Below the pieces are notes generated by a model. That model saw only the letters and a program-made list of their open reading frames with translations, did no database searches and was not told the DNA's origin. A stretch of 64,000 nt of DNA, from NCBI RefSeq assembly GCF_024508235.1, contig NZ_CP101943.1, forward strand, positions 744,001 through 808,000, given 5' to 3'. Both the position numbers and the translations under genes were made by a program. Numbering within the stretch: position 1 is the first letter of the stretch; each line of letters begins with the position of its first letter. Shown piece by piece: positions 1 to 64,000 of this stretch. The DNA is from Halococcus qingdaonensis. Its GTDB lineage: Archaea; Halobacteriota; Halobacteria; Halobacteriales; Halococcaceae.

Positions 1-320
1 GGATAGGCCCGTTCGAGCGCCTGTAGCGCCCGTTCGGTCTGCCGACGATCGTCTCGCGTCGGCGGCCCCTCTTTTCCGTAGCGGAAATACAGCAGCACGC
101 GGTGGCGCGGGCCGAGGTGGTTGTCGTTGTCGCCGAGCGCGAGGAACTCGTTCCAGGCGTGCTGGCGCGACGGCAGCGTCGAGAGGTCGTCGGGGCCCTG
201 CGGGAGATCGGGGGCGCTCTCACGGGCGAGACAGGCCGACAGCGCCGCCGAGCCGCCGATCGCGACGGCGGCCTTCACGAACGCGCGCCGGGAGAGACCG
301 CGTTCGGTGCCGTGTGGCAT
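1..320 (-). CDS. Tat-exported lipoprotein, 3' end beyond window
   Basis: Reading the minus strand from an ATG at 320 gives 106 open codons that run off the left edge, so the C-terminal part is missing. The N-terminus has a twin-arginine signal (SRRAFVKAAV), a hydrophobic stretch and a lipobox-like LSAC, so the mature protein should be a Tat-exported lipoprotein anchored outside the cytoplasmic membrane. The visible mature part (PDDLSTLPSRQHAWNEFL, then GPRHRVLLYFRYG) matches a haloarchaeal Tat-signal family whose function I cannot state. The gene faces away from the PiT transporter region. Function unknown. Confidence 0.7.
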   Translation of the reverse strand, partial: MPHGTERGLSRRAFVKAAVAIGGSAALSACLARESAPDLPQGPDDLSTLPSRQHAWNEFLALGDNDNHLGPRHRVLLYFRYGKEGPPTRDDRRQTERALQALERAY

Positions 321-381
321 GGTTGCTGAAGGTGCTACAGCGAAAAGCCGGTTCTGGTCCGTGTCTCGAAACCCCCGCTAC

Positions 382-786
382 TCAGCCTTCGGCGGGTGCC
401 GCCTCCGCGTCGGCGACGTCGTATTTCTCGCGGAACTCGCCGATGAGCTGCCCCATCTGTGCGTACCAGTCGTTCAGCATGCGCTGCATCTCGTCGGCGA
501 TGGCGTCGGGGTCGGCCGGGCGAAAGACGTGGTAGTAGCCGCCCTGCTCGTAGTTGATCTGCTCCTTTCGGACGAACCCCGCCGTCAGTAGCCGCTGGAG
601 CGAGCGGTAGACCGTCGATCGCTCGCGGTCGACCTCGGCGGCGACATCGTCGACCGTCAGCGCCGCGTCGCTCTCGACGACGACCGCGAAACACTCGCGG
701 TCGAGAGCCGTGAGACCGTGGAAACATTCGAGCAACCCCTCACACTCCATGTCGGAGCGGAGATACTCGACCAGTGCATCGGGCAT
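382..786 (-). CDS. TrmB/MarR-like winged-helix regulator
   Basis: A 134-residue protein starting MPDALVEYLRSDMECEG at 786; an in-frame ATG at 834 is possible, but the haloarchaeal family normally starts close to the DALVEYL segment. The central part (VDDVAAEVDRERSTVYRSLQ followed by LLTAGFVRKEQ) is a classic winged helix-turn-helix with a recognition helix, followed by a wing containing YYHVF and a C-terminal helical stretch suited to dimerisation. It is divergent from the PiT phosphate transporter at 968, which makes that gene a possible target, but this is inference from position only. Confidence 0.75.
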   Translation of the reverse strand: MPDALVEYLRSDMECEGLLECFHGLTALDRECFAVVVESDAALTVDDVAAEVDRERSTVYRSLQRLLTAGFVRKEQINYEQGGYYHVFRPADPDAIADEMQRMLNDWYAQMGQLIGEFREKYDVADAEAAPAEG

Positions 787-967
787 GGCGAAGGTAGGCG
801 AACGACGGCTAAAGGAGTTGTGCATACCGCGCACGACTGTCCACGACCGCTAGCGGGCCCCATCCCCGATTTGACGCTGGCGTGGCCGTCCGCCATGGCG
901 TGGCTGCCTGCCATATCGACACGGGGAGGCGAAACGCGTTTTGTCACGGGCTTCGAGGGAGCAATCG

Positions 968-2227
968 ATGGTATCAGTACTACTGCTCGTCGGCATCGCC
1001 GTGGCGGTGTTCGTTGGCTACAACATCGGTGGCTCCTCGACTGGCGTGGCGTTCGGCCCGGCCGTCGGGAGTCGGATCACCGGCAAGACGCTCGCTGCCG
1101 TCCTGTTCACCGGGTTCGCGCTACTCGGCGGCTGGACGGTCGGCCGCGAGGTCGTGACGACGATGGGCGGCGAGATCGTCCCGTCGAGCCAGTTCACGCT
1201 CGTCGCGAGCGTCGTCGTGCTCTTTTTCACCGGTCTCTCGCTGCTCATCTCCAACCTCTTCGGCGTTCCGGCTTCGACCTCGATGACCGCCGTCGGCGCG
1301 ATCGTCGGCCTCGGCGTCGTGACCGACTCGCTCAACGAAACCGTGATGTTCGGCATCGTCTCGGCGTGGATCGTCGCCCCGCTGGTCGCCTTCTGGGCGG
1401 GCGTCGTCATCGGTCGCTACATCTACCCACATCTCAACGCACGCATCTCCTTCGGCCGACTCGAAAACGGCCTGCTCAGGCTCGACCGTTCCGGAACGAT
1501 CCCCCGACCAGTGCTCCAGGAGGGGGCGACCACTCGCGATCTCGTCGGGGCCGCCGTTGTCCTGCTGGTCGCCTGCTACAACGCCTTCTCGGCCGGTGCG
1601 TCGAACGTCGCCAACGCGGTCGCGCCGCTGATCGGCAGCAACGCCATCACCGTCGAACAGGGCGTTCTCATCGCCGTGGGCGCGATGGCGATCGGTGCGT
1701 TCACGATCGCCCGGCGCACGCTCGATACGGTCGGCGACGGCATCACCGACCTGCCGATCCTGGCGGCGATCCTCGTCTCGCTCGTCGCCGCGACGATCAT
1801 CACGATCCTCTCGAATCTGGGCATCCCGGCGAGCCTCGCGGTGAGCATGACCTCCTGCATCATCGGTCTCGGCTGGGGTCGATCGAGCCGGTCCGTGACG
1901 CTCACCGACGCCGCCGGCTCGGCGATCGAGGGCGAGGGCAGACCGGACTTCTCGGTGAGCGCACTCGCCGCTGAAGGGGGCGACGACGGCGGACCACCGG
2001 CCGGCCCGACCGTCGGCGACCTTGCCACCGCCGAAGCCCCGACGGGGTCGTCGCCGGTCGCCGCACCGAGCGGGAAAGTGCCGAAGATCGGCGAGGAAGC
2101 GCCCGAAGAGCTGCCGACGGACGACCTCTTCGACGCGGCGGCCACCGGTCGCATCGTCACGATGTGGCTGCTCACGCCGACGGTGTCGGCACTCGGTTCC
2201 TATCTCGTCTTCTCGCTGCTCTTCTGA
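968..2227 (+). CDS. PiT-family inorganic phosphate transporter
   Basis: Integral membrane symporter of 419 residues that imports phosphate, presumably with a cation. The start MVSVLLLVGIAVAVF at 968 puts the first membrane segment at the extreme N-terminus. The two PiT signature repeats are visible: an early copy with GASTSMTAVGAIVGLG-like sequence and a later copy with NAFSAGASNVANAVAPLIGS. A hydrophilic, acidic Pro/Gly-rich loop of about 80 residues lies before the last membrane helix. It is a low-affinity-type phosphate carrier, in contrast to the ATP-driven pst operon at 20-25 kb in the same window. Confidence 0.9.
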   Translation: MVSVLLLVGIAVAVFVGYNIGGSSTGVAFGPAVGSRITGKTLAAVLFTGFALLGGWTVGREVVTTMGGEIVPSSQFTLVASVVVLFFTGLSLLISNLFGVPASTSMTAVGAIVGLGVVTDSLNETVMFGIVSAWIVAPLVAFWAGVVIGRYIYPHLNARISFGRLENGLLRLDRSGTIPRPVLQEGATTRDLVGAAVVLLVACYNAFSAGASNVANAVAPLIGSNAITVEQGVLIAVGAMAIGAFTIARRTLDTVGDGITDLPILAAILVSLVAATIITILSNLGIPASLAVSMTSCIIGLGWGRSSRSVTLTDAAGSAIEGEGRPDFSVSALAAEGGDDGGPPAGPTVGDLATAEAPTGSSPVAAPSGKVPKIGEEAPEELPTDDLFDAAATGRIVTMWLLTPTVSALGSYLVFSLLF

Positions 2228-2451
2228 CGGCGCGATCGAAACCTACACGATCGTTCGGCCGCTGGAGCAAGAATGCGGTCGAGAGCCAGTTTTATGCGTA
2301 TCGCCAGCGGATCGTCTTTCAGTACGAAAACAACTATGGTTGATAGGAAACGTGTGAAACTGCATTCGATGATCGATGTGCCGATCGGACGAACACCACG
2401 ACGGCACGGCCGTCAGTCGTGCCGGCAGCCGCCGGGCCGCAATAGGGGGCA

Positions 2452-3144
2452 ATGAGTCTCGTCGCGGAGTTCACGGTCCGCCTGCCGAGATTCGAGGGCG
2501 TCCTCGACGGCGTGACCGATATGGAACTCGTCATCGAAGGGATGACCGCGTGTGATCCCGAGACGCTCTCGGTGACGTTCTGGGCCGACGGCAACGATTT
2601 CGGGACGCTCGAAGCTGGACTCGACGAGGCGTCGATGATCCACGACGTGCAGCCGTTGAGCGACCGCGTCGACGGACGGAAACTGTATCAGATCCGCCTG
2701 CCGGCCGCGACGACGACCTACTGGGCGTGGACGGATCTCGGCGGCGTGTTGCTCGACGGAACCCTCAGCCATACCGGCATGTGGATGCGGATGCGCTATC
2801 CCGATCGGGAGGCGTTCTCGGCGTATCACGACCACTGCCAGGCGCGGGGCTGTACGTTCGAACTCACCGGACTGAAATGCACGGACGACGCGCCCGAAGA
2901 CGCCCACGACCTCACGGCTCCACAGACCGAACTGCTCGCCGCGGCCGTCGATAAGGGTTATTTCGACGTCCCGCGCCGCATCACGATGGGCGACCTCGCG
3001 TCGGAGTTCGACATCTCCACGCAGGCAGCCTCCGAGCGGCTGCGCCGTGGGCTCTCGAACGCCCTCCAGAACAGCATCCTCGACGGATCGACGTCGAACG
3101 AGACGATCGACCACCCGAACGTGATCGGCGGCCGTCGGGCATGA
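2452..3144 (+). CDS. Bat-type HTH-10 transcriptional regulator
   Basis: A 230-residue protein with an N-terminal haloarchaeal Bat-family module (residues about 1-150) and a C-terminal HTH-10 domain. The HTH is recognisable from LTAPQTELLAAAVDKGYFDVPRR, where the last block is the family hallmark, followed by DLASEFDISTQAASERLRRG. Relatives act as bacterio-opsin-activator-like transcription factors. No sensor PAS or GAF domain with known ligand is evident. It stands alone, 47 bp before the aldehyde dehydrogenase, and could regulate that gene, but no operator is visible. Confidence 0.85.
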   Translation: MSLVAEFTVRLPRFEGVLDGVTDMELVIEGMTACDPETLSVTFWADGNDFGTLEAGLDEASMIHDVQPLSDRVDGRKLYQIRLPAATTTYWAWTDLGGVLLDGTLSHTGMWMRMRYPDREAFSAYHDHCQARGCTFELTGLKCTDDAPEDAHDLTAPQTELLAAAVDKGYFDVPRRITMGDLASEFDISTQAASERLRRGLSNALQNSILDGSTSNETIDHPNVIGGRRA

Positions 3145-3160
3145 CATGGCCGGCCACAAC

Positions 3161-3167
3161 GTTAATC
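3161..3167 (+). promoter_or_regulatory. TATA-like element of the aldehyde dehydrogenase gene
   Basis: The sequence GTTAATC is centred 28 nt before the ATG at 3192, the spacing expected for a leaderless haloarchaeal transcript that begins at or near the start codon. Confidence 0.45.
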
Positions 3168-3191
3168 ACGAACACGACGAGTCGGTAGGAC

Positions 3192-4553
3192 ATGGAGACG
3201 GTCAACCCGGCAACCGGCGAAGTCGTCGATGCGTACGAGGAGGCCAGTGCGAGCGACATCGACGACGCGCTCGCGCGTGCCGAGGACACCTTCGCGGAGT
3301 GGCGCGACGTCCCCCTCCGCGAGCGCGAGGAGCTCATCGCGGCCGCCGGCGACGTGCTCCGCGACAACGAGCGCAAGTACGCCGAACTGATGACCGAGGA
3401 GATGGGCAAACCGATCTCACAGGCCCACTCGGAGATCCAGAAGTGCCAGTGGCTCTGCGATCACTACGCCCAACACGCGAGCGAGTATCTCGAACCCGAA
3501 ACCCATCCCAGCCCGCCCGGCACGACCGTCAAAACCGTCTACGACCCGATGGGGCCCGTGCTCGCGGTGATGCCCTGGAACTTCCCGTTCTGGCAGGCGA
3601 TGCGCTTCGCGGTGCCCTACCTCGTCGCGGGTAACGTCGGTCTGCTCAAACACGCCTCGAACGTTCCCGGCTGCGCGCTCGCCATCGAGGAGGTCTTCGA
3701 CGAGGCCGGCTTTCCCGACGGCGCGTTTCAGACACTGCTGGCCGGTTCGGACAAGATCGATGACGTGCTCGCCGACGACCGCGTGCGTGCGGCGACGCTC
3801 ACCGGCAGCGGGCCGGCCGGCCGTGCCGTCGCCTCGACCGCCGGCGAGAATCTGAAAAAGACAGTACTAGAACTCGGCGGGAGCGATCCGTTCGTTGTAC
3901 TCGACGACGCCGACGTCGACGCGGCCGCCGAGACCGGTGCGTGGGCGCGCAACCAGAACGGCGGCCAGTCGTGTATCGCCGCCAAGCGGTTCATCGTCCA
4001 CGAGGACGTCTACGACGAGTTCCTCGATCGGTTCGTCGAGGAGTGCGAGGCGCTCACCGTCGGCGATCCGACAGAGGAGGACACCGATATCGGCCCGCAG
4101 GCCCAGGCGCACCTGATGGACGAGCTCCAGGATCAGGTCGAAGCGAGCGTCGACGCTGGCGCGAACGCCGTCATCGGCGGCGAGCCGCTCGATCGGGACG
4201 GTCCCTTCTATCCGCCGACCGTCCTCACCGACGTGCCCGAGGGCTGTCCGGCCGACAGCGAGGAGCTGTTCGGCCCGGTCGCATCGGTCTACTCGGTGGG
4301 CGACGAGGCAGCGGCCATCGCGAAAGCCAACGACACGGAGTTCGGCCTCGGCGCGAGCATCTGGACCGAGGATCGCGAGCGCGGCCAGCGCGTCGCCCGC
4401 CGCATCGACGCCGGCTGTACCTACATCAACCAGCTCACGAAGTCCGACCCCAGAGTCCCCTTCGGCGGCGTCAAAAAGTCCGGCTACGGCCGCGAACTCT
4501 CCGAGCCGGGCATCAAGGAGTTCGTCAACCGCAAGACCGTCTGGATCGAGTAG
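3192..4553 (+). CDS. gabD: NAD(P)-dependent succinate-semialdehyde-type dehydrogenase
   Basis: A 453-residue cytoplasmic aldehyde dehydrogenase that oxidises an aldehyde to its acid; the N-terminus METVNPATGEVVDAY and overall length fit the succinate-semialdehyde dehydrogenase branch. The nucleotide-binding segment MPWNFPFWQAMRFAVP, the general-base motif VLELGGSDPFVVL and the catalytic cysteine in QNGGQSCIAAKRF are all intact. The C-terminus has PFGGVKKSGYGREL, the usual ALDH ending. Substrate is inferred from family resemblance; other short-chain semialdehydes are possible. It is monocistronic. Confidence 0.8.
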   Translation: METVNPATGEVVDAYEEASASDIDDALARAEDTFAEWRDVPLREREELIAAAGDVLRDNERKYAELMTEEMGKPISQAHSEIQKCQWLCDHYAQHASEYLEPETHPSPPGTTVKTVYDPMGPVLAVMPWNFPFWQAMRFAVPYLVAGNVGLLKHASNVPGCALAIEEVFDEAGFPDGAFQTLLAGSDKIDDVLADDRVRAATLTGSGPAGRAVASTAGENLKKTVLELGGSDPFVVLDDADVDAAAETGAWARNQNGGQSCIAAKRFIVHEDVYDEFLDRFVEECEALTVGDPTEEDTDIGPQAQAHLMDELQDQVEASVDAGANAVIGGEPLDRDGPFYPPTVLTDVPEGCPADSEELFGPVASVYSVGDEAAAIAKANDTEFGLGASIWTEDRERGQRVARRIDAGCTYINQLTKSDPRVPFGGVKKSGYGRELSEPGIKEFVNRKTVWIE

Positions 4554-4650
4554 TCCGGCGAACGGTTCGTTTTCCGGCAGCGCCGACCCGGCTGTTCTTT
4601 CTTCGTCTGAAGATGGTCAATCACATGTACGCGGATGGGTTTTCGTCTCC

Positions 4651-5448
4651 ATGAGCGAGGACAGACAGGCGACCCTCGGCGGCGGCGCGGTCGAGGACGG
4701 CGAGCCGATGACCGACGACTTCGGCGAGGAGCTCGACGAGAACGGAACCAAGGGCGGCTACAACCGCTACGACGTGTCGAGCCTGCTTCAGAAGGCCGTG
4801 CGCCGCTCGGACGAGGAGTGTGCGGCCTGGGCGGCGTGGGAGCTCACCCGGTCAGGCCACGCGTGGAACCTCTGGGATCGCCTCGCGCTCTACGTCGTCG
4901 AGGATCTGCGTGCGGGCGAGGAGATCGTCCTGCTCATCGAGCGCTACGAGGAGCTGGCGACCGAGTTCTGGGACACCGACAGCTGGGAGGGCCGCCTCTG
5001 CGGGATTCACGCCGCGCTGGCGGCTGCTCGCGCCCCCTCGACACGGGAGGCGACCTACGCCAACGGCTACTTCGAGCAGGTCGCCGCGGAGCGAGCCGCC
5101 GCGCGCGAGGAGGGACGCGAGCCGAAATACGACTTCCCTGTGGGGGATCTCGAACCCGGCGGGAAACACGACGTGATCTTCGACCAGCACACCTACGAGG
5201 GGAAGAAGATGGATCGCGGCGGGCGCTACTTCACCGTCCACGGTGCTCGCGTCGGCCCGAACGGCGAGACGACCGTCGGCGAGCGGTGGCGACGCCGGGC
5301 GCTCGAACTCGAAGAGCGGGAGTACAGCGACGAGGAGCTCGATCACGCGCTCGCGCCGGTCGATCCCGACGATCGGTGGACCGAGCCAGACGTCTCCAGT
5401 ACCGAAAGCGAATCCGAGGCTGAAGCCGACGATGCGGACACTAACTGA
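4651..5448 (+). CDS. Stand-alone protein resembling the RarA/MgsA C-terminal region
   Basis: A 265-residue acidic soluble protein. Residues about 30-80 (YDVSSLLQKAVRRSDEECAA, then LYVVEDL) and about 110-160 (GIHAALAAARAPSTREATYA, then KYDFPVGD) resemble the C-terminal tetramerisation region of the RarA/MgsA clamp-loader-like ATPases, with the ALYW...ASEDVG and AKSNA...DVPVHL-type blocks. The AAA+ ATPase half is absent: no Walker A or B motif is present. The last 50 residues are Ser/Glu/Asp-rich. A role in replication-fork maintenance would be inference; function is unassigned. Confidence 0.6.
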   Translation: MSEDRQATLGGGAVEDGEPMTDDFGEELDENGTKGGYNRYDVSSLLQKAVRRSDEECAAWAAWELTRSGHAWNLWDRLALYVVEDLRAGEEIVLLIERYEELATEFWDTDSWEGRLCGIHAALAAARAPSTREATYANGYFEQVAAERAAAREEGREPKYDFPVGDLEPGGKHDVIFDQHTYEGKKMDRGGRYFTVHGARVGPNGETTVGERWRRRALELEEREYSDEELDHALAPVDPDDRWTEPDVSSTESESEAEADDADTN

Positions 5449-5493
5449 CACGATGACCGCTGACTGCTGACGAGCGCGGTTGGCTCGGTCGGG

Positions 5494-7326
5494 TCAGACC
5501 GAGCGGTGGCCGAACGGCTGGATCTCGGTGTCGGTCTCGGCCTCGTGGAGGAACAGCGCGCTGTTGACGAAGCCGATGTGGCTGAACGCCTGCGGGTAGT
5601 TGCCGAGCAGATCGCCCGTTTCGGGATCGATCTCCTCCGAGACGAGGCCGAGCGGGCTGAAGTGGCCCTCGATCGTCTCGAAGATCTCGCGGGCACGATC
5701 GACGCGGCCCATGCGCGCGAGGCAGTCGACGAGCCAGAACGAACAGAGCACGAACGTCCCCTCGTCACCCGGCATCTCGTCGTGTTCGTAGCGATAGACG
5801 AGCCCGTCGTCGGTCGCCAGGCGGTCGATGACGGACTCGATCGTCCCCTGGATACGCGGATCGTCGAACGGGAGGAAGCCCGACAGCGGAAGCAGGAGCA
5901 GGCTGGCGTCGAGCTGGTCGTCGTCGAACGCCTGGGTGAAACTGTTCTGTTCGTTGTCGAACCCGCGCTCGAGGACGGTCTCTTTGATGCGGCTGCGTTC
6001 GTCGCGCCACTCGTCGAGCGGGGCGTCGTGGCCGTCGTTCTCGGCCATTCGGATGCCGCGATCGACGGCGACCCAGCACATCGCCTTCGAGTGGACGAAC
6101 TGTTTCGGGCCGCTACGCATCTCCCAGATGCCGGCGTCGGGGCGCTCCCAGACCTCGCAGACGTAGTCGACGATCTCGCGGACGGCCTCCCAGTCGTCAC
6201 CGGCGATCGAGCGATCCGACCAGGAGAGCTGGTTGATCGCCAGCACGAGCTCGCCGTAGATGCCGAGCTGGAGCTGATCGGCCGCGCCGTTGCCGATGCG
6301 GACGGGTGCGGAGTTGCGATACCCCTCCAGATGGTCGAGCTCCTGTTCCTCATAGGTCGAGCCGTGCTGGAGGCCGTAGATCGGCTGGAGATCGGCCGGG
6401 TCGACCGACTGGCCGAGTTCGAGGAAGTCGTCGAGATAGTTCACCGCCTCCTGGGTGTCGCCGAGGTTGCCGAACGCGCGCACGGTGAACGCCCCGTCGC
6501 GGATCCAGTTGTAGCGGTAGTCCCAGTTGCGCACCCCGCCGACGACCTCCGGCAGCGACGTCGTCGGTGCGGCGGTGATCCCGCCGGTGCCCTGGTAGGT
6601 GAGCAGTTTGAGCGTCAGATCGGAGCGCACGACCATATCGTGGCCGTAGTTGGCGAAGGGACAGTCCTCCCCATCGGGACAGGTGTGTGCCCAGTCGCGC
6701 CAGAATTCGACCGTGTTGTCGAGCAAGTGCTCACACGAGTCGTCGTCGGTCGGCGCGCGCGTCCCGTATCCGAGGACGAACCACTCGTTGTCGTACTCGG
6801 AGAGGGAGAGCGTGCCGTCGGCCGCACTATCGTCGCAGTCGAGATCGAGTGGGCTCGACAGCGTGAGTCGCCTGGCGTCGCCCGTCGCGACGACGCCGTC
6901 GCTGATCGATTCGACGCGCGAGTCGGCGCGGGCGTAGTCGAAACGGGGGTCGAACTCGACGGCGAGATCGACGTCGCCCTCGGTGCAGCTCACGTTTCGG
7001 TAGATGCCGCGCACCTTCGGCTGGTTGCCCTCGTTGTCGGGCGACAGCGGCATGAAGTCCGTGACGCGCGCGGTGCCCGACTCCGTGTAGAAGGTCGTCT
7101 GGAGCACGTTCGTCCGCTCCATGTACTGCTGTTCGGCCTCGTACTCGCCCGTCGGGTGGATGGCGAACCGGCCGCCGATCTCGTCGTCGAGGAGGGCCGC
7201 GAAAACGCTCGAGGAGTTGAGTCGGGGGAGACAACACCAGTCGATCGCGCCGTCGCGGCCGACGAGTGCACAGGTCTCCAGGTTGCCGATGATGCCGTAA
7301 TCCGACAGCGGTTTGTAGTCGCTCAT
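5494..7326 (-). CDS. Glycoside hydrolase family 15 (glucoamylase/trehalase-like)
   Basis: A 610-residue cytoplasmic glycosidase. The start MSDYKPLSDYGIIGNLETC at 7326 matches the usual GH15 N-terminus, and longer upstream frames add non-homologous sequence. The N-terminal beta-sandwich (to about residue 230) is followed by the (alpha/alpha)6 barrel with NWDYRYNWIRDGAFTVRAF, then DHLEGYRNSAPVRIGN and the conserved C-terminal GLVSEEIDPETGDLLGNY, which contains the acidic residues expected of the catalytic base. Family members hydrolyse alpha-glucosides such as glucan ends, trehalose or glucosylglycerol-type compounds; the exact substrate is not readable. Confidence 0.88.
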   Translation of the reverse strand: MSDYKPLSDYGIIGNLETCALVGRDGAIDWCCLPRLNSSSVFAALLDDEIGGRFAIHPTGEYEAEQQYMERTNVLQTTFYTESGTARVTDFMPLSPDNEGNQPKVRGIYRNVSCTEGDVDLAVEFDPRFDYARADSRVESISDGVVATGDARRLTLSSPLDLDCDDSAADGTLSLSEYDNEWFVLGYGTRAPTDDDSCEHLLDNTVEFWRDWAHTCPDGEDCPFANYGHDMVVRSDLTLKLLTYQGTGGITAAPTTSLPEVVGGVRNWDYRYNWIRDGAFTVRAFGNLGDTQEAVNYLDDFLELGQSVDPADLQPIYGLQHGSTYEEQELDHLEGYRNSAPVRIGNGAADQLQLGIYGELVLAINQLSWSDRSIAGDDWEAVREIVDYVCEVWERPDAGIWEMRSGPKQFVHSKAMCWVAVDRGIRMAENDGHDAPLDEWRDERSRIKETVLERGFDNEQNSFTQAFDDDQLDASLLLLPLSGFLPFDDPRIQGTIESVIDRLATDDGLVYRYEHDEMPGDEGTFVLCSFWLVDCLARMGRVDRAREIFETIEGHFSPLGLVSEEIDPETGDLLGNYPQAFSHIGFVNSALFLHEAETDTEIQPFGHRSV

Positions 7327-7439
7327 CGCCTCACGCCGCGAGGAAATTCGTTTCTCTGCATGTGGACGACCGTTGTGAGAGCGGGCATATCGGTCTGTCG
7401 CCGGGCGGTGGGCGACAACGCTAACAGCGTGTCTCCCCA

Positions 7440-8039
7440 ATGGCTACCGTGACCGAGATCAACGAGCGAATCGTCGCCGAAGCCGACGACCGCGGCGAGT
7501 CGCTGCTCGTCGACGAGTTCCTCAGGCTCATCGAACAATACCACTCCCACGAGCGCCCCGGCATCGCGTGGGCAACCCTCGAAGCGTACACCGAGGCGAT
7601 GGCGGGCACCGATCACGGCCACAGCCACGACATGGAGGGCGTCCTGGATGCGATCGACGACCGCCTCACCGACGGCGAGTACCGCACCGACGCCGTCTAC
7701 CGCGTCGGCGACGATCGCGTCAGCGCCTATCCGGCGAGCTGGCACGACGCACTCGGCGGCGAGATCGATCTCCGCGAGTACGTCCGCTTTCTCACGAATC
7801 TCGATCTCGACGACGAGAACGGGGCCGAACTCGGGGCGAACGGTGGCGGCGTGCCCGAACAGCTCCTGCTCGAGGTCGCCAGCATCGTCGGCCGAGCCGA
7901 CTCCGAGACCGTGAAATCCAGGCTCGAAGACCTGCGTGAGCAGCACGAACTCGTGGAGGGTGCCGACCAGCATCCGAACGCACGCGTCCGTCTCCCCGAA
8001 AACGCCGACAACCTCCGCGATTCAAGCGTCGATTCCTGA
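7440..8039 (+). CDS. Conserved haloarchaeal protein, function unknown
   Basis: A 199-residue acidic soluble protein starting MATVTEINERIVAEADDRG. It contains a His-rich stretch (GTDHGHSHDMEG, about residues 59-70) that could hold a metal, and a C-terminal part (LLEVASIVGRADSETVKSRL, then EHELVEG-like sequence) that looks like a small helical, possibly winged-helix, segment. It is divergent from the GH15 gene, starting 113 bp away. I do not recognise a characterised family; coding is supported by length, acidity and codon pattern. Confidence 0.6.
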   Translation: MATVTEINERIVAEADDRGESLLVDEFLRLIEQYHSHERPGIAWATLEAYTEAMAGTDHGHSHDMEGVLDAIDDRLTDGEYRTDAVYRVGDDRVSAYPASWHDALGGEIDLREYVRFLTNLDLDDENGAELGANGGGVPEQLLLEVASIVGRADSETVKSRLEDLREQHELVEGADQHPNARVRLPENADNLRDSSVDS

Positions 8040-8073
8040 ACGCCGGCTGGCATTTCGTACTTTTCGACCGAAC

Positions 8074-8541
8074 TCAGACCGACCGGTACTCGCGATGGAT
8101 GTCGAGTCCCTCGTCCTCGCGGACGCCGCGGACGACCTCGGCGTCGTGGTCGAAGCTCTCGAAAACCTCACCACAGGGGATCATCGCCGCGTCGCCGTCG
8201 AACTCCTCGGCGGCGCGGGCCGCGGCGACGCTGTAGACGACGCCGCCGAGACCGGCGATCGCCATCCCGCCGGAACACATCGGACAGGGCTCGGTGCTCG
8301 TGTACATGACCGTGCGATCGCACTCCTCGGGCGTGAGCTCGCTCGCGCCGCGTCGGGCAAGCGCGAGCTCCGGGTGGGCGGCGATGTCGTCGTCGGTGTT
8401 CTCGTGGTTGTTCGCCTCCATGACGATCTCGCCGTCGAGAACGAGCAGCGAGCCGTAGGGGCCGTCGCCGCGCTCGCCGGCCTCGCGCGCGAGTTCGAAC
8501 GCCCGTTCCATGTACGCCTCGTGGTCGTCGTCCGTCGACAT
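8074..8541 (-). CDS. Nucleoside/nucleobase deaminase (CDA superfamily)
   Basis: A 155-residue zinc-dependent deaminase of the cytidine-deaminase superfamily, closest in layout to guanine/tRNA-adenosine deaminase-like enzymes. The zinc site is complete: His56 and the proton-shuttle Glu58 in AAHPELALAR, and Cys86 and Cys89 in TEPCPMCSGG. The start at 8541 (MSTDDDHEAYMERAFELA) gives the usual N-terminal helix. It is the distal gene of a minus-strand group with two thioesterases, but no pathway link is evident. Substrate is not determinable from sequence. Confidence 0.83.
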   Translation of the reverse strand: MSTDDDHEAYMERAFELAREAGERGDGPYGSLLVLDGEIVMEANNHENTDDDIAAHPELALARRGASELTPEECDRTVMYTSTEPCPMCSGGMAIAGLGGVVYSVAAARAAEEFDGDAAMIPCGEVFESFDHDAEVVRGVREDEGLDIHREYRSV

Positions 8542-8590
8542 GGCGGCTTCTCGCCGGGCGTGCGGATAACTCGACCGCTTTCGCGCCCGC

Positions 8591-8974
8591 TCAGTCGGTC
8601 TTGTAGACGCCACGTACGTCGGCGATCGGCGTTCCGTCGTCGGTGTGGACCTCGACGTCGACGACGCCGATGGCCCCGCCCTCGCGCACGACGTCGGCGG
8701 TGGCGGTGAGATCGCCGGTGCCCGCTTCGAGGTAGTCGATGCGCATGTCGATCGTCGGCACGGGTTGATCGAGCAGCGAGACCAGCGCCGCGCCGCCGAC
8801 CGTATCGGCGAGCGTGAACGTCACACCGCCGTGGGCCATCGTTCGGTTCGTGTTCCAAGACAACTCCTCGCGCATCTCGACGTGGCCCTCGGCGTGGCCG
8901 TCGTTGGCCTCGGTCACTTCGATGCCGAGGAGGTCCGTGAACGGCATTTCACCGAAGAAGTCCTCGCTGTCCAT
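8591..8974 (-). CDS. PaaI-type hotdog-fold thioesterase, copy 1
   Basis: A 127-residue hotdog-fold acyl-CoA thioesterase. The start MDSEDFFGEMPFTDLLGIEV at 8974 fits the family. The signature segment NRTMAHGGVTFTLADTVGGA contains the HGG turn and the acidic residue on the central hotdog helix. It would hydrolyse a CoA thioester in the cytoplasm. A second, diverged copy starts at 9436 on the same strand, so the pair probably arose by duplication and specialised for different acyl groups. Confidence 0.82.
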   Translation of the reverse strand: MDSEDFFGEMPFTDLLGIEVTEANDGHAEGHVEMREELSWNTNRTMAHGGVTFTLADTVGGAALVSLLDQPVPTIDMRIDYLEAGTGDLTATADVVREGGAIGVVDVEVHTDDGTPIADVRGVYKTD

Positions 8975-9049
8975 GTTCGAATCCACTCCCACCGTCCACA
9001 AAAGCGCACCGACGCGTCGTGTGTGGCCGGATCCGTCGCCGTGTTCGAC

Positions 9050-9436
9050 TCAGTCCGGGCGATAGACGCGTCCGCGGAACGTCGCGATCGGGTCGTCGTG
9101 TGCGTCGCTGACGCGCACGTCGTATTCGGCCGTGCGCCCGCCGTCGTGGCTCTCCTCGGCGACGGCCGTGATCGTCTCGCCGACTGTCGGCGGCGCGAGA
9201 TAGGAGATGTTGGTTTCGAGCGCGAGCGCGGTCCGCCCCTCTGCGTTCGAGGCGGCGGCGAAGGCCGCGTCCGCGAGCGAGTAGATCGCCCCGCCGTGTG
9301 GCGTCCCATGGAAATTGCACAGCGCCTCGTCGAGTTCGAGCGCGGTGACAGCCCGACCTGCAGCGAGCGTTTCGAGGGTGATGCCGAGGTGGGAACAGTA
9401 CGGATCGTTCGCGATCCGTTCGTGGATGTCGTCCAT
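9050..9436 (-). CDS. PaaI-type hotdog-fold thioesterase, copy 2
   Basis: A 128-residue hotdog thioesterase (MDDIHERIANDPYCSHLGIT). Active-site region NFHGTPHGGAIYSLADAAFA has the HGG turn and the conserved Asp, and LALETNISYLAPPTVGETI is the usual central strand. The NFHG...PHGG pattern is the one seen in phenylacetate-pathway PaaI proteins, but no phenylacetate genes are near. It lies 75 bp upstream of copy 1 on the same strand; co-transcription is likely. Confidence 0.83.
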   Translation of the reverse strand: MDDIHERIANDPYCSHLGITLETLAAGRAVTALELDEALCNFHGTPHGGAIYSLADAAFAAASNAEGRTALALETNISYLAPPTVGETITAVAEESHDGGRTAEYDVRVSDAHDDPIATFRGRVYRPD

Positions 9437-9558
9437 GCTTGCGCCTCGATCGAGCGCGCCAATACGATGTCGGTGAGACGATCGATACCGAGCCCGACCG
9501 GCGCGAAAATATGCGCGGAGCCGACAGCCATAGCCCTCTCGACGTACAATCCCCGTCG

Positions 9559-10878
9559 ATGTCGGCTCTTGGCAGTACGGTCGTCAGCGTGTGGAATCGG
9601 TATCGCTCCGTCCCGATCGTCTATCGCCTCGCCGCCGCGTTCGTTCTTGGGGTCATCGTCGCGTTCACCGTCGGCCCGCCGGCGTCGGCGCTCGCGCCGA
9701 TCGGCGATCTCTTCTTGCGGCTGCTCGGGATGATCGTCGTCCCGATCGTCGCCTTCAGCCTGTTATCGGGCGTGCGGCGGCTCTCGCCGGCCAGGATGGG
9801 TCGCGTCGGCGGGATCGTCGTCGGGCTCTACGCGGTAACGACGACGATCGCCGGGATCATCGGGCTAGCCGTAGCGAACCTGCTCGATCCGGGAACCGGC
9901 GTGATGCTCACGGGTGGCGGCAGCGACTCCGCACAGCCGCCGGGCCTGCGCGAAGTCGTTCTCGGGATCGTCCCGGAAAACCCGATCAGCGCGCTGGCCA
10001 GCGGCGATCTGCTGGCGATCATCTTCTTCATCATCGTCTTCGCCATCGCGTTGGCGCTCGTCCGCGATCGCACCGACGACGAGACGGTGCGCGAGGGTGT
10101 CGAGACGTTCTTCTCGCTGGCCGAGGCCGGCATGGAGGCGATGTTCACGATCGTCTGGGGTGTCATGGAGTTCGGCGTGCTCGGCGTGTTCGCGCTCGTC
10201 GCGGCCGAGCTCGCCGGCAAGGATGTCGGCGCGATCGTCGCACTCGGCTCGCTGGTCGCCGTCGTCACGCTCGCGATCGCCATCCACATCGCCTTCACCT
10301 ATCTGCTCGTCATCGTCTCCGGACTCGTCGGCAGATCCCCGAGCTCGTTCCTCCAGGGCGCGCGCAACGCGATGGTGACGGCGTTTACCATCCGTTCGTC
10401 GAGCGCGACGCTGCCGGTGACGATGAGCGACGCCGAGGAGAACCTCAAGATCGACGAGAGCATCTACGGCTTCTCGCTCCCGCTGGGATCGACCGCCAAC
10501 ATGGATGGCGCGGCGATCCGCCAGGCCGTGACTGTGGTGTTCGCCGCGAACGTCGTCGGCCAGTCGCTCGGCCTCGGCGAACAGGTCGCCATCCTCCTCG
10601 TGACCGTGCTGATCAGTATCGGCACCGCCGGCGTCCCCGGTGCGGGGCTAATCATGCTCACCGTCGTGCTCCAGCAGGCCGGACTGCCACTCACCATCGT
10701 CGGCTTCGTCGCGGCCGTCGATCCGGTGCTCGGGCGCGTGGCGACCCTCAACAACGTCACCGGCGATCTCGCGGTCTCGACGCTCGCAGCGAAATGGAAC
10801 GACGCGATCGATCTCGACGACGGTGTCTGGGCGAGCGACGACAGCGCCCCATCGGGTGCGCCCGCCGTCGACGACTGA
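9559..10878 (+). CDS. Dicarboxylate/amino acid:cation symporter (DAACS family)
   Basis: A 439-residue polytopic transporter of the glutamate/aspartate/C4-dicarboxylate symporter family. The start at 9559 (MSALGSTVVSVWNRYRSVPI) leaves a short cytosolic N-terminus before the first helix; in-frame ATGs at 9439 and 9511 would add unrelated residues. Family motifs are clear: LGMIVVPIVAFSLLSGV near residue 70, the re-entrant loop with TIRSSSATLPVTM, then GSTANMDGAA (the NMDG cation/substrate site) and GTAGVPGAGLIMLTVVL. The preferred substrate cannot be read from sequence. Confidence 0.88.
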   Translation: MSALGSTVVSVWNRYRSVPIVYRLAAAFVLGVIVAFTVGPPASALAPIGDLFLRLLGMIVVPIVAFSLLSGVRRLSPARMGRVGGIVVGLYAVTTTIAGIIGLAVANLLDPGTGVMLTGGGSDSAQPPGLREVVLGIVPENPISALASGDLLAIIFFIIVFAIALALVRDRTDDETVREGVETFFSLAEAGMEAMFTIVWGVMEFGVLGVFALVAAELAGKDVGAIVALGSLVAVVTLAIAIHIAFTYLLVIVSGLVGRSPSSFLQGARNAMVTAFTIRSSSATLPVTMSDAEENLKIDESIYGFSLPLGSTANMDGAAIRQAVTVVFAANVVGQSLGLGEQVAILLVTVLISIGTAGVPGAGLIMLTVVLQQAGLPLTIVGFVAAVDPVLGRVATLNNVTGDLAVSTLAAKWNDAIDLDDGVWASDDSAPSGAPAVDD

Positions 10879-11030
10879 GCCTGCCGATTCAAGCCCCACT
10901 GTTTACTTGACCGCCGAAGACGACTGGGCATGGATAGCGACGCCGCATGGCCGACGGCTGGCGCACGGCCAACGGACGACGCATGGCGGACGGACGGCGC
11001 GACGAACGATCCGTCGGATTTCGGGACGCG

Positions 11031-12245
11031 ATGACCGAGCGCATCGTCGTTCTTGGCGCAGGCTACGGCGGCTCCGCCGCCGTTCGTAGCCTCGAAGACG
11101 AACTCGACGACGAGAACGAACTGGTCTGGATCGCCGAGGAGGACTACCATCTCCTGCTCCACGAGGTCCACCGGTGTATCCGGACGCCCGACGCTCGCGA
11201 ATCGGTCACGATCCCGGTCGGCGAGATCAAGGACGACGACACCCGGTTCGTGCAGGCGACCGTGACCGGCATCGACGTCGACGATCGGACTGTCGAACTC
11301 ACCGATCGCGAGGATATCGACTACGACTACACCGTCGTCGGGCTCGGGAGTCGAACCGCTTTCCACGGCATCGACGGGCTCGAAGGACACGCGCTCACGG
11401 TCAAGAGTCTCGGCGACGCGCTGGCGATCAACGAGCATCTCGTCGACGCCACGCGCGAGGCCTCGCGGAGCGATCCCGCACGGGTCGTCGTCGGCGGTGG
11501 GGGTCTCACGGGTATTCAGGTCGCTGGCGAGGTGGCATCGTGGATCGACGAGCACGACGCAGCGATGGACGTCCATCTCGTCGAACACTCGGCGGACGTC
11601 TTCCCCGGCCACGATCACGAGTTTCAGGGAGCGATCCGAAATCAGCTCGAAGCCCACGACGTCGAGATCGACACCCGGACCGCGATAACGGCCGTCGAGG
11701 ACGATCGGATCGCCTTCGACGAGCGCGATCCGATGGAGTACGACGTGCTGATCTGGGCCGGCGGTGTCACTGGCCGGGATGCGCTCGAAACGACCGACGT
11801 CGACAAGGATCACAACCGACTCTACACCGACGCGACCCTCGAAACGAGCGACGATCGCGTGTTCGCGCTCGGCGACTCGGCGCTGGTCCATCAGGACGCC
11901 GAGGGGGGACCGCTCACCGAGGAGGCCGTCTGGGAGACGATCGTCGACGACGACCTCGCGGACGTGCCGCCGCCGACCGCCGAGGCCGCCTGGGAGGAGG
12001 GCGAACACATCGGCGAGAACGTCGCGCGCGCCGTCGCGGGCCGCGATCGCGGGCACTGGGCGTACATGAACAAGGGTACGGTCGTCTCGATCGGCGATGC
12101 GGCCGTCGCCCACGACGTCATCGGTATCCCGATCAACACCTTCGGCGGACTCGGCGCGCGCATCGTCAAGAAGGCGATCTCGGCGCGCTGGATCGAGTCG
12201 ATCACGTCGGTGCAGCGCGCGGCACGCTCCTGGAGCGACATGTAA
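11031..12245 (+). CDS. Type II NADH dehydrogenase-like FAD oxidoreductase
   Basis: A 404-residue flavoprotein starting MTERIVVLGAGYGGSAAVRS at 11031, where the GxGxxG FAD-binding motif is immediately N-terminal; upstream in-frame ATGs read into repetitive Arg-rich sequence and were rejected. A second dinucleotide-binding motif (VVVGGGGLTGIQVAGE, about residue 155) binds NAD(P)H. FALGDSALV is the second FAD-contacting motif. The C-terminal amphipathic region (KAISARWIESITSVQRA) could mediate peripheral membrane attachment, as in NDH-2 enzymes. Likely role: electron transfer from NADH to the menaquinone pool. Confidence 0.82.
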   Translation: MTERIVVLGAGYGGSAAVRSLEDELDDENELVWIAEEDYHLLLHEVHRCIRTPDARESVTIPVGEIKDDDTRFVQATVTGIDVDDRTVELTDREDIDYDYTVVGLGSRTAFHGIDGLEGHALTVKSLGDALAINEHLVDATREASRSDPARVVVGGGGLTGIQVAGEVASWIDEHDAAMDVHLVEHSADVFPGHDHEFQGAIRNQLEAHDVEIDTRTAITAVEDDRIAFDERDPMEYDVLIWAGGVTGRDALETTDVDKDHNRLYTDATLETSDDRVFALGDSALVHQDAEGGPLTEEAVWETIVDDDLADVPPPTAEAAWEEGEHIGENVARAVAGRDRGHWAYMNKGTVVSIGDAAVAHDVIGIPINTFGGLGARIVKKAISARWIESITSVQRAARSWSDM

Positions 12246-12267
12246 CAGGTGGTCCAGCCGGGTTGGT

Positions 12268-13887
12268 TCAGGGTTCGGTGTCGACGGTCGCGTCGTCGAG
12301 TCGCTCGCGCAGCGCCATTTTGTCGAACTTTCCGGTCGAAGTGCGCGGGATTTCATCGAGAAACTCGAACTCATCGGGGAGCCACCAGTCGGGGAACCGC
12401 TCGCCGAGGTGGTCACGGAGTTCGTTGGCGGTCACCTCGTGCTCGCCGGTGACGACACACGCCAACGGTCGTTCTTGCCATTTCTCGTGGGCAACAGCGA
12501 TGACCGTCGCCTCCGTGACGGCGTCGTGGGCCATCAGTTCGTTTTCGAGCTCCACACTGGAGATCCACTCGCCGCCCGATTTGATGACGTCCTTCGTTCG
12601 GTCCACGATGTCGATATAGCCCTGCTCGTCGTGGGTGGCGATGTCGCCGGTGCAGAGCCATCCGTCCTCGGTGAACGACTCGCGGTTCGCCGCCGGGCGA
12701 TCATGATAGGTGTCGGCAACCCATGGCGCTCGCACCGTTAACTCGCCCATCGTTTCGTCGTCTGCCGGGACTTCTTCGTCATCGTCGTCGATGATGCGCG
12801 TCCGGAATCCGGGGACAGGTATGCCGGCTTTCGCCCGATAGGCATACCGTTCCTCGGGATCGCGATCTTCTAGTTCTTTGCGGAGCGTGCTCATCGTTCC
12901 CAGCGGACTGGTTTCGGTCATTCCCCACCCCTGTATGATCGGGGCGTCGTACTCCTCGTCGTAACGGCGAATCAGTGATTCGGGTGGGGCAGCCCCGCCG
13001 ACGGTGAGTCGGTCGATGTTCGAGATGTCCACGCCGGAGTTGTCGTCCAGATACTCGGCCATCTCGAGCCAGATGGTCGGGACGGCGGCGGACATCGTGA
13101 CACCCTCGTCGTCGATGAGCTCTGCGACCGGGCCGGGGTCGGTGTGAACACCGGGAAGCACCTGCTTCGCGCCGACGAACGTCGCAGCGTAGGGTACTCC
13201 CCAGCCGTTGGCGTGGAACATCGGCACTACGGGGAGAACGGTATCGCGCTGGCTGATGCCATTGGTGTCGGTGTGACCGGACATCATGCTGTGGAGATAG
13301 ACCCCTCGATGAGAGTAGCTGACACCTTTCGGTTTGCCCGTGGTTCCGGAGGTGTAGCACGTTCCACACTCGTCGTCTTCGTCGATGGCGGGCCAGTCGT
13401 ACGCCGTGGGCTGGCTCTCGATGAGGTCCTCGTAGGCCACGACCGGTGAGAGCGACGTCTCCGGGACGTCGTCAGCGAGAACGACGTATTGTTCGACGGT
13501 CTCGAAGGCATCGGCGTTTGCCTCGATCTTCTCGATGAACGCCGGATCGACGAAGACGACGCGGTCGGCGGCGTCGTTGATGATATACTGGAAATGCTCG
13601 TCGGGCAGACGCATGTTGCACATGTGAATCGACCGCCCCGAGCACGGTGGTGCGAAGTACAACTCGAAGTGGCGGTAGTGGTTGAGTGCCACCGTCGCAA
13701 CTCGCTCACCCGACTCCACTCCGAGTTCGTCGAGCGCATGTGCGAGCTGATTGATTCGCGCTCCCGCCTCGCCGTACGTGTAGCGGTGACGGTCTCCATC
13801 CGGCTGCTTGGTAACTATCTCCCGGTCGGGAAAGAGACGTACGGCGCGGTCCAGCAGTTCGCCGAGCGTGAGCTGAACGTCCATCAT
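12268..13887 (-). CDS. AMP-forming acyl-CoA synthetase (long-chain fatty acid type)
   Basis: A 539-residue adenylate-forming enzyme that activates a carboxylic acid with ATP and CoA. The P-loop-like motif TCYTSGTTGKPKGVSYSHRG (about residues 180-199), the VPMFHANGWG block, GWGMTETSPLG, the WLCTGDIATHDEQGYIDIVD hinge region and the catalytic lysine in PRTSTGKFDKMALRERL are all intact. Two adjacent ATG codons begin the frame (13887 and 13884). The length and SIHMCNMRLP segment match medium/long-chain fatty acyl-CoA ligases of haloarchaea. It is convergent with the NDH-2-like gene. Confidence 0.87.
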   Translation of the reverse strand: MMDVQLTLGELLDRAVRLFPDREIVTKQPDGDRHRYTYGEAGARINQLAHALDELGVESGERVATVALNHYRHFELYFAPPCSGRSIHMCNMRLPDEHFQYIINDAADRVVFVDPAFIEKIEANADAFETVEQYVVLADDVPETSLSPVVAYEDLIESQPTAYDWPAIDEDDECGTCYTSGTTGKPKGVSYSHRGVYLHSMMSGHTDTNGISQRDTVLPVVPMFHANGWGVPYAATFVGAKQVLPGVHTDPGPVAELIDDEGVTMSAAVPTIWLEMAEYLDDNSGVDISNIDRLTVGGAAPPESLIRRYDEEYDAPIIQGWGMTETSPLGTMSTLRKELEDRDPEERYAYRAKAGIPVPGFRTRIIDDDDEEVPADDETMGELTVRAPWVADTYHDRPAANRESFTEDGWLCTGDIATHDEQGYIDIVDRTKDVIKSGGEWISSVELENELMAHDAVTEATVIAVAHEKWQERPLACVVTGEHEVTANELRDHLGERFPDWWLPDEFEFLDEIPRTSTGKFDKMALRERLDDATVDTEP

Positions 13888-14043
13888 AGTCGTGGTAAAT
13901 TATAGCATGCCACGGTGATATGCTTTCGGACCGCCTACTGGGTGGAACGTGGCGATGTTCCGTGAAACCGTTTCGTAACGAGTGCCCGCGACATCGCGAG
14001 ACATCACAGTACCGCTTATGTCTACCCGCGGTATTCTTTCCGC

Positions 14044-14970
14044 ATGGCGCTGCTCATCGGTACCGACGACGGCGTCGTTCGATCCGCAGCGGGAACGCTC
14101 GACGAAACCGAACGAGTGCTCGGTGCGGACGATGCGCTCCGTGTTCGAATCTTCGACGGCATCGCCTTCGCCGCGACGAGAAGCGGGCTCTACCGATCGA
14201 CCGACGGCGACTCGTGGACGGATCTCGGCGTGCCGCGCGAGGAGGTGTTCTCGGTCGTCACGAGCCCCGACAGTGAACGCCTCTACGCCGGGACGCATCC
14301 CGCCCATCTGTACGTCTCGACGGACGACGGGGCGACGTGGCGCGAACTCGATGGGTTTCTGGAGTTGCCCAGTCGCGACGAGTGGCACACGCCGCGCCAT
14401 CGCAACGAAGCCCACCTTCGCAGCCTCGGCGTCCATCCCGATGCGCCCGATCGGCTGGTCGCCGGCGTCGAGGTCGGTGGCGTCCACGTGAGCGAGGACC
14501 GCGGCGAGACGTGGACCGAGCGACGCGACGGCCTCCACGACGACGTTCACCACGTGCTCGTCGTCGGACCCGACGATTACGTCGCCGCCTGCGGCGACGG
14601 CTGCTATCGCACTCACGACGCCGGCCGATCGTGGACGAGACTCGATACGGATGTCGATCAGCGCTACTTCCGCGAGACGATCGTGGCGGACGGACGGCTG
14701 TATGCCGCCGCGGCGAGCGGGGCACCGCCGAACTGGGAGGGGTCGCGCGGTGCCGACGCGGCGCTGTTCGAGTCGACCGACGGGGGTGATTCGTTCGGCA
14801 ACGTCCCGTATCCGGGCGCACCGACCGAGGTCGTCCTCGCGTGGACGGTCCGCGACGGGCGCGTACTCGCCGGTACCAACGAGGGACGACTGCTCGCCCG
14901 CGAAGTCGATGGCTGGACGACGCTCGGCACCATCTCGACGAGGATTCGCTCGCTCGCGACCCTCGACTGA
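14044..14970 (+). CDS. Asp-box (BNR) beta-propeller protein
   Basis: A 308-residue protein built almost wholly of beta-propeller blades. At least five Asp-box turns are visible: STDGDSWTDLG, STDDGATWREL, SEDRGETWTER, THDAGRSWTRL and STDGGDSF. No signal peptide or membrane segment precedes MALLIGTDDGVVRSAAGTL, so it looks cytoplasmic. Such propellers occur in sialidase-like folds, but no sialidase catalytic residues are evident. A TATA-like CTTATG about 26 nt upstream suggests a leaderless transcript. Function unknown; compare the propeller protein at 43536 in the glycan locus. Confidence 0.75.
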   Translation: MALLIGTDDGVVRSAAGTLDETERVLGADDALRVRIFDGIAFAATRSGLYRSTDGDSWTDLGVPREEVFSVVTSPDSERLYAGTHPAHLYVSTDDGATWRELDGFLELPSRDEWHTPRHRNEAHLRSLGVHPDAPDRLVAGVEVGGVHVSEDRGETWTERRDGLHDDVHHVLVVGPDDYVAACGDGCYRTHDAGRSWTRLDTDVDQRYFRETIVADGRLYAAAASGAPPNWEGSRGADAALFESTDGGDSFGNVPYPGAPTEVVLAWTVRDGRVLAGTNEGRLLAREVDGWTTLGTISTRIRSLATLD

Positions 14971-15070
14971 GTAGGCGATGGATCAGTGTCGACTTCGCGA
15001 CCGCACGTGTCGTTTCGTATCCGTGATTTTGTAACGATGTTCGGTTACGCGAGCCCGTGAGCGGCGCGCA

Positions 15071-15078
15071 GTTTTAAC
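15071..15078 (+). promoter_or_regulatory. TATA-like element of moaA
   Basis: GTTTTAAC lies about 27 nt before the ATG at 15102, consistent with a leaderless moaA transcript. Confidence 0.5.
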
Positions 15079-15101
15079 CGTTCACGAACGAACGGGTGAG
15101 T

Positions 15102-16061
15102 ATGCTCGTCGACGGGTTCGGCCGCGAGGTCTCGGGGGTGCGGATCTCGCTGACCGACCGCTGCAACTTCGATTGCGTCTACTGTCACAACGAGGGGCTC
15201 GGCGACACGCGCGGCCCGATGGAGCCGGCCGACGACGAGATGGGGACCGACGACGTGGTGCGATTCCTCGAAGTCGTCCGTGAGTTCGGCGTCGAGAAGG
15301 TGAAGTTCACCGGCGGCGAGCCGATGCTCCGCCAGGATCTGGCGGAGATCATCCGGCGCACGCCGGACGGAATGGAAACCTCGCTCACCACTAACGGCAC
15401 CTTCCTGCCAGGTCGTGCCGAGGAGCTCCGCGCAGCGGGGCTCGATAGGGTGAACGTGTCACAGGACGCCCTCGATCGGGAAGCGTTCGCCGAGATCACC
15501 GAATCCGGCGCATACGATAAGGTGCTCGAAGGTGTCGAGGCGGCACTCGATGCCGGGCTCGATCCGGTGAAGCTCAATATGGTCGTCTTCGAGGGAACAG
15601 CAGAGTTCATCCCGGAGATGGTCGAGCACGTCGGGGGCAGTTCGGGGCTCAGGCTCCAGCTCATCGAGTACATGCCCGAGATCGCCGGCCATCCCGAGTT
15701 GGCGATCGATATCGCGCGTGTCCACGAGTGGCTTTCCGAGCGCGCTGACCGGATCGAACACCGCGAGATGCACGATCGGCGGCGCTACTGGGTCGATGGC
15801 GGGATGGTCGAGATCGTCGATCCCGTCGAGAACGAGACGTTCTGTGCGAACTGTCACCGGGTCAGAGTCACTCACGAGGGCTATCTCAAGGGTTGTCTGA
15901 ATCGCAACGACGATCTCCGCCCGATGGGCGCGATGAGCAAGGACGAGATCCGCACGGCCTTCCGCGAGGTCGTCGACAACAGAGTGCCCTACTACGGCGA
16001 GTACATGATCCGCGACGGCGACGGTGGCTGGGAAGTCAACGAGGAGTACGTCGGCGCGTAG
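15102..16061 (+). CDS. moaA: GTP 3',8-cyclase, molybdenum cofactor biosynthesis
   Basis: A 319-residue radical-SAM enzyme catalysing the first step of molybdopterin synthesis from GTP. The N-terminal radical-SAM cluster ligands are Cys21, Cys25 and Cys28 in [14 protein letters not shown]. The second, C-terminal cluster binding GTP is also intact: Cys248, Cys251 and Cys265 with the diagnostic CxxC-x13-C spacing ([18 protein letters not shown]). The start at 15102 ([20 protein letters not shown]) fits the leaderless promoter. It converges on mobA, putting two molybdenum-cofactor genes beside a molybdoenzyme operon. Confidence 0.93.
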
Positions 16062-16079
16062 AGCGCGGATCGAGAATCT

Positions 16080-16757
16080 TCACGAGCAGTCGTCCGTTTC
16101 GAGCGCGCGCTCGGCGGCGGCGAACTCCCTGCGCGTATTGAGGTTCGTGAACGTTCGCGAGTCGGCGTGTTTCTGGATCTCCTCTGCTGTCACGACGACG
16201 TGATCGAGCGCGTCGAGCGCTGCGCGGAGTTCACGCTCGCCACACGAGAACGCCACCGCGCAGGCGTCGGCCATCGCGTTAGTGCGGTAGACCGCCTGCG
16301 TCGGCTGGAGCCACCCATCGTATCGTGGCACGGCCGCGTCGTGGCCAGCCGCGCGCGCGAACAGGAAGGCGACGAGTTCGGGATCGACGAACGGCATGTC
16401 GGCCGCCACGACGGCTGCGTAGTCGGTACCGAGCGCGCGCAGTCCGGCTCGGACGCCGACGAGCGGCCCGCCGTCGGGGTCTGGGTCCTCGACATAGCGG
16501 AACTCCATCCCCGAGAGCGCGCGCTCGATGGCCGCCGTCTGGTCGGCCCGACAGCTGACGACGATCTCGTCAAGGGCCGCGAGTCGCTCGGCGACCCGTC
16601 GAACCAGCGGTACGCCAGCGAGCTCCGCGAGGACTTTGTCGCGCTCACCGAAGCGTGTCGAGTGACCGCCGGCGAGGACGAGCGCGCCGCGCCGCGCCGA
16701 CGTATCCTGAGAGTCGATACGACGTCTTCGAGCGCAGGCGCTTCGGCGTTTCGGCAC
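16080..16757 (-). CDS. mobA: Molybdenum cofactor guanylyltransferase
   Basis: A 225-residue nucleotidyltransferase that attaches GMP to molybdopterin to give the MGD cofactor needed by formate dehydrogenase-type enzymes. The signature LVLAGGHSTRFGERDKVL is near residue 26, and the metal-binding AADMPFVDP lies at about residue 118. The ATG at 16757 leaves an unusual Arg-rich lead of about 20 residues before the signature; no GTG or TTG lies between, so the start is accepted with caution. It sits 33 bp after the OFA transporter gene on the same strand and is probably co-transcribed with it and fdhA. Confidence 0.88.
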   Translation of the reverse strand: MPKRRSACARRRRIDSQDTSARRGALVLAGGHSTRFGERDKVLAELAGVPLVRRVAERLAALDEIVVSCRADQTAAIERALSGMEFRYVEDPDPDGGPLVGVRAGLRALGTDYAAVVAADMPFVDPELVAFLFARAAGHDAAVPRYDGWLQPTQAVYRTNAMADACAVAFSCGERELRAALDALDHVVVTAEEIQKHADSRTFTNLNTRREFAAAERALETDDCS

Positions 16758-16790
16758 GCTGGGCCGGACGATCCGAAGCGATATCGATCG

Positions 16791-18077
16791 TCAGTCGGTC
16801 GCCGCCTCCGCGGCGCTCGGTGTCCGGTTCGTGCTCTGGAGCTTGCCGATCCGCCAGCGGAGCAGGCCGACCGTGACGAGCCCGACGACGAGCGCTCCGT
16901 TCATGACGTACAGCGCGCTCGTGTAGCTCCCGGTCGATTCGAGGATCGTCGAGGCGAGCTGTGGACCGGCGACGCCGGCGAATCCCCACGCCGTGAGCGC
17001 GTAGCCGTGGATCGCGCTGACCTCCGCAGTGCCGAAGAGATCGCTGAGATACGCTGGCAAACAGGAAAAGCCGCCACCGTAACAGGTGATGACGAGAAAG
17101 ATCAGTCCCGCGAGCAGCCAGACGCCCGCGACCTGCGGCATCACGAAGAAGGCGACGATCTGGATGACGAAAAACGCCGCGTAGGTCGTCGTCCGGCCGA
17201 TGTAGTCCGACAGGGTGGCCCAGACGATGCGGCCACCGCCGTTGAAGATGCCGATGTAGCCGGTGATGAACGCCGCGGTCGTCGCGTTCGCGCCGGCGAT
17301 CTGCTGGAGCATCGGCGAGGCGAACGCGAGCAGCATGATCCCCGCCGAGACGTTGATGAAGATGATGAGCCAGACCATCCAGAAGCGAAGCGACGTGCGC
17401 GCTTCCGTCGCGGTGAGGTTGGTGAGCCCCGACAGCGCGCTTCTCGCCTCCTCCTGGTTCTCCGGCGTGTCCTCCATCCCGGCTGGCAGCCAGCCGTCTG
17501 GCGGTTTGGCGAGATAGCTCGCGCCCGCGGTCATCAACACGAAATAGAGCACGCCGAGGGCGAAGAAGGTCGTCGCGACGCCGTAGCCCTGGATCAGGAA
17601 GTTGCCGAGCGGACCGGTGAGCAGCGCGCCAGCACCGAACCCCATCACCGCGAGCCCGGTCGCCATCCCGCGGCGATCGGGGAACCACTCGACGAGCGTC
17701 CCGATCGGGGAGATGTAGCCGAGACCGAGCCCCATCCCGCCGACGACGCCGAACGTGATGAGGAACAGCGGAAGGCTTCCGAGAAGCACGCTCGCGCCGG
17801 AGCCGATCATCCCGAGTCCGTAGAGGACGGCCGCGGCCAGCCCGGACGCTCGTGGGCCGTATTTCTCGACGTAGCTCCCGAGGAAGGCGGCCGTGATCCC
17901 GAGGACGAAGATGGCGATCGAGAAGGCGGTCGTCACGCTTCCCGTGCTCCAGCCCTGTGCCTCGTTCAGGGGTATTTGGTAGATGCTGTACGCGTAGATG
18001 CTCCCGATCGACAGGTGGATCGCGACGGCCGACGCCGCGATCAGCCACCGGTTCTTGGTCGCGTCTTTGGTAGACAC
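16791..18077 (-). CDS. MFS transporter, oxalate/formate antiporter (OFA) family
   Basis: A 428-residue transporter with 12 predicted membrane helices. The N-terminal helix SIGSIYAYSIYQIPLNEAQG and the loop GYISPIGTLVEWFPDRRGMA are typical of OFA-family major facilitator proteins, which exchange or take up small monocarboxylates such as formate, oxalate or pyruvate. It lies between a formate-dehydrogenase-type subunit and mobA on the same strand, so formate import is the natural proposal; the substrate is inference from context. Confidence 0.85.
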   Translation of the reverse strand: MSTKDATKNRWLIAASAVAIHLSIGSIYAYSIYQIPLNEAQGWSTGSVTTAFSIAIFVLGITAAFLGSYVEKYGPRASGLAAAVLYGLGMIGSGASVLLGSLPLFLITFGVVGGMGLGLGYISPIGTLVEWFPDRRGMATGLAVMGFGAGALLTGPLGNFLIQGYGVATTFFALGVLYFVLMTAGASYLAKPPDGWLPAGMEDTPENQEEARSALSGLTNLTATEARTSLRFWMVWLIIFINVSAGIMLLAFASPMLQQIAGANATTAAFITGYIGIFNGGGRIVWATLSDYIGRTTTYAAFFVIQIVAFFVMPQVAGVWLLAGLIFLVITCYGGGFSCLPAYLSDLFGTAEVSAIHGYALTAWGFAGVAGPQLASTILESTGSYTSALYVMNGALVVGLVTVGLLRWRIGKLQSTNRTPSAAEAATD

Positions 18078-18146
18078 ACACTCACAGTCGAACTGCGGGA
18101 AGTATTGGGTTTGGCTGACGGCAAAACCGGCGTCTTGCCACTGCGA

Positions 18147-20120
18147 TTATGCGATTCGGACGCGCGTCCGTCCGGCACCGAGCAGCGGGTCGGCGACGCC
18201 GGCGTGGACGAAGACGGTTCCCTGTCGAACGCCCTGGCTCCGCTCGGCGACGAGTTCGATGCGCCCATCTTGGCTCTCGACGACGACCCGCTCGCCGTCG
18301 GCCACGCCTCGCGCGTCGGCGTCCGCGGAGTGGACGAGGAGGGTGTCGTCTGGTGCCCCCACCTCGCTCCCCATCGTCGTCGTGGCGACGTCGCCGCTGC
18401 GCGAGCCGGTGAGCAACACGAGCTCGTCGTCCGCAACCTCTTCATCGGGCTCGGCGGTGGGGATCGAGACGAACGGTGCGCGGCGCTCGCCAGTCATGAA
18501 CTCCTCGCGGTGGAGCACGTCGGTTCCCGCGTCCGCATCGTCGGGGAACGGCCAGCGCTGGCTGTCCATCCCGATCCCCTCGTAGCTCATGCCCGCGTAC
18601 TGCGGGTTGACGGTAGTGAGTTCGTCGAACACCTCCCGTGGGTTTTCGTAGCCGAATCCGTCTCCGACGAGGCGTTCGCCGAGCGCACACAGTATTTCGA
18701 GATCACTGCGTGCCGCGCCCGGCGGCGATTCGAGCACGCGCGTTCGCTGAACCTGTCGATCGAGGTTGGTCACGGTTCCTGTCTTCTCTGACCAGACGGC
18801 TGCCGGCAGGACGATGTCGGCGTGGGCGGTCGTCTCGGTGTGGGTGACGTCCTGCACGAGCAGGAAATCGAGCGACCGGAGGCCGCGTGCGACGCCCTGC
18901 CTGTCGAGTTTCGTCACGGCGGGGTTCTCGCCGAGAACGAACGCGCCGCGAACCTCGCTGCCGAACCCGCGCACGAGGTCGAGTTCCGTCGGTCCGGGCT
19001 CGGCGGGCGGTTCGACGCCCCAGACGTCAGTCACCTGCGCGCGCGCCGCCGAGTCAGTGACGGATCTGCCGCCGGGCAGTTGGTGAGGGAGCGCGCCGGC
19101 ATCGCAGGCACCCTGCTCGTTGTTGAGCCCGCGAAAGAGATTCATGCCTGCGCCGCGCTTGCCGAGGTTTCCGGTGACCAGGAGGAGGTTCAACAGCGTG
19201 TCGGCGGTGGCGCTGTCGTCGGGGCCGTCGCCCTCGACGCCGGTGCCCGCGACGACGGCCGCCCGCTCGGCCCCGCCGAACGCACGGGCGGCTTCCTGGA
19301 TCGCCGCCGGGTCGATATCGGCACGCTCGGCGAGGATCTCCGCATCCATCTCGTCGACTGACGCGGCGAACGCCACGAATCCATCGGTCCGATCGGCGAC
19401 GAACTCCTCGTCGACCAGCCCCTCGTCCAAGATCGTCTTCACGAGTAGCGCGACGACGAGTTCGTCCGTGCCCGGCCGTGGCGCGACGTGGGTGTCGGCG
19501 AGGCGGGTCGTCGCGTTCGCGCGCGGATCGATATGGATCAGCTGTGCGCCCGCGTTGACCGCGGGTCGAATGTACGAATCGAAGGCGACCGGCTGCTGGT
19601 CGGCCGGGTTCGAGCCGATGACGATGAACGCCTCGGCCTCGGTGAGATCGGCGAGCGAGTTCGTCATCCCGCCGGAGCCGAGGCGCTCTTCCATCGCAGA
19701 AACAGTGGAATCGTGGCAGAGTCGTGCGCGGTTGTCGACGTTGTTCGTCCCGAGGCTCCGCGCGAGCTTCCCGAAGAGGTAGTTCTCCTCGTTCGTACAG
19801 TGTGGCGCGCCGAGAAAAGCCAATGTGTCCGGGCCGTGGTCGGCGACGATTTCCCCGAATTCGCGCTCGATACGATCGTAGGCTTCGTTCCAGGAAACGG
19901 GTTCGAGGTCACCGTTCCGGCGCATCAGGGGACGGGTGAGGCGCTCCGCGTCGTCGAACACGTCGAAGGCGGCGATCCCCTTCGGGCAGAGTTCGCCGCC
20001 CTCGTTGACGGGCGCGCCCGGCCAGCCACGCGCCCGGCCCGTGGCTCCGTCGTAGCGGACGCTACAGCCGACCGCACAGAGCGGGCAGATGCTTTTCGTC
20101 TCCTCGCGTGGCTCGCTCAC
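18147..20120 (-). CDS. fdhA: Formate dehydrogenase-type molybdopterin oxidoreductase, catalytic subunit
   Basis: A 657-residue molybdopterin oxidoreductase read from a GTG at 20120. One N-terminal [4Fe-4S] site is complete (Cys12, Cys15, Cys19, Cys45). The likely molybdenum ligand is Cys134 in ARLCHDSTV, the cysteine version of the formate dehydrogenase motif. The remaining cofactor-binding signatures (FIVIGSNPADQQPVAFDSYI-like block, GNLGKRGAGMN, and the C-terminal LLTGSRSGDVATTTM domain) are present. No Tat signal is seen, so it acts in the cytoplasm. No iron-sulfur or membrane partner subunit is encoded beside it. OFA transporter and mobA follow. Confidence 0.85.
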   Translation of the reverse strand: MSEPREETKSICPLCAVGCSVRYDGATGRARGWPGAPVNEGGELCPKGIAAFDVFDDAERLTRPLMRRNGDLEPVSWNEAYDRIEREFGEIVADHGPDTLAFLGAPHCTNEENYLFGKLARSLGTNNVDNRARLCHDSTVSAMEERLGSGGMTNSLADLTEAEAFIVIGSNPADQQPVAFDSYIRPAVNAGAQLIHIDPRANATTRLADTHVAPRPGTDELVVALLVKTILDEGLVDEEFVADRTDGFVAFAASVDEMDAEILAERADIDPAAIQEAARAFGGAERAAVVAGTGVEGDGPDDSATADTLLNLLLVTGNLGKRGAGMNLFRGLNNEQGACDAGALPHQLPGGRSVTDSAARAQVTDVWGVEPPAEPGPTELDLVRGFGSEVRGAFVLGENPAVTKLDRQGVARGLRSLDFLLVQDVTHTETTAHADIVLPAAVWSEKTGTVTNLDRQVQRTRVLESPPGAARSDLEILCALGERLVGDGFGYENPREVFDELTTVNPQYAGMSYEGIGMDSQRWPFPDDADAGTDVLHREEFMTGERRAPFVSIPTAEPDEEVADDELVLLTGSRSGDVATTTMGSEVGAPDDTLLVHSADADARGVADGERVVVESQDGRIELVAERSQGVRQGTVFVHAGVADPLLGAGRTRVRIA

Positions 20121-20168
20121 GGTTCGTTAACTCACCTTACGGTGACGGACGCAAAAAGGTTCCTGGGG

Positions 20169-21047
20169 TCAGCCGAACTTACCAGTAATGTAGTCCTCGA
20201 CGCGCTGACTTTCGGGGTTCTCGAAGATCTCGTTGGTGTCGCCGTACTCGACGAGTTCGCCACCGGTGAGGAAGACGGCGGTCTGATCGGAGATGCGCGC
20301 GGCCTGCTGCATGTTGTGGGTGACGACGACCACGGTGTAGTCGTCGGCGAGCTCCTCGATGAGATCCTCGATCTTCGCGGTCGCGATCGGATCGAGCGCG
20401 CTCGCGGGCTCGTCCATCAGGATCACCTCGGGATCGACCGCGAGACAGCGCGCGATGCAGAGACGTTGTTGCTGCCCTCCTGACAATCCGAGCGCGTTGT
20501 CGCCGAGGCGGTCGTCGACTTCGTCCCAGAGGGCGGCCTGCCGGAGCGCGCGCTCGACGAGCGCGTCCTCGTCGCCGGCGTCGTCGCCGAACAGCCGCGC
20601 GAGCAGGCCGGTCTCGACGTCGCCGTGTTTGCGCGGGCCGTACGAGACGTTCTTTCGGATGGATTTGGGGAACGGGTTCGGCTGCTGGAACACCATCCCG
20701 ACGCGCTTTCTGAGCTCGACGAGATCGACGTCGTCGCCGTAGATCTCTTGGCCGTCGAGTGCGACGCTCCCCTCGACGCGTGCGGCCTTGATGCGATCGT
20801 TCATCCGGTTCAGGCAGCGGAGGAACGTCGATTTCCCACAGCCCGACGGGCCGATGAGTGCCGTGACGCTCTCTTCGGGGATGTCGAGTTCGATCCCTTC
20901 GAGCGCCTGCTCGTCGCCGTAGAAGACGTCGAGGTCGTCGACGGCGAACTTCGTCCCGTTGTCGAAGTCGTAGTTCGTCCACTCCGGTTCGATGCGCTCG
21001 TCGCTTTCGCCGGCGGTCCGGTCTCGGTCCTGTTGTAGCGTGCTCAT
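20169..21047 (-). CDS. pstB: Phosphate ABC transporter ATP-binding protein
   Basis: A 292-residue ATPase that powers high-affinity phosphate uptake. Walker A is GPSGCGKST (residues 66-74), the ABC signature is LSGGQQQRL, and Walker B is [12 protein letters not shown]. An acidic N-terminal lead of about 30 residues precedes the nucleotide-binding domain. The ATG at 21047 overlaps the pstA stop by 4 bp (ATGA), indicating translational coupling. The usual phoU gene does not follow; the next gene, 48 bp on, is fdhA. Confidence 0.93.
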
Positions 21048-22681
21048 GATTGGAGTTTGGTGTCGAAGTAGCGCCGCGAGGCGATGCCGACCGCGTAGAA
21101 GGCGAAGACCACCAGCAGGAGAACGAGCGCCGTCCCCCACGAGAATCCCTCGCCGACGTCGCCGACGCCGGCGGTGATGGTCGCGAACAGCTGATAGGGG
21201 AGCGCGGTCGCCGGCTGGAGCAGTGCGTCAGTGTTGAGGAACGATAGTTCGACGAACGGGAACGACGAGGTGAACGCCGCCCCGAAGTTCAGCAGATCGG
21301 GTCCGGTCTCGGGGAACGGCTCGCCGGTGAGGACGAGCAGGATGGGCGCGGTCTCGCCCGCGATACGGCCCACGCCGAGGATCGCGCCGGTCACGACGCC
21401 GGGCATCGCCGCCGGCAGGACGACGCTCTTGATTGTCTGCCAACGACTCACGCCGAGGGCGGCGCTCGCGTCGCGGTACTGGTCGGGCACGTTGAGCAGC
21501 GCCTCGCGGCTCGTAATGATCACCAGGGGAAGGAGCATGAAACTGAGCACCAGCATGCCCGACAGCAGACTGCTCCCGTTGCCGATGCGCGGCACGAGGA
21601 AGGCGAGCCCGAAGAGCCCGTAGACGATGCTCGGCGTGCTCCAGAGCCCGTTCGTGGCGATCTCGACGAGCGACGTGATTCGACCCTGTTCAGCGTACTC
21701 GGTCAGGAATACTGCTGTGCCGACCCCGAGCGGGATGGCGACCGACACCGCGCCGACGACCAGCCAGACGGTGCCGACGATGGCCGGCGCGACGCCGTTG
21801 ATCGCGTTGGTGATCGCAAACCCCTCCATCACGAACGGCCAGTGGAACCAGAGCAGGGGGGCGCTGATGATGACGTATTTATCCCAGCCGGGTGGCTGGA
21901 ACCACGTCACCGGTTCCCAGAACAGCCCGAAACGGATGCCCTCGGTCATCGGTCCCCAGCCGCGCACGGCGATGAACGAGATGAGGACGACCAGCAGCGC
22001 GATCATGCCCGCCGCGTTCGCGCTCACGAGCAGCGACGCGCCGTGCGCCTTCCCCTGCGTGCCGAAGCCGGCAGCCGCCTGCGCGCCGACCCACGCGAGC
22101 AGCAGGCCGGTGACGCCGAGCAGGATCGGAATGGTGGTTTCGGGCGTGAACGCGGCCGACAGCCCCTCCGGTTGCCATCGCCAGTCCGGGCCGATGACGT
22201 CGGTCAAAACGATCGCGCCGACGAGAAGCGCGAACCCGCCACCGGTCGCCGCGAGCGCGCTATCCTCCCGGGGGACGATCGCCAGCACGATCCCGAGTGC
22301 CGCGCCGACGAGCGCACCGATCGGCCAGAGGGTACCGAATCCGAGCGTCTGTGCACTCACGAGCCCGCCAGTGACGACCCCGACGAGACCGAAGACGGCC
22401 GCGAGCGACGTGCCGGCGGTGTGATCTGGCGCGGTGTCGAGCACGCCCAGCTTGGCGGCGACGACGACCGCGATCAGACAGCACGCCGCCGCGACGAGCG
22501 CGAGCGCGAGCACGTCGAACAGCGACGCGCCCGCGATCGTGGTGGGGACGACCTGGACGAACGCGAGCAGGCTCGCGACGAGCACGATGGCACCGAGCGC
22601 GACGACCGCCCCGCCGGCGTACCGCAGCGGGCCGGTGCTGCCTCGGTCAAGCGCGCTCGCAACGCCCGTGTCCGTGCTCAT
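21044..22681 (-). CDS. pstA: Phosphate ABC transporter permease PstA, long haloarchaeal form
   Basis: A 545-residue permease. The C-terminal 300 residues form the canonical PstA domain with [14 protein letters not shown] and the EAA-type loop [20 protein letters not shown] that contacts PstB. The N-terminal 230 residues add about six extra hydrophobic segments (for example [20 protein letters not shown]), roughly doubling the size of bacterial PstA; this extension is common in haloarchaea and its role is unknown. It overlaps pstC by 4 bp (stop at the pstC end, ATG at 22681). Confidence 0.92.
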
Positions 22682-23727
22682 GTGTCGCCTCCGAGCGTGC
22701 GCTCCATCCGCCGCTCGACGTACTGCGAGCCGATGCTCAGGCCGAGCACAGTGACGAACAGAACGACGCCGGCGGCGAACAGCGCGCTCATCTGCGAGCC
22801 GCTGGCGATGCCGTACTGGCTCGCGATGAGGCTCGTGAGCGTCTCGGTGTTGCCGAACACGTCGTAGAGCGGGTCGGGCAGCACCTGTGCGTGCGCGAGG
22901 ATCACCGTCGCGGCCATCGTCTCGCCGACGGCGCGGCCGATGCCCAGCAGGACGGCGGCCGAGACGCCCGAAAATGCCGCCGGCAGCGTCACGGCGGTCG
23001 TGGTCTGCCAGTCGGTCGCGCCGAGCGCGAGCGAACCGTCCTTCATCGGACCGGGAACGCTCGCGATGGCGTCCTCGGCGACCGAGACCACAGTCGGAAG
23101 CGCCATCGCGCCGATGACGATGCCGACGACGAACAGGCTGCCGAACGTCGGCAGCGACAGCTCCTCGGCCATGAACGGGTTGAGGACGACGAAGCCGATG
23201 AAGCCGTACACAATGGAAGGAATGCCCGCGAGCGCCTCGACGGCGGGTTTGAGCAGGCCGCGCGCCCAGTCGGGGGCCATCTCGGCGATGAACACCGCGC
23301 CGGCGACGCCGAGCGGGGCGGCGATGGCGGTGGCGATGAGCGTCGTTACAACTGTGCCCCACATCATCGGCACGAGCGAATAGATCGCCGAACTCGGATT
23401 CCAGAGTTTGCCGCCCGTCTTCGTCAGAATGTCGATGCCCATGATCCGGAAGGCCGGGATCGATTGCGCCACCAGATAGATCGTGATCAGTCCGAGCACG
23501 AGCACTGTCACGACCGTCGCCGCGAGCGCGAGCATGCGGGCGGTCGTCCCCTGCTCCCTGAAGATCCCGTAGACGACGACGATCGCGAACGCCGCGAGCG
23601 GGTAGATCGCCAGCCCGGGCGCGAGGAAGAAGGTCAGCGCGACCGCCAGCAGCGTGACGCCGAGCAGCACGCCGATGGGGCTGTCACCCAGACCCAACCG
23701 GCCGACGAGCCCGCGTTCGACGCTCAT
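22678..23727 (-). CDS. pstC: Phosphate ABC transporter permease PstC
   Basis: A 349-residue permease pairing with PstA. Membrane helices begin after MSVERGLVGRLGLGDSPIGV; the domain contains ALAGIPSIVYGFIGFVVLNP and the EAA loop DGSLALGATDWQTTTAVTLP. It also has the PstC-typical NPSSAIYSLVPMMWGTVVTT segment. Start ATG at 23727 overlaps the pstS stop by 4 bp, so all four pst genes are translationally coupled. Confidence 0.93.
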   Translation of the reverse strand: MSVERGLVGRLGLGDSPIGVLLGVTLLAVALTFFLAPGLAIYPLAAFAIVVVYGIFREQGTTARMLALAATVVTVLVLGLITIYLVAQSIPAFRIMGIDILTKTGGKLWNPSSAIYSLVPMMWGTVVTTLIATAIAAPLGVAGAVFIAEMAPDWARGLLKPAVEALAGIPSIVYGFIGFVVLNPFMAEELSLPTFGSLFVVGIVIGAMALPTVVSVAEDAIASVPGPMKDGSLALGATDWQTTTAVTLPAAFSGVSAAVLLGIGRAVGETMAATVILAHAQVLPDPLYDVFGNTETLTSLIASQYGIASGSQMSALFAAGVVLFVTVLGLSIGSQYVERRMERTLGGDT

Positions 23728-24812
23728 TGCTGGGTGTCTGGGAGTTTACGCCGTTGTTTCTTCCGCCGTTTCGGTGGCAGTGCCGAGTAGCCGACGGCCT
23801 TGACGAACGACTGCTGGCCGTACTCGCTGACGAGCATCCGGAGCAGCGCGGCCTCCTTCTTCGAGGTGCCGTCGTAGGTGTAACAGTGGAGATCACGTGC
23901 GAGCGGGTAGCCGCCCTCGGCGAGGTTTTCACCGGGGACGTATTTCGTCCCCTGGAAGGTGAGCGCGATGGCCGGCACCGAGTCGTCGACGAACGCGAGC
24001 GCCATGTACGCGAGGGCGTTCTCGGAGTTGGTGACGATCTGTTTCACCTGCTGGTTCTCGCCCTTCCGGATGTCGACGCCGGGGATCGTGGCGTTCGGGT
24101 CGCCGAAGAGGTTGTTGCGGAAGGCGGTGTCGGTGCCCGACCCCTCCGCGCGCCCGACGACCTGGATCTCCGTGCTCGGCCCGGAGTAGCCCGGCACTCC
24201 CTTCCAGTCGGTGATCTCGCCCTTGTAGATGGCTTTCAACGTCTTCGCCGAGATTTCGGTGACGCCAGCCTTCTTGATCGCCTTGCTGACGACGATCGGC
24301 TGGGCGTCGACGCCGACGACGTGATCGACGTATTTCGAGAGTTTCTTCTCGGCGAGATCGGGGAACTCCGCCTTCACCGGTGCGCTCGAATTACCGATAT
24401 CGAGGCGACCGTTGCGCAGCTTTTCGAGACCGGTCCCCGAGTGGCTGAGACTGACGCTTATCGCGATCGGCGGCGAGTCGCTCTCGGTCGCGTCGAAGCC
24501 GTACAGCCCGGCCCAGTAGTCGGCGAGCCGTTCCTCGGTCTCGATGCCGTACTTCCCGGGTTTCCAGTACTTTCCATCGGGCGGGGCCGCGTTCGTTCCC
24601 CAGAAGGAGGCCGCTCTGTCGACGATCGGGTACACCGTCGAGGAGCCGCCGGCCTGGAGTGTTGGGACGTCGCCCGCCCCACCCCCCTCGGAGTCGTTCC
24701 CGCTGGCACTGTCCGGCGGCGTCGCGCTCGTGCTGATACAGCCAGCGAGCCCCGCGCACAGCCCGGCCCCGCCAGCCAGTACCGTACGCCGACTCACAGG
24801 CGTTCCCTGCAT
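23724..24812 (-). CDS. pstS: Phosphate-binding lipoprotein of the Pst transporter
   Basis: A 362-residue extracytoplasmic phosphate receptor. The N-terminus has a Tat signal (SRRTVLAGGAGLCAGLAGC) ending in a lipobox whose Cys25 should be lipidated, as usual for haloarchaeal solute receptors. Phosphate-contact blocks are recognisable: LQAGGSSTVYPIVDRAA, LSHSGTGLEKL-like sequence and VVGRAEGSGTDTAFRNNLFG. A basic tail (RRKKQRRK) ends the protein, which is odd for a secreted halophilic protein. First gene of pstSCAB. Confidence 0.92.
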   Translation of the reverse strand: MQGTPVSRRTVLAGGAGLCAGLAGCISTSATPPDSASGNDSEGGGAGDVPTLQAGGSSTVYPIVDRAASFWGTNAAPPDGKYWKPGKYGIETEERLADYWAGLYGFDATESDSPPIAISVSLSHSGTGLEKLRNGRLDIGNSSAPVKAEFPDLAEKKLSKYVDHVVGVDAQPIVVSKAIKKAGVTEISAKTLKAIYKGEITDWKGVPGYSGPSTEIQVVGRAEGSGTDTAFRNNLFGDPNATIPGVDIRKGENQQVKQIVTNSENALAYMALAFVDDSVPAIALTFQGTKYVPGENLAEGGYPLARDLHCYTYDGTSKKEAALLRMLVSEYGQQSFVKAVGYSALPPKRRKKQRRKLPDTQQ

Positions 24813-24836
24813 CGTCTGTCGGTAGCCACAGGGAGG

Positions 24837-24843
24837 ATAAATA
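24837..24843 (-). promoter_or_regulatory. TATA-like element of the pst operon
   Basis: On the minus strand the sequence reads TATTTAT, centred 28 nt before the pstS ATG at 24812, so the pst transcript is probably leaderless. The AT-rich stretch just upstream (to about 24866) is a likely place for phosphate-responsive regulation, but no operator can be named. Confidence 0.55.
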
Positions 24844-24892
24844 CTCTACTATGAAATCTATATAGCGGTACGGGTCCGCACGGCTGGCGGAC

Positions 24893-25312
24893 TTAGGCGT
24901 CCTCTTCGTCGAAACCGAGCGCTGCCGAGTTGATGCAGTAGCGCTTGCCCGTCGGCTCGGGACCGTCGTCGAAGACGTGGCCGAGATGGCCGCCGCAGGT
25001 CGCACAGACGACTTCGGTGCGCTCCATCCCGTGGCTGGTGTCGCGCCGGAACTCGATGTTCTCGTCGGCGGCGTCCGAGAAGCTCGGCCACCCAGTTTTG
25101 GAGTCGAACTTCGTGTCCGAGGAGAACAGTTCGGTGCCACAGCCGGCACAGACGAAGGTACCGTCGTCGTCCTCGTCGAGCAGTTCGCCGCTGAACTTCG
25201 GTTCGGTCCCCTGCTCGCGCAGGATCTCGTACTCCTCGTCGGTCAGCAGTTCGCGCCATTCCTCGTCGGTCTCGGGCAGACTCTCGCCGGTCGTCGCCGG
25301 TTCGTTCGACAT
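24893..25312 (-). CDS. msrB: Peptide-methionine (R)-S-oxide reductase
   Basis: A 139-residue enzyme reducing the R-epimer of methionine sulfoxide in proteins. The structural zinc site is present (Cys55 and Cys58 in FVCAGCG; Cys103 and Cys106 in VVCATCGGHLGHVF). The catalytic cysteine is Cys126 in KRYCINSAAL. The signature KTGWPSFSDA lies between the two zinc pairs. It is monocistronic, between tRNA-Glu and the pst operon. Confidence 0.94.
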   Translation of the reverse strand: MSNEPATTGESLPETDEEWRELLTDEEYEILREQGTEPKFSGELLDEDDDGTFVCAGCGTELFSSDTKFDSKTGWPSFSDAADENIEFRRDTSHGMERTEVVCATCGGHLGHVFDDGPEPTGKRYCINSAALGFDEEDA

Positions 25313-25389
25313 ACCTATCGAAGGGGGCGCACGCTTTTGGCTGTTGTGGCACGCGACCGAGCGATCGCTACGTATCGTGATCGCCAGAA

Positions 25390-25412
25390 AATGCTCCGGC
25401 AGGGATTCGAAC
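25390..25412. repeat. Duplicated 3' end of tRNA-Glu (attachment-site-like repeat)
   Basis: These 23 bases are identical to 25497-25519, which encode the T-arm and acceptor 3' strand of the tRNA-Glu gene. The copies are direct repeats 107 bp apart. Upstream of the match the sequence does not continue as a tRNA, so this is a fragment. Direct duplication of a tRNA 3' end is the usual footprint of an integrase that targets tRNA genes. Confidence 0.7.
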
Positions 25413-25498
25413 TGGCGCGAGACGGTCGCGCCCGCGCGCTGCGACTCGCGTGCTCGAATCCGCGTCGCATCGGTTCCTCACTCGTGTTCGTCGCAGAA

Positions 25499-25573
25499 TG
25501 CTCCGGCAGGGATTCGAACCCTGGTCATCACCGTGAGAGGGTGATATGATTGGCCGGACTACACCACCAGAGC
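25499..25573 (-). tRNA. tRNA-Glu (anticodon CTC)
   Basis: Minus-strand cloverleaf: the acceptor stem pairs GCTCTGG at the 5' end with CCGGAGC at the 3' end (one T-G wobble), followed by discriminator A. The D-arm contains the GTGGTGTAGTCCGGCC-type sequence. The anticodon stem TCACC/GGTGA encloses loop CTCTCAC with anticodon CTC, and the T-loop is GTTCGAATC. CCA is not encoded. No intron is seen. Confidence 0.95.
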
Positions 25574-25634
25574 ACGCCTCTGTGACTGCACTCGTTTGTA
25601 GCGACGAATCGGGTTTAACCGTTGCGCTTTGGGC

Positions 25635-26765
25635 CTACCCGTCGTCGAACGGCGAGCCGGTGATGTCGGGCTCGTGACCGTCGAGGCTGACGATGTTCTC
25701 ACGGCCAACGCGGAGCTTGCTCACCCGTCCCTCTTCGGCCATCTCGGAGAGCAGCGTGCTCACCTTCGATTTCGACCAGTCGGTCCGTTCGACGATGTCG
25801 CCCTGCTGCATCCGCCCGCCATTGGCATCGAGCAGCTCGGCGATCCGGTCGGCGTCGGTCTTCATCTCGGCGGCGCTCACGGCCGGTTCCGGCGGCGCGC
25901 TCGTCGCGGGTCCGTCCTCGCTCGTGGCGTCGTCACCGGTCTCGGCTTCGGCGGCCGCCCCGGGATCGGGCGGCTCGTCACCCGTCCCGGCGATGCCCGA
26001 TCGCCAGGCGATCACGCCGCCGACGAGGATGACGATGAGTATACCAGCACCCCACAGGAGCGGCAGTTCTGACGACGAGCCCTCGTCGTCCGCCAGCGCC
26101 GATTCCTCGGTGAAGACGACGTGGGGCTGCCCGCTCGCGAACTGTGCCGGCCCGAAGTAGGTCAGCGAATCGGTCGTGTTCGCCGAGCCGTTGGTCGAGG
26201 CGTCGGCTGCGGGTTCGACCGACTCCCAGTCGACTTCGAGGTTCGGCCCGGCACGGAATTCGAGTGACATTCCCCTGGAGAGATAGAGCCCGCTCTCGAA
26301 GCTCTCGCCGACGGTGTGGCCGCCCTCGGTGGACGTGAAGTTCGTCCAGAGGAACGACATCTCGACGACGCCCGTCGTTTGTGGCTGCGAACTCACGCGC
26401 GTGTCACGCCTGAAATCGCGCGCGTCCATCGACCGTCCCGTCGCGTTCGAGCCGCCCGCAGTGAGCGTCGTCGCTCGCTCCCTGAAATCGGTGTACAACG
26501 GCGTTTCTTCGCTGCCGAACCGGTTCGCATAGGCGCGGAAGCGACTGGTCTGACTCTCGTTGGTGAGCGGTTGGTTGTAGCGCTGGGTCCAGCGCGCAGA
26601 GCCGTTCTCGTAGACCGTGACGACGAACCGTGCGTCGTTGAACGACGTCGCGGTGTCGGAGCCGTTCGGCGGGGCGGCCTGTGCGTCGCCGACCGCTACG
26701 GCGGGGAGCAACACTGCTCCGAGCACTATCGCGGCGACGAGGCCGAGCACCGACAGCCGCTTCAT
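25635..26765 (-). CDS. Membrane-anchored winged-helix regulator with external domain
   Basis: A 376-residue protein in four parts: signal peptide (residues 1-30, cleaved near DAQA-AP), an exported domain of about 200 residues with several N-x-S/T sequons, one membrane helix (about 235-254, LPLLWGAGILIVILVGG), then an acidic linker and a cytoplasmic winged helix (about 305-365; MQQGDIVERTDWSKSKVSTL, LSEMAEEGRVSKLRVGR). The topology puts the DNA-binding domain inside and a putative sensor outside, a one-component transmembrane regulator of a kind common in haloarchaea. Its target is unknown. Confidence 0.82.
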   Translation of the reverse strand: MKRLSVLGLVAAIVLGAVLLPAVAVGDAQAAPPNGSDTATSFNDARFVVTVYENGSARWTQRYNQPLTNESQTSRFRAYANRFGSEETPLYTDFRERATTLTAGGSNATGRSMDARDFRRDTRVSSQPQTTGVVEMSFLWTNFTSTEGGHTVGESFESGLYLSRGMSLEFRAGPNLEVDWESVEPAADASTNGSANTTDSLTYFGPAQFASGQPHVVFTEESALADDEGSSSELPLLWGAGILIVILVGGVIAWRSGIAGTGDEPPDPGAAAEAETGDDATSEDGPATSAPPEPAVSAAEMKTDADRIAELLDANGGRMQQGDIVERTDWSKSKVSTLLSEMAEEGRVSKLRVGRENIVSLDGHEPDITGSPFDDG

Positions 26766-26789
26766 CCATCGTAGATGATCGGACCATCA

Positions 26790-26796
26790 TATAAAA
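26790..26796 (-). promoter_or_regulatory. TATA box of the membrane-anchored regulator gene
   Basis: The minus strand reads TTTTATA, centred 28 nt before the ATG at 26765. It is the clearest TATA element in the window and implies a leaderless transcript. Confidence 0.65.
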
Positions 26797-26821
26797 ACGC
26801 TATGACCACGACCGTCCGAAC

Positions 26822-27565
26822 TCAGGGCGCGAGCCGGTTCTTGCGCCCCTTCATCTGCTCGTCGTAGTGGGCGAACGTCAGCGGACACCACTCGGCGGCG
26901 TGATCGAGGATCGACTCGGTGAGATGGCGAATTTCCCACTGGCTGTCGGCGGCGGCGCGCATGTCCGCGACGTGCATCAACATTCTGACGTTCATCGACA
27001 GCACCATGTTCACCCCGGTGCCGATCGGCAGCACGAACCGGGCGTCCTCCGGGGGCATCCCCGTATCGAGCAGCTCCTGATACGATTCGACCGATTCCGT
27101 GACCGATTCGCGGAAGATCCGCTCGCGTTTTTCGACCACCTCGTCGTCGACCGCACCACCGCTCTGATTGCGTCCCACCCAATCGGGATCGGTCGCCGAC
27201 GGCGGCGTGACGACCATCGCACCCTCACGCACGTCGGCGGGATCGACCTCGTCGAAGGAGACGTAGCGCATCGACTGGACGTCGAAGGAGACGTGGCGAT
27301 GGCGGGTGAGCTGGGCCATACACGAGCGGCTGATCCCCTTGACGCCGAAGGTTGCTTGGGGGTGCTCGAACGGGCCGAAGTGGCCGTGATCGAGCAGGCG
27401 GCCGATGAGTGTACGTTTTTTCTCCTCGGTCGTCTCCCCGTCGACGGTGCTCATCGTCTCCGCGAACGACTGTTCGCCGACGAAGCCCGAGGAATAATCG
27501 CTGCGCGCGGCAGTACAGATCACTCGCTCCGGATCCGCTGTCGCTTCGAGCAGACGGACATCCAT
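26822..27565 (-). CDS. thyX: FAD-dependent thymidylate synthase
   Basis: A 247-residue flavoenzyme converting dUMP to dTMP. The ThyX motif RHRHVSFDVQSMRY (residues 88-101) matches RHRxxSxxxxSxRY completely, and the C-terminal ADMRAAADSQWEIRHL segment contains the QxEIR-like substrate-binding residues. The start at 27565 (MDVRLLEATADPERVICTAA) agrees with the family and with a TATA-like element about 28 nt upstream. No thyA-type gene is seen in the window. Confidence 0.94.
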   Translation of the reverse strand: MDVRLLEATADPERVICTAARSDYSSGFVGEQSFAETMSTVDGETTEEKKRTLIGRLLDHGHFGPFEHPQATFGVKGISRSCMAQLTRHRHVSFDVQSMRYVSFDEVDPADVREGAMVVTPPSATDPDWVGRNQSGGAVDDEVVEKRERIFRESVTESVESYQELLDTGMPPEDARFVLPIGTGVNMVLSMNVRMLMHVADMRAAADSQWEIRHLTESILDHAAEWCPLTFAHYDEQMKGRKNRLAP

Positions 27566-27589
27566 ACCCAACGACGGAACAGCCGAGGG

Positions 27590-27595
27590 TAATAT
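27590..27595 (-). promoter_or_regulatory. TATA-like element of thyX
   Basis: The minus strand reads ATATTA, centred about 27.5 nt before the thyX ATG at 27565, consistent with a leaderless transcript. Confidence 0.5.
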
Positions 27596-27615
27596 CCTGT
27601 CGGTCAGGAGCACCC

Positions 27616-28575
27616 TCAGCGCGTCAGTCGAATCGAACTCGTCGAGCCGTTCGGCCCGTTCCCCGTGTCGAACACGTCGGTGTCGATGGTGGTGTTGCCG
27701 CCGAGATCGTCGAGCGGCAGTTCGACCGTTCGGTTGTCGGGGAGTTCGAGCACGGCGGTAAGCGAGATACCGAGATCGGTCCGCTGATCGCGCTCGATAT
27801 GGCTGACCCACCAGTCGTCGAGCTCGTCGTTGCGGATGGCTGCCTTTGCCGTGATCGTTTGCTCGCTGCCGGGTGAGAGTACCGTTCCCTCGCCCGTCGT
27901 GCCGTTGCCGACGGCGATCCCGTTCATCGTGAGCGTGTAGTCGATGCGAGCGACGGGGATCGGGATCTCGGTCGGGTTCCGTATCTGGAGGGCGATGTCG
28001 AGCGGCGTCGTCTCGCGTGTCACGTTCCCCCACGTCGCCGACGTGCGCTCGACGACGAGGACGGGATCGTCGACGAACGGGAGGCTCGCGTTGATCGGCC
28101 GTGGCTCGCTCGTGTTCAGCGCGCCGGTGATGTCGGTCGTCAGCGTTCGGTTCTCGCTCACGCGCGCGGTCCCGAACACCGGCACGTCGACGGCCGCACC
28201 CGTGACGACCCGCGTGCGCTCGCCGCGCTCGACGTGGCTCGCCCACCACGCCGGAATGTTCCGGTTGTCGATGGCGGTCGTGAAGTTCACCGTCGACGTG
28301 CCCGGTGCGGCCCGGATGTCGTCACGGCTTCCGGTGCCCATCTCGATGCCGTTCATCCGTATCGAGTGGGTCACCGTCGTGTTGCCGAGCTCGATCGGGA
28401 CCGGGTTCGGGTTCGTGACGCGGAGTTCGGTCGTGACGAGCGTCGTCGAATCGTTCACGCCCGCAAAGCGGCTCTCGGTTCCCGCGACTGACGGACGATC
28501 GACGGTGAGGACGGCTGCGCCGCCGATCGCGGCGAGAACGACGATCACGAGAACGGCGGCGCGCGTACGATTCAT
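27616..28575 (-). CDS. LEA-14/WHy-type protein with two tandem domains
   Basis: A 319-residue exported or membrane-anchored protein: an N-terminal hydrophobic helix (MNRTRAAVLVIVVLAAIGGA) followed by two LEA type 2 (WHy) domains. The repeats share TTELRVTNPNPVPIELGNT / ALQIRNPTEIPIPVARIDYT and AWWASHVERGERT / DWWVSHIERDQRT, so an internal duplication is plain. The protein should face the outside, with several N-glycosylation sequons. LEA-2 proteins are linked to desiccation stress in other organisms; a role here is not known. An in-frame upstream ATG at 28629 was not used because it precedes a charged non-homologous stretch. Confidence 0.82.
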   Translation of the reverse strand: MNRTRAAVLVIVVLAAIGGAAVLTVDRPSVAGTESRFAGVNDSTTLVTTELRVTNPNPVPIELGNTTVTHSIRMNGIEMGTGSRDDIRAAPGTSTVNFTTAIDNRNIPAWWASHVERGERTRVVTGAAVDVPVFGTARVSENRTLTTDITGALNTSEPRPINASLPFVDDPVLVVERTSATWGNVTRETTPLDIALQIRNPTEIPIPVARIDYTLTMNGIAVGNGTTGEGTVLSPGSEQTITAKAAIRNDELDDWWVSHIERDQRTDLGISLTAVLELPDNRTVELPLDDLGGNTTIDTDVFDTGNGPNGSTSSIRLTR

Positions 28576-28701
28576 TCGATCGGGTATGCTTTCGCGGTCG
28601 GAGGAAATAGGCTGTCGATCGGCCGCCACGATTCAGCTGTGAGCCGCCACAGCACCCGCCGTGATGGAACGAACTAAGTCCCCGCCGGTGATAGCGCCGG
28701 C

Positions 28702-28890
28702 ATGGCCACATCCGTCGGGACCGACCGCGGCGTCGGCTTCGCCGTGTTGTTCGTCGTCCTCGCGCTCGTCGGCGCGCTCGCCGCGCTCGTCGGTGGACTG
28801 CTCGAAACCCAACTCACCGCCGCCTGGGGGTTCGCCGCGGCCTCGATCGCCGGCGCGATCGCGATCGTGGCGATACATCTGTCGGGGTGA
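28702..28890 (+). CDS. Small two-helix membrane protein
   Basis: A 62-residue protein with two hydrophobic helices (about residues 11-31 and 40-60) and almost no loop between them. A TATA-like CTAAGT is centred about 27 nt before the ATG at 28702, supporting expression as a leaderless message. It resembles short haloarchaeal membrane proteins of unknown function. Confidence 0.7.
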   Translation: MATSVGTDRGVGFAVLFVVLALVGALAALVGGLLETQLTAAWGFAAASIAGAIAIVAIHLSG

Positions 28891-28905
28891 GCGGCTGCCA
28901 CAAAG

Positions 28906-28912
28906 CGTTAAG
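28906..28912 (+). promoter_or_regulatory. TATA-like element of the small wHTH gene
   Basis: CGTTAAG is centred 28 nt before the ATG at 28937. Confidence 0.45.
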
Positions 28913-28936
28913 AGTCTCACGACCGTAGTGATCGTA

Positions 28937-29161
28937 ATGACCGATTTTTCCGACGAGGATCGGCGGATCCTCGCGTATCTCCACGACAGCGTCGCGCGTG
29001 GCGAGCGCTACTTCCGCTCGAAGAACATCGCCGACCAGCTCGGGCTGAGCGCCAAACAGGTCGGCGTCCGGCTGCCGCGGCTCGACGAGGAATCCGAGGA
29101 GATCGACATCGAGAAATGGAGTCGTGCGAAATCGACCACGTGGCGCGTCACGCCCGGCTGA
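28937..29161 (+). CDS. Small winged-helix protein (DUF7123-like)
   Basis: A 74-residue protein starting MTDFSDEDRRILAYLHDSVA. It is nearly all one winged-helix fold: the second and recognition helices are IADQLGLSAKQVGVRLPRLD, followed by a short wing that ends KWSRAKSTTWRVT. The family is very widely conserved in haloarchaea and probably binds nucleic acid; its target is not known. The start is set by the TATA-like element 28 nt upstream. Confidence 0.82.
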   Translation: MTDFSDEDRRILAYLHDSVARGERYFRSKNIADQLGLSAKQVGVRLPRLDEESEEIDIEKWSRAKSTTWRVTPG

Positions 29162-29192
29162 GTGATCGGGCGCTCTCACGTTCGGGTCGGCG

Positions 29193-29201
29193 GATTTTTA
29201 C
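29193..29201 (+). promoter_or_regulatory. TATA-like element of the SRPBCC-nitrilase pair
   Basis: GATTTTTAC is centred 27 nt before the ATG at 29224 and probably drives both that gene and the abutting amidohydrolase. Confidence 0.5.
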
Positions 29202-29223
29202 CGACTGAACGTCTACTGATGAT

Positions 29224-29652
29224 ATGACAGTCCGGATCGAACGCACGTTCGAGCTCGCCGTCCCGCCCGAACAGGTCTGGGCCTTCATCGCCGATCCGGG
29301 CAAGCGCGCCGAAGCGATCAGCGTCGTCGACTCGTTCGATATCCACGACGAGACCCACGCTACCTGGCATATCTCCCTGCCGATCCCGTTCGTCGATCGC
29401 ACGATCGCCGTCGAGACCGAGGACACCGAACGTGACCCGCCAACCCACGTGGAGTTCGTCGGGCGCTCGCGCGTGCTCCGGGTCGTCGGCGAACACGATC
29501 TCGAAGCCGTCGACGACGGCACTCGCCTGCGAAATCGCTTCACCGTCGAGGGGAAGATGCCGGGCGTCGAGGGGTTTTTCAAACGCAACCTCGACGACGA
29601 GCTCGACAACCTCGAAGCCGCCATCCGCGCGGACACGGCGGCCGAGCCGTAG
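29224..29652 (+). CDS. SRPBCC (CoxG-like) lipid/ligand-binding protein
   Basis: A 142-residue START-like fold protein. It begins with the family hallmark FELAVPPEQVWAFIADPGKR and ends with the long C-terminal helix FFKRNLDDELDNLEAAIRAD that caps the ligand pocket. CoxG-type members associate with membranes or bind hydrophobic ligands. The stop codon abuts the next ATG directly, so the two genes form an operon, but a joint pathway is not evident. Confidence 0.82.
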   Translation: MTVRIERTFELAVPPEQVWAFIADPGKRAEAISVVDSFDIHDETHATWHISLPIPFVDRTIAVETEDTERDPPTHVEFVGRSRVLRVVGEHDLEAVDDGTRLRNRFTVEGKMPGVEGFFKRNLDDELDNLEAAIRADTAAEP

Positions 29653-30477
29653 ATGCGCCTCGCCTGCTGTCAACACGACATCGAACCCGGCGCGATCGAG
29701 GCGAACGTCGAACGCGCGCTCGCGGCCATCGCCACAGCTGCGGACGACGGCGCGGATCTCGTCTGTCTCCCCGAGATATTCTCCGTCGGCTACTTCGCGT
29801 TCGACGAGTACGAGCGGGCGGCCGAGTCGCTCACCGGACCGACGCTCGCGCGGGTCGCCGACACGGCGCGCGCCCACAACGTCGGCGTGCTCGCCGGCTC
29901 GATCGTCGAAGACCTCGCGGCGAGCACGCGTGACGGGTTCGAGACACCGAGCGAGAGCGGTCTGGCGAACACGTCGGTGTTCTTCGATCGCAGCGGCGAG
30001 CGGCGAGCGATCTACCGCAAACACCACCTCTTCGGCTACGAGTCGCGGGAGGCCGAACTGCTCGTTCCCGGCGACTCGCTCGGACTGACCGCATTCGACG
30101 GGTTCACGATCGGTACCACGACCTGCTACGATCTGCGCTTTCCCGAACTGTATCGCGAGTTCGTCGATGCAGGGGCGACCCTGATTCTCGTCCCGAGCGC
30201 GTGGCCGTATCCGCGCGTCGACCACTGGCGACTCCTTCCGCGGGCGCGGGCGATCGAGAATCAGCTGTTCGTGGCGGCCTGCAACGGCTCCGGCGTGTTC
30301 GGCGAGACTGCACTCTGTGGGCGATCGGCGATCTACGATCCCTGGGGAGAGATTTCGGCGCAAGCGGGTGCCGGCGAGCACGCCGCCGACGAACCGACGA
30401 TCGTCACCGCCGACATCGATCCCGAACGCGTGACGAGCGTGCGCGAGGAGTTCCCGGCGCTCCGTGATCGGCGATAG
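29653..30477 (+). CDS. Carbon-nitrogen hydrolase (nitrilase superfamily)
   Basis: A 274-residue cytoplasmic amidase. The catalytic triad is complete: Glu41 in VCLPEIFSVGY, Lys123 in AIYRKHHLFGYE and Cys158 in TTTCYDLRFPEL. The start MRLACCQHDIEPGAIEAN follows the upstream stop with no gap. The RFPELYRE block is that of omega-amidase and carbamoyl-amide-type members, but substrate cannot be set from sequence. Confidence 0.9.
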   Translation: MRLACCQHDIEPGAIEANVERALAAIATAADDGADLVCLPEIFSVGYFAFDEYERAAESLTGPTLARVADTARAHNVGVLAGSIVEDLAASTRDGFETPSESGLANTSVFFDRSGERRAIYRKHHLFGYESREAELLVPGDSLGLTAFDGFTIGTTTCYDLRFPELYREFVDAGATLILVPSAWPYPRVDHWRLLPRARAIENQLFVAACNGSGVFGETALCGRSAIYDPWGEISAQAGAGEHAADEPTIVTADIDPERVTSVREEFPALRDRR

Positions 30478-30491
30478 AAGCGAGGGGCTTA

Positions 30492-30644
30492 TCAGGCATC
30501 GACGCCTTCCTGTAACTGCCGGTACGTGACGCTTTTCTCGTCGCAGCCGGCACACAGCGCTCGTCCCGCCGCGCACCCCCACTCGGATCCGGACTCGACC
30601 CACCCCGTCCCGTCCGTTTCGTTCCACTCGGTAGCCGTTGCCAT
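30492..30644 (-). CDS. Small cysteine-rich protein, possible zinc binder
   Basis: A 50-residue acidic protein (MATATEWNETDGTGWVESGS to the C-terminus QLQEGVDA). Three cysteines lie in a C-x6-C-x2-C arrangement (GCAAGRALCAGCDEKSV), which is one ligand short of a classic zinc finger unless a His, Asp or partner subunit completes it. Haloarchaeal genomes carry many such micro-zinc proteins of unknown function. It is convergent with the amidohydrolase and divergent from the FemAB-like gene. Confidence 0.65.
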   Translation of the reverse strand: MATATEWNETDGTGWVESGSEWGCAAGRALCAGCDEKSVTYRQLQEGVDA

Positions 30645-30683
30645 GACAAACAGAGTACGGCACGACGAGCAAAGGACAACCCC

Positions 30684-30689
30684 TTTATT
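30684..30689 (+). promoter_or_regulatory. TATA-like element at the left end of the glycan locus
   Basis: TTTATT is centred about 30 nt before the mini-ORF ATG at 30717, so transcription of the FemAB-like gene may begin with the mini-ORF. Confidence 0.4.
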
Positions 30690-30716
30690 CGGCTGCCGGG
30701 GCGTAATAGACACCGA

Positions 30717-30752
30717 ATGATGAACGCCAGCGCACGCCCGTTCGATCAATGA
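30717..30752 (+). other. Candidate leader mini-ORF (11 codons) coupled to the FemAB-like gene
   Basis: The frame reads MMNASARPFDQ and its TGA overlaps the ATG of the next gene as ATGA. A TATA-like element lies about 30 nt before its first ATG. Coupled re-initiation is possible; coincidence cannot be excluded. Confidence 0.3.
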
Positions 30753-31759
30753 GAATCGAGCGGCTCGATCGCGACACGTGGGCGGGGGCGCTTCCCGAGC
30801 GTGGCTTCGAGGTCTTCCACACTCCCGAGGCGCTGTCCGTCCTCGATCGCCACGCATCCGGCGACTGCCATCTCTTCGGCGGCTATCGCGGCGAGCAGCT
30901 GGTGGCGATGGTGCCGCTGTTCGTCCGCCACGTCGGCGGGCTGCGGATCGTCTCCTCGCCACCGCCGGGCATGGCCATCCCCAATCTGGGACCGCTCGTG
31001 ATGCCGACCAGCCCGAAACAGCGAAAGCGCGAGAAGGTCAACCGCGAGTTCACCGCAGAACTCCTGGAGGCGCTCGATGCCGACTCGCCGCGAACGTTCG
31101 TCCGCATTCTCTGCCCGCCCGACTACACCGACCCGCGCCCGTACCGCTGGAACGGGCTGTCGGTCGAACCGGCCTTCACCTACCGCCTTACGGCCGACGA
31201 TCCCGACGAACTCATCGACTCCTTTAGCCGGAGCCTCCGCCGGGAGATCCGCTCGGGCGCTGACCTCGATATCGATATCGAGACCGCTGGAATCAGGGGC
31301 GGCGAGCGCGTCTTCAGAGAGACCGCCGCCCGCTACGCCGAACAATCCGAATCGTTCGGCCCGACGTGGCCGTACGTGCGTGACGTCATCGAGGAGTTGG
31401 GCGAGCGCTGTCGCGTCTACGTCGCCCGTGCCGACGGCGATCATCTGGGCGGGGTCATCACGCTGTTCTCGAACGATGCGGCGTACTACTGGCTCGGCGG
31501 CACGCGCGCGACCCACGAGAACGTCAGCATCAACAGCCTGCTCCACTGGCGGATCATCAACGATATCGCCGACGATCCGCCGATCGACTCCGTGAACCAG
31601 TACGACCTCGTCGGCGCGAACACCGAACAGCTCTGCCGGTACAAATCGAAGTTCGGGGGTGAGCTGACGCCCTACTACGTCGCCGAATCCGGCGGAATGG
31701 CGATGGACGTCGCAAAAAGCGGCTATCAGCTGGTCAATCGGGCCATCGATCGGTTCTAA
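30749..31759 (+). CDS. FemAB/GNAT-like transferase
   Basis: A 336-residue soluble protein of the GNAT-fold FemAB type. The N-terminal half starts MRIERLDRDTWAGAL and contains YRGEQLVAMVPLFV; the second half has the diagnostic SRSLRREIRSGADLDIDIET and VYVARADGDHLGGVITLFSN blocks, followed by YYWLGGTRATHENVSINSLL and NQYDLVGANTEQLCRYKSKF. Bacterial Fem proteins add amino acids from aminoacyl-tRNA to cell-wall precursors; relatives in polysaccharide loci acylate sugars. Here it opens the glycan locus. It ends with a 4-bp overlap against the convergent DUF354 gene. Confidence 0.8.
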   Translation: MRIERLDRDTWAGALPERGFEVFHTPEALSVLDRHASGDCHLFGGYRGEQLVAMVPLFVRHVGGLRIVSSPPPGMAIPNLGPLVMPTSPKQRKREKVNREFTAELLEALDADSPRTFVRILCPPDYTDPRPYRWNGLSVEPAFTYRLTADDPDELIDSFSRSLRREIRSGADLDIDIETAGIRGGERVFRETAARYAEQSESFGPTWPYVRDVIEELGERCRVYVARADGDHLGGVITLFSNDAAYYWLGGTRATHENVSINSLLHWRIINDIADDPPIDSVNQYDLVGANTEQLCRYKSKFGGELTPYYVAESGGMAMDVAKSGYQLVNRAIDRF

Positions 31760-32862
31760 CGCTCGGGCGTCGGCGGGTCGGTCCGTCGCGGCGGGCTACC
31801 GTGCGAGAGGCCGTCGACCCCGGCGGCCCCGTTCGGACTGGTGGCGAGTTCGACGATGACGTCGGTGAGGTTCACCTTGTCGGCCATGAACGCGTCGCGT
31901 TTGGCGGCCCAGGTCTCTGTGAGGCTATCGTCGTCGAGCAGCGACTCCGCGCGCTCGATCGCCTCGGTGAAGGAGGCGATGTTGAAGATCAGCCCTTGGC
32001 TTTCGAGCTCGATGAAGTTGCCCATGTCCTCCTCGCCGACGAAGGAGTTCGACCGGATGGCGGGCGTCCCGAGCAGCGCGGCCTCGGTGACCATCGTCTG
32101 CGTGTCGGCGACCAGGAGGTGGGCTTCGCTGAGTGCGTCGTGCAACAGCCCGGGATGGAGATCGTACGGCCGGGCGTCGATCCCGTCGAACTCCATCGTC
32201 CCGCTCTCGTCGGAGACGAAGACGGTCGCGTCGTCGCCGAGGCGTTCGATCAGCGTGCGTCGCTCGGCCGGGCCGATGCCCGACTGGCTGACGTCGTGAT
32301 GTGAGCCGAAGGCGTTGAACCGGCAGATGACGTACTTCTCGTCGGGGCCGACGCCGAGCTGTTCGCGGATGTCGTCGCGAGGGGTGAACACGTCGGGGTG
32401 GAGGTAGGCACACTCCTTGAAGCCGCGAAAGCGATAGTGGTTCGCCCCGAGATCCTTGCCGAAGGCGTCGGGCGTGAGGATGGCGTCGGCGAACGGCCGC
32501 GAGACGGTGTGATCGATCGAGGTCGGCTCCGAGTCCAGGATCAGCGTCACCGGCGTCCGCGAGAGCGCGCCTGCGTGGGCGGCGTACGCACCCATGCCGA
32601 AGATACGGTCAGGAGAATACCGCCACGTCTGTCGGAGGATCGAGAGATAGTGACGCGGGAGCTGGTAGAACAGCGACCGCTTTTTCGTCGCCAGCCGTCC
32701 GTAGAGCCGGTAGGGGAGATCGTGATAGTCGAGGAGTTCCTTCGTACAGCCGTAGTCACGACCGAGAATCAACACGTCGTGACCGCGACGTTCGAGGGCC
32801 GCGACGGCGTGTTTGTAGAGATGGACGTGCGCAGGAGTGTTCGTGAAAAACAGATAGTTCAT
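31756..32862 (-). CDS. DUF354 GT-B-fold glycan protein, copy 1
   Basis: A 368-residue protein starting MNYLFFTNTPAHVHLYKHAV. The fold is that of UDP-sugar epimerase/GT-B glycosyltransferases: the first Rossmann half contains AALERRGHDVLILGRDYG, and the C-terminal nucleotide-sugar-type half contains AHLLVADTQTMVTEAALLGTP and EEDMGNFIELES. DUF354 genes cluster with surface polysaccharide pathways; direct biochemistry is scarce. It is the only minus-strand gene at this end of the locus. A second DUF354 protein is at 39963. Confidence 0.8.
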   Translation of the reverse strand: MNYLFFTNTPAHVHLYKHAVAALERRGHDVLILGRDYGCTKELLDYHDLPYRLYGRLATKKRSLFYQLPRHYLSILRQTWRYSPDRIFGMGAYAAHAGALSRTPVTLILDSEPTSIDHTVSRPFADAILTPDAFGKDLGANHYRFRGFKECAYLHPDVFTPRDDIREQLGVGPDEKYVICRFNAFGSHHDVSQSGIGPAERRTLIERLGDDATVFVSDESGTMEFDGIDARPYDLHPGLLHDALSEAHLLVADTQTMVTEAALLGTPAIRSNSFVGEEDMGNFIELESQGLIFNIASFTEAIERAESLLDDDSLTETWAAKRDAFMADKVNLTDVIVELATSPNGAAGVDGLSHGSPPRRTDPPTPER

Positions 32863-33005
32863 TCAGTCTTGCTTCCGGCGAGGAACTCGATGCTCCTAAA
32901 CACGTCGGTCCGCCCGTCCCGACATCGGTCGGGCGAAGCCGTTACTCATATACGATCGGGCCGCGCCAGTTGAAGCGATACGCTCGACGCTGTTGGACGA
33001 CAATC

Positions 33006-34463
33006 ATGACACGGATACGAACTGCGGGAATGGTACTGGTGGTATTGCTCTCGGCGGCCGTCGGCGGCGTCGCCCTCGGTGGAACGGCGGCGGCGCTCGA
33101 TCCCGGCGCGGGCGCGACCTATCCGCTGACGCCAAGCTCCGACACGCTCGGAACGTTCGTCTACGTCGTCAGACCGGGTGATTCGGTCGCCGAGAACGGC
33201 ATCAAGGAGATCACGCTCGATGCAGGGCCGAATGCCGACGTCTCCAACGTGACCGACGACGACGTGTTCATCGCGGTGCGTGGCGGTCAGCGCATCGAGA
33301 TCGCCGAGAACAACACCGACATCGTCGATGTCGCGAACATCAGTGTCTCCTCGAATCAGGCTGGCGACGAGGTCACCATCACGCTTCCGCGGCCGGTCCA
33401 GCCGCAGTTCGCCTCCGATAGCCCGAACACCGGGGCGGAAGTCGCGGTCAAGGTGGGGAACTTCACGACGCCGGACCGACCGGGCAGCCACTCGGTCAAC
33501 GCGACGTTCGCCACCGCATCGGGGAGCACCGACGGACCGACGTCGGTCTCCTACTCGACGACTGCGCCGGAGCTGTCGATGGACAACCAGAACCTCTCGC
33601 AGTTCAGCGATCAGCAGTCGATCAACGTCTCGGCGTCGGTACCGGGCGGCGGGTACGTCGGGCTGTTTACCACGGCCCCGAACGGCTCGCCGGGTGAGCT
33701 CGTCGGTTCGACGGACGTCGCCACGGCCACGTCGAGCCAGCAGTACAGCATCGACGTGAGCGGCAACGTCACGGAGAGCCAACAGCTGATGGCCGTCGCG
33801 TACAGTGAGACGAACGGTCGCTCGGCGAGCCTCCGCGAGAACCAGACGTTCGATCCGAACGACGACGAACGGCTGCGGACCAACGGCACGCTCGTGAACG
33901 CGACCGCGAACGTCTCGACGCTCGACGTTGACGGGCAAGTCGAGGCCGGCGGCGAGTACGCACAGGGCGCACGGCTCTACTTCCCGCAGGGTGAACCGGA
34001 AACGAACTACCAGGTGCGGTCGGTCGAGGACGGCGAACTCGGCTCCGCCGCGACACAGTTCCAGACGGGCGCGAACGACACGACGATCCTCGACACGAGC
34101 GATCTCTCGGAGGGGCAGTACGCGATCACGCGGATCGCCGACGACTCGCTCGTGAGCCTCGACAACGACAGCACGACAAGCGCACAGGACGACAGTATCC
34201 TGATCACCGGCCAGCAGGCGACCACACAGGCAAACATGACGAACGCGAGTGGTGGTGCGACCGATACCGGTGCTACCGCGACCGCCAGCAGCGGCGAGGG
34301 TGACGCCGCAACCGGCGGCAACGCCAACGGAAACGGTTCGGGTACCGCCAGCGGGAACGGCTCGGGCACCGGCACCAGCTCGGGCGGTCCCGGCTTCGGC
34401 ATCGCGGTGGCCGTCGTCGCGCTGCTCGGCGCGGCGCTGCTCGCGACGCGACGCAACCGCTGA
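33006..34463 (+). CDS. Secreted PGF-CTERM surface glycoprotein, paralog A
   Basis: A 485-residue secreted protein. Signal peptide MTRIRTAGMVLVVLLSAAVG..., cleaved near TAAAL-D; the ATG at 33006 is preferred over an upstream TTG. The ectodomain is beta-rich, Asn/Thr/Ser-rich and full of N-x-S/T sequons. A low-complexity Gly/Asn/Ser/Thr linker precedes the C-terminal tripartite sorting signal: PGF, a hydrophobic helix (GIAVAVVALLGAALLA) and TRRNR. PGF-CTERM proteins are processed by archaeosortase A and lipid-anchored, as shown for haloarchaeal S-layer proteins. Its neighbour at 34700 is a paralog. Confidence 0.82.
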   Translation: MTRIRTAGMVLVVLLSAAVGGVALGGTAAALDPGAGATYPLTPSSDTLGTFVYVVRPGDSVAENGIKEITLDAGPNADVSNVTDDDVFIAVRGGQRIEIAENNTDIVDVANISVSSNQAGDEVTITLPRPVQPQFASDSPNTGAEVAVKVGNFTTPDRPGSHSVNATFATASGSTDGPTSVSYSTTAPELSMDNQNLSQFSDQQSINVSASVPGGGYVGLFTTAPNGSPGELVGSTDVATATSSQQYSIDVSGNVTESQQLMAVAYSETNGRSASLRENQTFDPNDDERLRTNGTLVNATANVSTLDVDGQVEAGGEYAQGARLYFPQGEPETNYQVRSVEDGELGSAATQFQTGANDTTILDTSDLSEGQYAITRIADDSLVSLDNDSTTSAQDDSILITGQQATTQANMTNASGGATDTGATATASSGEGDAATGGNANGNGSGTASGNGSGTGTSSGGPGFGIAVAVVALLGAALLATRRNR

Positions 34464-34682
34464 ATCGGACGCTGCGGCATCCGCATTTTCCGACTATTCT
34501 CTCGAATCGATAGTTGCAGCGTAGCATGTGGACGGATCTCGATCGGTCACGGTATGTGGATACGAACCGATAGAAATGAGTATGATGGGGCTGACAGTTA
34601 CGCCAACGGAGAGCCGAACCGTGACCGAAACGGCTGCTATCGGCCGTTGCACCGGTCAGAGGCGGCTCTCGGAGACCAACCA

Positions 34683-34703
34683 ATGAAGGACCTACAGCCA
34701 TGA
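34683..34703 (+). other. Candidate mini-ORF (6 codons) coupled to paralog B
   Basis: The frame reads MKDLQP and its TGA overlaps the ATG of the next gene as ATGA. No TATA element sits at leaderless spacing for the 34700 gene, so a longer leader containing this mini-ORF is plausible. Very short; may be chance. Confidence 0.2.
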
Positions 34704-36118
34704 CGACGGTACGACGCAGCGCATTCATGATCACCGTAGTGCTCGTTTCAGCACTCGTCGGCGGCATCGCCGTCAGCGGGTCGGCGGCGGCGCTCGATTC
34801 CGATACGGCGGCACCATACCCGCACTCGCCGGGGACGAGCGCGACCGATTTCCCCGTCTCGGTCGTCGCTCAGGGGAGCGATGCCATCACGCAGGACGGG
34901 ATGAAATCGATGACGGTCGACTTCGGGGCGAGCGGCAGTTTCGACGGCAGTGTCGAGAACGTCAGCGTCGGGTCGGTCTCGGTCACCGTCGCCAGTTCGA
35001 ACGGGCAGCAAACGATCGATCCGTCGAACGTCTCGACGACGTCGGACGGCCAGATCACGCTCACCTTCCAGCAGCCGGTGTCGGTGAGCGCCGACGACCG
35101 CATCATCGCCAACGTCGCGAACGTGACGACGCCGACGAGCGACGGTAGCTACTCGGTCGGCGTCTCGACGACGACGCCCTCGGGGACGACCGACGGCCCG
35201 GTGACCGACGATTATCGCATCGAGAGCGCCTCGCTGTCGTTCCCGAACCAGAGCGCCTCGCAGTTCAGCGCGAACCAGTCGGTGAACGTCTCCGGGGTCG
35301 TCCCGAACGCCGGCTACATCGGGATATTTACCGTGGCCGACAACGGCTCGCGCGGGCAGCCGGTCGGCAGTAGCCAGCCCATCGTCGCGCTGTACAACGA
35401 GCGCAACTACACCGTCAATCTCAACGGCAACGTCAACGAGAGTCAGCAGCTCATGGCGGTTGCCTACTACGAGACCAGCGGGAGCAGCCAGTCCGAACGG
35501 CTGAACGGTACGTTCGATCCGAACGAGGATGCGGTCGTGACGAACAACGGTCAGCCGGCGAACGCGACCGGCTACGTCACCACCGTCGACGCCGACGGCC
35601 GCGTCCAGTCGGGCAGCGAGTACGACCAGGGTGCGCGGCTCTACCTCGACCAGGGCGAAGCGAGCACTGGCTATCAGCTCCGTGCGGTCGAGAACGGCAG
35701 CCCCGGGCGAACGGTGAACCAGTTCGAGACTGCCGCGAACGGCTCGGCGACGATCGACACCACCGACCTCCAGCAGGGGCAGTACGTCATCACGCGGATC
35801 GACGACGGCTCGGTCGTCAGTCTCGACAACGACAGCACGACCAGTGCGCAGGACGACAGCATCACCATCACCGGTCAGCAGTTCACCGAATCGACCGCGG
35901 CCGGCGGTGGTGGGAACAACAGTAGTGCCAACGCGAGCGGCGGCGCGAGCACGGCTGCCGGTGGCAACGATGCCGGCGGCAACAGTTCGGGCAACGCCAG
36001 CGGGAACGGCTCGGGCAACGGTAGCGGCAGCAGTTCGAGCGGCCCCGGCTTCGGCATCGCGGTGGCCGTCGTCGCGCTGCTCGGCGCTGCGCTGCTCGCG
36101 ACGCGACGCGGGCGCTAA
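34700..36118 (+). CDS. Secreted PGF-CTERM surface glycoprotein, paralog B
   Basis: A 472-residue paralog of the preceding gene with the same plan: signal peptide (MTTVRRSAFMITVVLVSALV...), beta-rich sequon-rich ectodomain, Gly/Asn/Ser linker and a PGF-CTERM tail (PGFGIAVAVVALLGAALL, then ATRRGR). Shared ectodomain blocks include ESQQLMAVAY, FDPNED/FDPNDD, SLDNDSTTSAQDDSI and EGQY/QGQYVITRI. The last 70 bases of the two genes are almost the same. The two probably form or decorate the cell surface and may carry the glycan made by this locus. Confidence 0.82.
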   Translation: MTTVRRSAFMITVVLVSALVGGIAVSGSAAALDSDTAAPYPHSPGTSATDFPVSVVAQGSDAITQDGMKSMTVDFGASGSFDGSVENVSVGSVSVTVASSNGQQTIDPSNVSTTSDGQITLTFQQPVSVSADDRIIANVANVTTPTSDGSYSVGVSTTTPSGTTDGPVTDDYRIESASLSFPNQSASQFSANQSVNVSGVVPNAGYIGIFTVADNGSRGQPVGSSQPIVALYNERNYTVNLNGNVNESQQLMAVAYYETSGSSQSERLNGTFDPNEDAVVTNNGQPANATGYVTTVDADGRVQSGSEYDQGARLYLDQGEASTGYQLRAVENGSPGRTVNQFETAANGSATIDTTDLQQGQYVITRIDDGSVVSLDNDSTTSAQDDSITITGQQFTESTAAGGGGNNSSANASGGASTAAGGNDAGGNSSGNASGNGSGNGSGSSSSGPGFGIAVAVVALLGAALLATRRGR

Positions 36119-36181
36119 CCGACCCGCCGTTTCGATCGGCTTCCGACGAACGGATTTGTCTCGACCGATTGCGGTCGGGTG

Positions 36182-37384
36182 ATGACAGCATCGCAACTCC
36201 GGCCGACCGGACTCACGGGCGAGCTGCTCGGAAAGACGCTGGGCTACGCCCGCGAGCGCGACTACACCGGCTGGGATTACGGTGACGGGATGAGCAGCCG
36301 GCTGTTGCAGGCGCTGCCCGTCGACAACAAGTGGGTGAACATCGCGGTTCAGGAGACGATCAAGCGCGCGCCGGTCAACGTTCGACCGCTCTTTCTCGTC
36401 GAACAGCGCCGCAACTACAAGGGGACGGCCATGTTCACGATGGCGAACCTCGCGGCCCACGAACTGGAGTTCGGCGAGGGCAGCGGCGTTGACTACGGGC
36501 GCGAGGCGCACGATCTCGCCGAGTGGCTCGTCGAAGAGCGGACGCCGGGCTATGCGGGTTTTTGTGGTGCACACCGCCACGAAATCCAGCATCTCGACAT
36601 CAAGGGATTGCCCTCCTACCCCGACATGGTCTCGACGGCATACGCGGTGCGAGCGCTGCTCGCGGCCCACGACGCCGGGCTCGATACGGGCGGTATAGAC
36701 TATGCCGAGACCGTGCGTTCGGTCGCCGACTTCATCGACGAGGATCTCGAATACGAGGAGATCGACGATGGTGCGCGGATGAAGTACGTTCCGACGTGGT
36801 CGTCCGACCACTACACGCTCAACGCGGTCGCACTCGGCGGCGTGACGCTGCTCGAACTCGGCGCGCGCTTCGGCGGCGAGCATCGCGAGCGCGGCGAGAA
36901 ACTGCTCGATTACGTCGTCTCGTGCCAGCGGCCCGAAGGCGGCTGGATGTATCGCGATCCGCCGTCGGCGTCGCATCTATCGATGGACAACCATCACAAC
37001 GGGTTCATCATCGAGTCGCTGCTGCGCCACCGCGAGCTCACCGGTGCCGACAGGTACGAGGGGGTGCTCGACGACGCGCTCGCGTTCTATCGCGAGGAGC
37101 TGTTCGCGGACGACGGTGCGCCAAACTGGGACGAATCGAACAGCTATCCGCGGGACATCAACGCCGCCGCCCAGGGGATCATCGTCTTCAGTCGTGCCGG
37201 TGAGTTCGCGGCTGCCGAGCGGATCATCGACTGGGTGCTCGGCACGCTGTACGCCGGCGACGGGAAGTTCCGCTTCCGGCGCGAGCGCTTTTTCACCAGG
37301 CGCGTCACGCTGATGCGGTGGTGTGAGGCGTCGATGGCGTACGCGCTGGCGACCTATCTCGAGCAGCGCGCGTCGTCGGCCTGA
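36182..37384 (+). CDS. Alpha/alpha-toroid protein resembling glucuronyl C5-epimerases, copy 1
   Basis: A 400-residue soluble protein; a GTG at 36179 directly precedes the ATG used. It is helical with regularly spaced blocks typical of an (alpha/alpha)6 toroid: YVVSCQRPEGGWMYRD, SMDNHHNGFIIESLLRHREL, then FYREELFADDGAPNWDESNS and YPRDINAAAQGIIVFS. The His/Asn pair in DNHHNG and the YPRD-N-AAAQ block recur in the other toroid proteins of this locus (DNFHTG and YPHDAHAAAQ at 41060). This arrangement recalls the catalytic domain of D-glucuronyl C5-epimerase. Database names for relatives are often misleading (transporter); there are no membrane helices. Confidence 0.65.
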   Translation: MTASQLRPTGLTGELLGKTLGYARERDYTGWDYGDGMSSRLLQALPVDNKWVNIAVQETIKRAPVNVRPLFLVEQRRNYKGTAMFTMANLAAHELEFGEGSGVDYGREAHDLAEWLVEERTPGYAGFCGAHRHEIQHLDIKGLPSYPDMVSTAYAVRALLAAHDAGLDTGGIDYAETVRSVADFIDEDLEYEEIDDGARMKYVPTWSSDHYTLNAVALGGVTLLELGARFGGEHRERGEKLLDYVVSCQRPEGGWMYRDPPSASHLSMDNHHNGFIIESLLRHRELTGADRYEGVLDDALAFYREELFADDGAPNWDESNSYPRDINAAAQGIIVFSRAGEFAAAERIIDWVLGTLYAGDGKFRFRRERFFTRRVTLMRWCEASMAYALATYLEQRASSA

Positions 37385-37461
37385 GCCGAACGTGCGTCCA
37401 AGCCGGAACGACGCCGGTCGGTTTCGACAGGTTTGATAAGCTTGCTGGAGAAGGAGGGGTA

Positions 37462-37515
37462 ATGATGCCGCCGCTTTGTGTATGGCCACCGTCAGAGAGA
37501 GGGGCGGTGCTGTGA
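37462..37515 (+). other. Candidate leader mini-ORF with strong ribosome site before wecB
   Basis: The frame MMPPLCVWPPSERGAVL (17 codons) follows AAGGAGGGG at 37451-37459, an unusually strong ribosome-binding site for a haloarchaeon, and ends in TGA at 37513-37515, eight bases before a stable inverted repeat. A leader-peptide role upstream of wecB is possible but unproven. Confidence 0.3.
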
Positions 37516-37519
37516 GCGA

Positions 37520-37541
37520 CGAACCCACGATCGGTGGGTCG
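37520..37541 (+). promoter_or_regulatory. Hairpin in the wecB leader
   Basis: ACCCAC and GTGGGT pair around a 5-base loop; two more base pairs extend the stem past a single bulged A. The structure lies between the mini-ORF stop and the wecB ATG at 37574 and could be a transcription or translation control element. Confidence 0.35.
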
Positions 37542-37573
37542 CCCTGCGGTTTGGGTGCACCGAACGGGGAGGG

Positions 37574-38698
37574 ATGTCGATGACCGACGGGACGACCGTG
37601 ACGATCGTGCTCGGCACGCGCCCGGAGATCATCAAGCTCGCGCCCGTCATCGACGCCTGCGAAGAACGGGAGATCGCCTACAGCGTCGTCCACACCGGCC
37701 AGCACTACTCCGAGGAGCTGGACACCGTCTTCTTCGACCAGCTCGAACTGCCAGCGCCCGACCACAACCTCGGCGTCGGTTCCGGCTCCCAGAGCGAACA
37801 GACCGGCGCGATGATCCGCGAGATCGAGACGGTGTTGCTCGACGAGCAGCCCGAACTGGTGCTCGTTCAGGGCGATACGAACTCCGTTCTCGCGGGGGCG
37901 ATCGCGGCGGGCAAGCTCGACTGCGAGGTCGGCCACGTCGAGGCCGGCCTGCGGAGTTTCGACCGGACGATGCCCGAGGAGGTGAATCGCGTGCTCGCCG
38001 ACCACGCCGCCGACTACCGCTTCGCGCCGACCGAACAGGCTGCCGGCTATCTCCGCGAGGAGGGGATCGCCGACGACGCGATCCACGTGACCGGCAACAC
38101 GATCGTCGATGCGGTGATGGGCTATCGCGATCTCGCGGCCGCAAAGAGCGACGTTCTCGACGAGCTCGATCTCGATGCCGGCGATTTCTGTCTTCTGACT
38201 GCCCATCGCGCCGAGAACGTCGACGATCGCGAGCGCTTTTCGAGCCTGCTCGACGGCGTCGCCCGATTCGCCAGCGAATCCGATCTCGACGTCGTCTATC
38301 CGGTCCATCCGCGAGCAAACGAACGCCTCGCGGCGTTCGATCTCGCGATGCCCGACGAGATCACGCCGATCGACTCACAGGATTTCCTGGATTTCCTCCG
38401 GCTCGAAAGCACGGCGACGCTCGTGCTCACCGATTCCGGCGGCGTTCAGGAGGAAACCTGTATTCTCGGCACGCCCTGCGTCACCCTCCGTGACAACACC
38501 GAACGGCCGGAGACGGTCGACGTGGGGGCGAACCGTGTCGTCGGCGTCACCGCCGACGGGATCGTCACCGGCGCGCGCGAGGCGCTCGCCGAGCAGAACG
38601 GCTGGGAGAATCCCTTCGGCGACGGCCACAGCGCCGAGCGCATTCTTGATATCGCGGGGATCGGCTCCGCCACCTCGGTCGGGGAGGTGCACGGATGA
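37574..38698 (+). CDS. wecB: UDP-N-acetylglucosamine 2-epimerase (non-hydrolysing)
   Basis: A 374-residue cytoplasmic enzyme interconverting UDP-GlcNAc and UDP-ManNAc. Signature blocks are intact: GTRPEIIKLAPVIDA, HTGQHYSEELDTVFFDQLEL, LVQGDTNSVLAGAIAA, VGHVEAGLRSFDRTMPEEVN, LTAHRAENVDDRERF and the C-terminal LTDSGGVQEETCILGTPCVT with TERPETVDVG. The start MSMTDGTTVTIVLGTRP at 37574 is followed by a second ATG two codons on. The stop overlaps the wecC start as ATGA, giving a translationally coupled UDP-ManNAcA pathway. Confidence 0.93.
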   Translation: MSMTDGTTVTIVLGTRPEIIKLAPVIDACEEREIAYSVVHTGQHYSEELDTVFFDQLELPAPDHNLGVGSGSQSEQTGAMIREIETVLLDEQPELVLVQGDTNSVLAGAIAAGKLDCEVGHVEAGLRSFDRTMPEEVNRVLADHAADYRFAPTEQAAGYLREEGIADDAIHVTGNTIVDAVMGYRDLAAAKSDVLDELDLDAGDFCLLTAHRAENVDDRERFSSLLDGVARFASESDLDVVYPVHPRANERLAAFDLAMPDEITPIDSQDFLDFLRLESTATLVLTDSGGVQEETCILGTPCVTLRDNTERPETVDVGANRVVGVTADGIVTGAREALAEQNGWENPFGDGHSAERILDIAGIGSATSVGEVHG

Positions 38699-39966
38699 GC
38701 TCGGTCTGCGTGCACGGACTCGGCTATATTGGTCTGCCGACGGCGGCGATGCTCGCCGACAGCGGCCACGACGTCACGGGTTACGACGTCGATACGGACC
38801 TGATCGACCGACTCGATCGCGGCGAGGTGCCCGTCGACGAACCGGGGCTCGACGAGTTCGTCACGGACGCGCTCGCGGACGGGCTGTCGGTCTCCCACGA
38901 CGTGCCGGCGGCCGACTACCACCTCGTCTGCGTGCCGACGCCGCTCGACGGCGATCGGGCCGACCTCGCGTACGTCGAGAGCGCCGCCGGGACGGTCGCC
39001 GAAGTGCTCCGGGCGGGCGACACGGTGATCCTCGAATCCACCGTCCCGCCGGGGACGACGGTCGAGACGGTCGCGCCGATCCTCGAACGATCCAGCCACT
39101 CCGTCGGCGAGTTCTCGCTCGCGTACTCGCCCGAGACCGTGCTGCCGGGCAACGTCATCGCGGAGCTACGCGCGAACGACCGCGCGGTCGGCGGCATCGA
39201 CGAGCGGTCGGTCGAGCGCGCGGCCGCGCTGTACGGCTCGTTCGTCGAGGGCGACCTCCGAACGACGGCGAACCCGACGCTTGCAGAGTTCGTCAAACTC
39301 ATACAGAACACGTATCGCGACGTGAACATCGCGCTGGCGAACGAGCTGGCGATGATCGCGGCCGACTACGAACTCGACGCGCGCGAGGCGATCTCGCTCG
39401 CGAACCATCACCCACGGGTCGAGCTCCACCAGCCTGGTCCCGGCGTGGGCGGTCACTGCATCCCCATCGATCCGCTCTTTTTGGGCCAGAGCTCGGAGAA
39501 CCTCGACCTCATCGAGCGGGCCCGTGAGATCAACGACGGGATGGCCGAGTACGTCACCGATCTGCTCGACGACGAACTGGATTCGCTGGCGGAGTCGTCG
39601 GTGGCGATCCTCGGCGTCGCCTACAAGGGCAACGTCGCCGACGCACGCGAGAGCCCCGGGCTGCGCCTCGCCGAGGTGCTCCAGGCCCGGACGCAGGTGG
39701 CGGGAGCCGCCGGAGCGGGCACGGCGGGCGTCGACGTTCGCCTGCACGATCCGTACGTCACCGATCAGCGGTTCGCGCTCGCCCCCTTCGACGAGGCGTT
39801 CGCAGGGGCCGACGCGATCGTCGTCGCCACCAACCACGACGAGTACGCCGCGCTCGATCCGGAGGACGTCGCGGCGCGGCTCGCGGGGAACGTCGTCGTG
39901 GACGCGAAGGGACTGCTCGACAGGGATCGATGGGAAGCGGCCGGACTGCGGGTTGTCCGGCTATGA
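38695..39966 (+). CDS. wecC: UDP-N-acetyl-D-mannosamine dehydrogenase
   Basis: A 423-residue NAD-dependent enzyme that oxidises C6 of a UDP-sugar to a carboxylate, here most likely UDP-ManNAc to UDP-ManNAcA because wecB is directly upstream. The Rossmann motif is GLGYIGLPTAAMLADSGHDV, the catalytic cysteine is Cys255 in GVGGHCIPIDPLF, and FVKLIQNTYRDVNIALANEL holds the conserved Lys and Asn. GVAYKGNVADARESPG lies in the C-terminal UDP-binding domain. Overlaps both neighbours by 4 bp. Confidence 0.9.
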   Translation: MSSVCVHGLGYIGLPTAAMLADSGHDVTGYDVDTDLIDRLDRGEVPVDEPGLDEFVTDALADGLSVSHDVPAADYHLVCVPTPLDGDRADLAYVESAAGTVAEVLRAGDTVILESTVPPGTTVETVAPILERSSHSVGEFSLAYSPETVLPGNVIAELRANDRAVGGIDERSVERAAALYGSFVEGDLRTTANPTLAEFVKLIQNTYRDVNIALANELAMIAADYELDAREAISLANHHPRVELHQPGPGVGGHCIPIDPLFLGQSSENLDLIERAREINDGMAEYVTDLLDDELDSLAESSVAILGVAYKGNVADARESPGLRLAEVLQARTQVAGAAGAGTAGVDVRLHDPYVTDQRFALAPFDEAFAGADAIVVATNHDEYAALDPEDVAARLAGNVVVDAKGLLDRDRWEAAGLRVVRL

Positions 39967-41063
39967 GCGGTCACGGGGCGCGCGCCGACCAGACAGCAGC
40001 CACGCGAACGCGGCCGATTCGGGCGTGGATCGATCTCGTGAGCCCCTCACATCCGTTCTTCTTCGCGGCGCTCGCGGAGGGACTCGACGACGTAGCGGTG
40101 GCGACGACGGTGCGCGAGAAGACCGAGACCGTCTCGCTCGCCCGCGAGGTCGGCTTCACCCATCGCGTCGTGGGTCGCGATTTCGACAACGCGCTGGTGC
40201 GGAAGGTCGGCATCCCGCTGCGGACGGCCCAGCTGGCCCTCGAAGCACCCGATGGCGACGTCTCGCTCTCCTCGCGCAACGCGATGTGCGTGCTCGCTTC
40301 GAAGCTCCGGGGCATCCCTTCGATCCATTTCACCGACAACGACATCACCGCCCACATCGACGGACTCTGGGTCGAGGAGCTCTACAACCGCTTCGAGGCC
40401 GCCGCGACGCACAATGTCGTTCCGTCGGCGTTCGCGACCCACGAGCTGACGCGCTGGGGGGCCGACGAGAGCGCGATCCACACCTACGACGGCTACAAGG
40501 AGGACGTCTATGTCGCGAACTTCGATCCGGACCCGGAGTTCCCGGAGCGGCTGCCGTTCGCGAGCGGCGAGTATATCGTCGTCCGCCCGGAGGCGCTGAC
40601 GGCGGCGTACGTCGATGCCGATTCGATCGTCCCTGAACTGCTCGCGGCAGCCGACGAGCGCGACATCGGTGTCGTCTACCTCCCGCGCGGGCGTGGCGAC
40701 GAGGTTCACGCACACGACTACGCCGACGACGACGTGTTCGTCCCCGACGGAGCGGTCAACGGACTCCAGCTGGCGTGGCACGCCCGCTGTGTGCTCACGG
40801 GCTCGGGCACGATGTCGCGCGAGGCCGCCTGTATGGAGAAACCCGCCGTCTCCTTCTTCCCGAACACGCTGCTGTCGGTCGATCAGGAGCTCGTCGCCGA
40901 CGGGCGCATCTTCCACTCGCGGGATGCGGACGCGATCATCGACCACATCACCGGGCTCGACGAGAGCGACGTCGCCCCCGATCGCGACCGGGCGCGTGCG
41001 GTGCGCGACGAGCTCGTCGCACTGACGAACGAACTGCTGCGGTCGTGCTGTGGGGAACGATGA
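39963..41063 (+). CDS. DUF354 GT-B-fold glycan protein, copy 2
   Basis: A 366-residue relative of the protein at 31756. After a short basic lead (MSGHGARADQTAATRTRPI) the first half begins RAWIDLVSPSHPFFFAALAE; the C-terminal half contains LQLAWHARCVLTGSGTMSRE and AACMEKPAVSFFPNT, the GT-B-type nucleotide-sugar site. Its ATG overlaps the wecC stop and its own stop overlaps the toroid gene as ATGA, so it is coupled to UDP-ManNAcA synthesis. A role as a glycosyltransferase using that sugar is a reasonable inference, not a demonstrated activity. Confidence 0.8.
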   Translation: MSGHGARADQTAATRTRPIRAWIDLVSPSHPFFFAALAEGLDDVAVATTVREKTETVSLAREVGFTHRVVGRDFDNALVRKVGIPLRTAQLALEAPDGDVSLSSRNAMCVLASKLRGIPSIHFTDNDITAHIDGLWVEELYNRFEAAATHNVVPSAFATHELTRWGADESAIHTYDGYKEDVYVANFDPDPEFPERLPFASGEYIVVRPEALTAAYVDADSIVPELLAAADERDIGVVYLPRGRGDEVHAHDYADDDVFVPDGAVNGLQLAWHARCVLTGSGTMSREAACMEKPAVSFFPNTLLSVDQELVADGRIFHSRDADAIIDHITGLDESDVAPDRDRARAVRDELVALTNELLRSCCGER

Positions 41064-42238
41064 ACGACGATCCCTTCGTGCCGGCGAACGCGCTGACGCG
41101 TGCGCTGGAATGGGCGCGCGAGCGCGACTATGCCGGCTGGGACCCATACGACGGGCTGAACAGCCCATACGCGGAGCCGTTCAAACGGAACTGGTTCACC
41201 CGTCTCGCCTGGACGCACGCGGTGAGTCGGTTCCCGATCAATCTCCGGCCGGCGCTGTCGATCCCCGAGGAGCGCAACCCGAAGGGGGTCGCGCTGTTCG
41301 TCCTTTCCTATCTCCACCGCTACGAGGCGACGGGCGAGGAAGCGGATCTAGAGGAGGCCGAGCGGCTGCTCGACTGGTTGCGCGAGTATCAGTCACGCGC
41401 GTTCGACGAGCCCTGCTGGGGCTACAACTTCGACTGGCAGAACGCGCGGAAGTTCTACCTGCCGGCCTACCGGCCGTCGGTCGTCGTGACGGTCTTCTGT
41501 GCCCAGGCGTTCGTCCAGCACCATCGCCTCACGGGCAACGACGAATCGCTGGCGATCGCCGAAGGGGCCTGCGAGTTCATCCGAAACGAGATCAACACCC
41601 GCGAGGTCGCCGGCCACGAGGCCTACACCTATACCACCGACGATTCGTTCGTCGTCATCAACGTCAACGCCCTCGCCGCCCGGCTGTTCGCCCTAGTCGC
41701 GGCCGAAAACGACGACAACGCGCTCATGGAGCGCGCGGACGAGCTCGTCCGTTTCGTGCTCACGGCCCAGGAGGAAAGCGGTGCGTGGCACTACTCGATG
41801 CCGGCCGACCGTTCGCATATCAGCCACGACAACTTCCACACAGGGTTCGTGCTCGAATCGATCCGGGAGTATCTCGACGCCGGCGGCGACGTCGCCGGGG
41901 CGGCGGCGAGCTACGAGCGCGGGCTCACGTTCTATCGGGAGCACCTCTTCGAGGCCGACGGCGCACCGAAGTTCGAACACGATCAGAGCTACCCTCACGA
42001 CGCTCACGCAGCTGCCCAGTCGATCCGGACGTTCGTTCGCGACGGCCGACCGGAGAGCGTCGAACTCGCCGAGCAGGTGCTCGACTGGAGTCTCGACGAA
42101 CTGTTCGACGAGACGGGCTACTTCTACCGCCAGCGCGGACGGTTCATCGACGACGAAACGCCGTACATCCGCTGGAGTCAGGCCTGGATGTGCTTCGCGC
42201 TCGCGTCGGCGGTGCGCCAGCGTGCCGACCGCTCTTGA
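41060..42238 (+). CDS. Alpha/alpha-toroid protein resembling glucuronyl C5-epimerases, copy 2
   Basis: A 392-residue soluble toroid-type protein, paralogous to 36182: compare ARERDYAGWDPYDGLNSPY with ARERDYTGWDYGDGMSSRL, and DNFHTGFVLESIREYL with DNHHNGFIIESLLRHR. A longer in-frame reading starting upstream is within the DUF354 gene and was rejected; the ATG at 41060 overlaps that gene's stop as ATGA. Conserved GAWHYSMPADRSHISHDNFH and SYPHDAHAAAQSI blocks line the expected cavity. Coupling to wecB, wecC and DUF354 suggests a step on an aminouronic-acid glycan. Confidence 0.68.
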   Translation: MNDDPFVPANALTRALEWARERDYAGWDPYDGLNSPYAEPFKRNWFTRLAWTHAVSRFPINLRPALSIPEERNPKGVALFVLSYLHRYEATGEEADLEEAERLLDWLREYQSRAFDEPCWGYNFDWQNARKFYLPAYRPSVVVTVFCAQAFVQHHRLTGNDESLAIAEGACEFIRNEINTREVAGHEAYTYTTDDSFVVINVNALAARLFALVAAENDDNALMERADELVRFVLTAQEESGAWHYSMPADRSHISHDNFHTGFVLESIREYLDAGGDVAGAAASYERGLTFYREHLFEADGAPKFEHDQSYPHDAHAAAQSIRTFVRDGRPESVELAEQVLDWSLDELFDETGYFYRQRGRFIDDETPYIRWSQAWMCFALASAVRQRADRS

Positions 42239-42392
42239 CGACGGTTTGCGGTGGGCGATCCGCCGGTCCGCGAACAGATATTTCTAGATAGCGACGAGAG
42301 ATACACCCTCGATCGAGCAGCTTGCGGGTGAGGATAGCTGTCCCCGGGTGTCGCGAACCGGCTGTGGATTGGATTATCAGATATCCTCCACA

Positions 42393-42400
42393 AAATATTT
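42393..42400 (+). promoter_or_regulatory. TATA-like element of the GT4 gene at 42428
   Basis: The palindrome AAATATTT is centred about 31 nt before the GTG start at 42428, inside the AT-richest stretch of this intergenic region. Confidence 0.5.
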
Positions 42401-42427
42401 GTCATCGCCACGACCATCGATCGGGTA

Positions 42428-43486
42428 GTGTCCGAGTCGTATCTCGCCATCAGCGACTTTTCGGGTGGCGTCAGCGAGACCGGGCGGATGGCCGAACATC
42501 TCGGACCGCTCGGCGAGCATGCCGAGACGACCGTCGTCTGCCTGGCTCCCGACGAGAGCGTCGAACAGCTCGCCTACCGACAGGCACCGACGACGGGTGT
42601 GCGCGCGCTCGATCTGCTCTCGCTGTTCGCCGTTGCGCTGCTCGAAGGGCTGCGCAACGAGTACGACGGCGTCGTCTCGATCTCGCTCGTCCCCTACGGC
42701 TGCTTCGCGCTGGCGGTGGGCCGGGTCTGTGGACTGCCGACGCATCTCGCCATCATCGGCGTCGATCTCGACGTCCACGCCCGCGCCGGCTACGGTGCGC
42801 TCGCCGCGGCGCTCTTTCGCCGGTTCGATGCGATCACGGTGCCGGGCACCACGCATCGCGACCAGCTCGAACGGCTCGGCGTTCCCGGCGAGCGCATCGA
42901 GATCCTGGCCAACGGCGTCGATCGCGCGATCTACAGCCCGGCCGACGCTCCCGCCGAGTACGACTACATCTGGGTGGGACGGTTTTCGGCCGAAAAGGAT
43001 CCGCTGCTGTTCGTGCACATGATGTCCGAACTCGTCGAGCGCGGCAAATCACCGCGAGCAGTGATGCTCGGACGCGGCCCGCTCGTCGAGGACGTCCGCG
43101 CGGCGATCGACGACCATGATCTCGGCGACCGGATCGAGCTTCCCGGATGGGTCGACGAGCCGGCTGACTACTACCACCGTTCGCGGACGTTCGTGTTGAC
43201 CTCGAAACGGGATGCACTGCCGCTGACGTTGCTCGAAGCGATGGCGTGCGGACTTGTCCCTGTCGTTCCCGCGGTCGGCAACGTTCGCGACGCCGTGACC
43301 GACGGCGAGAGTGGGATCGTCCTCGACGACCGGACGGCCGACGCGTTCGCGACCGCGCTCGAACGGCTCGACGACGACATCTCCGAACGGCTGTCGGCGG
43401 CCGCGCCGGCCGTCAGTGATCGGTTTTCGGCCGAACGCGCCGCCGAGGACTGGGCGGCAGTGTTGCGAACGCTGCGGGCGTCGTGA
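42428..43486 (+). CDS. Glycosyltransferase family 4 protein
   Basis: A 352-residue retaining GT-B glycosyltransferase starting at GTG 42428 (MSESYLAISDFSGGVSETGR). The C-terminal half contains WVGRFSAEKDPLLFVHMMSE and the donor-binding E-x7-E block in SKRDALPLTLLEAMACGLVP. It would add a sugar to a lipid-linked or surface glycan precursor in the cytoplasm. It has its own promoter, separate from the wecB group. Confidence 0.86.
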   Translation: MSESYLAISDFSGGVSETGRMAEHLGPLGEHAETTVVCLAPDESVEQLAYRQAPTTGVRALDLLSLFAVALLEGLRNEYDGVVSISLVPYGCFALAVGRVCGLPTHLAIIGVDLDVHARAGYGALAAALFRRFDAITVPGTTHRDQLERLGVPGERIEILANGVDRAIYSPADAPAEYDYIWVGRFSAEKDPLLFVHMMSELVERGKSPRAVMLGRGPLVEDVRAAIDDHDLGDRIELPGWVDEPADYYHRSRTFVLTSKRDALPLTLLEAMACGLVPVVPAVGNVRDAVTDGESGIVLDDRTADAFATALERLDDDISERLSAAAPAVSDRFSAERAAEDWAAVLRTLRAS

Positions 43487-43503
43487 TCAGCTGGGTCGCA
43501 AAT

Positions 43504-43510
43504 CATATAC
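43504..43510 (+). promoter_or_regulatory. TATA-like element of the propeller-formyltransferase pair
   Basis: CATATAC is centred 29 nt before the ATG at 43536; leaderless transcript likely. Confidence 0.5.
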
Positions 43511-43535
43511 CTCGATATCTTGTCTTGAGGCATAC

Positions 43536-44741
43536 ATGAAACTCGGCGGGGTCCGCGACGGAACGGTGTACGGCACGCACGGACTCGACGTTGGAACGTG
43601 GAGCGCCGACGACGGATTTCTGACGCTCGGCTCGCTACCGAACCCCGAGTCGGGTGGCGAGAAACTCCGCTTCGACGCGATGAACCGGCGCGCTCCAAAA
43701 CGCCTGCTCCGGCCGCTGACGGGGCTGTACACGACGGCGAACGTCTGGCCGCTCGGCGATGGCCAGCTGCTCGCGACGGTCTCGCGGTGGCTGTTTCGTT
43801 CCGCCGACGGCGGGCGGTCATGGACGGTCGTGCACGAACTCCCGGACTCCTCGGGGCCGATGGGCGTTCTCCCGACGGCGCTCTGCGAGCACCATGGACG
43901 GGTGTATCTCGCCGAGTACCCGCTCGGCGGCGAGCCGGCGCGCGTGCTCGTGAGCGACGACGGCGGGCGAATGTGGGAACCGCTCGTCGAGCAAACGGAC
44001 GTCCGGCATTTCCACGGGCTGTTCGCCGATCCCTATGGCGACCGGCTCTGGGCGACGACCGGCGACACCGATACCGAGAGCGCGATCGGCGTGCTCTCGG
44101 AAGAGGGGTTCGAGCCGGTCGGCAGCGGCAGCCAGCGTTGGCGTGCCGTCAGTCTCGCCTTCACGCCGGCGGCGATCCTCTGGGGCGTGGATAGTTCGTA
44201 CACCGATCGGTCGGCGATCCTCCGCCTGCCGCGCGAGCGCATCGACGATTCCGATCCCGAACTGGAGACGCTCGCGACGACCGCCTGCCCGGTGTACTAC
44301 GCCGAGACGGTCGATCGGCCGGACGAACACTGGCTCGTGGTCTCGACGACATCGACGGGTCGGATCGACAGCACCGCCCCCGCGGGAGTCGAACGGAACA
44401 CCTGTGACGGCGTCGCCAGGGTGCTCACAGCCTCCTCGGCGTCGGAGTACGAGGACTGGTACGAACTCTACGCGACCGAGCGCCGCGACGCGGTCGGCGA
44501 ACACGTCGATGCGGTCCCGTCGTCGAACGGCTATCTGTTTCTGGCGACCGACCCCGAGCGCGGCTTGCTGATCAACCCCTACAACACGACCGACGACAAC
44601 GGCGATATCGTCACCATCCCGCCCGCCGCGTTCGACGAGCGGGCGTTCCGGCGGTACACCGACACGTGCGCGGACGGTGACGGGAACGACGGTATCGACC
44701 GGGCAGCCGATACCGATGGAACTGCGAGGACACGCCGATGA
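43536..44741 (+). CDS. Beta-propeller protein of the glycan locus
   Basis: A 401-residue protein starting MKLGGVRDGTVYGTHGLDVG. Two clear Asp-box turns are seen (RSADGGRSWTVV and VSDDGGRMWEPL) along with propeller-type strands such as GRVYLAEYPLGGEPARVLVS. There is no signal peptide or membrane segment. The stop overlaps the next gene as ATGA, coupling it to the formyltransferase-like protein. Possible roles include a glycan-binding scaffold or a lyase/sialidase-like enzyme; no catalytic residues are recognised. Confidence 0.72.
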   Translation: MKLGGVRDGTVYGTHGLDVGTWSADDGFLTLGSLPNPESGGEKLRFDAMNRRAPKRLLRPLTGLYTTANVWPLGDGQLLATVSRWLFRSADGGRSWTVVHELPDSSGPMGVLPTALCEHHGRVYLAEYPLGGEPARVLVSDDGGRMWEPLVEQTDVRHFHGLFADPYGDRLWATTGDTDTESAIGVLSEEGFEPVGSGSQRWRAVSLAFTPAAILWGVDSSYTDRSAILRLPRERIDDSDPELETLATTACPVYYAETVDRPDEHWLVVSTTSTGRIDSTAPAGVERNTCDGVARVLTASSASEYEDWYELYATERRDAVGEHVDAVPSSNGYLFLATDPERGLLINPYNTTDDNGDIVTIPPAAFDERAFRRYTDTCADGDGNDGIDRAADTDGTARTRR

Positions 44742-45616
44742 GCGAACGACTGCGCGTCGGCGTGCTGGCGAACCCGATGCTCACCCGGTTCGAAGAGGAA
44801 GCGCTCGAAAACGTCGCCGCGCTCGACGGGGTGACGATCGACGAGGTGGTCGTCGATGGATCGGTGACGGAGGGATCGGCGCTCGCGGCGGGGGCCGATG
44901 CGGTCAATCAGGGCACCAGCATCTCGCTCTCGGATCTCAAACTGTTCGTCGACGTGGTCCACGAGAGCGGGCTGAAGGCGTTCATCCACGGCGACGAGAA
45001 GCTCGGCTGGCTGCTTGGCGAGACCGAGCAGATGGACTGGCTTCAGTCCCGACCCGTCACCGAAGTCGACTGCCTGCGAGAGGCATCGATTCGCGAGTGT
45101 GAGCCGGTGTCGGCCGGCGGAGCCTGGAACACGCTGCCCGACGACGTGACTTCGGATCTCGGTGACTCCTGCGACGTGGTGATTCGCTTCGGCTTCGGCC
45201 TGCTCAAGGGGCCGATCCTAGATGCTCCAGAACATGGCGTTCTCAGCGTTCACACGAGCGATATCCGGGAGTATCGCGGTATGGGCCATAAGATCTCGTT
45301 CGTGAACGACGATCCGAGCGCCGCGATCACGCTCCAGCAACTCTCGGAGGAAATCGACGGCGGGCGCATCGTCACGGTCATGTCACGCGAACTGCCTCCC
45401 ACACCCACGCTCGACGACGTGTGGGACACGGTCTACACGCTCCAGACAGAGGTCTTCGCCGCCGGCATCGAACAACTCCAGGCGGGAGACAGTCCGTCAC
45501 AGCCGGACGAACTGGGACCGTACTACCCACACAGTCTCCAGCAGCGCAACCCGCGGTTCGTCGCGCGACTGCTCGTGAAGAACAACTGGCGGCGGCTGCA
45601 AAAGCGTCTGTCGTGA
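44738..45616 (+). CDS. Formyltransferase-like protein (sugar N-formyltransferase type)
   Basis: A 292-residue protein of the formyltransferase fold used by methionyl-tRNA and sugar N-formyltransferases. The core block is IRFGFGLLKGPILDAPEHGV then LSVHTSDIREYRGMGHKIS and LQQLSEEIDGGRIV. The catalytic His172 and the Asp207 of the last block are present, but the usual catalytic Asn two residues before the His is Ser170. The C-terminus (PHSLQQRNPRFVARLLVKNN) is of the sugar-enzyme kind. It may act on an amino-sugar nucleotide; an altered reaction or acyl donor is possible given the Asn change. Confidence 0.72.
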   Translation: MSERLRVGVLANPMLTRFEEEALENVAALDGVTIDEVVVDGSVTEGSALAAGADAVNQGTSISLSDLKLFVDVVHESGLKAFIHGDEKLGWLLGETEQMDWLQSRPVTEVDCLREASIRECEPVSAGGAWNTLPDDVTSDLGDSCDVVIRFGFGLLKGPILDAPEHGVLSVHTSDIREYRGMGHKISFVNDDPSAAITLQQLSEEIDGGRIVTVMSRELPPTPTLDDVWDTVYTLQTEVFAAGIEQLQAGDSPSQPDELGPYYPHSLQQRNPRFVARLLVKNNWRRLQKRLS

Positions 45617-45737
45617 GGTTGCAACCGGTGCGTTAATCCCCCGACCGTTTTTCAGGGTGTAGTATCGACGGCCCATCGACTGTTCGACCCCGCGGTCGAG
45701 AGCCTGGATGGTATGCAGAGACGGTAATTACTGACAG

Positions 45738-47285
45738 ATGACGAGCAACGAGGACATGGCCGACGACCGGACCGGTCTCACGGGAGTGGTATCGAGCGCC
45801 AGCCTCGTACTCGTCGGAAGTCTGCTCGGCTCCTCCTCGAAACTCGTCGAGCGTGTCATCATCGCACGATTGCTCCCACCCGGTGCCTACGGCCAGGTCA
45901 GCCTCGGCATCGCCGTGATGAGTCTCGGGCTCACTCTCGGCATCGCCGGTTTCGATCAGGGGGTCCCGCGATTCATGTCGCGCTTCGATGACGAGCGCGA
46001 CAGACGCGGCACGTGGCTCACCGGATTGGCCCTCTCGGCGGTCGTCACGCTGATCGTTACGGCTGTGCTCCTCTTTCGCCTCGAATGGATCATCGACACG
46101 ATCTTCGACGGCACGGCCCCGCTGGAGCTGGTCGCGCTGTTCGTCCTCGCCATCCCGGTGCTGGTCGGCCAGAAGATCGGCGTCGGCGGGGTTCGTGGCT
46201 TCGAGAACACCATCTATCGGACGTACGCGCGGGACCTGCTCTACAACGGGCTGCGCCTCGGCCTGCTCGTGGCCCTCCTCTTCGCGGGCTTTGGCGTATT
46301 TGCCGCGGGCTATGCCTACGTCATCGCCGGCGCGGCAGGGTTCATCGCCATCCATTACTTCCTGAATCGGCTACTGTCGCTGCGCGGCCCGGTACGGATG
46401 CATGGCCGGCAGCTGCTCTGGTTCTCGCTCCCGCTGCTGTTCTCGGCGGCGGTGACGAAACTGCTCTCGCAGATCGATACGATCATGCTCGGTGCCTACC
46501 TCTCCAACGCGAGCGTCGGCATCTACGACGTCGCCTACCCGCTCGCGCTCGGTCTCGGCGTGATCTTCTCCTCGTTCGGCTTCATCTATCTCCCGCTGAC
46601 CTCGCGGTTCGACGCGAGCGGACGCCGCGGCGAGCTCGATCGCGTCCACAAACTCACCGCCAAATGGACCGTGCTCGTCGGCTTCCCGGTCTTTCTGACG
46701 TTCGCCACGTTTCCGACGGATATTGTTGATGTGGTCTTCGGCGACGAATACATCGGTCAGGGCGTCGGTGCCACGCTCGCCATCCTGTCGAGCGGCTTCT
46801 TCGTCAGCGGGATGGCCGGCTACTGTCAGAACGCGCTCTCGGGACTGGGCTACACACGCTCGATCCTCGCGGTGAACGTCATCTCGGCGATCGCCAACAT
46901 CGTTCTCAACGTGCTTCTGATCCCGCGCTACGGCATCGTCGGCGCGGCGGCGGCCTCGGCGCTCTCGTTCGCGACGCTCAACTGGGTCGCGTTCGCCTTC
47001 CTCTATCGCGTCGCCGGGATCTCGCCGTTCTCGCGCTACACCGTCAAGATGTACGTGTTCCTTCCCCTGCTCCTGTTCCCGCCGTCGTTCGCGCTCTCGT
47101 CGGCCGTCTCGCTAAATCTGCTGACGATCCCGGTCTTTGGCGTCGCCGCAGGGATTGCTACACTCGTGGTCTGTGCGATGACGGGCTGTTTCCAGCCTGA
47201 GGACGAAATTCCACTCGAACTCGTCGAGGATCGCCTCGGGGTTCGGATCCCGTATATTCGGCGGTACATCCCTGACGAGAACTGA
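45738..47285 (+). CDS. Oligosaccharide flippase (Wzx/MATE-like family)
   Basis: A 515-residue polytopic protein with about 14 hydrophobic helices, of the polysaccharide-transporter branch of the MVF/MOP superfamily. Recognisable blocks are SLLGSSSKLVERVIIARLLP at the N-terminus, WFSLPLLFSAAVTKLLSQID and SNASVGIYDVAYPLALGLGV in the middle. It should translocate a lipid-linked glycan intermediate to the outside. It is the only flippase candidate in the window. Confidence 0.88.
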   Translation: MTSNEDMADDRTGLTGVVSSASLVLVGSLLGSSSKLVERVIIARLLPPGAYGQVSLGIAVMSLGLTLGIAGFDQGVPRFMSRFDDERDRRGTWLTGLALSAVVTLIVTAVLLFRLEWIIDTIFDGTAPLELVALFVLAIPVLVGQKIGVGGVRGFENTIYRTYARDLLYNGLRLGLLVALLFAGFGVFAAGYAYVIAGAAGFIAIHYFLNRLLSLRGPVRMHGRQLLWFSLPLLFSAAVTKLLSQIDTIMLGAYLSNASVGIYDVAYPLALGLGVIFSSFGFIYLPLTSRFDASGRRGELDRVHKLTAKWTVLVGFPVFLTFATFPTDIVDVVFGDEYIGQGVGATLAILSSGFFVSGMAGYCQNALSGLGYTRSILAVNVISAIANIVLNVLLIPRYGIVGAAAASALSFATLNWVAFAFLYRVAGISPFSRYTVKMYVFLPLLLFPPSFALSSAVSLNLLTIPVFGVAAGIATLVVCAMTGCFQPEDEIPLELVEDRLGVRIPYIRRYIPDEN

Positions 47286-47316
47286 ATGTCACAACCGCAG
47301 TCTTTTGATAGACCCC

Positions 47317-48726
47317 TCAGTCGACCAGATAGCCGAGATCGGAGAGCTGTTGCTTCATCGCGTCCGTGAACTCTCCGTCGCGATCCTCCGTCGAGATCGG
47401 TTGGCCATCCGTTTCGAGGATCGTTTCGAGTTCGTCGTCCAGATTCTCGACGACCGCGGACTCACCGTCGGAGACGTCGCTGGTCTCGTCGGGGAGAGCG
47501 AACAGTTCGGCGCGCTCCTCGCTTTTCAGATATTTGAACTCGTCAGTGCGAAGCGCGTGCAGCGTCGCTTCGTGGTAGCGCTCCCGATCGAATTCGGGGT
47601 TCAGTTCTTCGAACCGATCCAGGTTTTTCAGCGTGCGCTTCGCGCCGCGCTGGGTGAGGGTGTGCTCGCGCGTTTCCTCGCGCAGATCGACACCCTGCAT
47701 CCCCGTCGTGTTCGCGTCGGCGGATTCGAGCAGCGTCGTCATCAGATCTGCGTGCTGGACGGTCTCGCCGTCGTGATCGACGAGCGCGTCGGCACCGTGG
47801 ACGATGCAGGGGATGTGAGTCACGGCGTCGTCGGCGACGACGAGGTGGGCGAGCATCCCCTGTTCGCCGAACAGCTCGCCGTGATCGGCGGTGACGACGA
47901 AGACGGTGTTATCGAGATCGAGCCCCCTGATGTGGGCGAAGAGATCGCCGACCAGCTCGTCCGTGTGGGCGATCTCGGCGTCGTAGAGAGCGTGGAGGAC
48001 GTTCCACTCGTCGTCGCCGAGCTCGCAGCCGTCGGCGATGAGCTGGTGGAAGTTGTCGTGGTGGTACTGGCCGAACGCGAGCGCCTCGTCGATGCTCATC
48101 TCGAAATCGTCGGCGTAGGGTTCCAAGAAGCGCCGTGGCGGGTGGTAGGGATGGTGGGGGTCGCCGTAGTGGGCGTAGAGGAAGAACGGCTCGTCGCTTC
48201 CGGCGTACGAGCCGATGCGGCGCTTCGCGATCTCGTTCATCACGAACCCGGTCCCGTGTTTCCTGGTGTCAGTCGTCAGCCCGGGGCCGTGGCGACGGCA
48301 GTTGCGCAAGTATTTGAGCAGGATGCGCGGGCCGGCTTCCTGGACCAGCGTGTCGGCGCTCAGCCACGTGAACTCGTCGAAGCCGCGATCGAGATCGGTG
48401 CCACCGCTCAGATGAGAGTTCGGCGAGAGACAGGTCGTTCGGTAGCCGGCGCGTTGAAGCCGTTCGGGCACCGTGTCGAGCTCATCGGGGATGGCGTCGT
48501 TCTGCATGCCTGCCCCGTGGTGGGTGGGTGTCGTGCCGGTGAGGATCGACGCGCTCGACGCGAGCGTCCAGATGCCGTGCGTGTGGCAGTTGTCGAACGA
48601 GCGTCCGCGCGTGGCCCCGGCGATGCGGTCGAGGTTGGGCGTCGTATCGCGTGCGTAGCCACCCATCGTGGTGTGATCGGCACGGGTGCTTTCGAGGGTT
48701 ATCCAGACGACGTTTGGCTGTCGCAT
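47317..48726 (-). CDS. Sulfatase-like alkaline-phosphatase-superfamily enzyme with Thr at the nucleophile site
   Basis: A 469-residue sulfatase-fold protein, no signal peptide visible before MRQPNVVWITLESTRADHTT. Metal-site segments are recognisable (LESTRADH at 11-18; FVVTADHGELFGEQG; LKSEERAEL). The sulfatase signature CxPSRxxLLTG is replaced by TLASSASILTG, putting Thr54 where sulfatases carry the formylglycine-forming Cys/Ser. Thr is the nucleophile of phosphoglycerol and phosphoethanolamine transferases in the same superfamily, so phospho-group transfer or hydrolysis is as likely as desulfation. It converges on the flippase gene. Confidence 0.75.
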   Translation of the reverse strand: MRQPNVVWITLESTRADHTTMGGYARDTTPNLDRIAGATRGRSFDNCHTHGIWTLASSASILTGTTPTHHGAGMQNDAIPDELDTVPERLQRAGYRTTCLSPNSHLSGGTDLDRGFDEFTWLSADTLVQEAGPRILLKYLRNCRRHGPGLTTDTRKHGTGFVMNEIAKRRIGSYAGSDEPFFLYAHYGDPHHPYHPPRRFLEPYADDFEMSIDEALAFGQYHHDNFHQLIADGCELGDDEWNVLHALYDAEIAHTDELVGDLFAHIRGLDLDNTVFVVTADHGELFGEQGMLAHLVVADDAVTHIPCIVHGADALVDHDGETVQHADLMTTLLESADANTTGMQGVDLREETREHTLTQRGAKRTLKNLDRFEELNPEFDRERYHEATLHALRTDEFKYLKSEERAELFALPDETSDVSDGESAVVENLDDELETILETDGQPISTEDRDGEFTDAMKQQLSDLGYLVD

Positions 48727-48835
48727 TCTTCCGGAAGGGTTTCACGCTCGGTGGCTTATGCACCTCGGTATGGCGCGTCGTTCGCCGGCACCGATCGCGT
48801 GTGGACACACCACGCGGCGGTCGAGAGCGGTAAAC

Positions 48836-48843
48836 GTTTATAA
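48836..48843 (+). promoter_or_regulatory. TATA box of the polytopic membrane gene at 48904
   Basis: GTTTATAA is centred about 64 nt before the ATG at 48904, which predicts a leader of roughly 38 nt, one of the few leadered transcripts suggested here. Confidence 0.5.
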
Positions 48844-48903
48844 CGCCGCTTCGAGAGTGCGAGTACGTTTGGCTGCGCCACGGACGCGGCATGGATTGAT
48901 ACG

Positions 48904-51006
48904 ATGAGTACGCTCACGACCTCACAACCGAACAACCGCGCACAGAAACTCGCGCTCGTCGTCGGCTATCTCGCCCTCGCCGGCGGCGTGTTGTTCGCCT
49001 ACGGAAAGCCCGCCACGGGCTACGAGATCGACATCTACGGCTCGACGCCGATCGGCTTCTGGCTCGGCATCGCGATCGCACTGCTGGTCGCGGTGTTCGT
49101 CACGCTGTACGCGCCGGAGGGCTACGTCAGTCTCGCGGGTCTGAGCCTCGGCGGTGGCGGGATCGTCGCGATCGCGGGGCTGCCCCTGTTGCGGAGCTAC
49201 TTCTACTATGGCTCCGGCGACGGCCTGACACATCTCGGCTGGACGCGCGACCTCCTGGACGGATCGCTGAGCGCGTTCGGACTGTTCTATCCGGGCGTCC
49301 ACACATCGTCGCTGTTCGTCCGCGGTGTCGCGAACACCACGGTCCCACGCTCGCTGCTGCTGATCGTACTCGCGTACGTCGTCGCCTATCTCGTCTTCAT
49401 CCCGCTCTGTGTCCGCTCGATGACCTCCCATCGCGGCGCGATGTTGCTGAGCGGACTCGCCGGTCTCCTGGTGCTGCCGATCAACCACATGGGGGTGAAC
49501 TACATGACGCCCCACCCGATCTCGGATTCGATTCTCATCACGCCGATCATCGTCTATCTGCTGATCAACTATCTCACCAGTCCGACCGATGTCTTCGAGT
49601 CACGCCTGCCGATATCGGCGGTGAGTGCGACCTTCGCGGTCGCGCTCGGTGGCCTCGTGCTCTTTCACTCACAGCAGGCCGCGAATCTCATCATCCTGTT
49701 CATCACGCTCTCGGGCGTGCAGCTTCTCTATCGGTCCATACGACCGGATAGCGCCATCGCCTCTCACCGAACGATGTACGGGCCGACGGTGTTCCTCATC
49801 GGCTCGTTCATGCTCTGGTCGATCGGCCGGGGGCGGTACGAAAGCTCCGTCAACGCGGTGCTTCGCGAACTGTTGAGCTTCCTCACCGGCGGGGCCGAGC
49901 TCGGTGCCTCGACGGCCAGCCAGGCGTCGTCGCTGACCGCCATCGGCGGCTCGATCGTCGAGCTGTTTCTCAAACTGTTCGGCGTGAGCCTCGTGGTCGC
50001 CGCCCTTGCGGGCCTCCTGATGGTGACGAGCCTCTTCGGTCGGTTGCGCGACGCGCCCGACACGACGGCGCTGATCAAATACTTCACCATCGGATTGGTG
50101 GTGTTGATCCCGTACTCGCTGCTGTTCTACATCGGTACCGTCTCCGAGCTGTTCTTCCGCAACGCTGGACTCATCATGCTGTTCGCGACGATCCTCGGCT
50201 CGATCGCGCTCTATCGCTACGTCTCCGGACTTTCCGAGATCGCCCCGATCGGCAGCGTTCGCGCAGTGTTATCGGTGATTATCGTCGCGATGCTCGCGCT
50301 CTCGGTCGTGGTCGTCTTCCCGTCGCCGTACATCTTCCAGCCGAACGATCAGGTGAGCGAGACCCAGATGTCCGGCTACGGGTACGCCTTCGAGCACAGT
50401 GTGGAGGAGACGCCGATCTACGGACTGCGGAGCGGGCCGTGGCGGTACAAACACGGCGCTCTCGGTGTCGAAGGGACGCCCGTTTCACAGCATGGTCGCG
50501 GGATCCCGGGCGAGAACCTCAGTGCGCTCGCGGGTCGGACGTCGAACGATCGGTACGTGGCCGTGACAGAGGCCGCCCGCGAGCGCGAGGTGGAGGTCTA
50601 CCGGAGCCTGCGCTACAGCCGCGAGAACGTCAGCGCGCTCGATCACCAGTCGGGTGTCAGTCTCGTTCAGACGAACGGTGAGTTCGACCTGTATCACGTC
50701 GCCGGCAGTTCGCCCGCCGACGGAGCGAGCGCCACCGTCGCGAACGAAACCCGTACCGCCGGTCCGAACGGGACGACGCCGCGGGCACCGCCGGCGAATC
50801 GCTCGGTGTTCGGCAACGCAGCGACGCCGTCGCGCACGCCGACGGCGACCGCGACGCCAACCACTACCGCAACCGCCACGGCGACTGCCACCGCGACACC
50901 GACGGCAACGCCGACGACCACCGATTCCGACTCGATATTCGGCATCATCGACGGATCGTCGAACGACACGCCGACGCCGACGAGCGGACCGACTGTCGGC
51001 AGGTAG
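48904..51006 (+). CDS. Large polytopic membrane protein, GT-C- or polymerase-like, with Thr/Pro tail
   Basis: A 700-residue protein with 12 or more membrane helices in the first 480 residues, then a soluble domain of about 150 residues and a Thr/Ala/Pro low-complexity tail (about residues 640-675, TATATATATPTATPTTT). The loop after the early helices (YYGSGDGLTHLGWTRDLLDG) has the D-x-x-x-H shape seen in the first external loop of GT-C enzymes such as oligosaccharyltransferases. It may be a lipid-sugar-using glycosyltransferase or a Wzy-like polymerase; neither can be proven. It lies between the two alkaline-phosphatase-superfamily genes. Confidence 0.65.
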   Translation: MSTLTTSQPNNRAQKLALVVGYLALAGGVLFAYGKPATGYEIDIYGSTPIGFWLGIAIALLVAVFVTLYAPEGYVSLAGLSLGGGGIVAIAGLPLLRSYFYYGSGDGLTHLGWTRDLLDGSLSAFGLFYPGVHTSSLFVRGVANTTVPRSLLLIVLAYVVAYLVFIPLCVRSMTSHRGAMLLSGLAGLLVLPINHMGVNYMTPHPISDSILITPIIVYLLINYLTSPTDVFESRLPISAVSATFAVALGGLVLFHSQQAANLIILFITLSGVQLLYRSIRPDSAIASHRTMYGPTVFLIGSFMLWSIGRGRYESSVNAVLRELLSFLTGGAELGASTASQASSLTAIGGSIVELFLKLFGVSLVVAALAGLLMVTSLFGRLRDAPDTTALIKYFTIGLVVLIPYSLLFYIGTVSELFFRNAGLIMLFATILGSIALYRYVSGLSEIAPIGSVRAVLSVIIVAMLALSVVVVFPSPYIFQPNDQVSETQMSGYGYAFEHSVEETPIYGLRSGPWRYKHGALGVEGTPVSQHGRGIPGENLSALAGRTSNDRYVAVTEAAREREVEVYRSLRYSRENVSALDHQSGVSLVQTNGEFDLYHVAGSSPADGASATVANETRTAGPNGTTPRAPPANRSVFGNAATPSRTPTATATPTTTATATATATATPTATPTTTDSDSIFGIIDGSSNDTPTPTSGPTVGR

Positions 51007-51095
51007 ACGGGCGTTGTGGACGGTGTGTGGGCGACGACGCGAATGGAAACGGTAATGGGCGTCACGAGAGGAAATCCAGCCAGTATGTACCAACT

Positions 51096-52694
51096 ATGAA
51101 CGAGGGTGATGCCAGACGCCGAGCGCTCGTTCTCGGTCTCGACGGCGTGCCCTGGGAGCGCCTGCGCGCGTGGGCGGCGGCGGGCGAGCTGCCGAACGTC
51201 GCCGCCCTCATCGACGAGGGTGCGGCGGGGCCGCTCGCGAGCACGCAGCCCGCGAACACCGCACTCGCGTGGCCCTCGATCGCCACCGGCGTTCGGCCGG
51301 ACAAACACGGGATCTACGCGTTCTACAAGCTCGGGACGAACTACCGCCATCGCGTCAACACCGGCGAAGACGTCGCCCAGCCCGCGCTCTGGGAGCTCGT
51401 CTCGCCGTCGACGGTCGTCAACATGCCGATGACCTACCCCGCATCGTCCATCGACGGGCGGATGGTCACGGGGATGATGACGCCGAGCCGGGACGAGGGG
51501 TTCACCCACCCGCCCGAACTCGCCACGACGATCGCCGATCGCGTGCCCGACTACGAGATCGGGCTCGACTGGAACGAGTATCGCGACCGGCCCGGGGAGT
51601 TCCCCGACGCGCTCGCGTCGCTGGTCGCCGCCCGTCGCGAACTGATGAACGACTTCCTCGCGGACGACTGGCGGCTGTTTTTCTTCGTCTACACCGCTCC
51701 TGATCGCCTCCAGCATCTCCTCTGGGACGAGGAGATATTGCTCGATCACTACAAACAGCTCGATGCCGTGCTCGGCGATGCCCGTGAGGCGGCGGCCGAC
51801 AACGACGCGAACCTCTTCGTCGTCTCCGACCACGGGTTCGGCCCCATCAAGAAGAACGTCCACGTCAATCGGGTGCTCGCCGATGCCGGCTATCTCACGC
51901 CGAAATCGGACACCGGTACGCGCAGCACGCTCTCGCGGATCGGCCTCACCAAGGAGCGCGTGCTCGGAACGCTCGACAGGTTCGATATCGACGTCGACGA
52001 ACTCGCCACACGGCTGCCGGACGCGCTCGTCGATCGCCTCGCCGCCGGCATCCCCGGCGAGAACGTGCGTTACGACGTCGAATACGACAAGACGACCGCG
52101 TTCGTCCACGCACAGGGAACTCTCTACGTCAACGACACCGAGCGCTTCGAGCAGGGGATCGTCCCGCCGGGGCGGATCGACGCGCTCAAAGCCGAACTGA
52201 CGGATACCTTCACGCGAGTCCGCCATCCCGACACCGACGAGCGCGTTCTCGACGTCCACGACGGCGACGAGCTGTTCCCGACCGACGACGCCGCGCCGGA
52301 TCTCGTCGTCGAGCCGCGCGAGGGCTACTACGTCAAACCCTCGCTCTCCGAGACGGTGTTCTCCGATCCCGGCAGCCACGCCGCCGACCACCGTCCAGAG
52401 GGGATCTTCCTCGCGGAAGGTCCCGATATCGCCGCCGGCGCGACGCCGACCGACGCGAGCGTGTTCGACGTCGCGCCGACGGTGCTCCACAGTATGGGTG
52501 CAGCGGTGCCCACGACCGTCGACGGGCGCGTGCTCGACGAGCTGTTCGCACCCGATTCGTCGGCTGCCGACCGATCGATCGAAACTGTCGATATCACGAG
52601 CTCCGACAGCGGGTCGCGTAGCGACGAACGCACCGACGGCGAGGACTTCAGTGACGTCGAAGAACGCCTGCGAGGGCTGGGGTACGTCGAGTAA
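51096..52694 (+). CDS. Alkaline phosphatase family protein (type I phosphodiesterase/pyrophosphatase)
   Basis: A 532-residue metal-dependent hydrolase or transferase. Metal ligands are present in LVLGLDGVPW (Asp16), the nucleophile Thr55 in QPANTALAWPSIATG, and VVSDHGFGPIKKNVHVNRVL. The start MNEGDARRRALVLGLDG at 51096 puts the domain at the N-terminus. No signal peptide, so it acts inside the cell. Members cleave nucleotide-sugar, pyrophosphate or phosphodiester bonds. Its stop shares one base with the next ATG (TAATG), coupling it to a glycosyltransferase. Confidence 0.83.
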   Translation: MNEGDARRRALVLGLDGVPWERLRAWAAAGELPNVAALIDEGAAGPLASTQPANTALAWPSIATGVRPDKHGIYAFYKLGTNYRHRVNTGEDVAQPALWELVSPSTVVNMPMTYPASSIDGRMVTGMMTPSRDEGFTHPPELATTIADRVPDYEIGLDWNEYRDRPGEFPDALASLVAARRELMNDFLADDWRLFFFVYTAPDRLQHLLWDEEILLDHYKQLDAVLGDAREAAADNDANLFVVSDHGFGPIKKNVHVNRVLADAGYLTPKSDTGTRSTLSRIGLTKERVLGTLDRFDIDVDELATRLPDALVDRLAAGIPGENVRYDVEYDKTTAFVHAQGTLYVNDTERFEQGIVPPGRIDALKAELTDTFTRVRHPDTDERVLDVHDGDELFPTDDAAPDLVVEPREGYYVKPSLSETVFSDPGSHAADHRPEGIFLAEGPDIAAGATPTDASVFDVAPTVLHSMGAAVPTTVDGRVLDELFAPDSSAADRSIETVDITSSDSGSRSDERTDGEDFSDVEERLRGLGYVE

Positions 52695-53761
52695 TGCGCG
52701 ACACCGAACTGCTCATCGTCGGACGGCAGGGACCGGGCGGGATCGGCCAGTACATCAGCGAGCAGCGCCGTCACCTCGCCGGCCGGCTCCACGTGTCGGC
52801 GCACAAGAGCGGCGCGTTCGACACCGAGGGCGTCGGCGCGTTCGTCCGCTCGCTGCTGGTCATCGTCTGGAACATGCTCTCGTATACGGTGCGCTCGCGG
52901 CCGGATATCGTTCACATCCACTCCTCGCACCGGTTCTCGTTCTACCGGGCGGGTTACTACGTGCTCTTCAGCAAGTACGTCTGGCGGTGTCCCGTCGTCT
53001 TCCACGTCCACGGCTCCTCGTTCGACGTGTTCGTCTCGACGGAGTCGCGACCCGTGCGGTGGTTCCAGTCGGTCGTGTTCGGTGCCGCCGACGAGATCGT
53101 CGTCCTCTCCGAATACTGGAAGGAGACGCTCTCGAAACACACCGACCCCGAGAAACTCACCGTGATCCCGAACGCGGTCGACGCCGCCGACTACACGCCG
53201 TCGTTCGACGGCGACGTCCCGCACATCGTGACGGTCTCGAACCAGCTCCCGCGCAAGGGCGTCGTCGAGTTCGCCGAGGCGGTTGACGAGCTCACCGACC
53301 GCGATCTGGAGTTCCGGGTGACGATCGCGGGCAAGGGACCGCTCTCGAACCACTCCGAGCGGCTGGCCACGACCTACGACAACGTGGAGTATCTCGGCTA
53401 CATCTCCGAGGAGAAAAAGCACGAGCTGCTCGGCGCGGGTTCGATCTTCGTCCTGCCCTCCCACGCCGAGGGGCTGCCGATAGCGATGCTCGAAGCGATG
53501 GCCGCGGGCAACGCCATCGTCTCGACGACGGTGGGCGCGATTCCGGAAGTGATCGCCGACGAGCGCGGCCTGCTCGTCGAACCGGGCGACGCCGACGGGC
53601 TCGCCGACGCGCTCGCGGAACTCGTCGCCGATCCCGAGCGCGTGGCCGCGATGGGCGAGGCGAACCGACGAGCGGCAAGCGACGAGTACGCCTGGGAGAC
53701 CGTCACCGAGGAACTGCTCGCGACCTACGACCGCAATCTCGCGGCCGAGGCGCTCCGCTGA
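52694..53761 (+). CDS. Glycosyltransferase family 4 protein
   Basis: A 355-residue GT4 enzyme with a complete GT-B donor site: VIPNAVDAADYTPSFDG, VSNQLPRKGVVEFAEAVDEL and the E-x7-E block in PSHAEGLPIAMLEAMAAGN. The N-terminal acceptor half has FHVHGSSFDVFVSTESRPVR. It starts by overlapping the phosphodiesterase stop, so the pair is co-expressed and may serve one lipid-linked glycan step. Confidence 0.9.
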   Translation: MRDTELLIVGRQGPGGIGQYISEQRRHLAGRLHVSAHKSGAFDTEGVGAFVRSLLVIVWNMLSYTVRSRPDIVHIHSSHRFSFYRAGYYVLFSKYVWRCPVVFHVHGSSFDVFVSTESRPVRWFQSVVFGAADEIVVLSEYWKETLSKHTDPEKLTVIPNAVDAADYTPSFDGDVPHIVTVSNQLPRKGVVEFAEAVDELTDRDLEFRVTIAGKGPLSNHSERLATTYDNVEYLGYISEEKKHELLGAGSIFVLPSHAEGLPIAMLEAMAAGNAIVSTTVGAIPEVIADERGLLVEPGDADGLADALAELVADPERVAAMGEANRRAASDEYAWETVTEELLATYDRNLAAEALR

Positions 53762-53834
53762 GGACTGTTCTCGTCGACGGCCGTCCGCCAGCACGACCAC
53801 AAGAGCGAAACCCGACCCGTGAGAGAAGGGTGAT

Positions 53835-53870
53835 ATGACCGACAGCCGAGAGTCCGGAGGGCCGCGATAG
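53835..53870 (+). other. Candidate mini-ORF (11 codons) abutting a GT4-like gene
   Basis: The frame MTDSRESGGPR ends in TAG directly before the ATG at 53871, so a terminating ribosome could restart at the gene. An internal CCGGAGGG also resembles a ribosome-binding site for the downstream ATG. Confidence 0.25.
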
Positions 53871-55112
53871 ATGCACGTCTGTCTGCTCACCGCAGGAACG
53901 TTTCCGCCGGACGAGCGTCTCGCACAGGCGGGTGCGGCGCTGCGGGCGGGCGGCCACGCGGTGACGGTCTGTGCGCGCGGAACGGGCGGGCCGACCGAGG
54001 CGATCGTCGACGGTATCGACGTTCGGCGACTGCCCGACGACGACCTCTACTCGGGGCCCAAAGGTATCCTCGACGGCGCGCGCTACGCGCTGAGCTACGT
54101 CCAGCCCGCCTGGCTGCGTGCCGCGAGCGCGGTCGACGACGAACAGTCGATCGACGTCTGCTGTGTGACCGATCTCGACCTGCTGAAAACGGGACTGAAA
54201 ATCGGATCGAAACTCGACGTCCCCGTCGTCGCCGATCTGCCGAGCGCCCCGGCCGCCACCGCGACAGCCGAGGCCGCGCGTGGCGGTCGGCTGCGACAGT
54301 ACGGCCGCCGCGTGTTCCACTCCTCGTGGCGACGCGGCCGACTGCTCGGCAAGCGGGTCCCCGACGTGGATCGTCTGGTGACGACCTGTGAGGAGGCGCG
54401 TGCCGAGTACGTCCGCGAGCGGGAGATCGATCCCGAGCGCGTCGCGATCGTCTGCGAGACTGTCGAATCCGATCTCGCCGCGAGAACCGAGCCGGTCGAC
54501 GGACTCGGGTTCGATCACGAGACGGCGTTCGTCGTCACCGTCGTCGCCGATGGCGTTTCCCAGAACTCGCTCGAAACGGTCGTCACGGCCGCGGCGCGGG
54601 CGGCCGACCGTGCTGCCGACCTTCGCGTGCTGATCGTCGGCGACGTCGAGGAGGCGGCGCTCGACGATCTCGAACGACTCGCGCGGCGACAACTGGCCGC
54701 CGGTCGGATCAGCTTTCGCACGGAGAACCTGGAGCTGGCGAACTATCTCGCCGCGAGCGACGTCTGCGTACTGCCCGAGCGTTCGCAGGCGACGGAGACC
54801 ACGGTTCCACGGGCGTTCTTCACTGCGCTGGCGCTCGGGGTTCCAGTGGTCGCCGGCGAGACGCCACCGCTGAAGCGACTGCTCGACCGGACCGGAGCGG
54901 GGCTGTGCGTGCGACACGGAACGGGTGCGTTGACGGGGGCGCTGGTGGAGCTTGCCGATCCGGATCGGCGAAACGAACTCGCCGCGAACGCCCGCGTGGC
55001 GGCCGAGGGTGTGTTCGACAGCGAGTGCGATGCCAAGAAACTGCGTGAACTGTACGAATCGCTGCTCGTGACGCCGGAACCCGACGTTACGGTTCCGCGA
55101 GCAGATTCGTGA
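53871..55112 (+). CDS. Diverged GT4-like glycosyltransferase
   Basis: A 413-residue protein of the same length and layout as the enzyme at 58835 (compare MHVCLLTAGTFPPDERLAQA with [20 protein letters not shown]). Donor-half blocks LAASDVCVLPERSQATETTV and RAFFTALALGVPVVAGETPP correspond to the paralog, but acceptor-half residues differ: the [15 protein letters not shown] segment of the paralog reads ADLPSAPAATATAEA here. It may have changed acceptor or lost activity. Its last 26 bp overlap the convergent gene 55087-56889. Confidence 0.72.
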   Translation: MHVCLLTAGTFPPDERLAQAGAALRAGGHAVTVCARGTGGPTEAIVDGIDVRRLPDDDLYSGPKGILDGARYALSYVQPAWLRAASAVDDEQSIDVCCVTDLDLLKTGLKIGSKLDVPVVADLPSAPAATATAEAARGGRLRQYGRRVFHSSWRRGRLLGKRVPDVDRLVTTCEEARAEYVREREIDPERVAIVCETVESDLAARTEPVDGLGFDHETAFVVTVVADGVSQNSLETVVTAAARAADRAADLRVLIVGDVEEAALDDLERLARRQLAAGRISFRTENLELANYLAASDVCVLPERSQATETTVPRAFFTALALGVPVVAGETPPLKRLLDRTGAGLCVRHGTGALTGALVELADPDRRNELAANARVAAEGVFDSECDAKKLRELYESLLVTPEPDVTVPRADS

Positions 55113-56889
55113 GCGCCATCAGATACGAGCCGATCTCGTAGGAACCCTTGTACATCTGGTCGTCGATGTCGAGGCGATCGTCGACGGTGAGAAATCGCAT
55201 CGGGACGCCGAGTTCGCTCAGCTCGACGAGATTTCCACGACTGCTGTCGCCGTAGATCCAGGCCATCGCGCGACTCACCTCGGGATCGAAGTCGCGCTCG
55301 CCGCCCGCCGCCTCGTAGTGGGCGACCGCGTTGACGAAGAACGTCTGGTGGCACTCGTAGAGGAAATCCCAGTAGGGCGGGCGGAAGCCGAGGCGTTTCG
55401 TCGTCCCGCGGCGCGCGCGCCGAACCGACGACACCTCGTCCTCCCACACGAACGCGCCGTCGTCGCGCATGCGCTTGTCGATCGTCCGTTCCAACACGCG
55501 CTCGACGTTTTCGAGGTAGCCCGTCTGTCCGGTCACCTCGATCGCGCGGGCGAACCCCCAGCAGGCGTACATCTGGTTCTGGTGGCGACGGGTCGTGTGG
55601 TTGTCGAAGACGAACAGTCCGTCCGGCGTGAGCCGGTCGTTCATCAGCGCCAACGCCTCCGAGAGCGCCTCTCGCACCACCGATCCGGACTCGCGCTCGA
55701 CGAGATACGACCAGCCGTAGGCCACTAAGCTGTCCTCAGCGTGGGTGAAATCAAAGCGGTCGTGCGAGTGCTCGAACAGTTCCCACGCGACGCGCTCGTG
55801 GGTAGCGTCGAACACCTCGGCCGCGAGCGAGAACGCACAGATGAGGGGGCCGATGCCGTAGCTCGGCATCGCCGAGAGCGTCCCGTTCTCGATCTCTTCG
55901 GCGAAGTAGTCGAGCGCGCGCCGGAGTTCGTCGTCGTACCGATCGGTGCCGAGCGCGGAGACGCGCCACTGGAGCGCGCCCATGAGGCCAAAGGGCGCGT
56001 AGCGCCACAGCTCGCGGTCGTCGGGCGTCCACTCGAACTCGACATTTCCACTACCGCTACCGCCAGCAATCTCGTAGTCGAGCCCGCGGAGAATTTTTCC
56101 GTCCTCAGTGTCCCAGAAGCCGTTTTCGTCGACCGGCCGGAACAGGCAGTCGAGCGCGTCGTCGAGATAGCCCTGGTAGTCGAGCGGTTCGGCCGCGAGC
56201 ACGAGATACGAGGCGTCGTCCCAGCGCTTGCGGGCGGTGAGCTCGTCGCTCGCGCGCTCGGCAGCGTCGACGAACGGTTCCTGAAGGCTCGCCGGGAGGG
56301 TATTGAGCGCCATGTGGACGTAGTAGGGATACTGAAAGACGAGATCGGCGTCGAGCAGTCGCCAGTCGGGTGCGAGCAGCGAGAGGGCCTCGCGCGGCTC
56401 GTAGTAGTGGTTGTCGGGCCAGCCGTTCGCGGCGTAGGGCGAGCGCGGCGTCGGCACCGAGAAGACGAACTTCCCGCCATCGTCGATCACGCGCCCTACC
56501 TCGGCGGTGAGCGATTCGACGTCGAGGAACTTCCAGTCGTAGGGACCGATCGAGACGGCGGCGTCGAACGCATCGTCGGCGAAGGGAAGCGATGGCCGTT
56601 CGGGATCGGTGCTTCGGTACTCGTCGACGGCGTCGCCGATCGTCTCGCTCGCGTAGGCACTCGCGTCGTCGGAGAAATCGACGCGCGCGAGCGAGTCGGC
56701 CGCGACGCCGCGGGTGACGTTCGCTTCGGAGGCGAGATCGAGCACGCGCCCGCCGCCGAGTGCGGCGAGCGCGCGCCGGCGTTCCTCGTCGCGGAGCTGC
56801 TGGATGAGCGGGGTAGTCGGGGGCTGGCGCACCCACTTCCGGAGGATCGCGTCGCGGGTCACTGTCGGCAACGCGCTCTCGGCACACAT
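55087..56889 (-). CDS. Methyltransferase-like domain fused to an alpha/alpha-toroid domain
   Basis: A 600-residue two-domain protein. Residues about 30-235 look like a class I methyltransferase (VLDLASEANVTRGVA, then FADDAFDAAVSIGPYDWKFL and VIDDGGKFVFSVP), but the Gly-rich SAM motif is degenerate (ASEANV where GxGxG is expected). Residues about 240-600 form a toroid with YAPFGLMGALQWRVSALG, HSHDRFDFTHAEDSLVAYGW, FVFDNHTTRRHQNQMYACWG and MYKGSYEIGSYLMALTNLL, related in style to the epimerase-like proteins at 36182 and 41060. The start ATG at 56889 overlaps the TATA-like element of the divergent gene. Confidence 0.65.
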   Translation of the reverse strand: MCAESALPTVTRDAILRKWVRQPPTTPLIQQLRDEERRRALAALGGGRVLDLASEANVTRGVAADSLARVDFSDDASAYASETIGDAVDEYRSTDPERPSLPFADDAFDAAVSIGPYDWKFLDVESLTAEVGRVIDDGGKFVFSVPTPRSPYAANGWPDNHYYEPREALSLLAPDWRLLDADLVFQYPYYVHMALNTLPASLQEPFVDAAERASDELTARKRWDDASYLVLAAEPLDYQGYLDDALDCLFRPVDENGFWDTEDGKILRGLDYEIAGGSGSGNVEFEWTPDDRELWRYAPFGLMGALQWRVSALGTDRYDDELRRALDYFAEEIENGTLSAMPSYGIGPLICAFSLAAEVFDATHERVAWELFEHSHDRFDFTHAEDSLVAYGWSYLVERESGSVVREALSEALALMNDRLTPDGLFVFDNHTTRRHQNQMYACWGFARAIEVTGQTGYLENVERVLERTIDKRMRDDGAFVWEDEVSSVRRARRGTTKRLGFRPPYWDFLYECHQTFFVNAVAHYEAAGGERDFDPEVSRAMAWIYGDSSRGNLVELSELGVPMRFLTVDDRLDIDDQMYKGSYEIGSYLMALTNLLAEP

Positions 56890-56893
56890 TTAG
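56887..56893 (+). promoter_or_regulatory. TATA-like element of the GT2 gene at 56917
   Basis: CATTTAG is centred 27 nt before the ATG at 56917. Its first three bases are also the start codon (read on the other strand) of the divergent fusion gene, so the two starts are physically entangled. Confidence 0.4.
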
Positions 56894-56916
56894 CTATTCC
56901 TTCGCTCGTCTCGACC

Positions 56917-57810
56917 ATGTCCGACGACTCACTCGTTTCGGTCGTGATCCCGACCTACTACCGCAACGATCGCCTCCGCGAGGCCATCGAGAGCGTCGTC
57001 TCACAGACGCAGCCGACGGAGATCATCGTCGTCGACGACTCCGGCGAGGGCCACGCAAAGCCCGTCGTCGACGAGTACGACCTCACGTATGTCGAGCTCG
57101 ATAGCAATATCGGATCGAACCCCGCCCGCAGCGTGGGTGCCGAGCGCGCATCGGGGGAGTACGTCCAGTTCCTCGACGACGACGACCGACTACTGCCCAC
57201 GAAACTCGCCGATCAGGTAGCGCTACTCGAACGCACGGGTGCGAGCGTCGCCTACTGCGGAATGACCTACGAGGACGGCACGACGATCCTTCCTGATCCG
57301 TCCGCCCGTGGCGACGTGCTCGCTCGCGCGCTCGAGTTCTCCCTCTCGCCGTGTGTCACCTCGACGATGCTCGTCGCGCGCGATGTGCTCGAAGCGGTGC
57401 TGCCGCTACCCGACCGCCCCGGCGGCGACGATCTCGGACTGATGATCGATCTCGCGCGCGAGCACGAGTTCGAGTACGTCGACGAGGCGCTGGTCGATCG
57501 CGGCGTCATCGATGACTCGCGGGGCAAATCACCGGGGCTCATCCGCGGGCGCAGGGAGATCATCCAGGAATACGACGATCTCTACGACGACTTTCCGTCC
57601 TCCGTGCGGGCGAACGCCCTGGCGAACACCGACAAACTGGAAGCCCGGATGGAACTGCGCGGCCGGCGGTGGTCGTTCTCGACAGTGCGTTCGTTCGCAC
57701 TCGCGTGCTATCACGCGCCCTCGCTCCGGACGGTGATTCCCCTGTTCGCCTCGCTGTTCGGACAGGTGGGGATGGACGCGATGCAGCGTGGCTACTCGCT
57801 GGTTCGATAG
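56917..57810 (+). CDS. Glycosyltransferase family 2 protein
   Basis: A 297-residue GT-A enzyme. The N-terminus SLVSVVIPTYYRNDRLREAI and VVDDSGEGH are the GT2 nucleotide-binding strands, and QFLDDDDRLLPTKLADQVAL holds the metal-binding DxD. GGDDLGLMIDLAREHEFEYV contains the expected catalytic acidic residues. The ATG at 56917 is chosen over a long upstream reading that is antisense to the fusion gene. It should add a sugar using a nucleotide-sugar donor. Confidence 0.88.
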   Translation: MSDDSLVSVVIPTYYRNDRLREAIESVVSQTQPTEIIVVDDSGEGHAKPVVDEYDLTYVELDSNIGSNPARSVGAERASGEYVQFLDDDDRLLPTKLADQVALLERTGASVAYCGMTYEDGTTILPDPSARGDVLARALEFSLSPCVTSTMLVARDVLEAVLPLPDRPGGDDLGLMIDLAREHEFEYVDEALVDRGVIDDSRGKSPGLIRGRREIIQEYDDLYDDFPSSVRANALANTDKLEARMELRGRRWSFSTVRSFALACYHAPSLRTVIPLFASLFGQVGMDAMQRGYSLVR

Positions 57811-57813
57811 CGG

Positions 57814-58743
57814 CTATTCGTCGTGCGACGCCCGCCAGTTCATCGCGGTGTCGCGTGCGCGGCGAGCAGCACCGAGCGCGTGCTGACCGAGCAGCGCGAA
57901 CAGCATGATGAACGTGCTCTCGGCGGAGCGCTTGTAGCCCATCGCACGGCGTGCATAGGCGAACGCACGCCGGCGCTGACCGCGTTCGAGCGCGACTCGC
58001 GCGTGCGCTCGACACTGCTTCTCGCGGAGGCGACGCTCGATATCGGGGTATCTCTCGATCTCTTCGCGGTACTTCTCCCAGATCATCTGATTGACATCGA
58101 CGCCGTGGGTGAGCTGCTGTGAGATGTTGTCCGTATGGAAGATGCGTTCGACGAGGCGCTCGTCGACGTACTCGAACTCGTACTCCTTGGCGAGACGGAT
58201 GCAGTGGTCCCAGTCCACGCCGCGGGGAAAGCCGGGATCGAACCCACCGAGCTCGAAACATTCGGCGCGCAGCATGTGGCTCGAATGGGGATGGAGACCG
58301 AACCGGGCGATGACGTCGGGATAGATGTCGCCGCGGCGCTCGGGGCGATAGACTCTGACCACTCGTTCGCCCTGTTTGACCACTCCACCGGTGTAGACGA
58401 TACCGACCTCGTCGTTCGCGCGCTCGAAGGCAGCGAGTTGTTTTTCGACCTTCTCCTCGTGCCAGCGGTCGTCGTCGTTGAGCACGCAGACGAACTCGCC
58501 GTCGGCGAGCTCTGCCGCACGATTCATGCTCGCCGAAATGCCGCGATTTTCCCCGTTGTGGCGGACGCGCACGCGGTCGTCGTCCTCGTAGGCCGCGAGC
58601 CGTTCTTCCGTGTCGTCGGTCGAGCCGTCGTCGACGACCACGACCTCGATCTCGTCGTGGCTCTGTTCCAAAACGGTGTCGATGGCCCCGGAAACGTAGT
58701 CGGCGCGGTTGTACGTCGGGAGGATAGCGCTGACGAGGGTCAT
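57814..58743 (-). CDS. Glycosyltransferase family 2 protein
   Basis: A 309-residue GT2 enzyme: LVSAILPTYNRADYVSGAID, VVVVDDGSTDDTEERLA, the DxD-type CVLNDDDRWHEEK and GGFDPGFPRGVDWDHCIRLA. The start at 58743 (MTLVSAILPTY) is preferred to an ATG seven codons upstream; a TTTTCA element is centred about 27 nt before it. It converges on the other GT2 gene with 3 bp between stops. Confidence 0.87.
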   Translation of the reverse strand: MTLVSAILPTYNRADYVSGAIDTVLEQSHDEIEVVVVDDGSTDDTEERLAAYEDDDRVRVRHNGENRGISASMNRAAELADGEFVCVLNDDDRWHEEKVEKQLAAFERANDEVGIVYTGGVVKQGERVVRVYRPERRGDIYPDVIARFGLHPHSSHMLRAECFELGGFDPGFPRGVDWDHCIRLAKEYEFEYVDERLVERIFHTDNISQQLTHGVDVNQMIWEKYREEIERYPDIERRLREKQCRAHARVALERGQRRRAFAYARRAMGYKRSAESTFIMLFALLGQHALGAARRARDTAMNWRASHDE

Positions 58744-58804
58744 GGACCGGGTTCGACCCATCACGGTGAAAACCCCTCGTGTCGCGGTCGCGGCGTGAAC
58801 CCAG

Positions 58805-58811
58805 CCTTAAG
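58805..58811 (+). promoter_or_regulatory. TATA-like element of the GT4 gene at 58835
   Basis: CCTTAAG is centred 27 nt before the ATG at 58835; leaderless transcript likely. Confidence 0.5.
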
Positions 58812-58834
58812 TCCCTGAGCGTGTTCCGGGTGGT

Positions 58835-60076
58835 ATGCACGTCTGTATGCTCCTCCCCGAGCGCTTCCCGCCGGATATCCGCGTCCGGAAGGAGGCGTCG
58901 GCGCTGCGTATGGCCGGCCACACCATCACGCTGCTCTGTCGCGGCGGGCCGACCGAGCAGAGCTTCGCGCGCCTCGACGGGATCGACGTCGAGCGCCTGC
59001 CCGCCGATCGGTTGTTCGCTGGCCTCTCGGGAATGATCGACGGGCTCCGCTACGTCGCGAGCGCCGTCCATCCGGCCTGGCAGCGCGCCGTCCGGGAACT
59101 CGATCGACAGAACCCGATCGACGCCCTCCACGTCCACGATCTCCCGCTCGTACAGACGGGGCTGGCGCTCGGTGAGGAGCTCGACGTGCCGGTCGTCGCC
59201 GACCTTCACGAGAACTACCCGGAGGCGGCCCGGCAGATACAGCAAATGCGCGGTTGGGGCGAGATCGCCCGCGATCCGGAGGCGCTCGTCCAGCGCGTCG
59301 CCTTCGCACCCTGGCGGCTCAAACGTCTCGAACGCACAGGTGTGAAGCACGCCGATCGCACCGTCACGGTCTGCGAGGAGGCCCGCGCACACTACATCCG
59401 TGACTGCGGCGCGGAGCCCGCTGACGTGACGGTCGTCTCGAACACCGTCGATCTCGACGCCTTCGCCGGCGACGTCGAGCCGCCCGCGACGCTCGATCTC
59501 GCTCCCGACTCGTTCGTCGTCTCCTACGTCGGCAACTTCACGCGTCACCGTGGGCTCGACACGCTCGTCGAGGGGTTCGCGCGACTCGTCGAGGAGAGCC
59601 CCGATGCCGAGCTCCTGCTCGTCGGGACGGGCAACGACAACTACGTCGGGGGGCTGAAGGCGCTCGCCCGCTCGCTCGGCATTCGTGAGCGGGTCACGTT
59701 CACCGGCTGGGTCGATTTCGCCGACGTTCCCCGCTATCTGGCCGCGAGCGACGTCTCGGCCGTGCCCCACGCCGCGACGGCACACACTGAGACGACCGTC
59801 CCGCACAAGCTCTTCCAGGCGATGGCGATGGGCGTCCCGGTCGTCGCGAGCGACGTCGCACCGCTCGCGCGCATCGTGGGTCGCACCGACTGTGGGCTCG
59901 TCACGCCGGCCGGCGACGGCGACGCGCTCGGCACGGCGCTCGCCGAACTCACCGACGAGGATCGGGCGAGCGACTGTGGGACGAACGGGAGGGCGGCTGT
60001 CGAGGACGAGTACAACTGGGCGCGCGACGGCCAACGGCTGTGTGATCTCTACGACGGACTGCGCGTCGAGGGGTAG
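58835..60076 (+). CDS. Glycosyltransferase family 4 protein
   Basis: A 413-residue GT4 enzyme with a full set of blocks: [92 protein letters not shown] and [20 protein letters not shown]. The protein at 53871 is a paralog that has lost several of these. It is the last gene of the glycan locus; the sugar dehydrogenase follows 40 bp later on the same strand. Confidence 0.88.
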
Positions 60077-60116
60077 CACCGACACACTCACCCCGACGGC
60101 CCGACAACCGTCGTCG

Positions 60117-61196
60117 ATGAGTACCTTCGACCTCCCCGAGTTCTTCGACGAGTTCACCGAGCGCGACTGGCGGAGCGACGCGGACGGCACGGTCAGGATC
60201 GCGATGATCGGTCTCGGCTGGTGGACGCTCGAAAAGGCGCTCCCGGCCGTCGAGCGTGCGGAGTTGTGCGAGACGACGGTGCTCGTCAGCAGCGACGCGG
60301 AGCGCGCGACGGCGACCGCCGAACGCCACGAGACGATCCAGGACGGCATCTCCTACGAGGCGTTCCACGACGGCGCGGCAAGCGAAGAATACGACGCCGT
60401 CTACATCGCCACGCCGAACGCCGTCCACCTGGAGTACGCCGAGACGGCCGCCGAGCTCGACAAGGCGATCCTCTGTGAGAAACCGATGGAGGCGAGCGTC
60501 GAGCGTGCCGAGAAACTGGTCGAAGCGTGCGAGTCGGTGCCGCTGATGATCGCCTATCGGATGCAGACCGAACCGGCCGTCCGGCGGGCGCGCGAGCTGG
60601 TCCGTGAGGGGTTTGTCGGCGACCCCGTGGCGATCCACGGCGCGATGACCCAGCGCCTGCTCGACATCAACTCCGACACCGACCAGTGGCGGCTCGACCC
60701 CGATCTCGCGGGCTACGGTGCGAGCGTGATGGACCTGGGCATCTACCCGCTCAACACTGCCCGGTTCGTCCTGGATTCGGATCCCACCTCGGTCCAGGCG
60801 TCGATAAGTTCGTCTCACGACGCTTTCTCGGCGGTGCCAGACGAACGCGCGAGTTTCCGCGTCGACTTCCCCGACGACGTCTCGACTGTGTGCACGGCGA
60901 GTCAAAACGCCGCCCAGTCGAGCCATCTCCGGATCACGGGCACGGCGGGCGAACTCGAACTCGATCCCGTCTTCTTCCCCGACGAACCCCGAAAACTCCG
61001 GCTGCGGCGGGGCGATCTCGACACCACGATCGATTTCGACCAGCGCAGCCAGATGACCGAGGAGTTCGACTACTTCGCCGACCGCGTGCTCTCGGAAACC
61101 GAGCCACAGCCGAATGGCGAGCACGGACTGGTCGATATGCGCGCGCTTGAAGCCATCTACGAGGCCGGAGAGAGTGATTCGCCGGTTTCGCTCTGA
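60117..61196 (+). CDS. Gfo/Idh/MocA sugar dehydrogenase, D-xylose dehydrogenase-like
   Basis: A 359-residue NAD(P)-dependent oxidoreductase. It matches the haloarchaeal D-xylose 1-dehydrogenase family closely in its blocks: [70 protein letters not shown] (active-site Lys), [20 protein letters not shown] and [18 protein letters not shown]. The start ATG at 60117 follows a short gap after the GT4 gene. In Haloferax the corresponding enzyme starts oxidative pentose degradation; the substrate in this organism is inferred. Confidence 0.83.
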
Positions 61197-61216
61197 GTCG
61201 GCCGTTCAGAGCACCG

Positions 61217-62368
61217 CTACCACTCGGCGACGGAACCGTCGTCGTGACGCCAGATCGGGTTGTGCCAGTCGATCTCGCCCGCCTGCTCGCGGACGTGCTC
61301 CTCGTCGATCTCGATGCCGAGCCCCGGACCATCGGGGATCTCGACGAACCCGTCCTCGTAGTCGAACACCGACGGCTCGGCGAGATAGTCGAGCACGTCG
61401 CTACCCTCGTTGTAGTGGATCCCGAGACTCTGTTCCTGGATGTGCGCGTTGTGCGCGCAGGCATCGACCTGGAGACACGAGGCGAGCGCGATCGGGCCGA
61501 GCGGGCAGTGCGGCGCGAGCGCGACGTCGTGGGCGGCGGCCATGTCCGCGATCTTGCGGACCTCGGTGATGCCGCCGGCGTGTGAGAGGTCAGGCTGGAT
61601 CACGTCCACACCACCGGCAGCGAGCAGTGGCGCGAAATCCGTCCGCGAGTAGTGGCGCTCGCCGGTCGCGATCGGCGTCGTCGTATGGGCGGCGATCTCC
61701 GGCAGGAGCTCGTCGTGCTCGGGCAGCACGGGCTCCTCGATGAACATCGGGTCGTGCTGTTCGAGCACCGCCGCGAGGCGCTTGGCCATCGGTTTTGCGA
61801 CCCGGCCGTGGAAATCGACGCCGATCCCGACCTCGGGACCGACCGCCTCGCGCACCGTCGCGAGTCGTTCGCCGACGTCCTGGATCGCCGCTGGTGATTC
61901 GACCTGCCGAAATTCGGCTGTCGCGTTCATCTTGAGCGCGTCGAAGCCCGCCCCGACGCGCTCGCTCGCCGCCTCGGCGACGTCGCTCGGCCGATCGCCG
62001 CCGACCCAGCTGTACACCTGCATCCGATCCCTGACCGGGCCACCAAGCAGTTCGTGCACGGGCGCGTCGAACTGCTTGCCCTTGAGATCCCAGAGCGCCT
62101 GATCGACGCCCGCGATGGCGCTCATCAGTACCGGCCCGCCGCGATAGAACCCACCGCGGTACATCGCCTGCCAGTGATCCTCGATCGGATCCGGGTCGGC
62201 ACCGAGCAGGTGGCTCTCGAACAGCTCTTCGACGGCCGCTCTGACCGTGTGTGCCCGTCCCTCGACGACGGGTTCGCCCCAGCCGACGCGTCCGTCACTC
62301 GTTTCGACGCGGAGGAACAGCCAGCGCGGCGGGACGGCGAACAGTTCGTAGTCGGTGATCTCGCTCAT
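61217..62368 (-). CDS. dgoD: D-galactonate/D-gluconate dehydratase (DgoD/Gad family)
   Basis: A 383-residue enolase-superfamily dehydratase giving a 2-keto-3-deoxy sugar acid. Resemblance to E. coli DgoD runs end to end: PPRWLFLRVETSDGRVGWGE, YRGGFYRGGPVLMSAIAGVD, DFHGRVAKPMAKRL, FIEEPVLPEH, ATGERHYSRTDF and LAPHCPLGPIALASCLQVD. Metal ligands are the Asp of DFHGR, the Glu of FIEEP and the Glu of ATGER; His of APHCPLG is catalytic. In haloarchaea this family includes the gluconate dehydratase of the semi-phosphorylative Entner-Doudoroff route, so gluconate is an alternative substrate. Convergent with the dehydrogenase. Confidence 0.88.
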   Translation of the reverse strand: MSEITDYELFAVPPRWLFLRVETSDGRVGWGEPVVEGRAHTVRAAVEELFESHLLGADPDPIEDHWQAMYRGGFYRGGPVLMSAIAGVDQALWDLKGKQFDAPVHELLGGPVRDRMQVYSWVGGDRPSDVAEAASERVGAGFDALKMNATAEFRQVESPAAIQDVGERLATVREAVGPEVGIGVDFHGRVAKPMAKRLAAVLEQHDPMFIEEPVLPEHDELLPEIAAHTTTPIATGERHYSRTDFAPLLAAGGVDVIQPDLSHAGGITEVRKIADMAAAHDVALAPHCPLGPIALASCLQVDACAHNAHIQEQSLGIHYNEGSDVLDYLAEPSVFDYEDGFVEIPDGPGLGIEIDEEHVREQAGEIDWHNPIWRHDDGSVAEW

Positions 62369-62410
62369 ATCCCTGGTCGGTGCGAACGGCTGAAAAACAC
62401 ACCGAGTCGA

Positions 62411-63583
62411 TCAGAGCTGCGGCTCGATCCTTTCGGTGTCGTCGAGATTACGGTTGTGCAGCGCCTCGCCGGTCTCGCCGTCGAACAGGTGGATCGCGTC
62501 CTCGGGAAGCCGTGCGGTCGCCGGCTGGCCCGCATCGATGCGGCGCAGCCCACCGATCGTCGCCACGAACGTCCGAGATTCGTCCATATCGAGCTCCGAG
62601 GCGCTCTCGTCGCCCTCGAAGGCGAGATAGACGTTGTTGCCGCTGCCGACCGGCTCGACAACGTCGACCACCGTACGGAAATCGTGTCTTCCATCGCCCT
62701 CGGTGGTGTCGACGAGTTCGATGTCCTCGGGACGGACGCCGAGGGTCACGTCGGTGACATCGCCGATGTCCGCGCTCGTGTCTTCCGAGAGCGGATATTC
62801 GAAGTTCTCGCCGACGAGACGTCCGTCCTCGACTTCCATCTCGAAGAAGTTCATCGACGGCTCGCCGATGAACCCCGCGACGAACCGGTTTGCGGGTTCG
62901 TGATAGGCCTCCAGTGGTGTGGCGACCTGCTGGAGCCGGCCGTCGTCGAGGATGGCGATCCGATCGCCCATCGTCATCGCCTCGGTCTGGTCGTGGGTCA
63001 CGTAGACCGTCGTCACGCCGAGGTCCTCCTGCATCCGCTGGAGTTCGGTCCGCATCTGTGAGCGCAGTTTCGCATCCAGGTTCGACAGCGGCTCGTCCAT
63101 CAGAAACACCGCCGGACTACGGACGATCGCACGGCCGAGCGCGACGCGCTGTTGCTGGCCGCCCGAGAGCTCGCTGGGCGTTCGATCGAGCAGCTGTTCG
63201 ATGCCCATCATCTTCGCGGCGGATTCGACCTGGTCGCGGATCTCGTCGTCGGGCATCTCCGTGCTCTCCTCGAGCCCGAAACTCATGTTCTCGCGCACGG
63301 TCATGTGGGGGTAGAGCGCGTAGCTCTGGAACACCATCGCGATGTCGCGATCGGCGGGCTGGCGGTCGTCGATCACGGTCCCGTCGAGACTGATCGTTCC
63401 CGACGAGACGGATTCGAGCCCTGCGATCATCCGGAGCGTCGTGCTCTTCCCACAGCCCGACGGCCCGACGAGAACGAGGAACTCGCCGTCGTCGATCTCG
63501 AGCGAGGCCTCGTCGACGGCGATGATGTCGTTGCCGCCGTCGTCGAACCGTTTCGTGACGCCATCGAGACTCAGTTCGGCCAT
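62411..63583 (-). CDS. Carbohydrate ABC importer ATPase (MalK/UgpC type)
   Basis: A 390-residue ATPase energising a sugar importer. Walker A is GPSGCGKST (residues 40-48), the signature is [16 protein letters not shown], and Walker B is AVFLMDEPLSNLD. A C-terminal OB/TOBE domain of about 150 residues (VTLGVRPEDIELV) is the regulatory region shared by MalK-type proteins. It follows the permease on the same strand and belongs to the importer whose other subunits lie past the right edge. Confidence 0.9.
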   Translation of the reverse strand: MAELSLDGVTKRFDDGGNDIIAVDEASLEIDDGEFLVLVGPSGCGKSTTLRMIAGLESVSSGTISLDGTVIDDRQPADRDIAMVFQSYALYPHMTVRENMSFGLEESTEMPDDEIRDQVESAAKMMGIEQLLDRTPSELSGGQQQRVALGRAIVRSPAVFLMDEPLSNLDAKLRSQMRTELQRMQEDLGVTTVYVTHDQTEAMTMGDRIAILDDGRLQQVATPLEAYHEPANRFVAGFIGEPSMNFFEMEVEDGRLVGENFEYPLSEDTSADIGDVTDVTLGVRPEDIELVDTTEGDGRHDFRTVVDVVEPVGSGNNVYLAFEGDESASELDMDESRTFVATIGGLRRIDAGQPATARLPEDAIHLFDGETGEALHNRNLDDTERIEPQL

Positions 63584-63634
63584 TCGATACCTCCGTTCGT
63601 TGGTTTGGATAGTAGTTCGATCATCGTTGTCTGT

Positions 63635-64000
63635 CTACGTTCGACCGGCAACACCCTGTGCGAACTGATCGCCGAAGATGATGAAGACGAGCAGCGTCGG
63701 CAGTGCGGTCAGGAACGCACCGGCCATCCGTAGCCCGAAGTCGACGCCTTCGAGGCTCGTCCCCAGTCCCACGAGCGAGAGCGTCACTGGGGCCGACGGT
63801 CCCGTGCCGCCGACGAGAATCAGTGCGAACAGCAGTTCGTTCCAGATCTGCGTGAACTGGTAGATCAACACCACCGCGAACATCGGTCCCGACAGCGGGA
63901 GGACGATCCGGCGGTAGATTTCGAAGACGCCCGCGCCATCGAGGCGCGCCGCCTCGACCATCTCGTCGGAGAGCCCCATGTAGTAGCCCCTGAACAGCAC
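63635..64000 (-). CDS. Carbohydrate ABC importer permease (MalG-like), 5' end beyond window
   Basis: The 3' 121 codons of a permease; the frame stays open to the right edge, so the N-terminus is missing. The EAA loop that docks with the ATPase is present (EAARLDGAGVFEIYRRIVLP), followed by hydrophobic helices (MFAVVLIYQFTQIWNELLFA) and the MalG-type C-terminus. Situated 51 bp before the ATPase gene, it is the second permease of a sugar import system next to the xylose/galactonate catabolic genes. Confidence 0.88.
   Translation of the reverse strand: MLFRGYYMGLSDEMVEAARLDGAGVFEIYRRIVLPLSGPMFAVVLIYQFTQIWNELLFALILVGGTGPSAPVTLSLVGLGTSLEGVDFGLRMAGAFLTALPTLLVFIIFGDQFAQGVAGRT

Follow-up and report, generated by a model that had tools for sequence, protein, structure and literature searches.

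The Halococcus DNA analysed here (the window, 64,000 nucleotides) contains a surface-glycan locus at positions 30749–60076. The chance that its genes assemble an acidic, lipid-linked glycan for the Halococcus surface, most probably as part of the cell-wall heteropolysaccharide, is estimated at roughly one in three. The centre of the locus is formed by wecB, wecC, the transferase gene gtB and toroid 2, with neighbouring genes overlapping by 4 bp (ATGA) at all three junctions. There are three toroid proteins: toroid 1 (36179–37384), toroid 2 (41060–42238) and a methyltransferase-like/toroid fusion (55087–56889).

Gene content of the locus

Every gene type named in the sequence-only reading is present between 30749 and 60076. 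The six glycosyltransferases counted there correspond to four GT4 and two GT2 enzymes, and two DUF354 GT-B-like proteins come in addition. Both alkaline-phosphatase-superfamily enzymes (51027–52694, plus strand, and 47317–48726, minus strand) were recovered. Toroid 1 is 97% identical to its counterparts in H. morrhuae and H. thailandensis, which confirms Halococcus as the host genus.

30749–31759, plus strand: FemAB-like/GNAT acyltransferase (femab; PF13480, E = 3.3e-19)
31756–32862, minus strand: gtA, a GT-B-like transferase of the DUF354 type (transferase A) that usually accompanies toroid 1 (PF04007, 32 bits)
32970–34463, plus strand: surface protein, DUF7282 and PGF-CTERM (archaeosortase type), from family search
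34700–36118, plus strand: second surface protein, DUF7282 and PGF-CTERM, from family search
36179–37384, plus strand: toroid 1, predicted AGE-type α/α toroid (AF2 model and fold comparison)
37478–38698, plus strand: WecB, UDP-GlcNAc 2-epimerase (TIGR00236, 403 bits)
38695–39966, plus strand: WecC-type nucleotide-sugar dehydrogenase, probably a UDP-ManNAc dehydrogenase (NF040825; ATGA overlap with wecB)
39963–41063, plus strand: gtB, a GT-B-like transferase of the DUF354 type (transferase B) and candidate for aminouronate transfer (PF04007, 82 bits with a slightly longer frame)
41060–42238, plus strand: toroid 2, candidate aminouronate C5-epimerase (ATGA overlap with gtB)
42428–43486, plus strand: GT4 glycosyltransferase, variable stretch (PF00534)
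43536–44741, plus strand: β-propeller-like protein, variable stretch (fold judged from sequence)
44738–45616, plus strand: formyltransferase-like protein, variable stretch (PF00551, 26.6 bits)
45738–47285, plus strand: flippase, variable stretch (PF01943, E = 4e-19; 12 hydrophobic stretches)
47317–48726, minus strand: alkaline-phosphatase-superfamily enzyme (apA), with Thr in the nucleophile position as judged by eye
48904–51006, plus strand: polytopic membrane protein (tm700), candidate polymerase/ligase (11 hydrophobic stretches; in all five Halococcus regions)
51027–52694, plus strand: PDE/NPP-type alkaline-phosphatase-superfamily enzyme (pde; PF01663, E = 4e-40)
52694–53761, plus strand: GT4 glycosyltransferase, from family search
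53871–55112, plus strand: GT4 glycosyltransferase, from family search
55087–56889, minus strand: toroid 3, methyltransferase-like domain (residues ~10–235) and predicted AGE-type toroid (237–600) (AF2 model, fold comparison)
56917–57810, plus strand: GT2 glycosyltransferase, recognised by reading (in all five Halococcus regions)
57814–58764, minus strand: GT2 glycosyltransferase, recognised by reading (in all five Halococcus regions)
58835–60076, plus strand: GT4 glycosyltransferase, from family search

Two listed open reading frames were rejected as wrong frames by their third-position GC: 41050–42291 (0.44, compared with 0.79 for 40775–42238 on the plus strand) and 47305–48843 (0.67, compared with 0.84 for 47317–48726 on the minus strand). 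The true start of wecB is probably about 100 bases downstream of 37478. By reading, genes from 60117 onward resemble sugar catabolism.

The formyltransferase-like protein is barely above the Pfam cut-off of 26.1 bits. Its gene is missing at this place in four of the five Halococcus regions, and the GT4 gene 42428–43486 in G003, G005, G007 and G008 as well as in H. thailandensis (L037). The β-propeller-like protein, searched with a longer frame, has no Pfam match; Pfam and NCBIfam searches with tm700 gave none either.

In apA the sequence T-L-A-S-S was found by eye at the place of the nucleophile. The nucleophile motif of formylglycine sulfatases, C-x-P-S-R, is absent there, and the resemblance to an arylsulfatase model stays below threshold (118 of 481 bits). 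Sulfotransferases were searched for in the whole genome, with no match to PF00685 at E ≤ 1 or to PF13469 at E ≤ 0.01. This absence counts against a wall polymer, since the Halococcus wall is sulfated.

Probable supply of UDP-ManNAcA

Of the claimed wecB and wecC genes, the former is well supported, with WecB scoring 403 bits against an NCBIfam equivalog cut-off of 210 (TIGR00236). The dehydrogenase stays below the cut-offs of its best equivalogs, NF040825 (archaeal UDP-ManNAc dehydrogenase, 361 of 750 bits) and NF008286 (323 of 459 bits), and is therefore termed WecC-like and not filed as WecC. Its score with the UDP-glucose dehydrogenase model AglM is lower (192 bits). Ten wecC homologues, chosen from 44 listed places where a toroid or gtB belongs to the locus, all score higher with UDP-ManNAc than with UDP-glucose dehydrogenase models. 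A second wecC-like copy in the Halococcus genome analysed here has the same best models and no toroid nearby, which counts against the proposed pathway. Judged by these protein families, a supply of UDP-ManNAcA is very probable.

Predicted folds of the toroids

Structure models were available for toroid 1 (pLDDT 86.9) and the fusion (pLDDT 90.7). Both are predicted to adopt the α/α toroid fold of the AGE superfamily and their nearest folds are sugar 2-epimerases. The best match of toroid 1 is cellobiose 2-epimerase (Z 29.9, r.m.s. deviation 3.2, 332 residues), and the fusion matches the same enzyme with Z 30.7 (3.2, 334 residues). The methyltransferase-like part of the fusion was recognised by Foldseek. 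The proposed resemblance to glucuronyl C5-epimerases is retained as an epimerase-like predicted fold in the two modelled toroids. The glucuronyl C5-epimerases GlcE and DSepi1 are not among the 50 fold matches listed for either of them and may stand further down. The toroid fold is also compatible with hydrolases and lyases.

The AGE family PF07221 is not among the 12 Pfam families matched at E ≤ 10 by the 22 members of the toroid alignment A1, and the fusion toroid matches it below the cut-off (E = 0.0074, 16 bits vs 23.4). Invariant residues of toroid 1 include H266, H273, R380 and W381. With respect to the AGE catalytic His pair, the toroids align only weakly by profile with genuine AGE proteins, and in these alignments the conserved segments containing His come to lie on different helices. 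Toroid 2 is 32% identical to toroid 1 and shares invariant residues with it. A hydropathy scan revealed no N-terminal signal, anchor or hydrophobic stretch in the three toroids and one internal hydrophobic stretch in toroid 2.

Comparison with known systems

WecB and WecC form the route to UDP-ManNAcA for enterobacterial common antigen. The locus resembles this route in its pair of 2-epimerase and 6-dehydrogenase, and differs from it in the DUF354 transferase and the toroid that follow; the bacterial route is not known to include a toroid. Alginate epimerases have folds that differ from the toroid fold. Polymer-level C5-epimerisation of mannuronate in bacterial and algal alginate, which PMC13308652 mentions, is the same D-manno to L-gulo change of a uronate; unlike the proposed toroid reaction, it involves no amino sugar.

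The closest parallel is Agl32 of Halobacterium salinarum, an archaeal D-glucuronyl C5-epimerase acting on GlcA inside a lipid-linked tetrasaccharide (PMC13308652, available part). Like the toroids, Agl32 has a predicted all-helical fold with AGE-family sugar epimerases as nearest solved folds and is encoded in a glycan cluster. Unlike them, it is described there with GlcA as its target and a gene in the aglB cluster, not with wecBC. A further parallel is Haloferax volcanii AglQ, a soluble protein and candidate isomerase of AGE/GH88-like type that serves the assembly of a glycan. It belongs to an N-glycan pathway and is likened to the toroids by description (PMC3827465, available part). As far as PMC4187196 was available, the wall heteropolysaccharide of H. 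morrhuae, from the same genus as the locus, contains gulosaminuronic acid and N-glycyl-glucosamine.

Distribution of the locus genes

The expected conservation in Halococcus is observed, as most genes are kept in the five regions read. Present in all five are gtA, both PGF-CTERM proteins, toroid 1, wecB, wecC, gtB and toroid 2, and also apA, tm700, pde, two GT4, the fusion and both GT2. The surface protein 32970–34463 adjoins toroid 1 in every region, and in 64 named loci from other genera no counterpart reaches 30% identity over half the protein. The second surface protein (51% in G010, same family) is also found in none of the 64 at ≥30%; a single match of 29% is in locus L034. The H. morrhuae DSM 1307 assembly contains the two ends of the locus at 93–97% DNA identity. 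It has only distant matches to window positions 37957–44725, which fall between two contig ends and comprise what remains of wecB as well as wecC, gtB and toroid 2, together with a GT4 and almost the whole propeller.

Toroid 1, on the other hand, lends no support to a gene set special to walled haloarchaea. Of the 293 genomes of the order, 82 have it, belonging to 36 of 87 genera and including all ten Halococcus genomes with this one, and femab is within 3 kb of it in 35 of the 64 named loci outside Halococcus. The other usual neighbour, gtA, a further DUF354 glycosyltransferase, is within 3 kb in 29 of these loci. At E ≤ 1e-70, toroid 2 is present in 21 of these 293 genomes.

Co-occurrence was counted in the order's 283 non-Halococcus genomes, ignoring phylogeny. 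A wecC of this type (E ≤ 1e-90, a line drawn after seeing the list) accompanies toroid 2 in 8 of 12 genomes vs 59 of 271 (22%) of the rest, gtB in 23 of 29 vs 44 of 254 (17%), and the full-length fusion in 14 of 14, one of them close to the line at 4e-94, vs 53 of 269 (20%). Toroid 1 does not track this dehydrogenase (18 of 72 vs 49 of 211, 23%). Therefore, toroid 2 and the fusion suit the idea of gulosaminuronic acid better than toroid 1 does. Four genomes of one genus outside Halococcus (g17) carry toroid 2 and gtB without this wecC type.

In 5 of the 14 genomes with the fusion, no more than 140 bases separate it from wecC. The gtB gene overlaps wecC and toroid 2 by ATGA at its two ends; in 28 genomes outside the family it has wecC within 3 kb in 17 and a toroid in 16 (both in six, neither in one). 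Four wecC–gtB loci (L201–L204) have no toroid match, so the toroid is not obligatory. From this coupling, toroid 2 may well act on an aminouronate; that the reaction is C5-epimerisation is a more tentative assignment by analogy.

The FemAB-like protein matches PF02388 below threshold (E = 0.003, 16.9 of 24 bits); 13 of 17 aligned members, this one included, match at E ≤ 1, the best at 2e-8. The best PDB chain is a lipid II glycyltransferase, a weak match (E = 0.12). The gene adjoins gtA in three of the five Halococcus regions and is about 10 kb away in G003 and G008. Because it is thus near the locus in all five, the estimate for a glycyl bridge made by this protein was raised slightly, and such a role is still unlikely. 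Two Haloferax strains have a toroid 1–wecB–wecC–FemAB neighbourhood. The available part of PMC3191746 gives no gulosaminuronic acid for the exopolysaccharides of these strains; nothing ties their locus to those exopolysaccharides.

Alternative explanations

The glycan may be linked to protein, for instance to the two PGF-CTERM proteins encoded inside the locus, or be an exopolysaccharide; in that case too, aminouronate epimerisation may be the role of the toroid. Genes of these kinds are also present in Haloferax, Halorubrum, Natrialba and Natrinema, genera known for S-layers, and aglB is found on the same chromosome, about 25 kb past the window end (L145:5228–8272). However, some 29 kb separate aglB from the last locus gene, and two of its scanned neighbours are glycosyltransferases. 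Furthermore, the wall of H. salifodinae has no protein as in S-layers, and that of H. morrhuae CCM 859 contains 110 nmol/mg gulosaminuronic acid and 100 nmol/mg glycine, which supports a wall polymer (PMC4187196, available part). The sequenced H. morrhuae strain, DSM 1307, is not this wall-analysed strain. A protein-linked or exopolysaccharide glycan is somewhat unlikely; a wall polymer, as opposed to another surface glycan, has slightly less than an even chance.

The toroids could also be GlcA C5-epimerases like Agl32 that yield L-IdoA, with WecB and WecC serving another step. Agl32 is an archaeal uronate C5-epimerase whose predicted fold has the same nearest neighbours (PMC13308652, available part), and among 178 open reading frames of five aglB stretches the best match of the toroid 1/2 profile, non-significant at E = 0.12, is the probable Agl32 homologue of N. 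bangense (L146:14390–15505). The H. morrhuae wall is rich in glucuronic acid (470 nmol/mg), but the wall table, as available, has no entry for iduronic acid (PMC4187196). Against this explanation, the dehydrogenase whose presence follows toroid 2 and the fusion scores as UDP-ManNAc type, and the N. bangense homologue, identified by its place and weak family hints only, shows no BLAST or single-sequence HMMER (phmmer) similarity to the three toroids. The explanation is improbable. Slightly less so, but still doubtful, is a role in trimming or adjusting precursors as hydrolases, lyases or 2-epimerases: the fold matches of toroid 1 and the fusion include GH76, GH88 and GH105 enzymes and weak Pfam matches point to GH76 and pectic acid lyase, yet enzymes that work on completed polymer would be expected to carry an N-terminal signal or anchor, and the toroids lack one.

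Proposed pathway and significance

For a wall polymer, the enzyme families strongly suggest that WecB and the WecC-type dehydrogenase would form UDP-ManNAcA. As gene coupling indicates, gtB would add ManNAcA to the growing lipid-linked chain in the cytoplasm, and toroid 2, as well as the fusion in another setting, would then modify the incorporated aminouronic residue. By analogy with Agl32 the likeliest modification would be C5-epimerisation of D-ManNAcA to L-GulNAcA. Toroid 1, gtA and the FemAB-like acyltransferase would form a separate, more widespread module with another uronate as target. The flippase would export the chain, and the 11-helix protein (48904–51006) may polymerise or ligate it.

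The proposed aminouronic surface polymer is partly supported and a testable candidate: the genus, the supply genes, the predicted epimerase-like folds, the coupling of toroid 2 and the fusion to this wecC type and the conservation within the genus stand; the gulosaminuronic identity and the FemAB glycyl bridge are so far unsupported. It is an unlikely but specific proposal that toroid 2 and the fusion represent a haloarchaeal class of aminouronate C5-epimerases acting on lipid-linked ManNAcA and distinct in sequence from Agl32, and that its genes are the first that can be assigned to L-gulosaminuronic acid and the Halococcus wall polymer, where the locus is concerned. The papers listed in literature searches show no genes assigned to this wall chemistry, which was described decades ago and for which the locus provides a short, ordered gene list. 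The prediction is sharper than the original one, as toroid 2 and the fusion, and not toroid 1, should control the aminouronic acid. If true, an aminouronate C5-epimerase of toroid fold would be a second archaeal example beside Agl32.

Gene content and architecture of the locus

The window lies at positions 744001–808000 of a 2.70-Mb contig. All gene types that the sequence-only reading listed for the glycan locus (30749–60076) are borne out by family searches once reading frames are corrected; both GT2 genes are assigned by reading rather than by family search. True and false frames were told apart by third-position GC. The correct frame of toroid 2 is 41060–42238. A third toroid is joined to a methyltransferase-like domain on the minus strand and is termed the fusion. 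The genes discussed are:

30749–31759, FemAB-like acyltransferase
31756–32862 (−), gtA, DUF354 GT-B-like transferase
32970–36118, tandem PGF-CTERM surface proteins with DUF7282
36179–37384 (+), toroid 1
37478–38698, wecB
38695–39966, wecC
39963–41063 (+), gtB, DUF354 GT-B-like transferase
41060–42238 (+), toroid 2
42428–47285, stretch of GT4, propeller, formyltransferase-like (44738–45616) and flippase (45738–47285) genes
47317–48726 (−), apA, alkaline-phosphatase superfamily
48904–51006, tm700, polytopic membrane protein
51027–52694, pde, PDE/NPP type
55087–56889 (−), fusion, methyltransferase-like domain and AGE-type toroid (toroid 3)

The pairs wecB–wecC, wecC–gtB and gtB–toroid 2 overlap by ATGA, and an ATGA overlap also joins the propeller gene to the formyltransferase gene. 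A simple hydropathy scan covered 25 genes; its threshold is exceeded only by the flippase, tm700, the two PGF-CTERM proteins, toroid 2 (one internal stretch) and one GT4 (two stretches). The scan detects no N-terminal signal or anchor in toroid 1, toroid 2 or the fusion, which fits enzymes that act in the cytoplasm on precursors still bound to lipid. The formyltransferase-like protein has S-V-H at the position of the N-x-H motif of formyltransferases and may, for that reason, be something other than a typical member of this class. The sulfotransferase family PF00685 has no match in the H. qingdaonensis genome at E ≤ 1; PF13469 has one sub-threshold match in one of eight Halococcus genomes and none in the H. 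qingdaonensis genome.

Beyond the locus, at 60117–63583, genes read as Gfo/Idh-like, enolase-superfamily-like and sugar ABC ATPase-like perhaps serve pentose catabolism. The aglB (STT3) gene of this genome is located about 25 kb past the window end (L145:5228–8272, minus strand), with one GT2 and one GT4-like gene as neighbours.

Conservation within Halococcus

Toroid 1 is present in all ten Halococcus genomes of the draw, own genome counted. In a scan of named genomes, it shares 97% identity with the copies of Halococcus morrhuae DSM 1307 and H. thailandensis JCM 13552, which places the genome in Halococcus. Conservation of the locus in the genus, which had been proposed as a check, holds for most genes in five of five regions (genomes G003, G004, G005, G007 and G008), the stretch 42428–47285 excepted. 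All five retain gtA, both PGF-CTERM proteins, toroid 1, wecB, wecC, gtB, toroid 2, apA, tm700, pde, two GT4, the fusion and both GT2 genes. The tandem surface proteins lie inside the locus in each region; at ≥30% identity, no counterpart adjoins toroid 1 in any of the 64 named loci from other genera. The FemAB gene adjoins gtA in three regions and is about 10 kb from it in G003 and G008 (wider stretches).

The stretch 42428–47285 varies. Among the five regions only G004 has one, with the flippase inverted; in G003, G005, G007 and G008 apA directly follows toroid 2 and the stretch is absent at that place. H. thailandensis (L037) has the propeller and formyltransferase genes but no space that could hold the GT4, and its apA comes after the formyltransferase. 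Neither the formyltransferase nor this flippase is therefore a fixed part of the locus.

For H. morrhuae CCM 859, a gulosaminuronic acid content of 110 nmol/mg is reported (PMC4187196). The draft of strain DSM 1307 carries both locus ends. One contig ends at window position 37956, inside wecB, another starts at 44726, and wecC, gtB and toroid 2 all fall into the gap between them. Elsewhere in this assembly none of the three is found (E 1e-70, 1e-65 and 1e-60) except one distant wecC paralogue. The sequence for a Thr-Ala repeat close to the C-terminal end of the 700-residue membrane protein (about 50785–50955) has DNA matches on eight H. morrhuae contigs, probably as low-complexity sequence.

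Predicted folds of the toroids

The model of toroid 1 (alignment of 22 toroid 1/2 family sequences) has a mean pLDDT of 86.9; the corresponding value for the fusion (18 sequences) is 90.7. Foldseek and VIA-align place toroid 1 nearest to cellobiose 2-epimerases (Z 29.9, r.m.s. deviation 3.2, 332 residues), closely followed by GH76 mannanases, glucose 2-epimerase and drimenyl diphosphate synthase. The fusion toroid is nearest to the same cellobiose 2-epimerases (Z 30.7, r.m.s. deviation 3.2, 334 residues), and the N-terminal part of the fusion matches methyltransferases in Foldseek. At about residues 48–60, in place of the expected glycine-rich SAM motif, this domain has VLD-x-ASE-xx-VT, with eight of these positions invariant in 18 homologues.

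Sequence comparisons give weaker relations. Profile comparison of the toroid 1/2 family with the fusion yields a weak link (E 1.5e-4, probability 51%), solved structures searched with the toroid 1/2 profile give no sequence match below E 0.24, and a Pfam scan of 22 toroid sequences returns weak, mixed matches only. Profile alignment to true AGE proteins, used to map catalytic residues, produces weak local matches and puts the conserved His segments on different helices. The predicted folds of toroid 1 and the fusion are epimerase-like, being nearest to sugar 2-epimerases, but the fold alone gives no reaction: it is common to epimerases, hydrolases and lyases. Neither GlcE nor DSepi1 is among the best 50 structure matches listed for toroid 1 and the fusion, which does not prove a difference.

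The closest precedent is Agl32 of Hbt. salinarum. According to PMC13308652, it is a GlcA C5-epimerase working within a lipid-linked tetrasaccharide. The same paper predicts a helical fold for it, with AGE-family epimerases as nearest relatives in structure, and finds that residues catalytic in GlcE, DSepi1 and cellobiose 2-epimerase are not conserved in Agl32. Agl32 and the modelled toroids 1 and 3 thus have AGE-type epimerases as nearest folds. A probable Agl32 homologue of N. bangense (L146:14390–15505, about 3 kb from aglB) has no BLAST or phmmer match to the three toroids. It ranks first of 178 ORFs with the toroid 1/2 profile, yet at E 0.12. These comparisons give no support for toroid 1 as an Agl32 orthologue, although it may still be one. 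By analogy, the toroids may work like Agl32; membership in its family is not implied.

Type of the dehydrogenase

Ten wecC homologues (38–58% identity to the window's gene) were chosen from 44 places, at loci with a toroid or gtB. In all ten, both UDP-ManNAc dehydrogenase models score above the UDP-glucose models, and no equivalog cut-off is reached. A second wecC-like copy of the own genome, located at 1.248 Mb next to aminotransferase and flippase genes, shows the same ranking with no toroid match within its 20 kb. The ranking alone is therefore not specific to this locus.

The second glycan cluster of this genome (L210, G000:C1:1238001–1258000) contains FemAB-like (35%), PDE-like (29%), flippase (52%), wecC-like (40%) and wecB-like (45%) genes and a PseC/LegC-like aminotransferase. 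A GT2-like gene was recognized there by reading; no toroid matches in this cluster.

Coupling across the order

The order-wide set comprises 293 genomes of 87 genera, 283 of them outside Halococcus. Toroid 1 occurs in 82 genomes (36 genera), gtB in 38 (17 genera), the fusion in 28 (16 genera) and toroid 2 in 21 (10 genera). Four fusion matches outside the genus (G017, G275, G173 and G106) are partial or toroid-only and were omitted from the wecC-type test; full-length fusions are present in 11 genera besides Halococcus. The toroid 2 homologue of G037 (L131 / L164) holds one in-frame TGA and is possibly a pseudogene.

In 28 genomes outside the family, gtB has a toroid within 3 kb in 16, wecC in 17, both in 6 and neither in one. 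This count leaves out G010, of the same family, which the wecC-type test includes, giving 29 genomes with gtB and 12 rather than 11 with toroid 2.

The wecC type, defined as E ≤ 1e-90 to the window's wecC by a line drawn after the list was seen, is present in 67 of 283 genomes outside the genus. It accompanies the fusion in 14/14 genomes (Fisher P 6e-10), gtB in 23/29 (P 2e-11) and toroid 2 in 8/12 (P 0.0015); toroid 1 has no such association (18/72, P 0.44), all P values ignoring phylogeny. Fusion and wecC are at most 140 bases apart in 5 of the 14 genomes.

Occurrence outside Halococcus

Sixty-four of 79 named loci with toroid 1 were used, three being taken as Halococcus and 12 being shorter than 18 kb; a few of them share an organism. 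Within 3 kb of toroid 1, FemAB is found in 35, gtA in 29, wecB in 25 and wecC in 13. FemAB had been read as a gene that would fit the glycyl bridges of the wall. Since it accompanies toroid 1 both in haloarchaea with such walls and in others, it gains no special support in this role.

The sequence-only reading named as refuting evidence a locus of this kind that is common in haloarchaea with only S-layer glycoproteins and without such a sugar, and this is found in part. Toroid 1, wecB, wecC and FemAB occur together in Haloferax denitrificans ATCC 35960 (L083) and Haloferax gibbonsii ATCC 33959 (L078). PMC3191746 describes the exopolysaccharide of the former as D-GlcA2,3NAc with galactose and that of the latter as a neutral polymer. 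These cases do not disprove gulosaminuronic acid as the product in Halococcus, because another glycan may be the product of these two loci, and each of them holds a type 1 toroid.

Significance for the surface polymer

The observation of a glycan locus is sound. Among the literature matches listed, no paper connects any genes with the wall of Halococcus or with haloarchaeal ManNAcA. The proposal that wecBC, epimerase-like toroids and FemAB build a polymer of gulosaminuronic acid with amino-acid bridges is partly supported: toroid 2 and the fusion track the wecC type, whereas toroid 1 does not and FemAB is unspecific. The data thus point to toroid 2 and the fusion, rather than to toroid 1, as the toroids of main interest.
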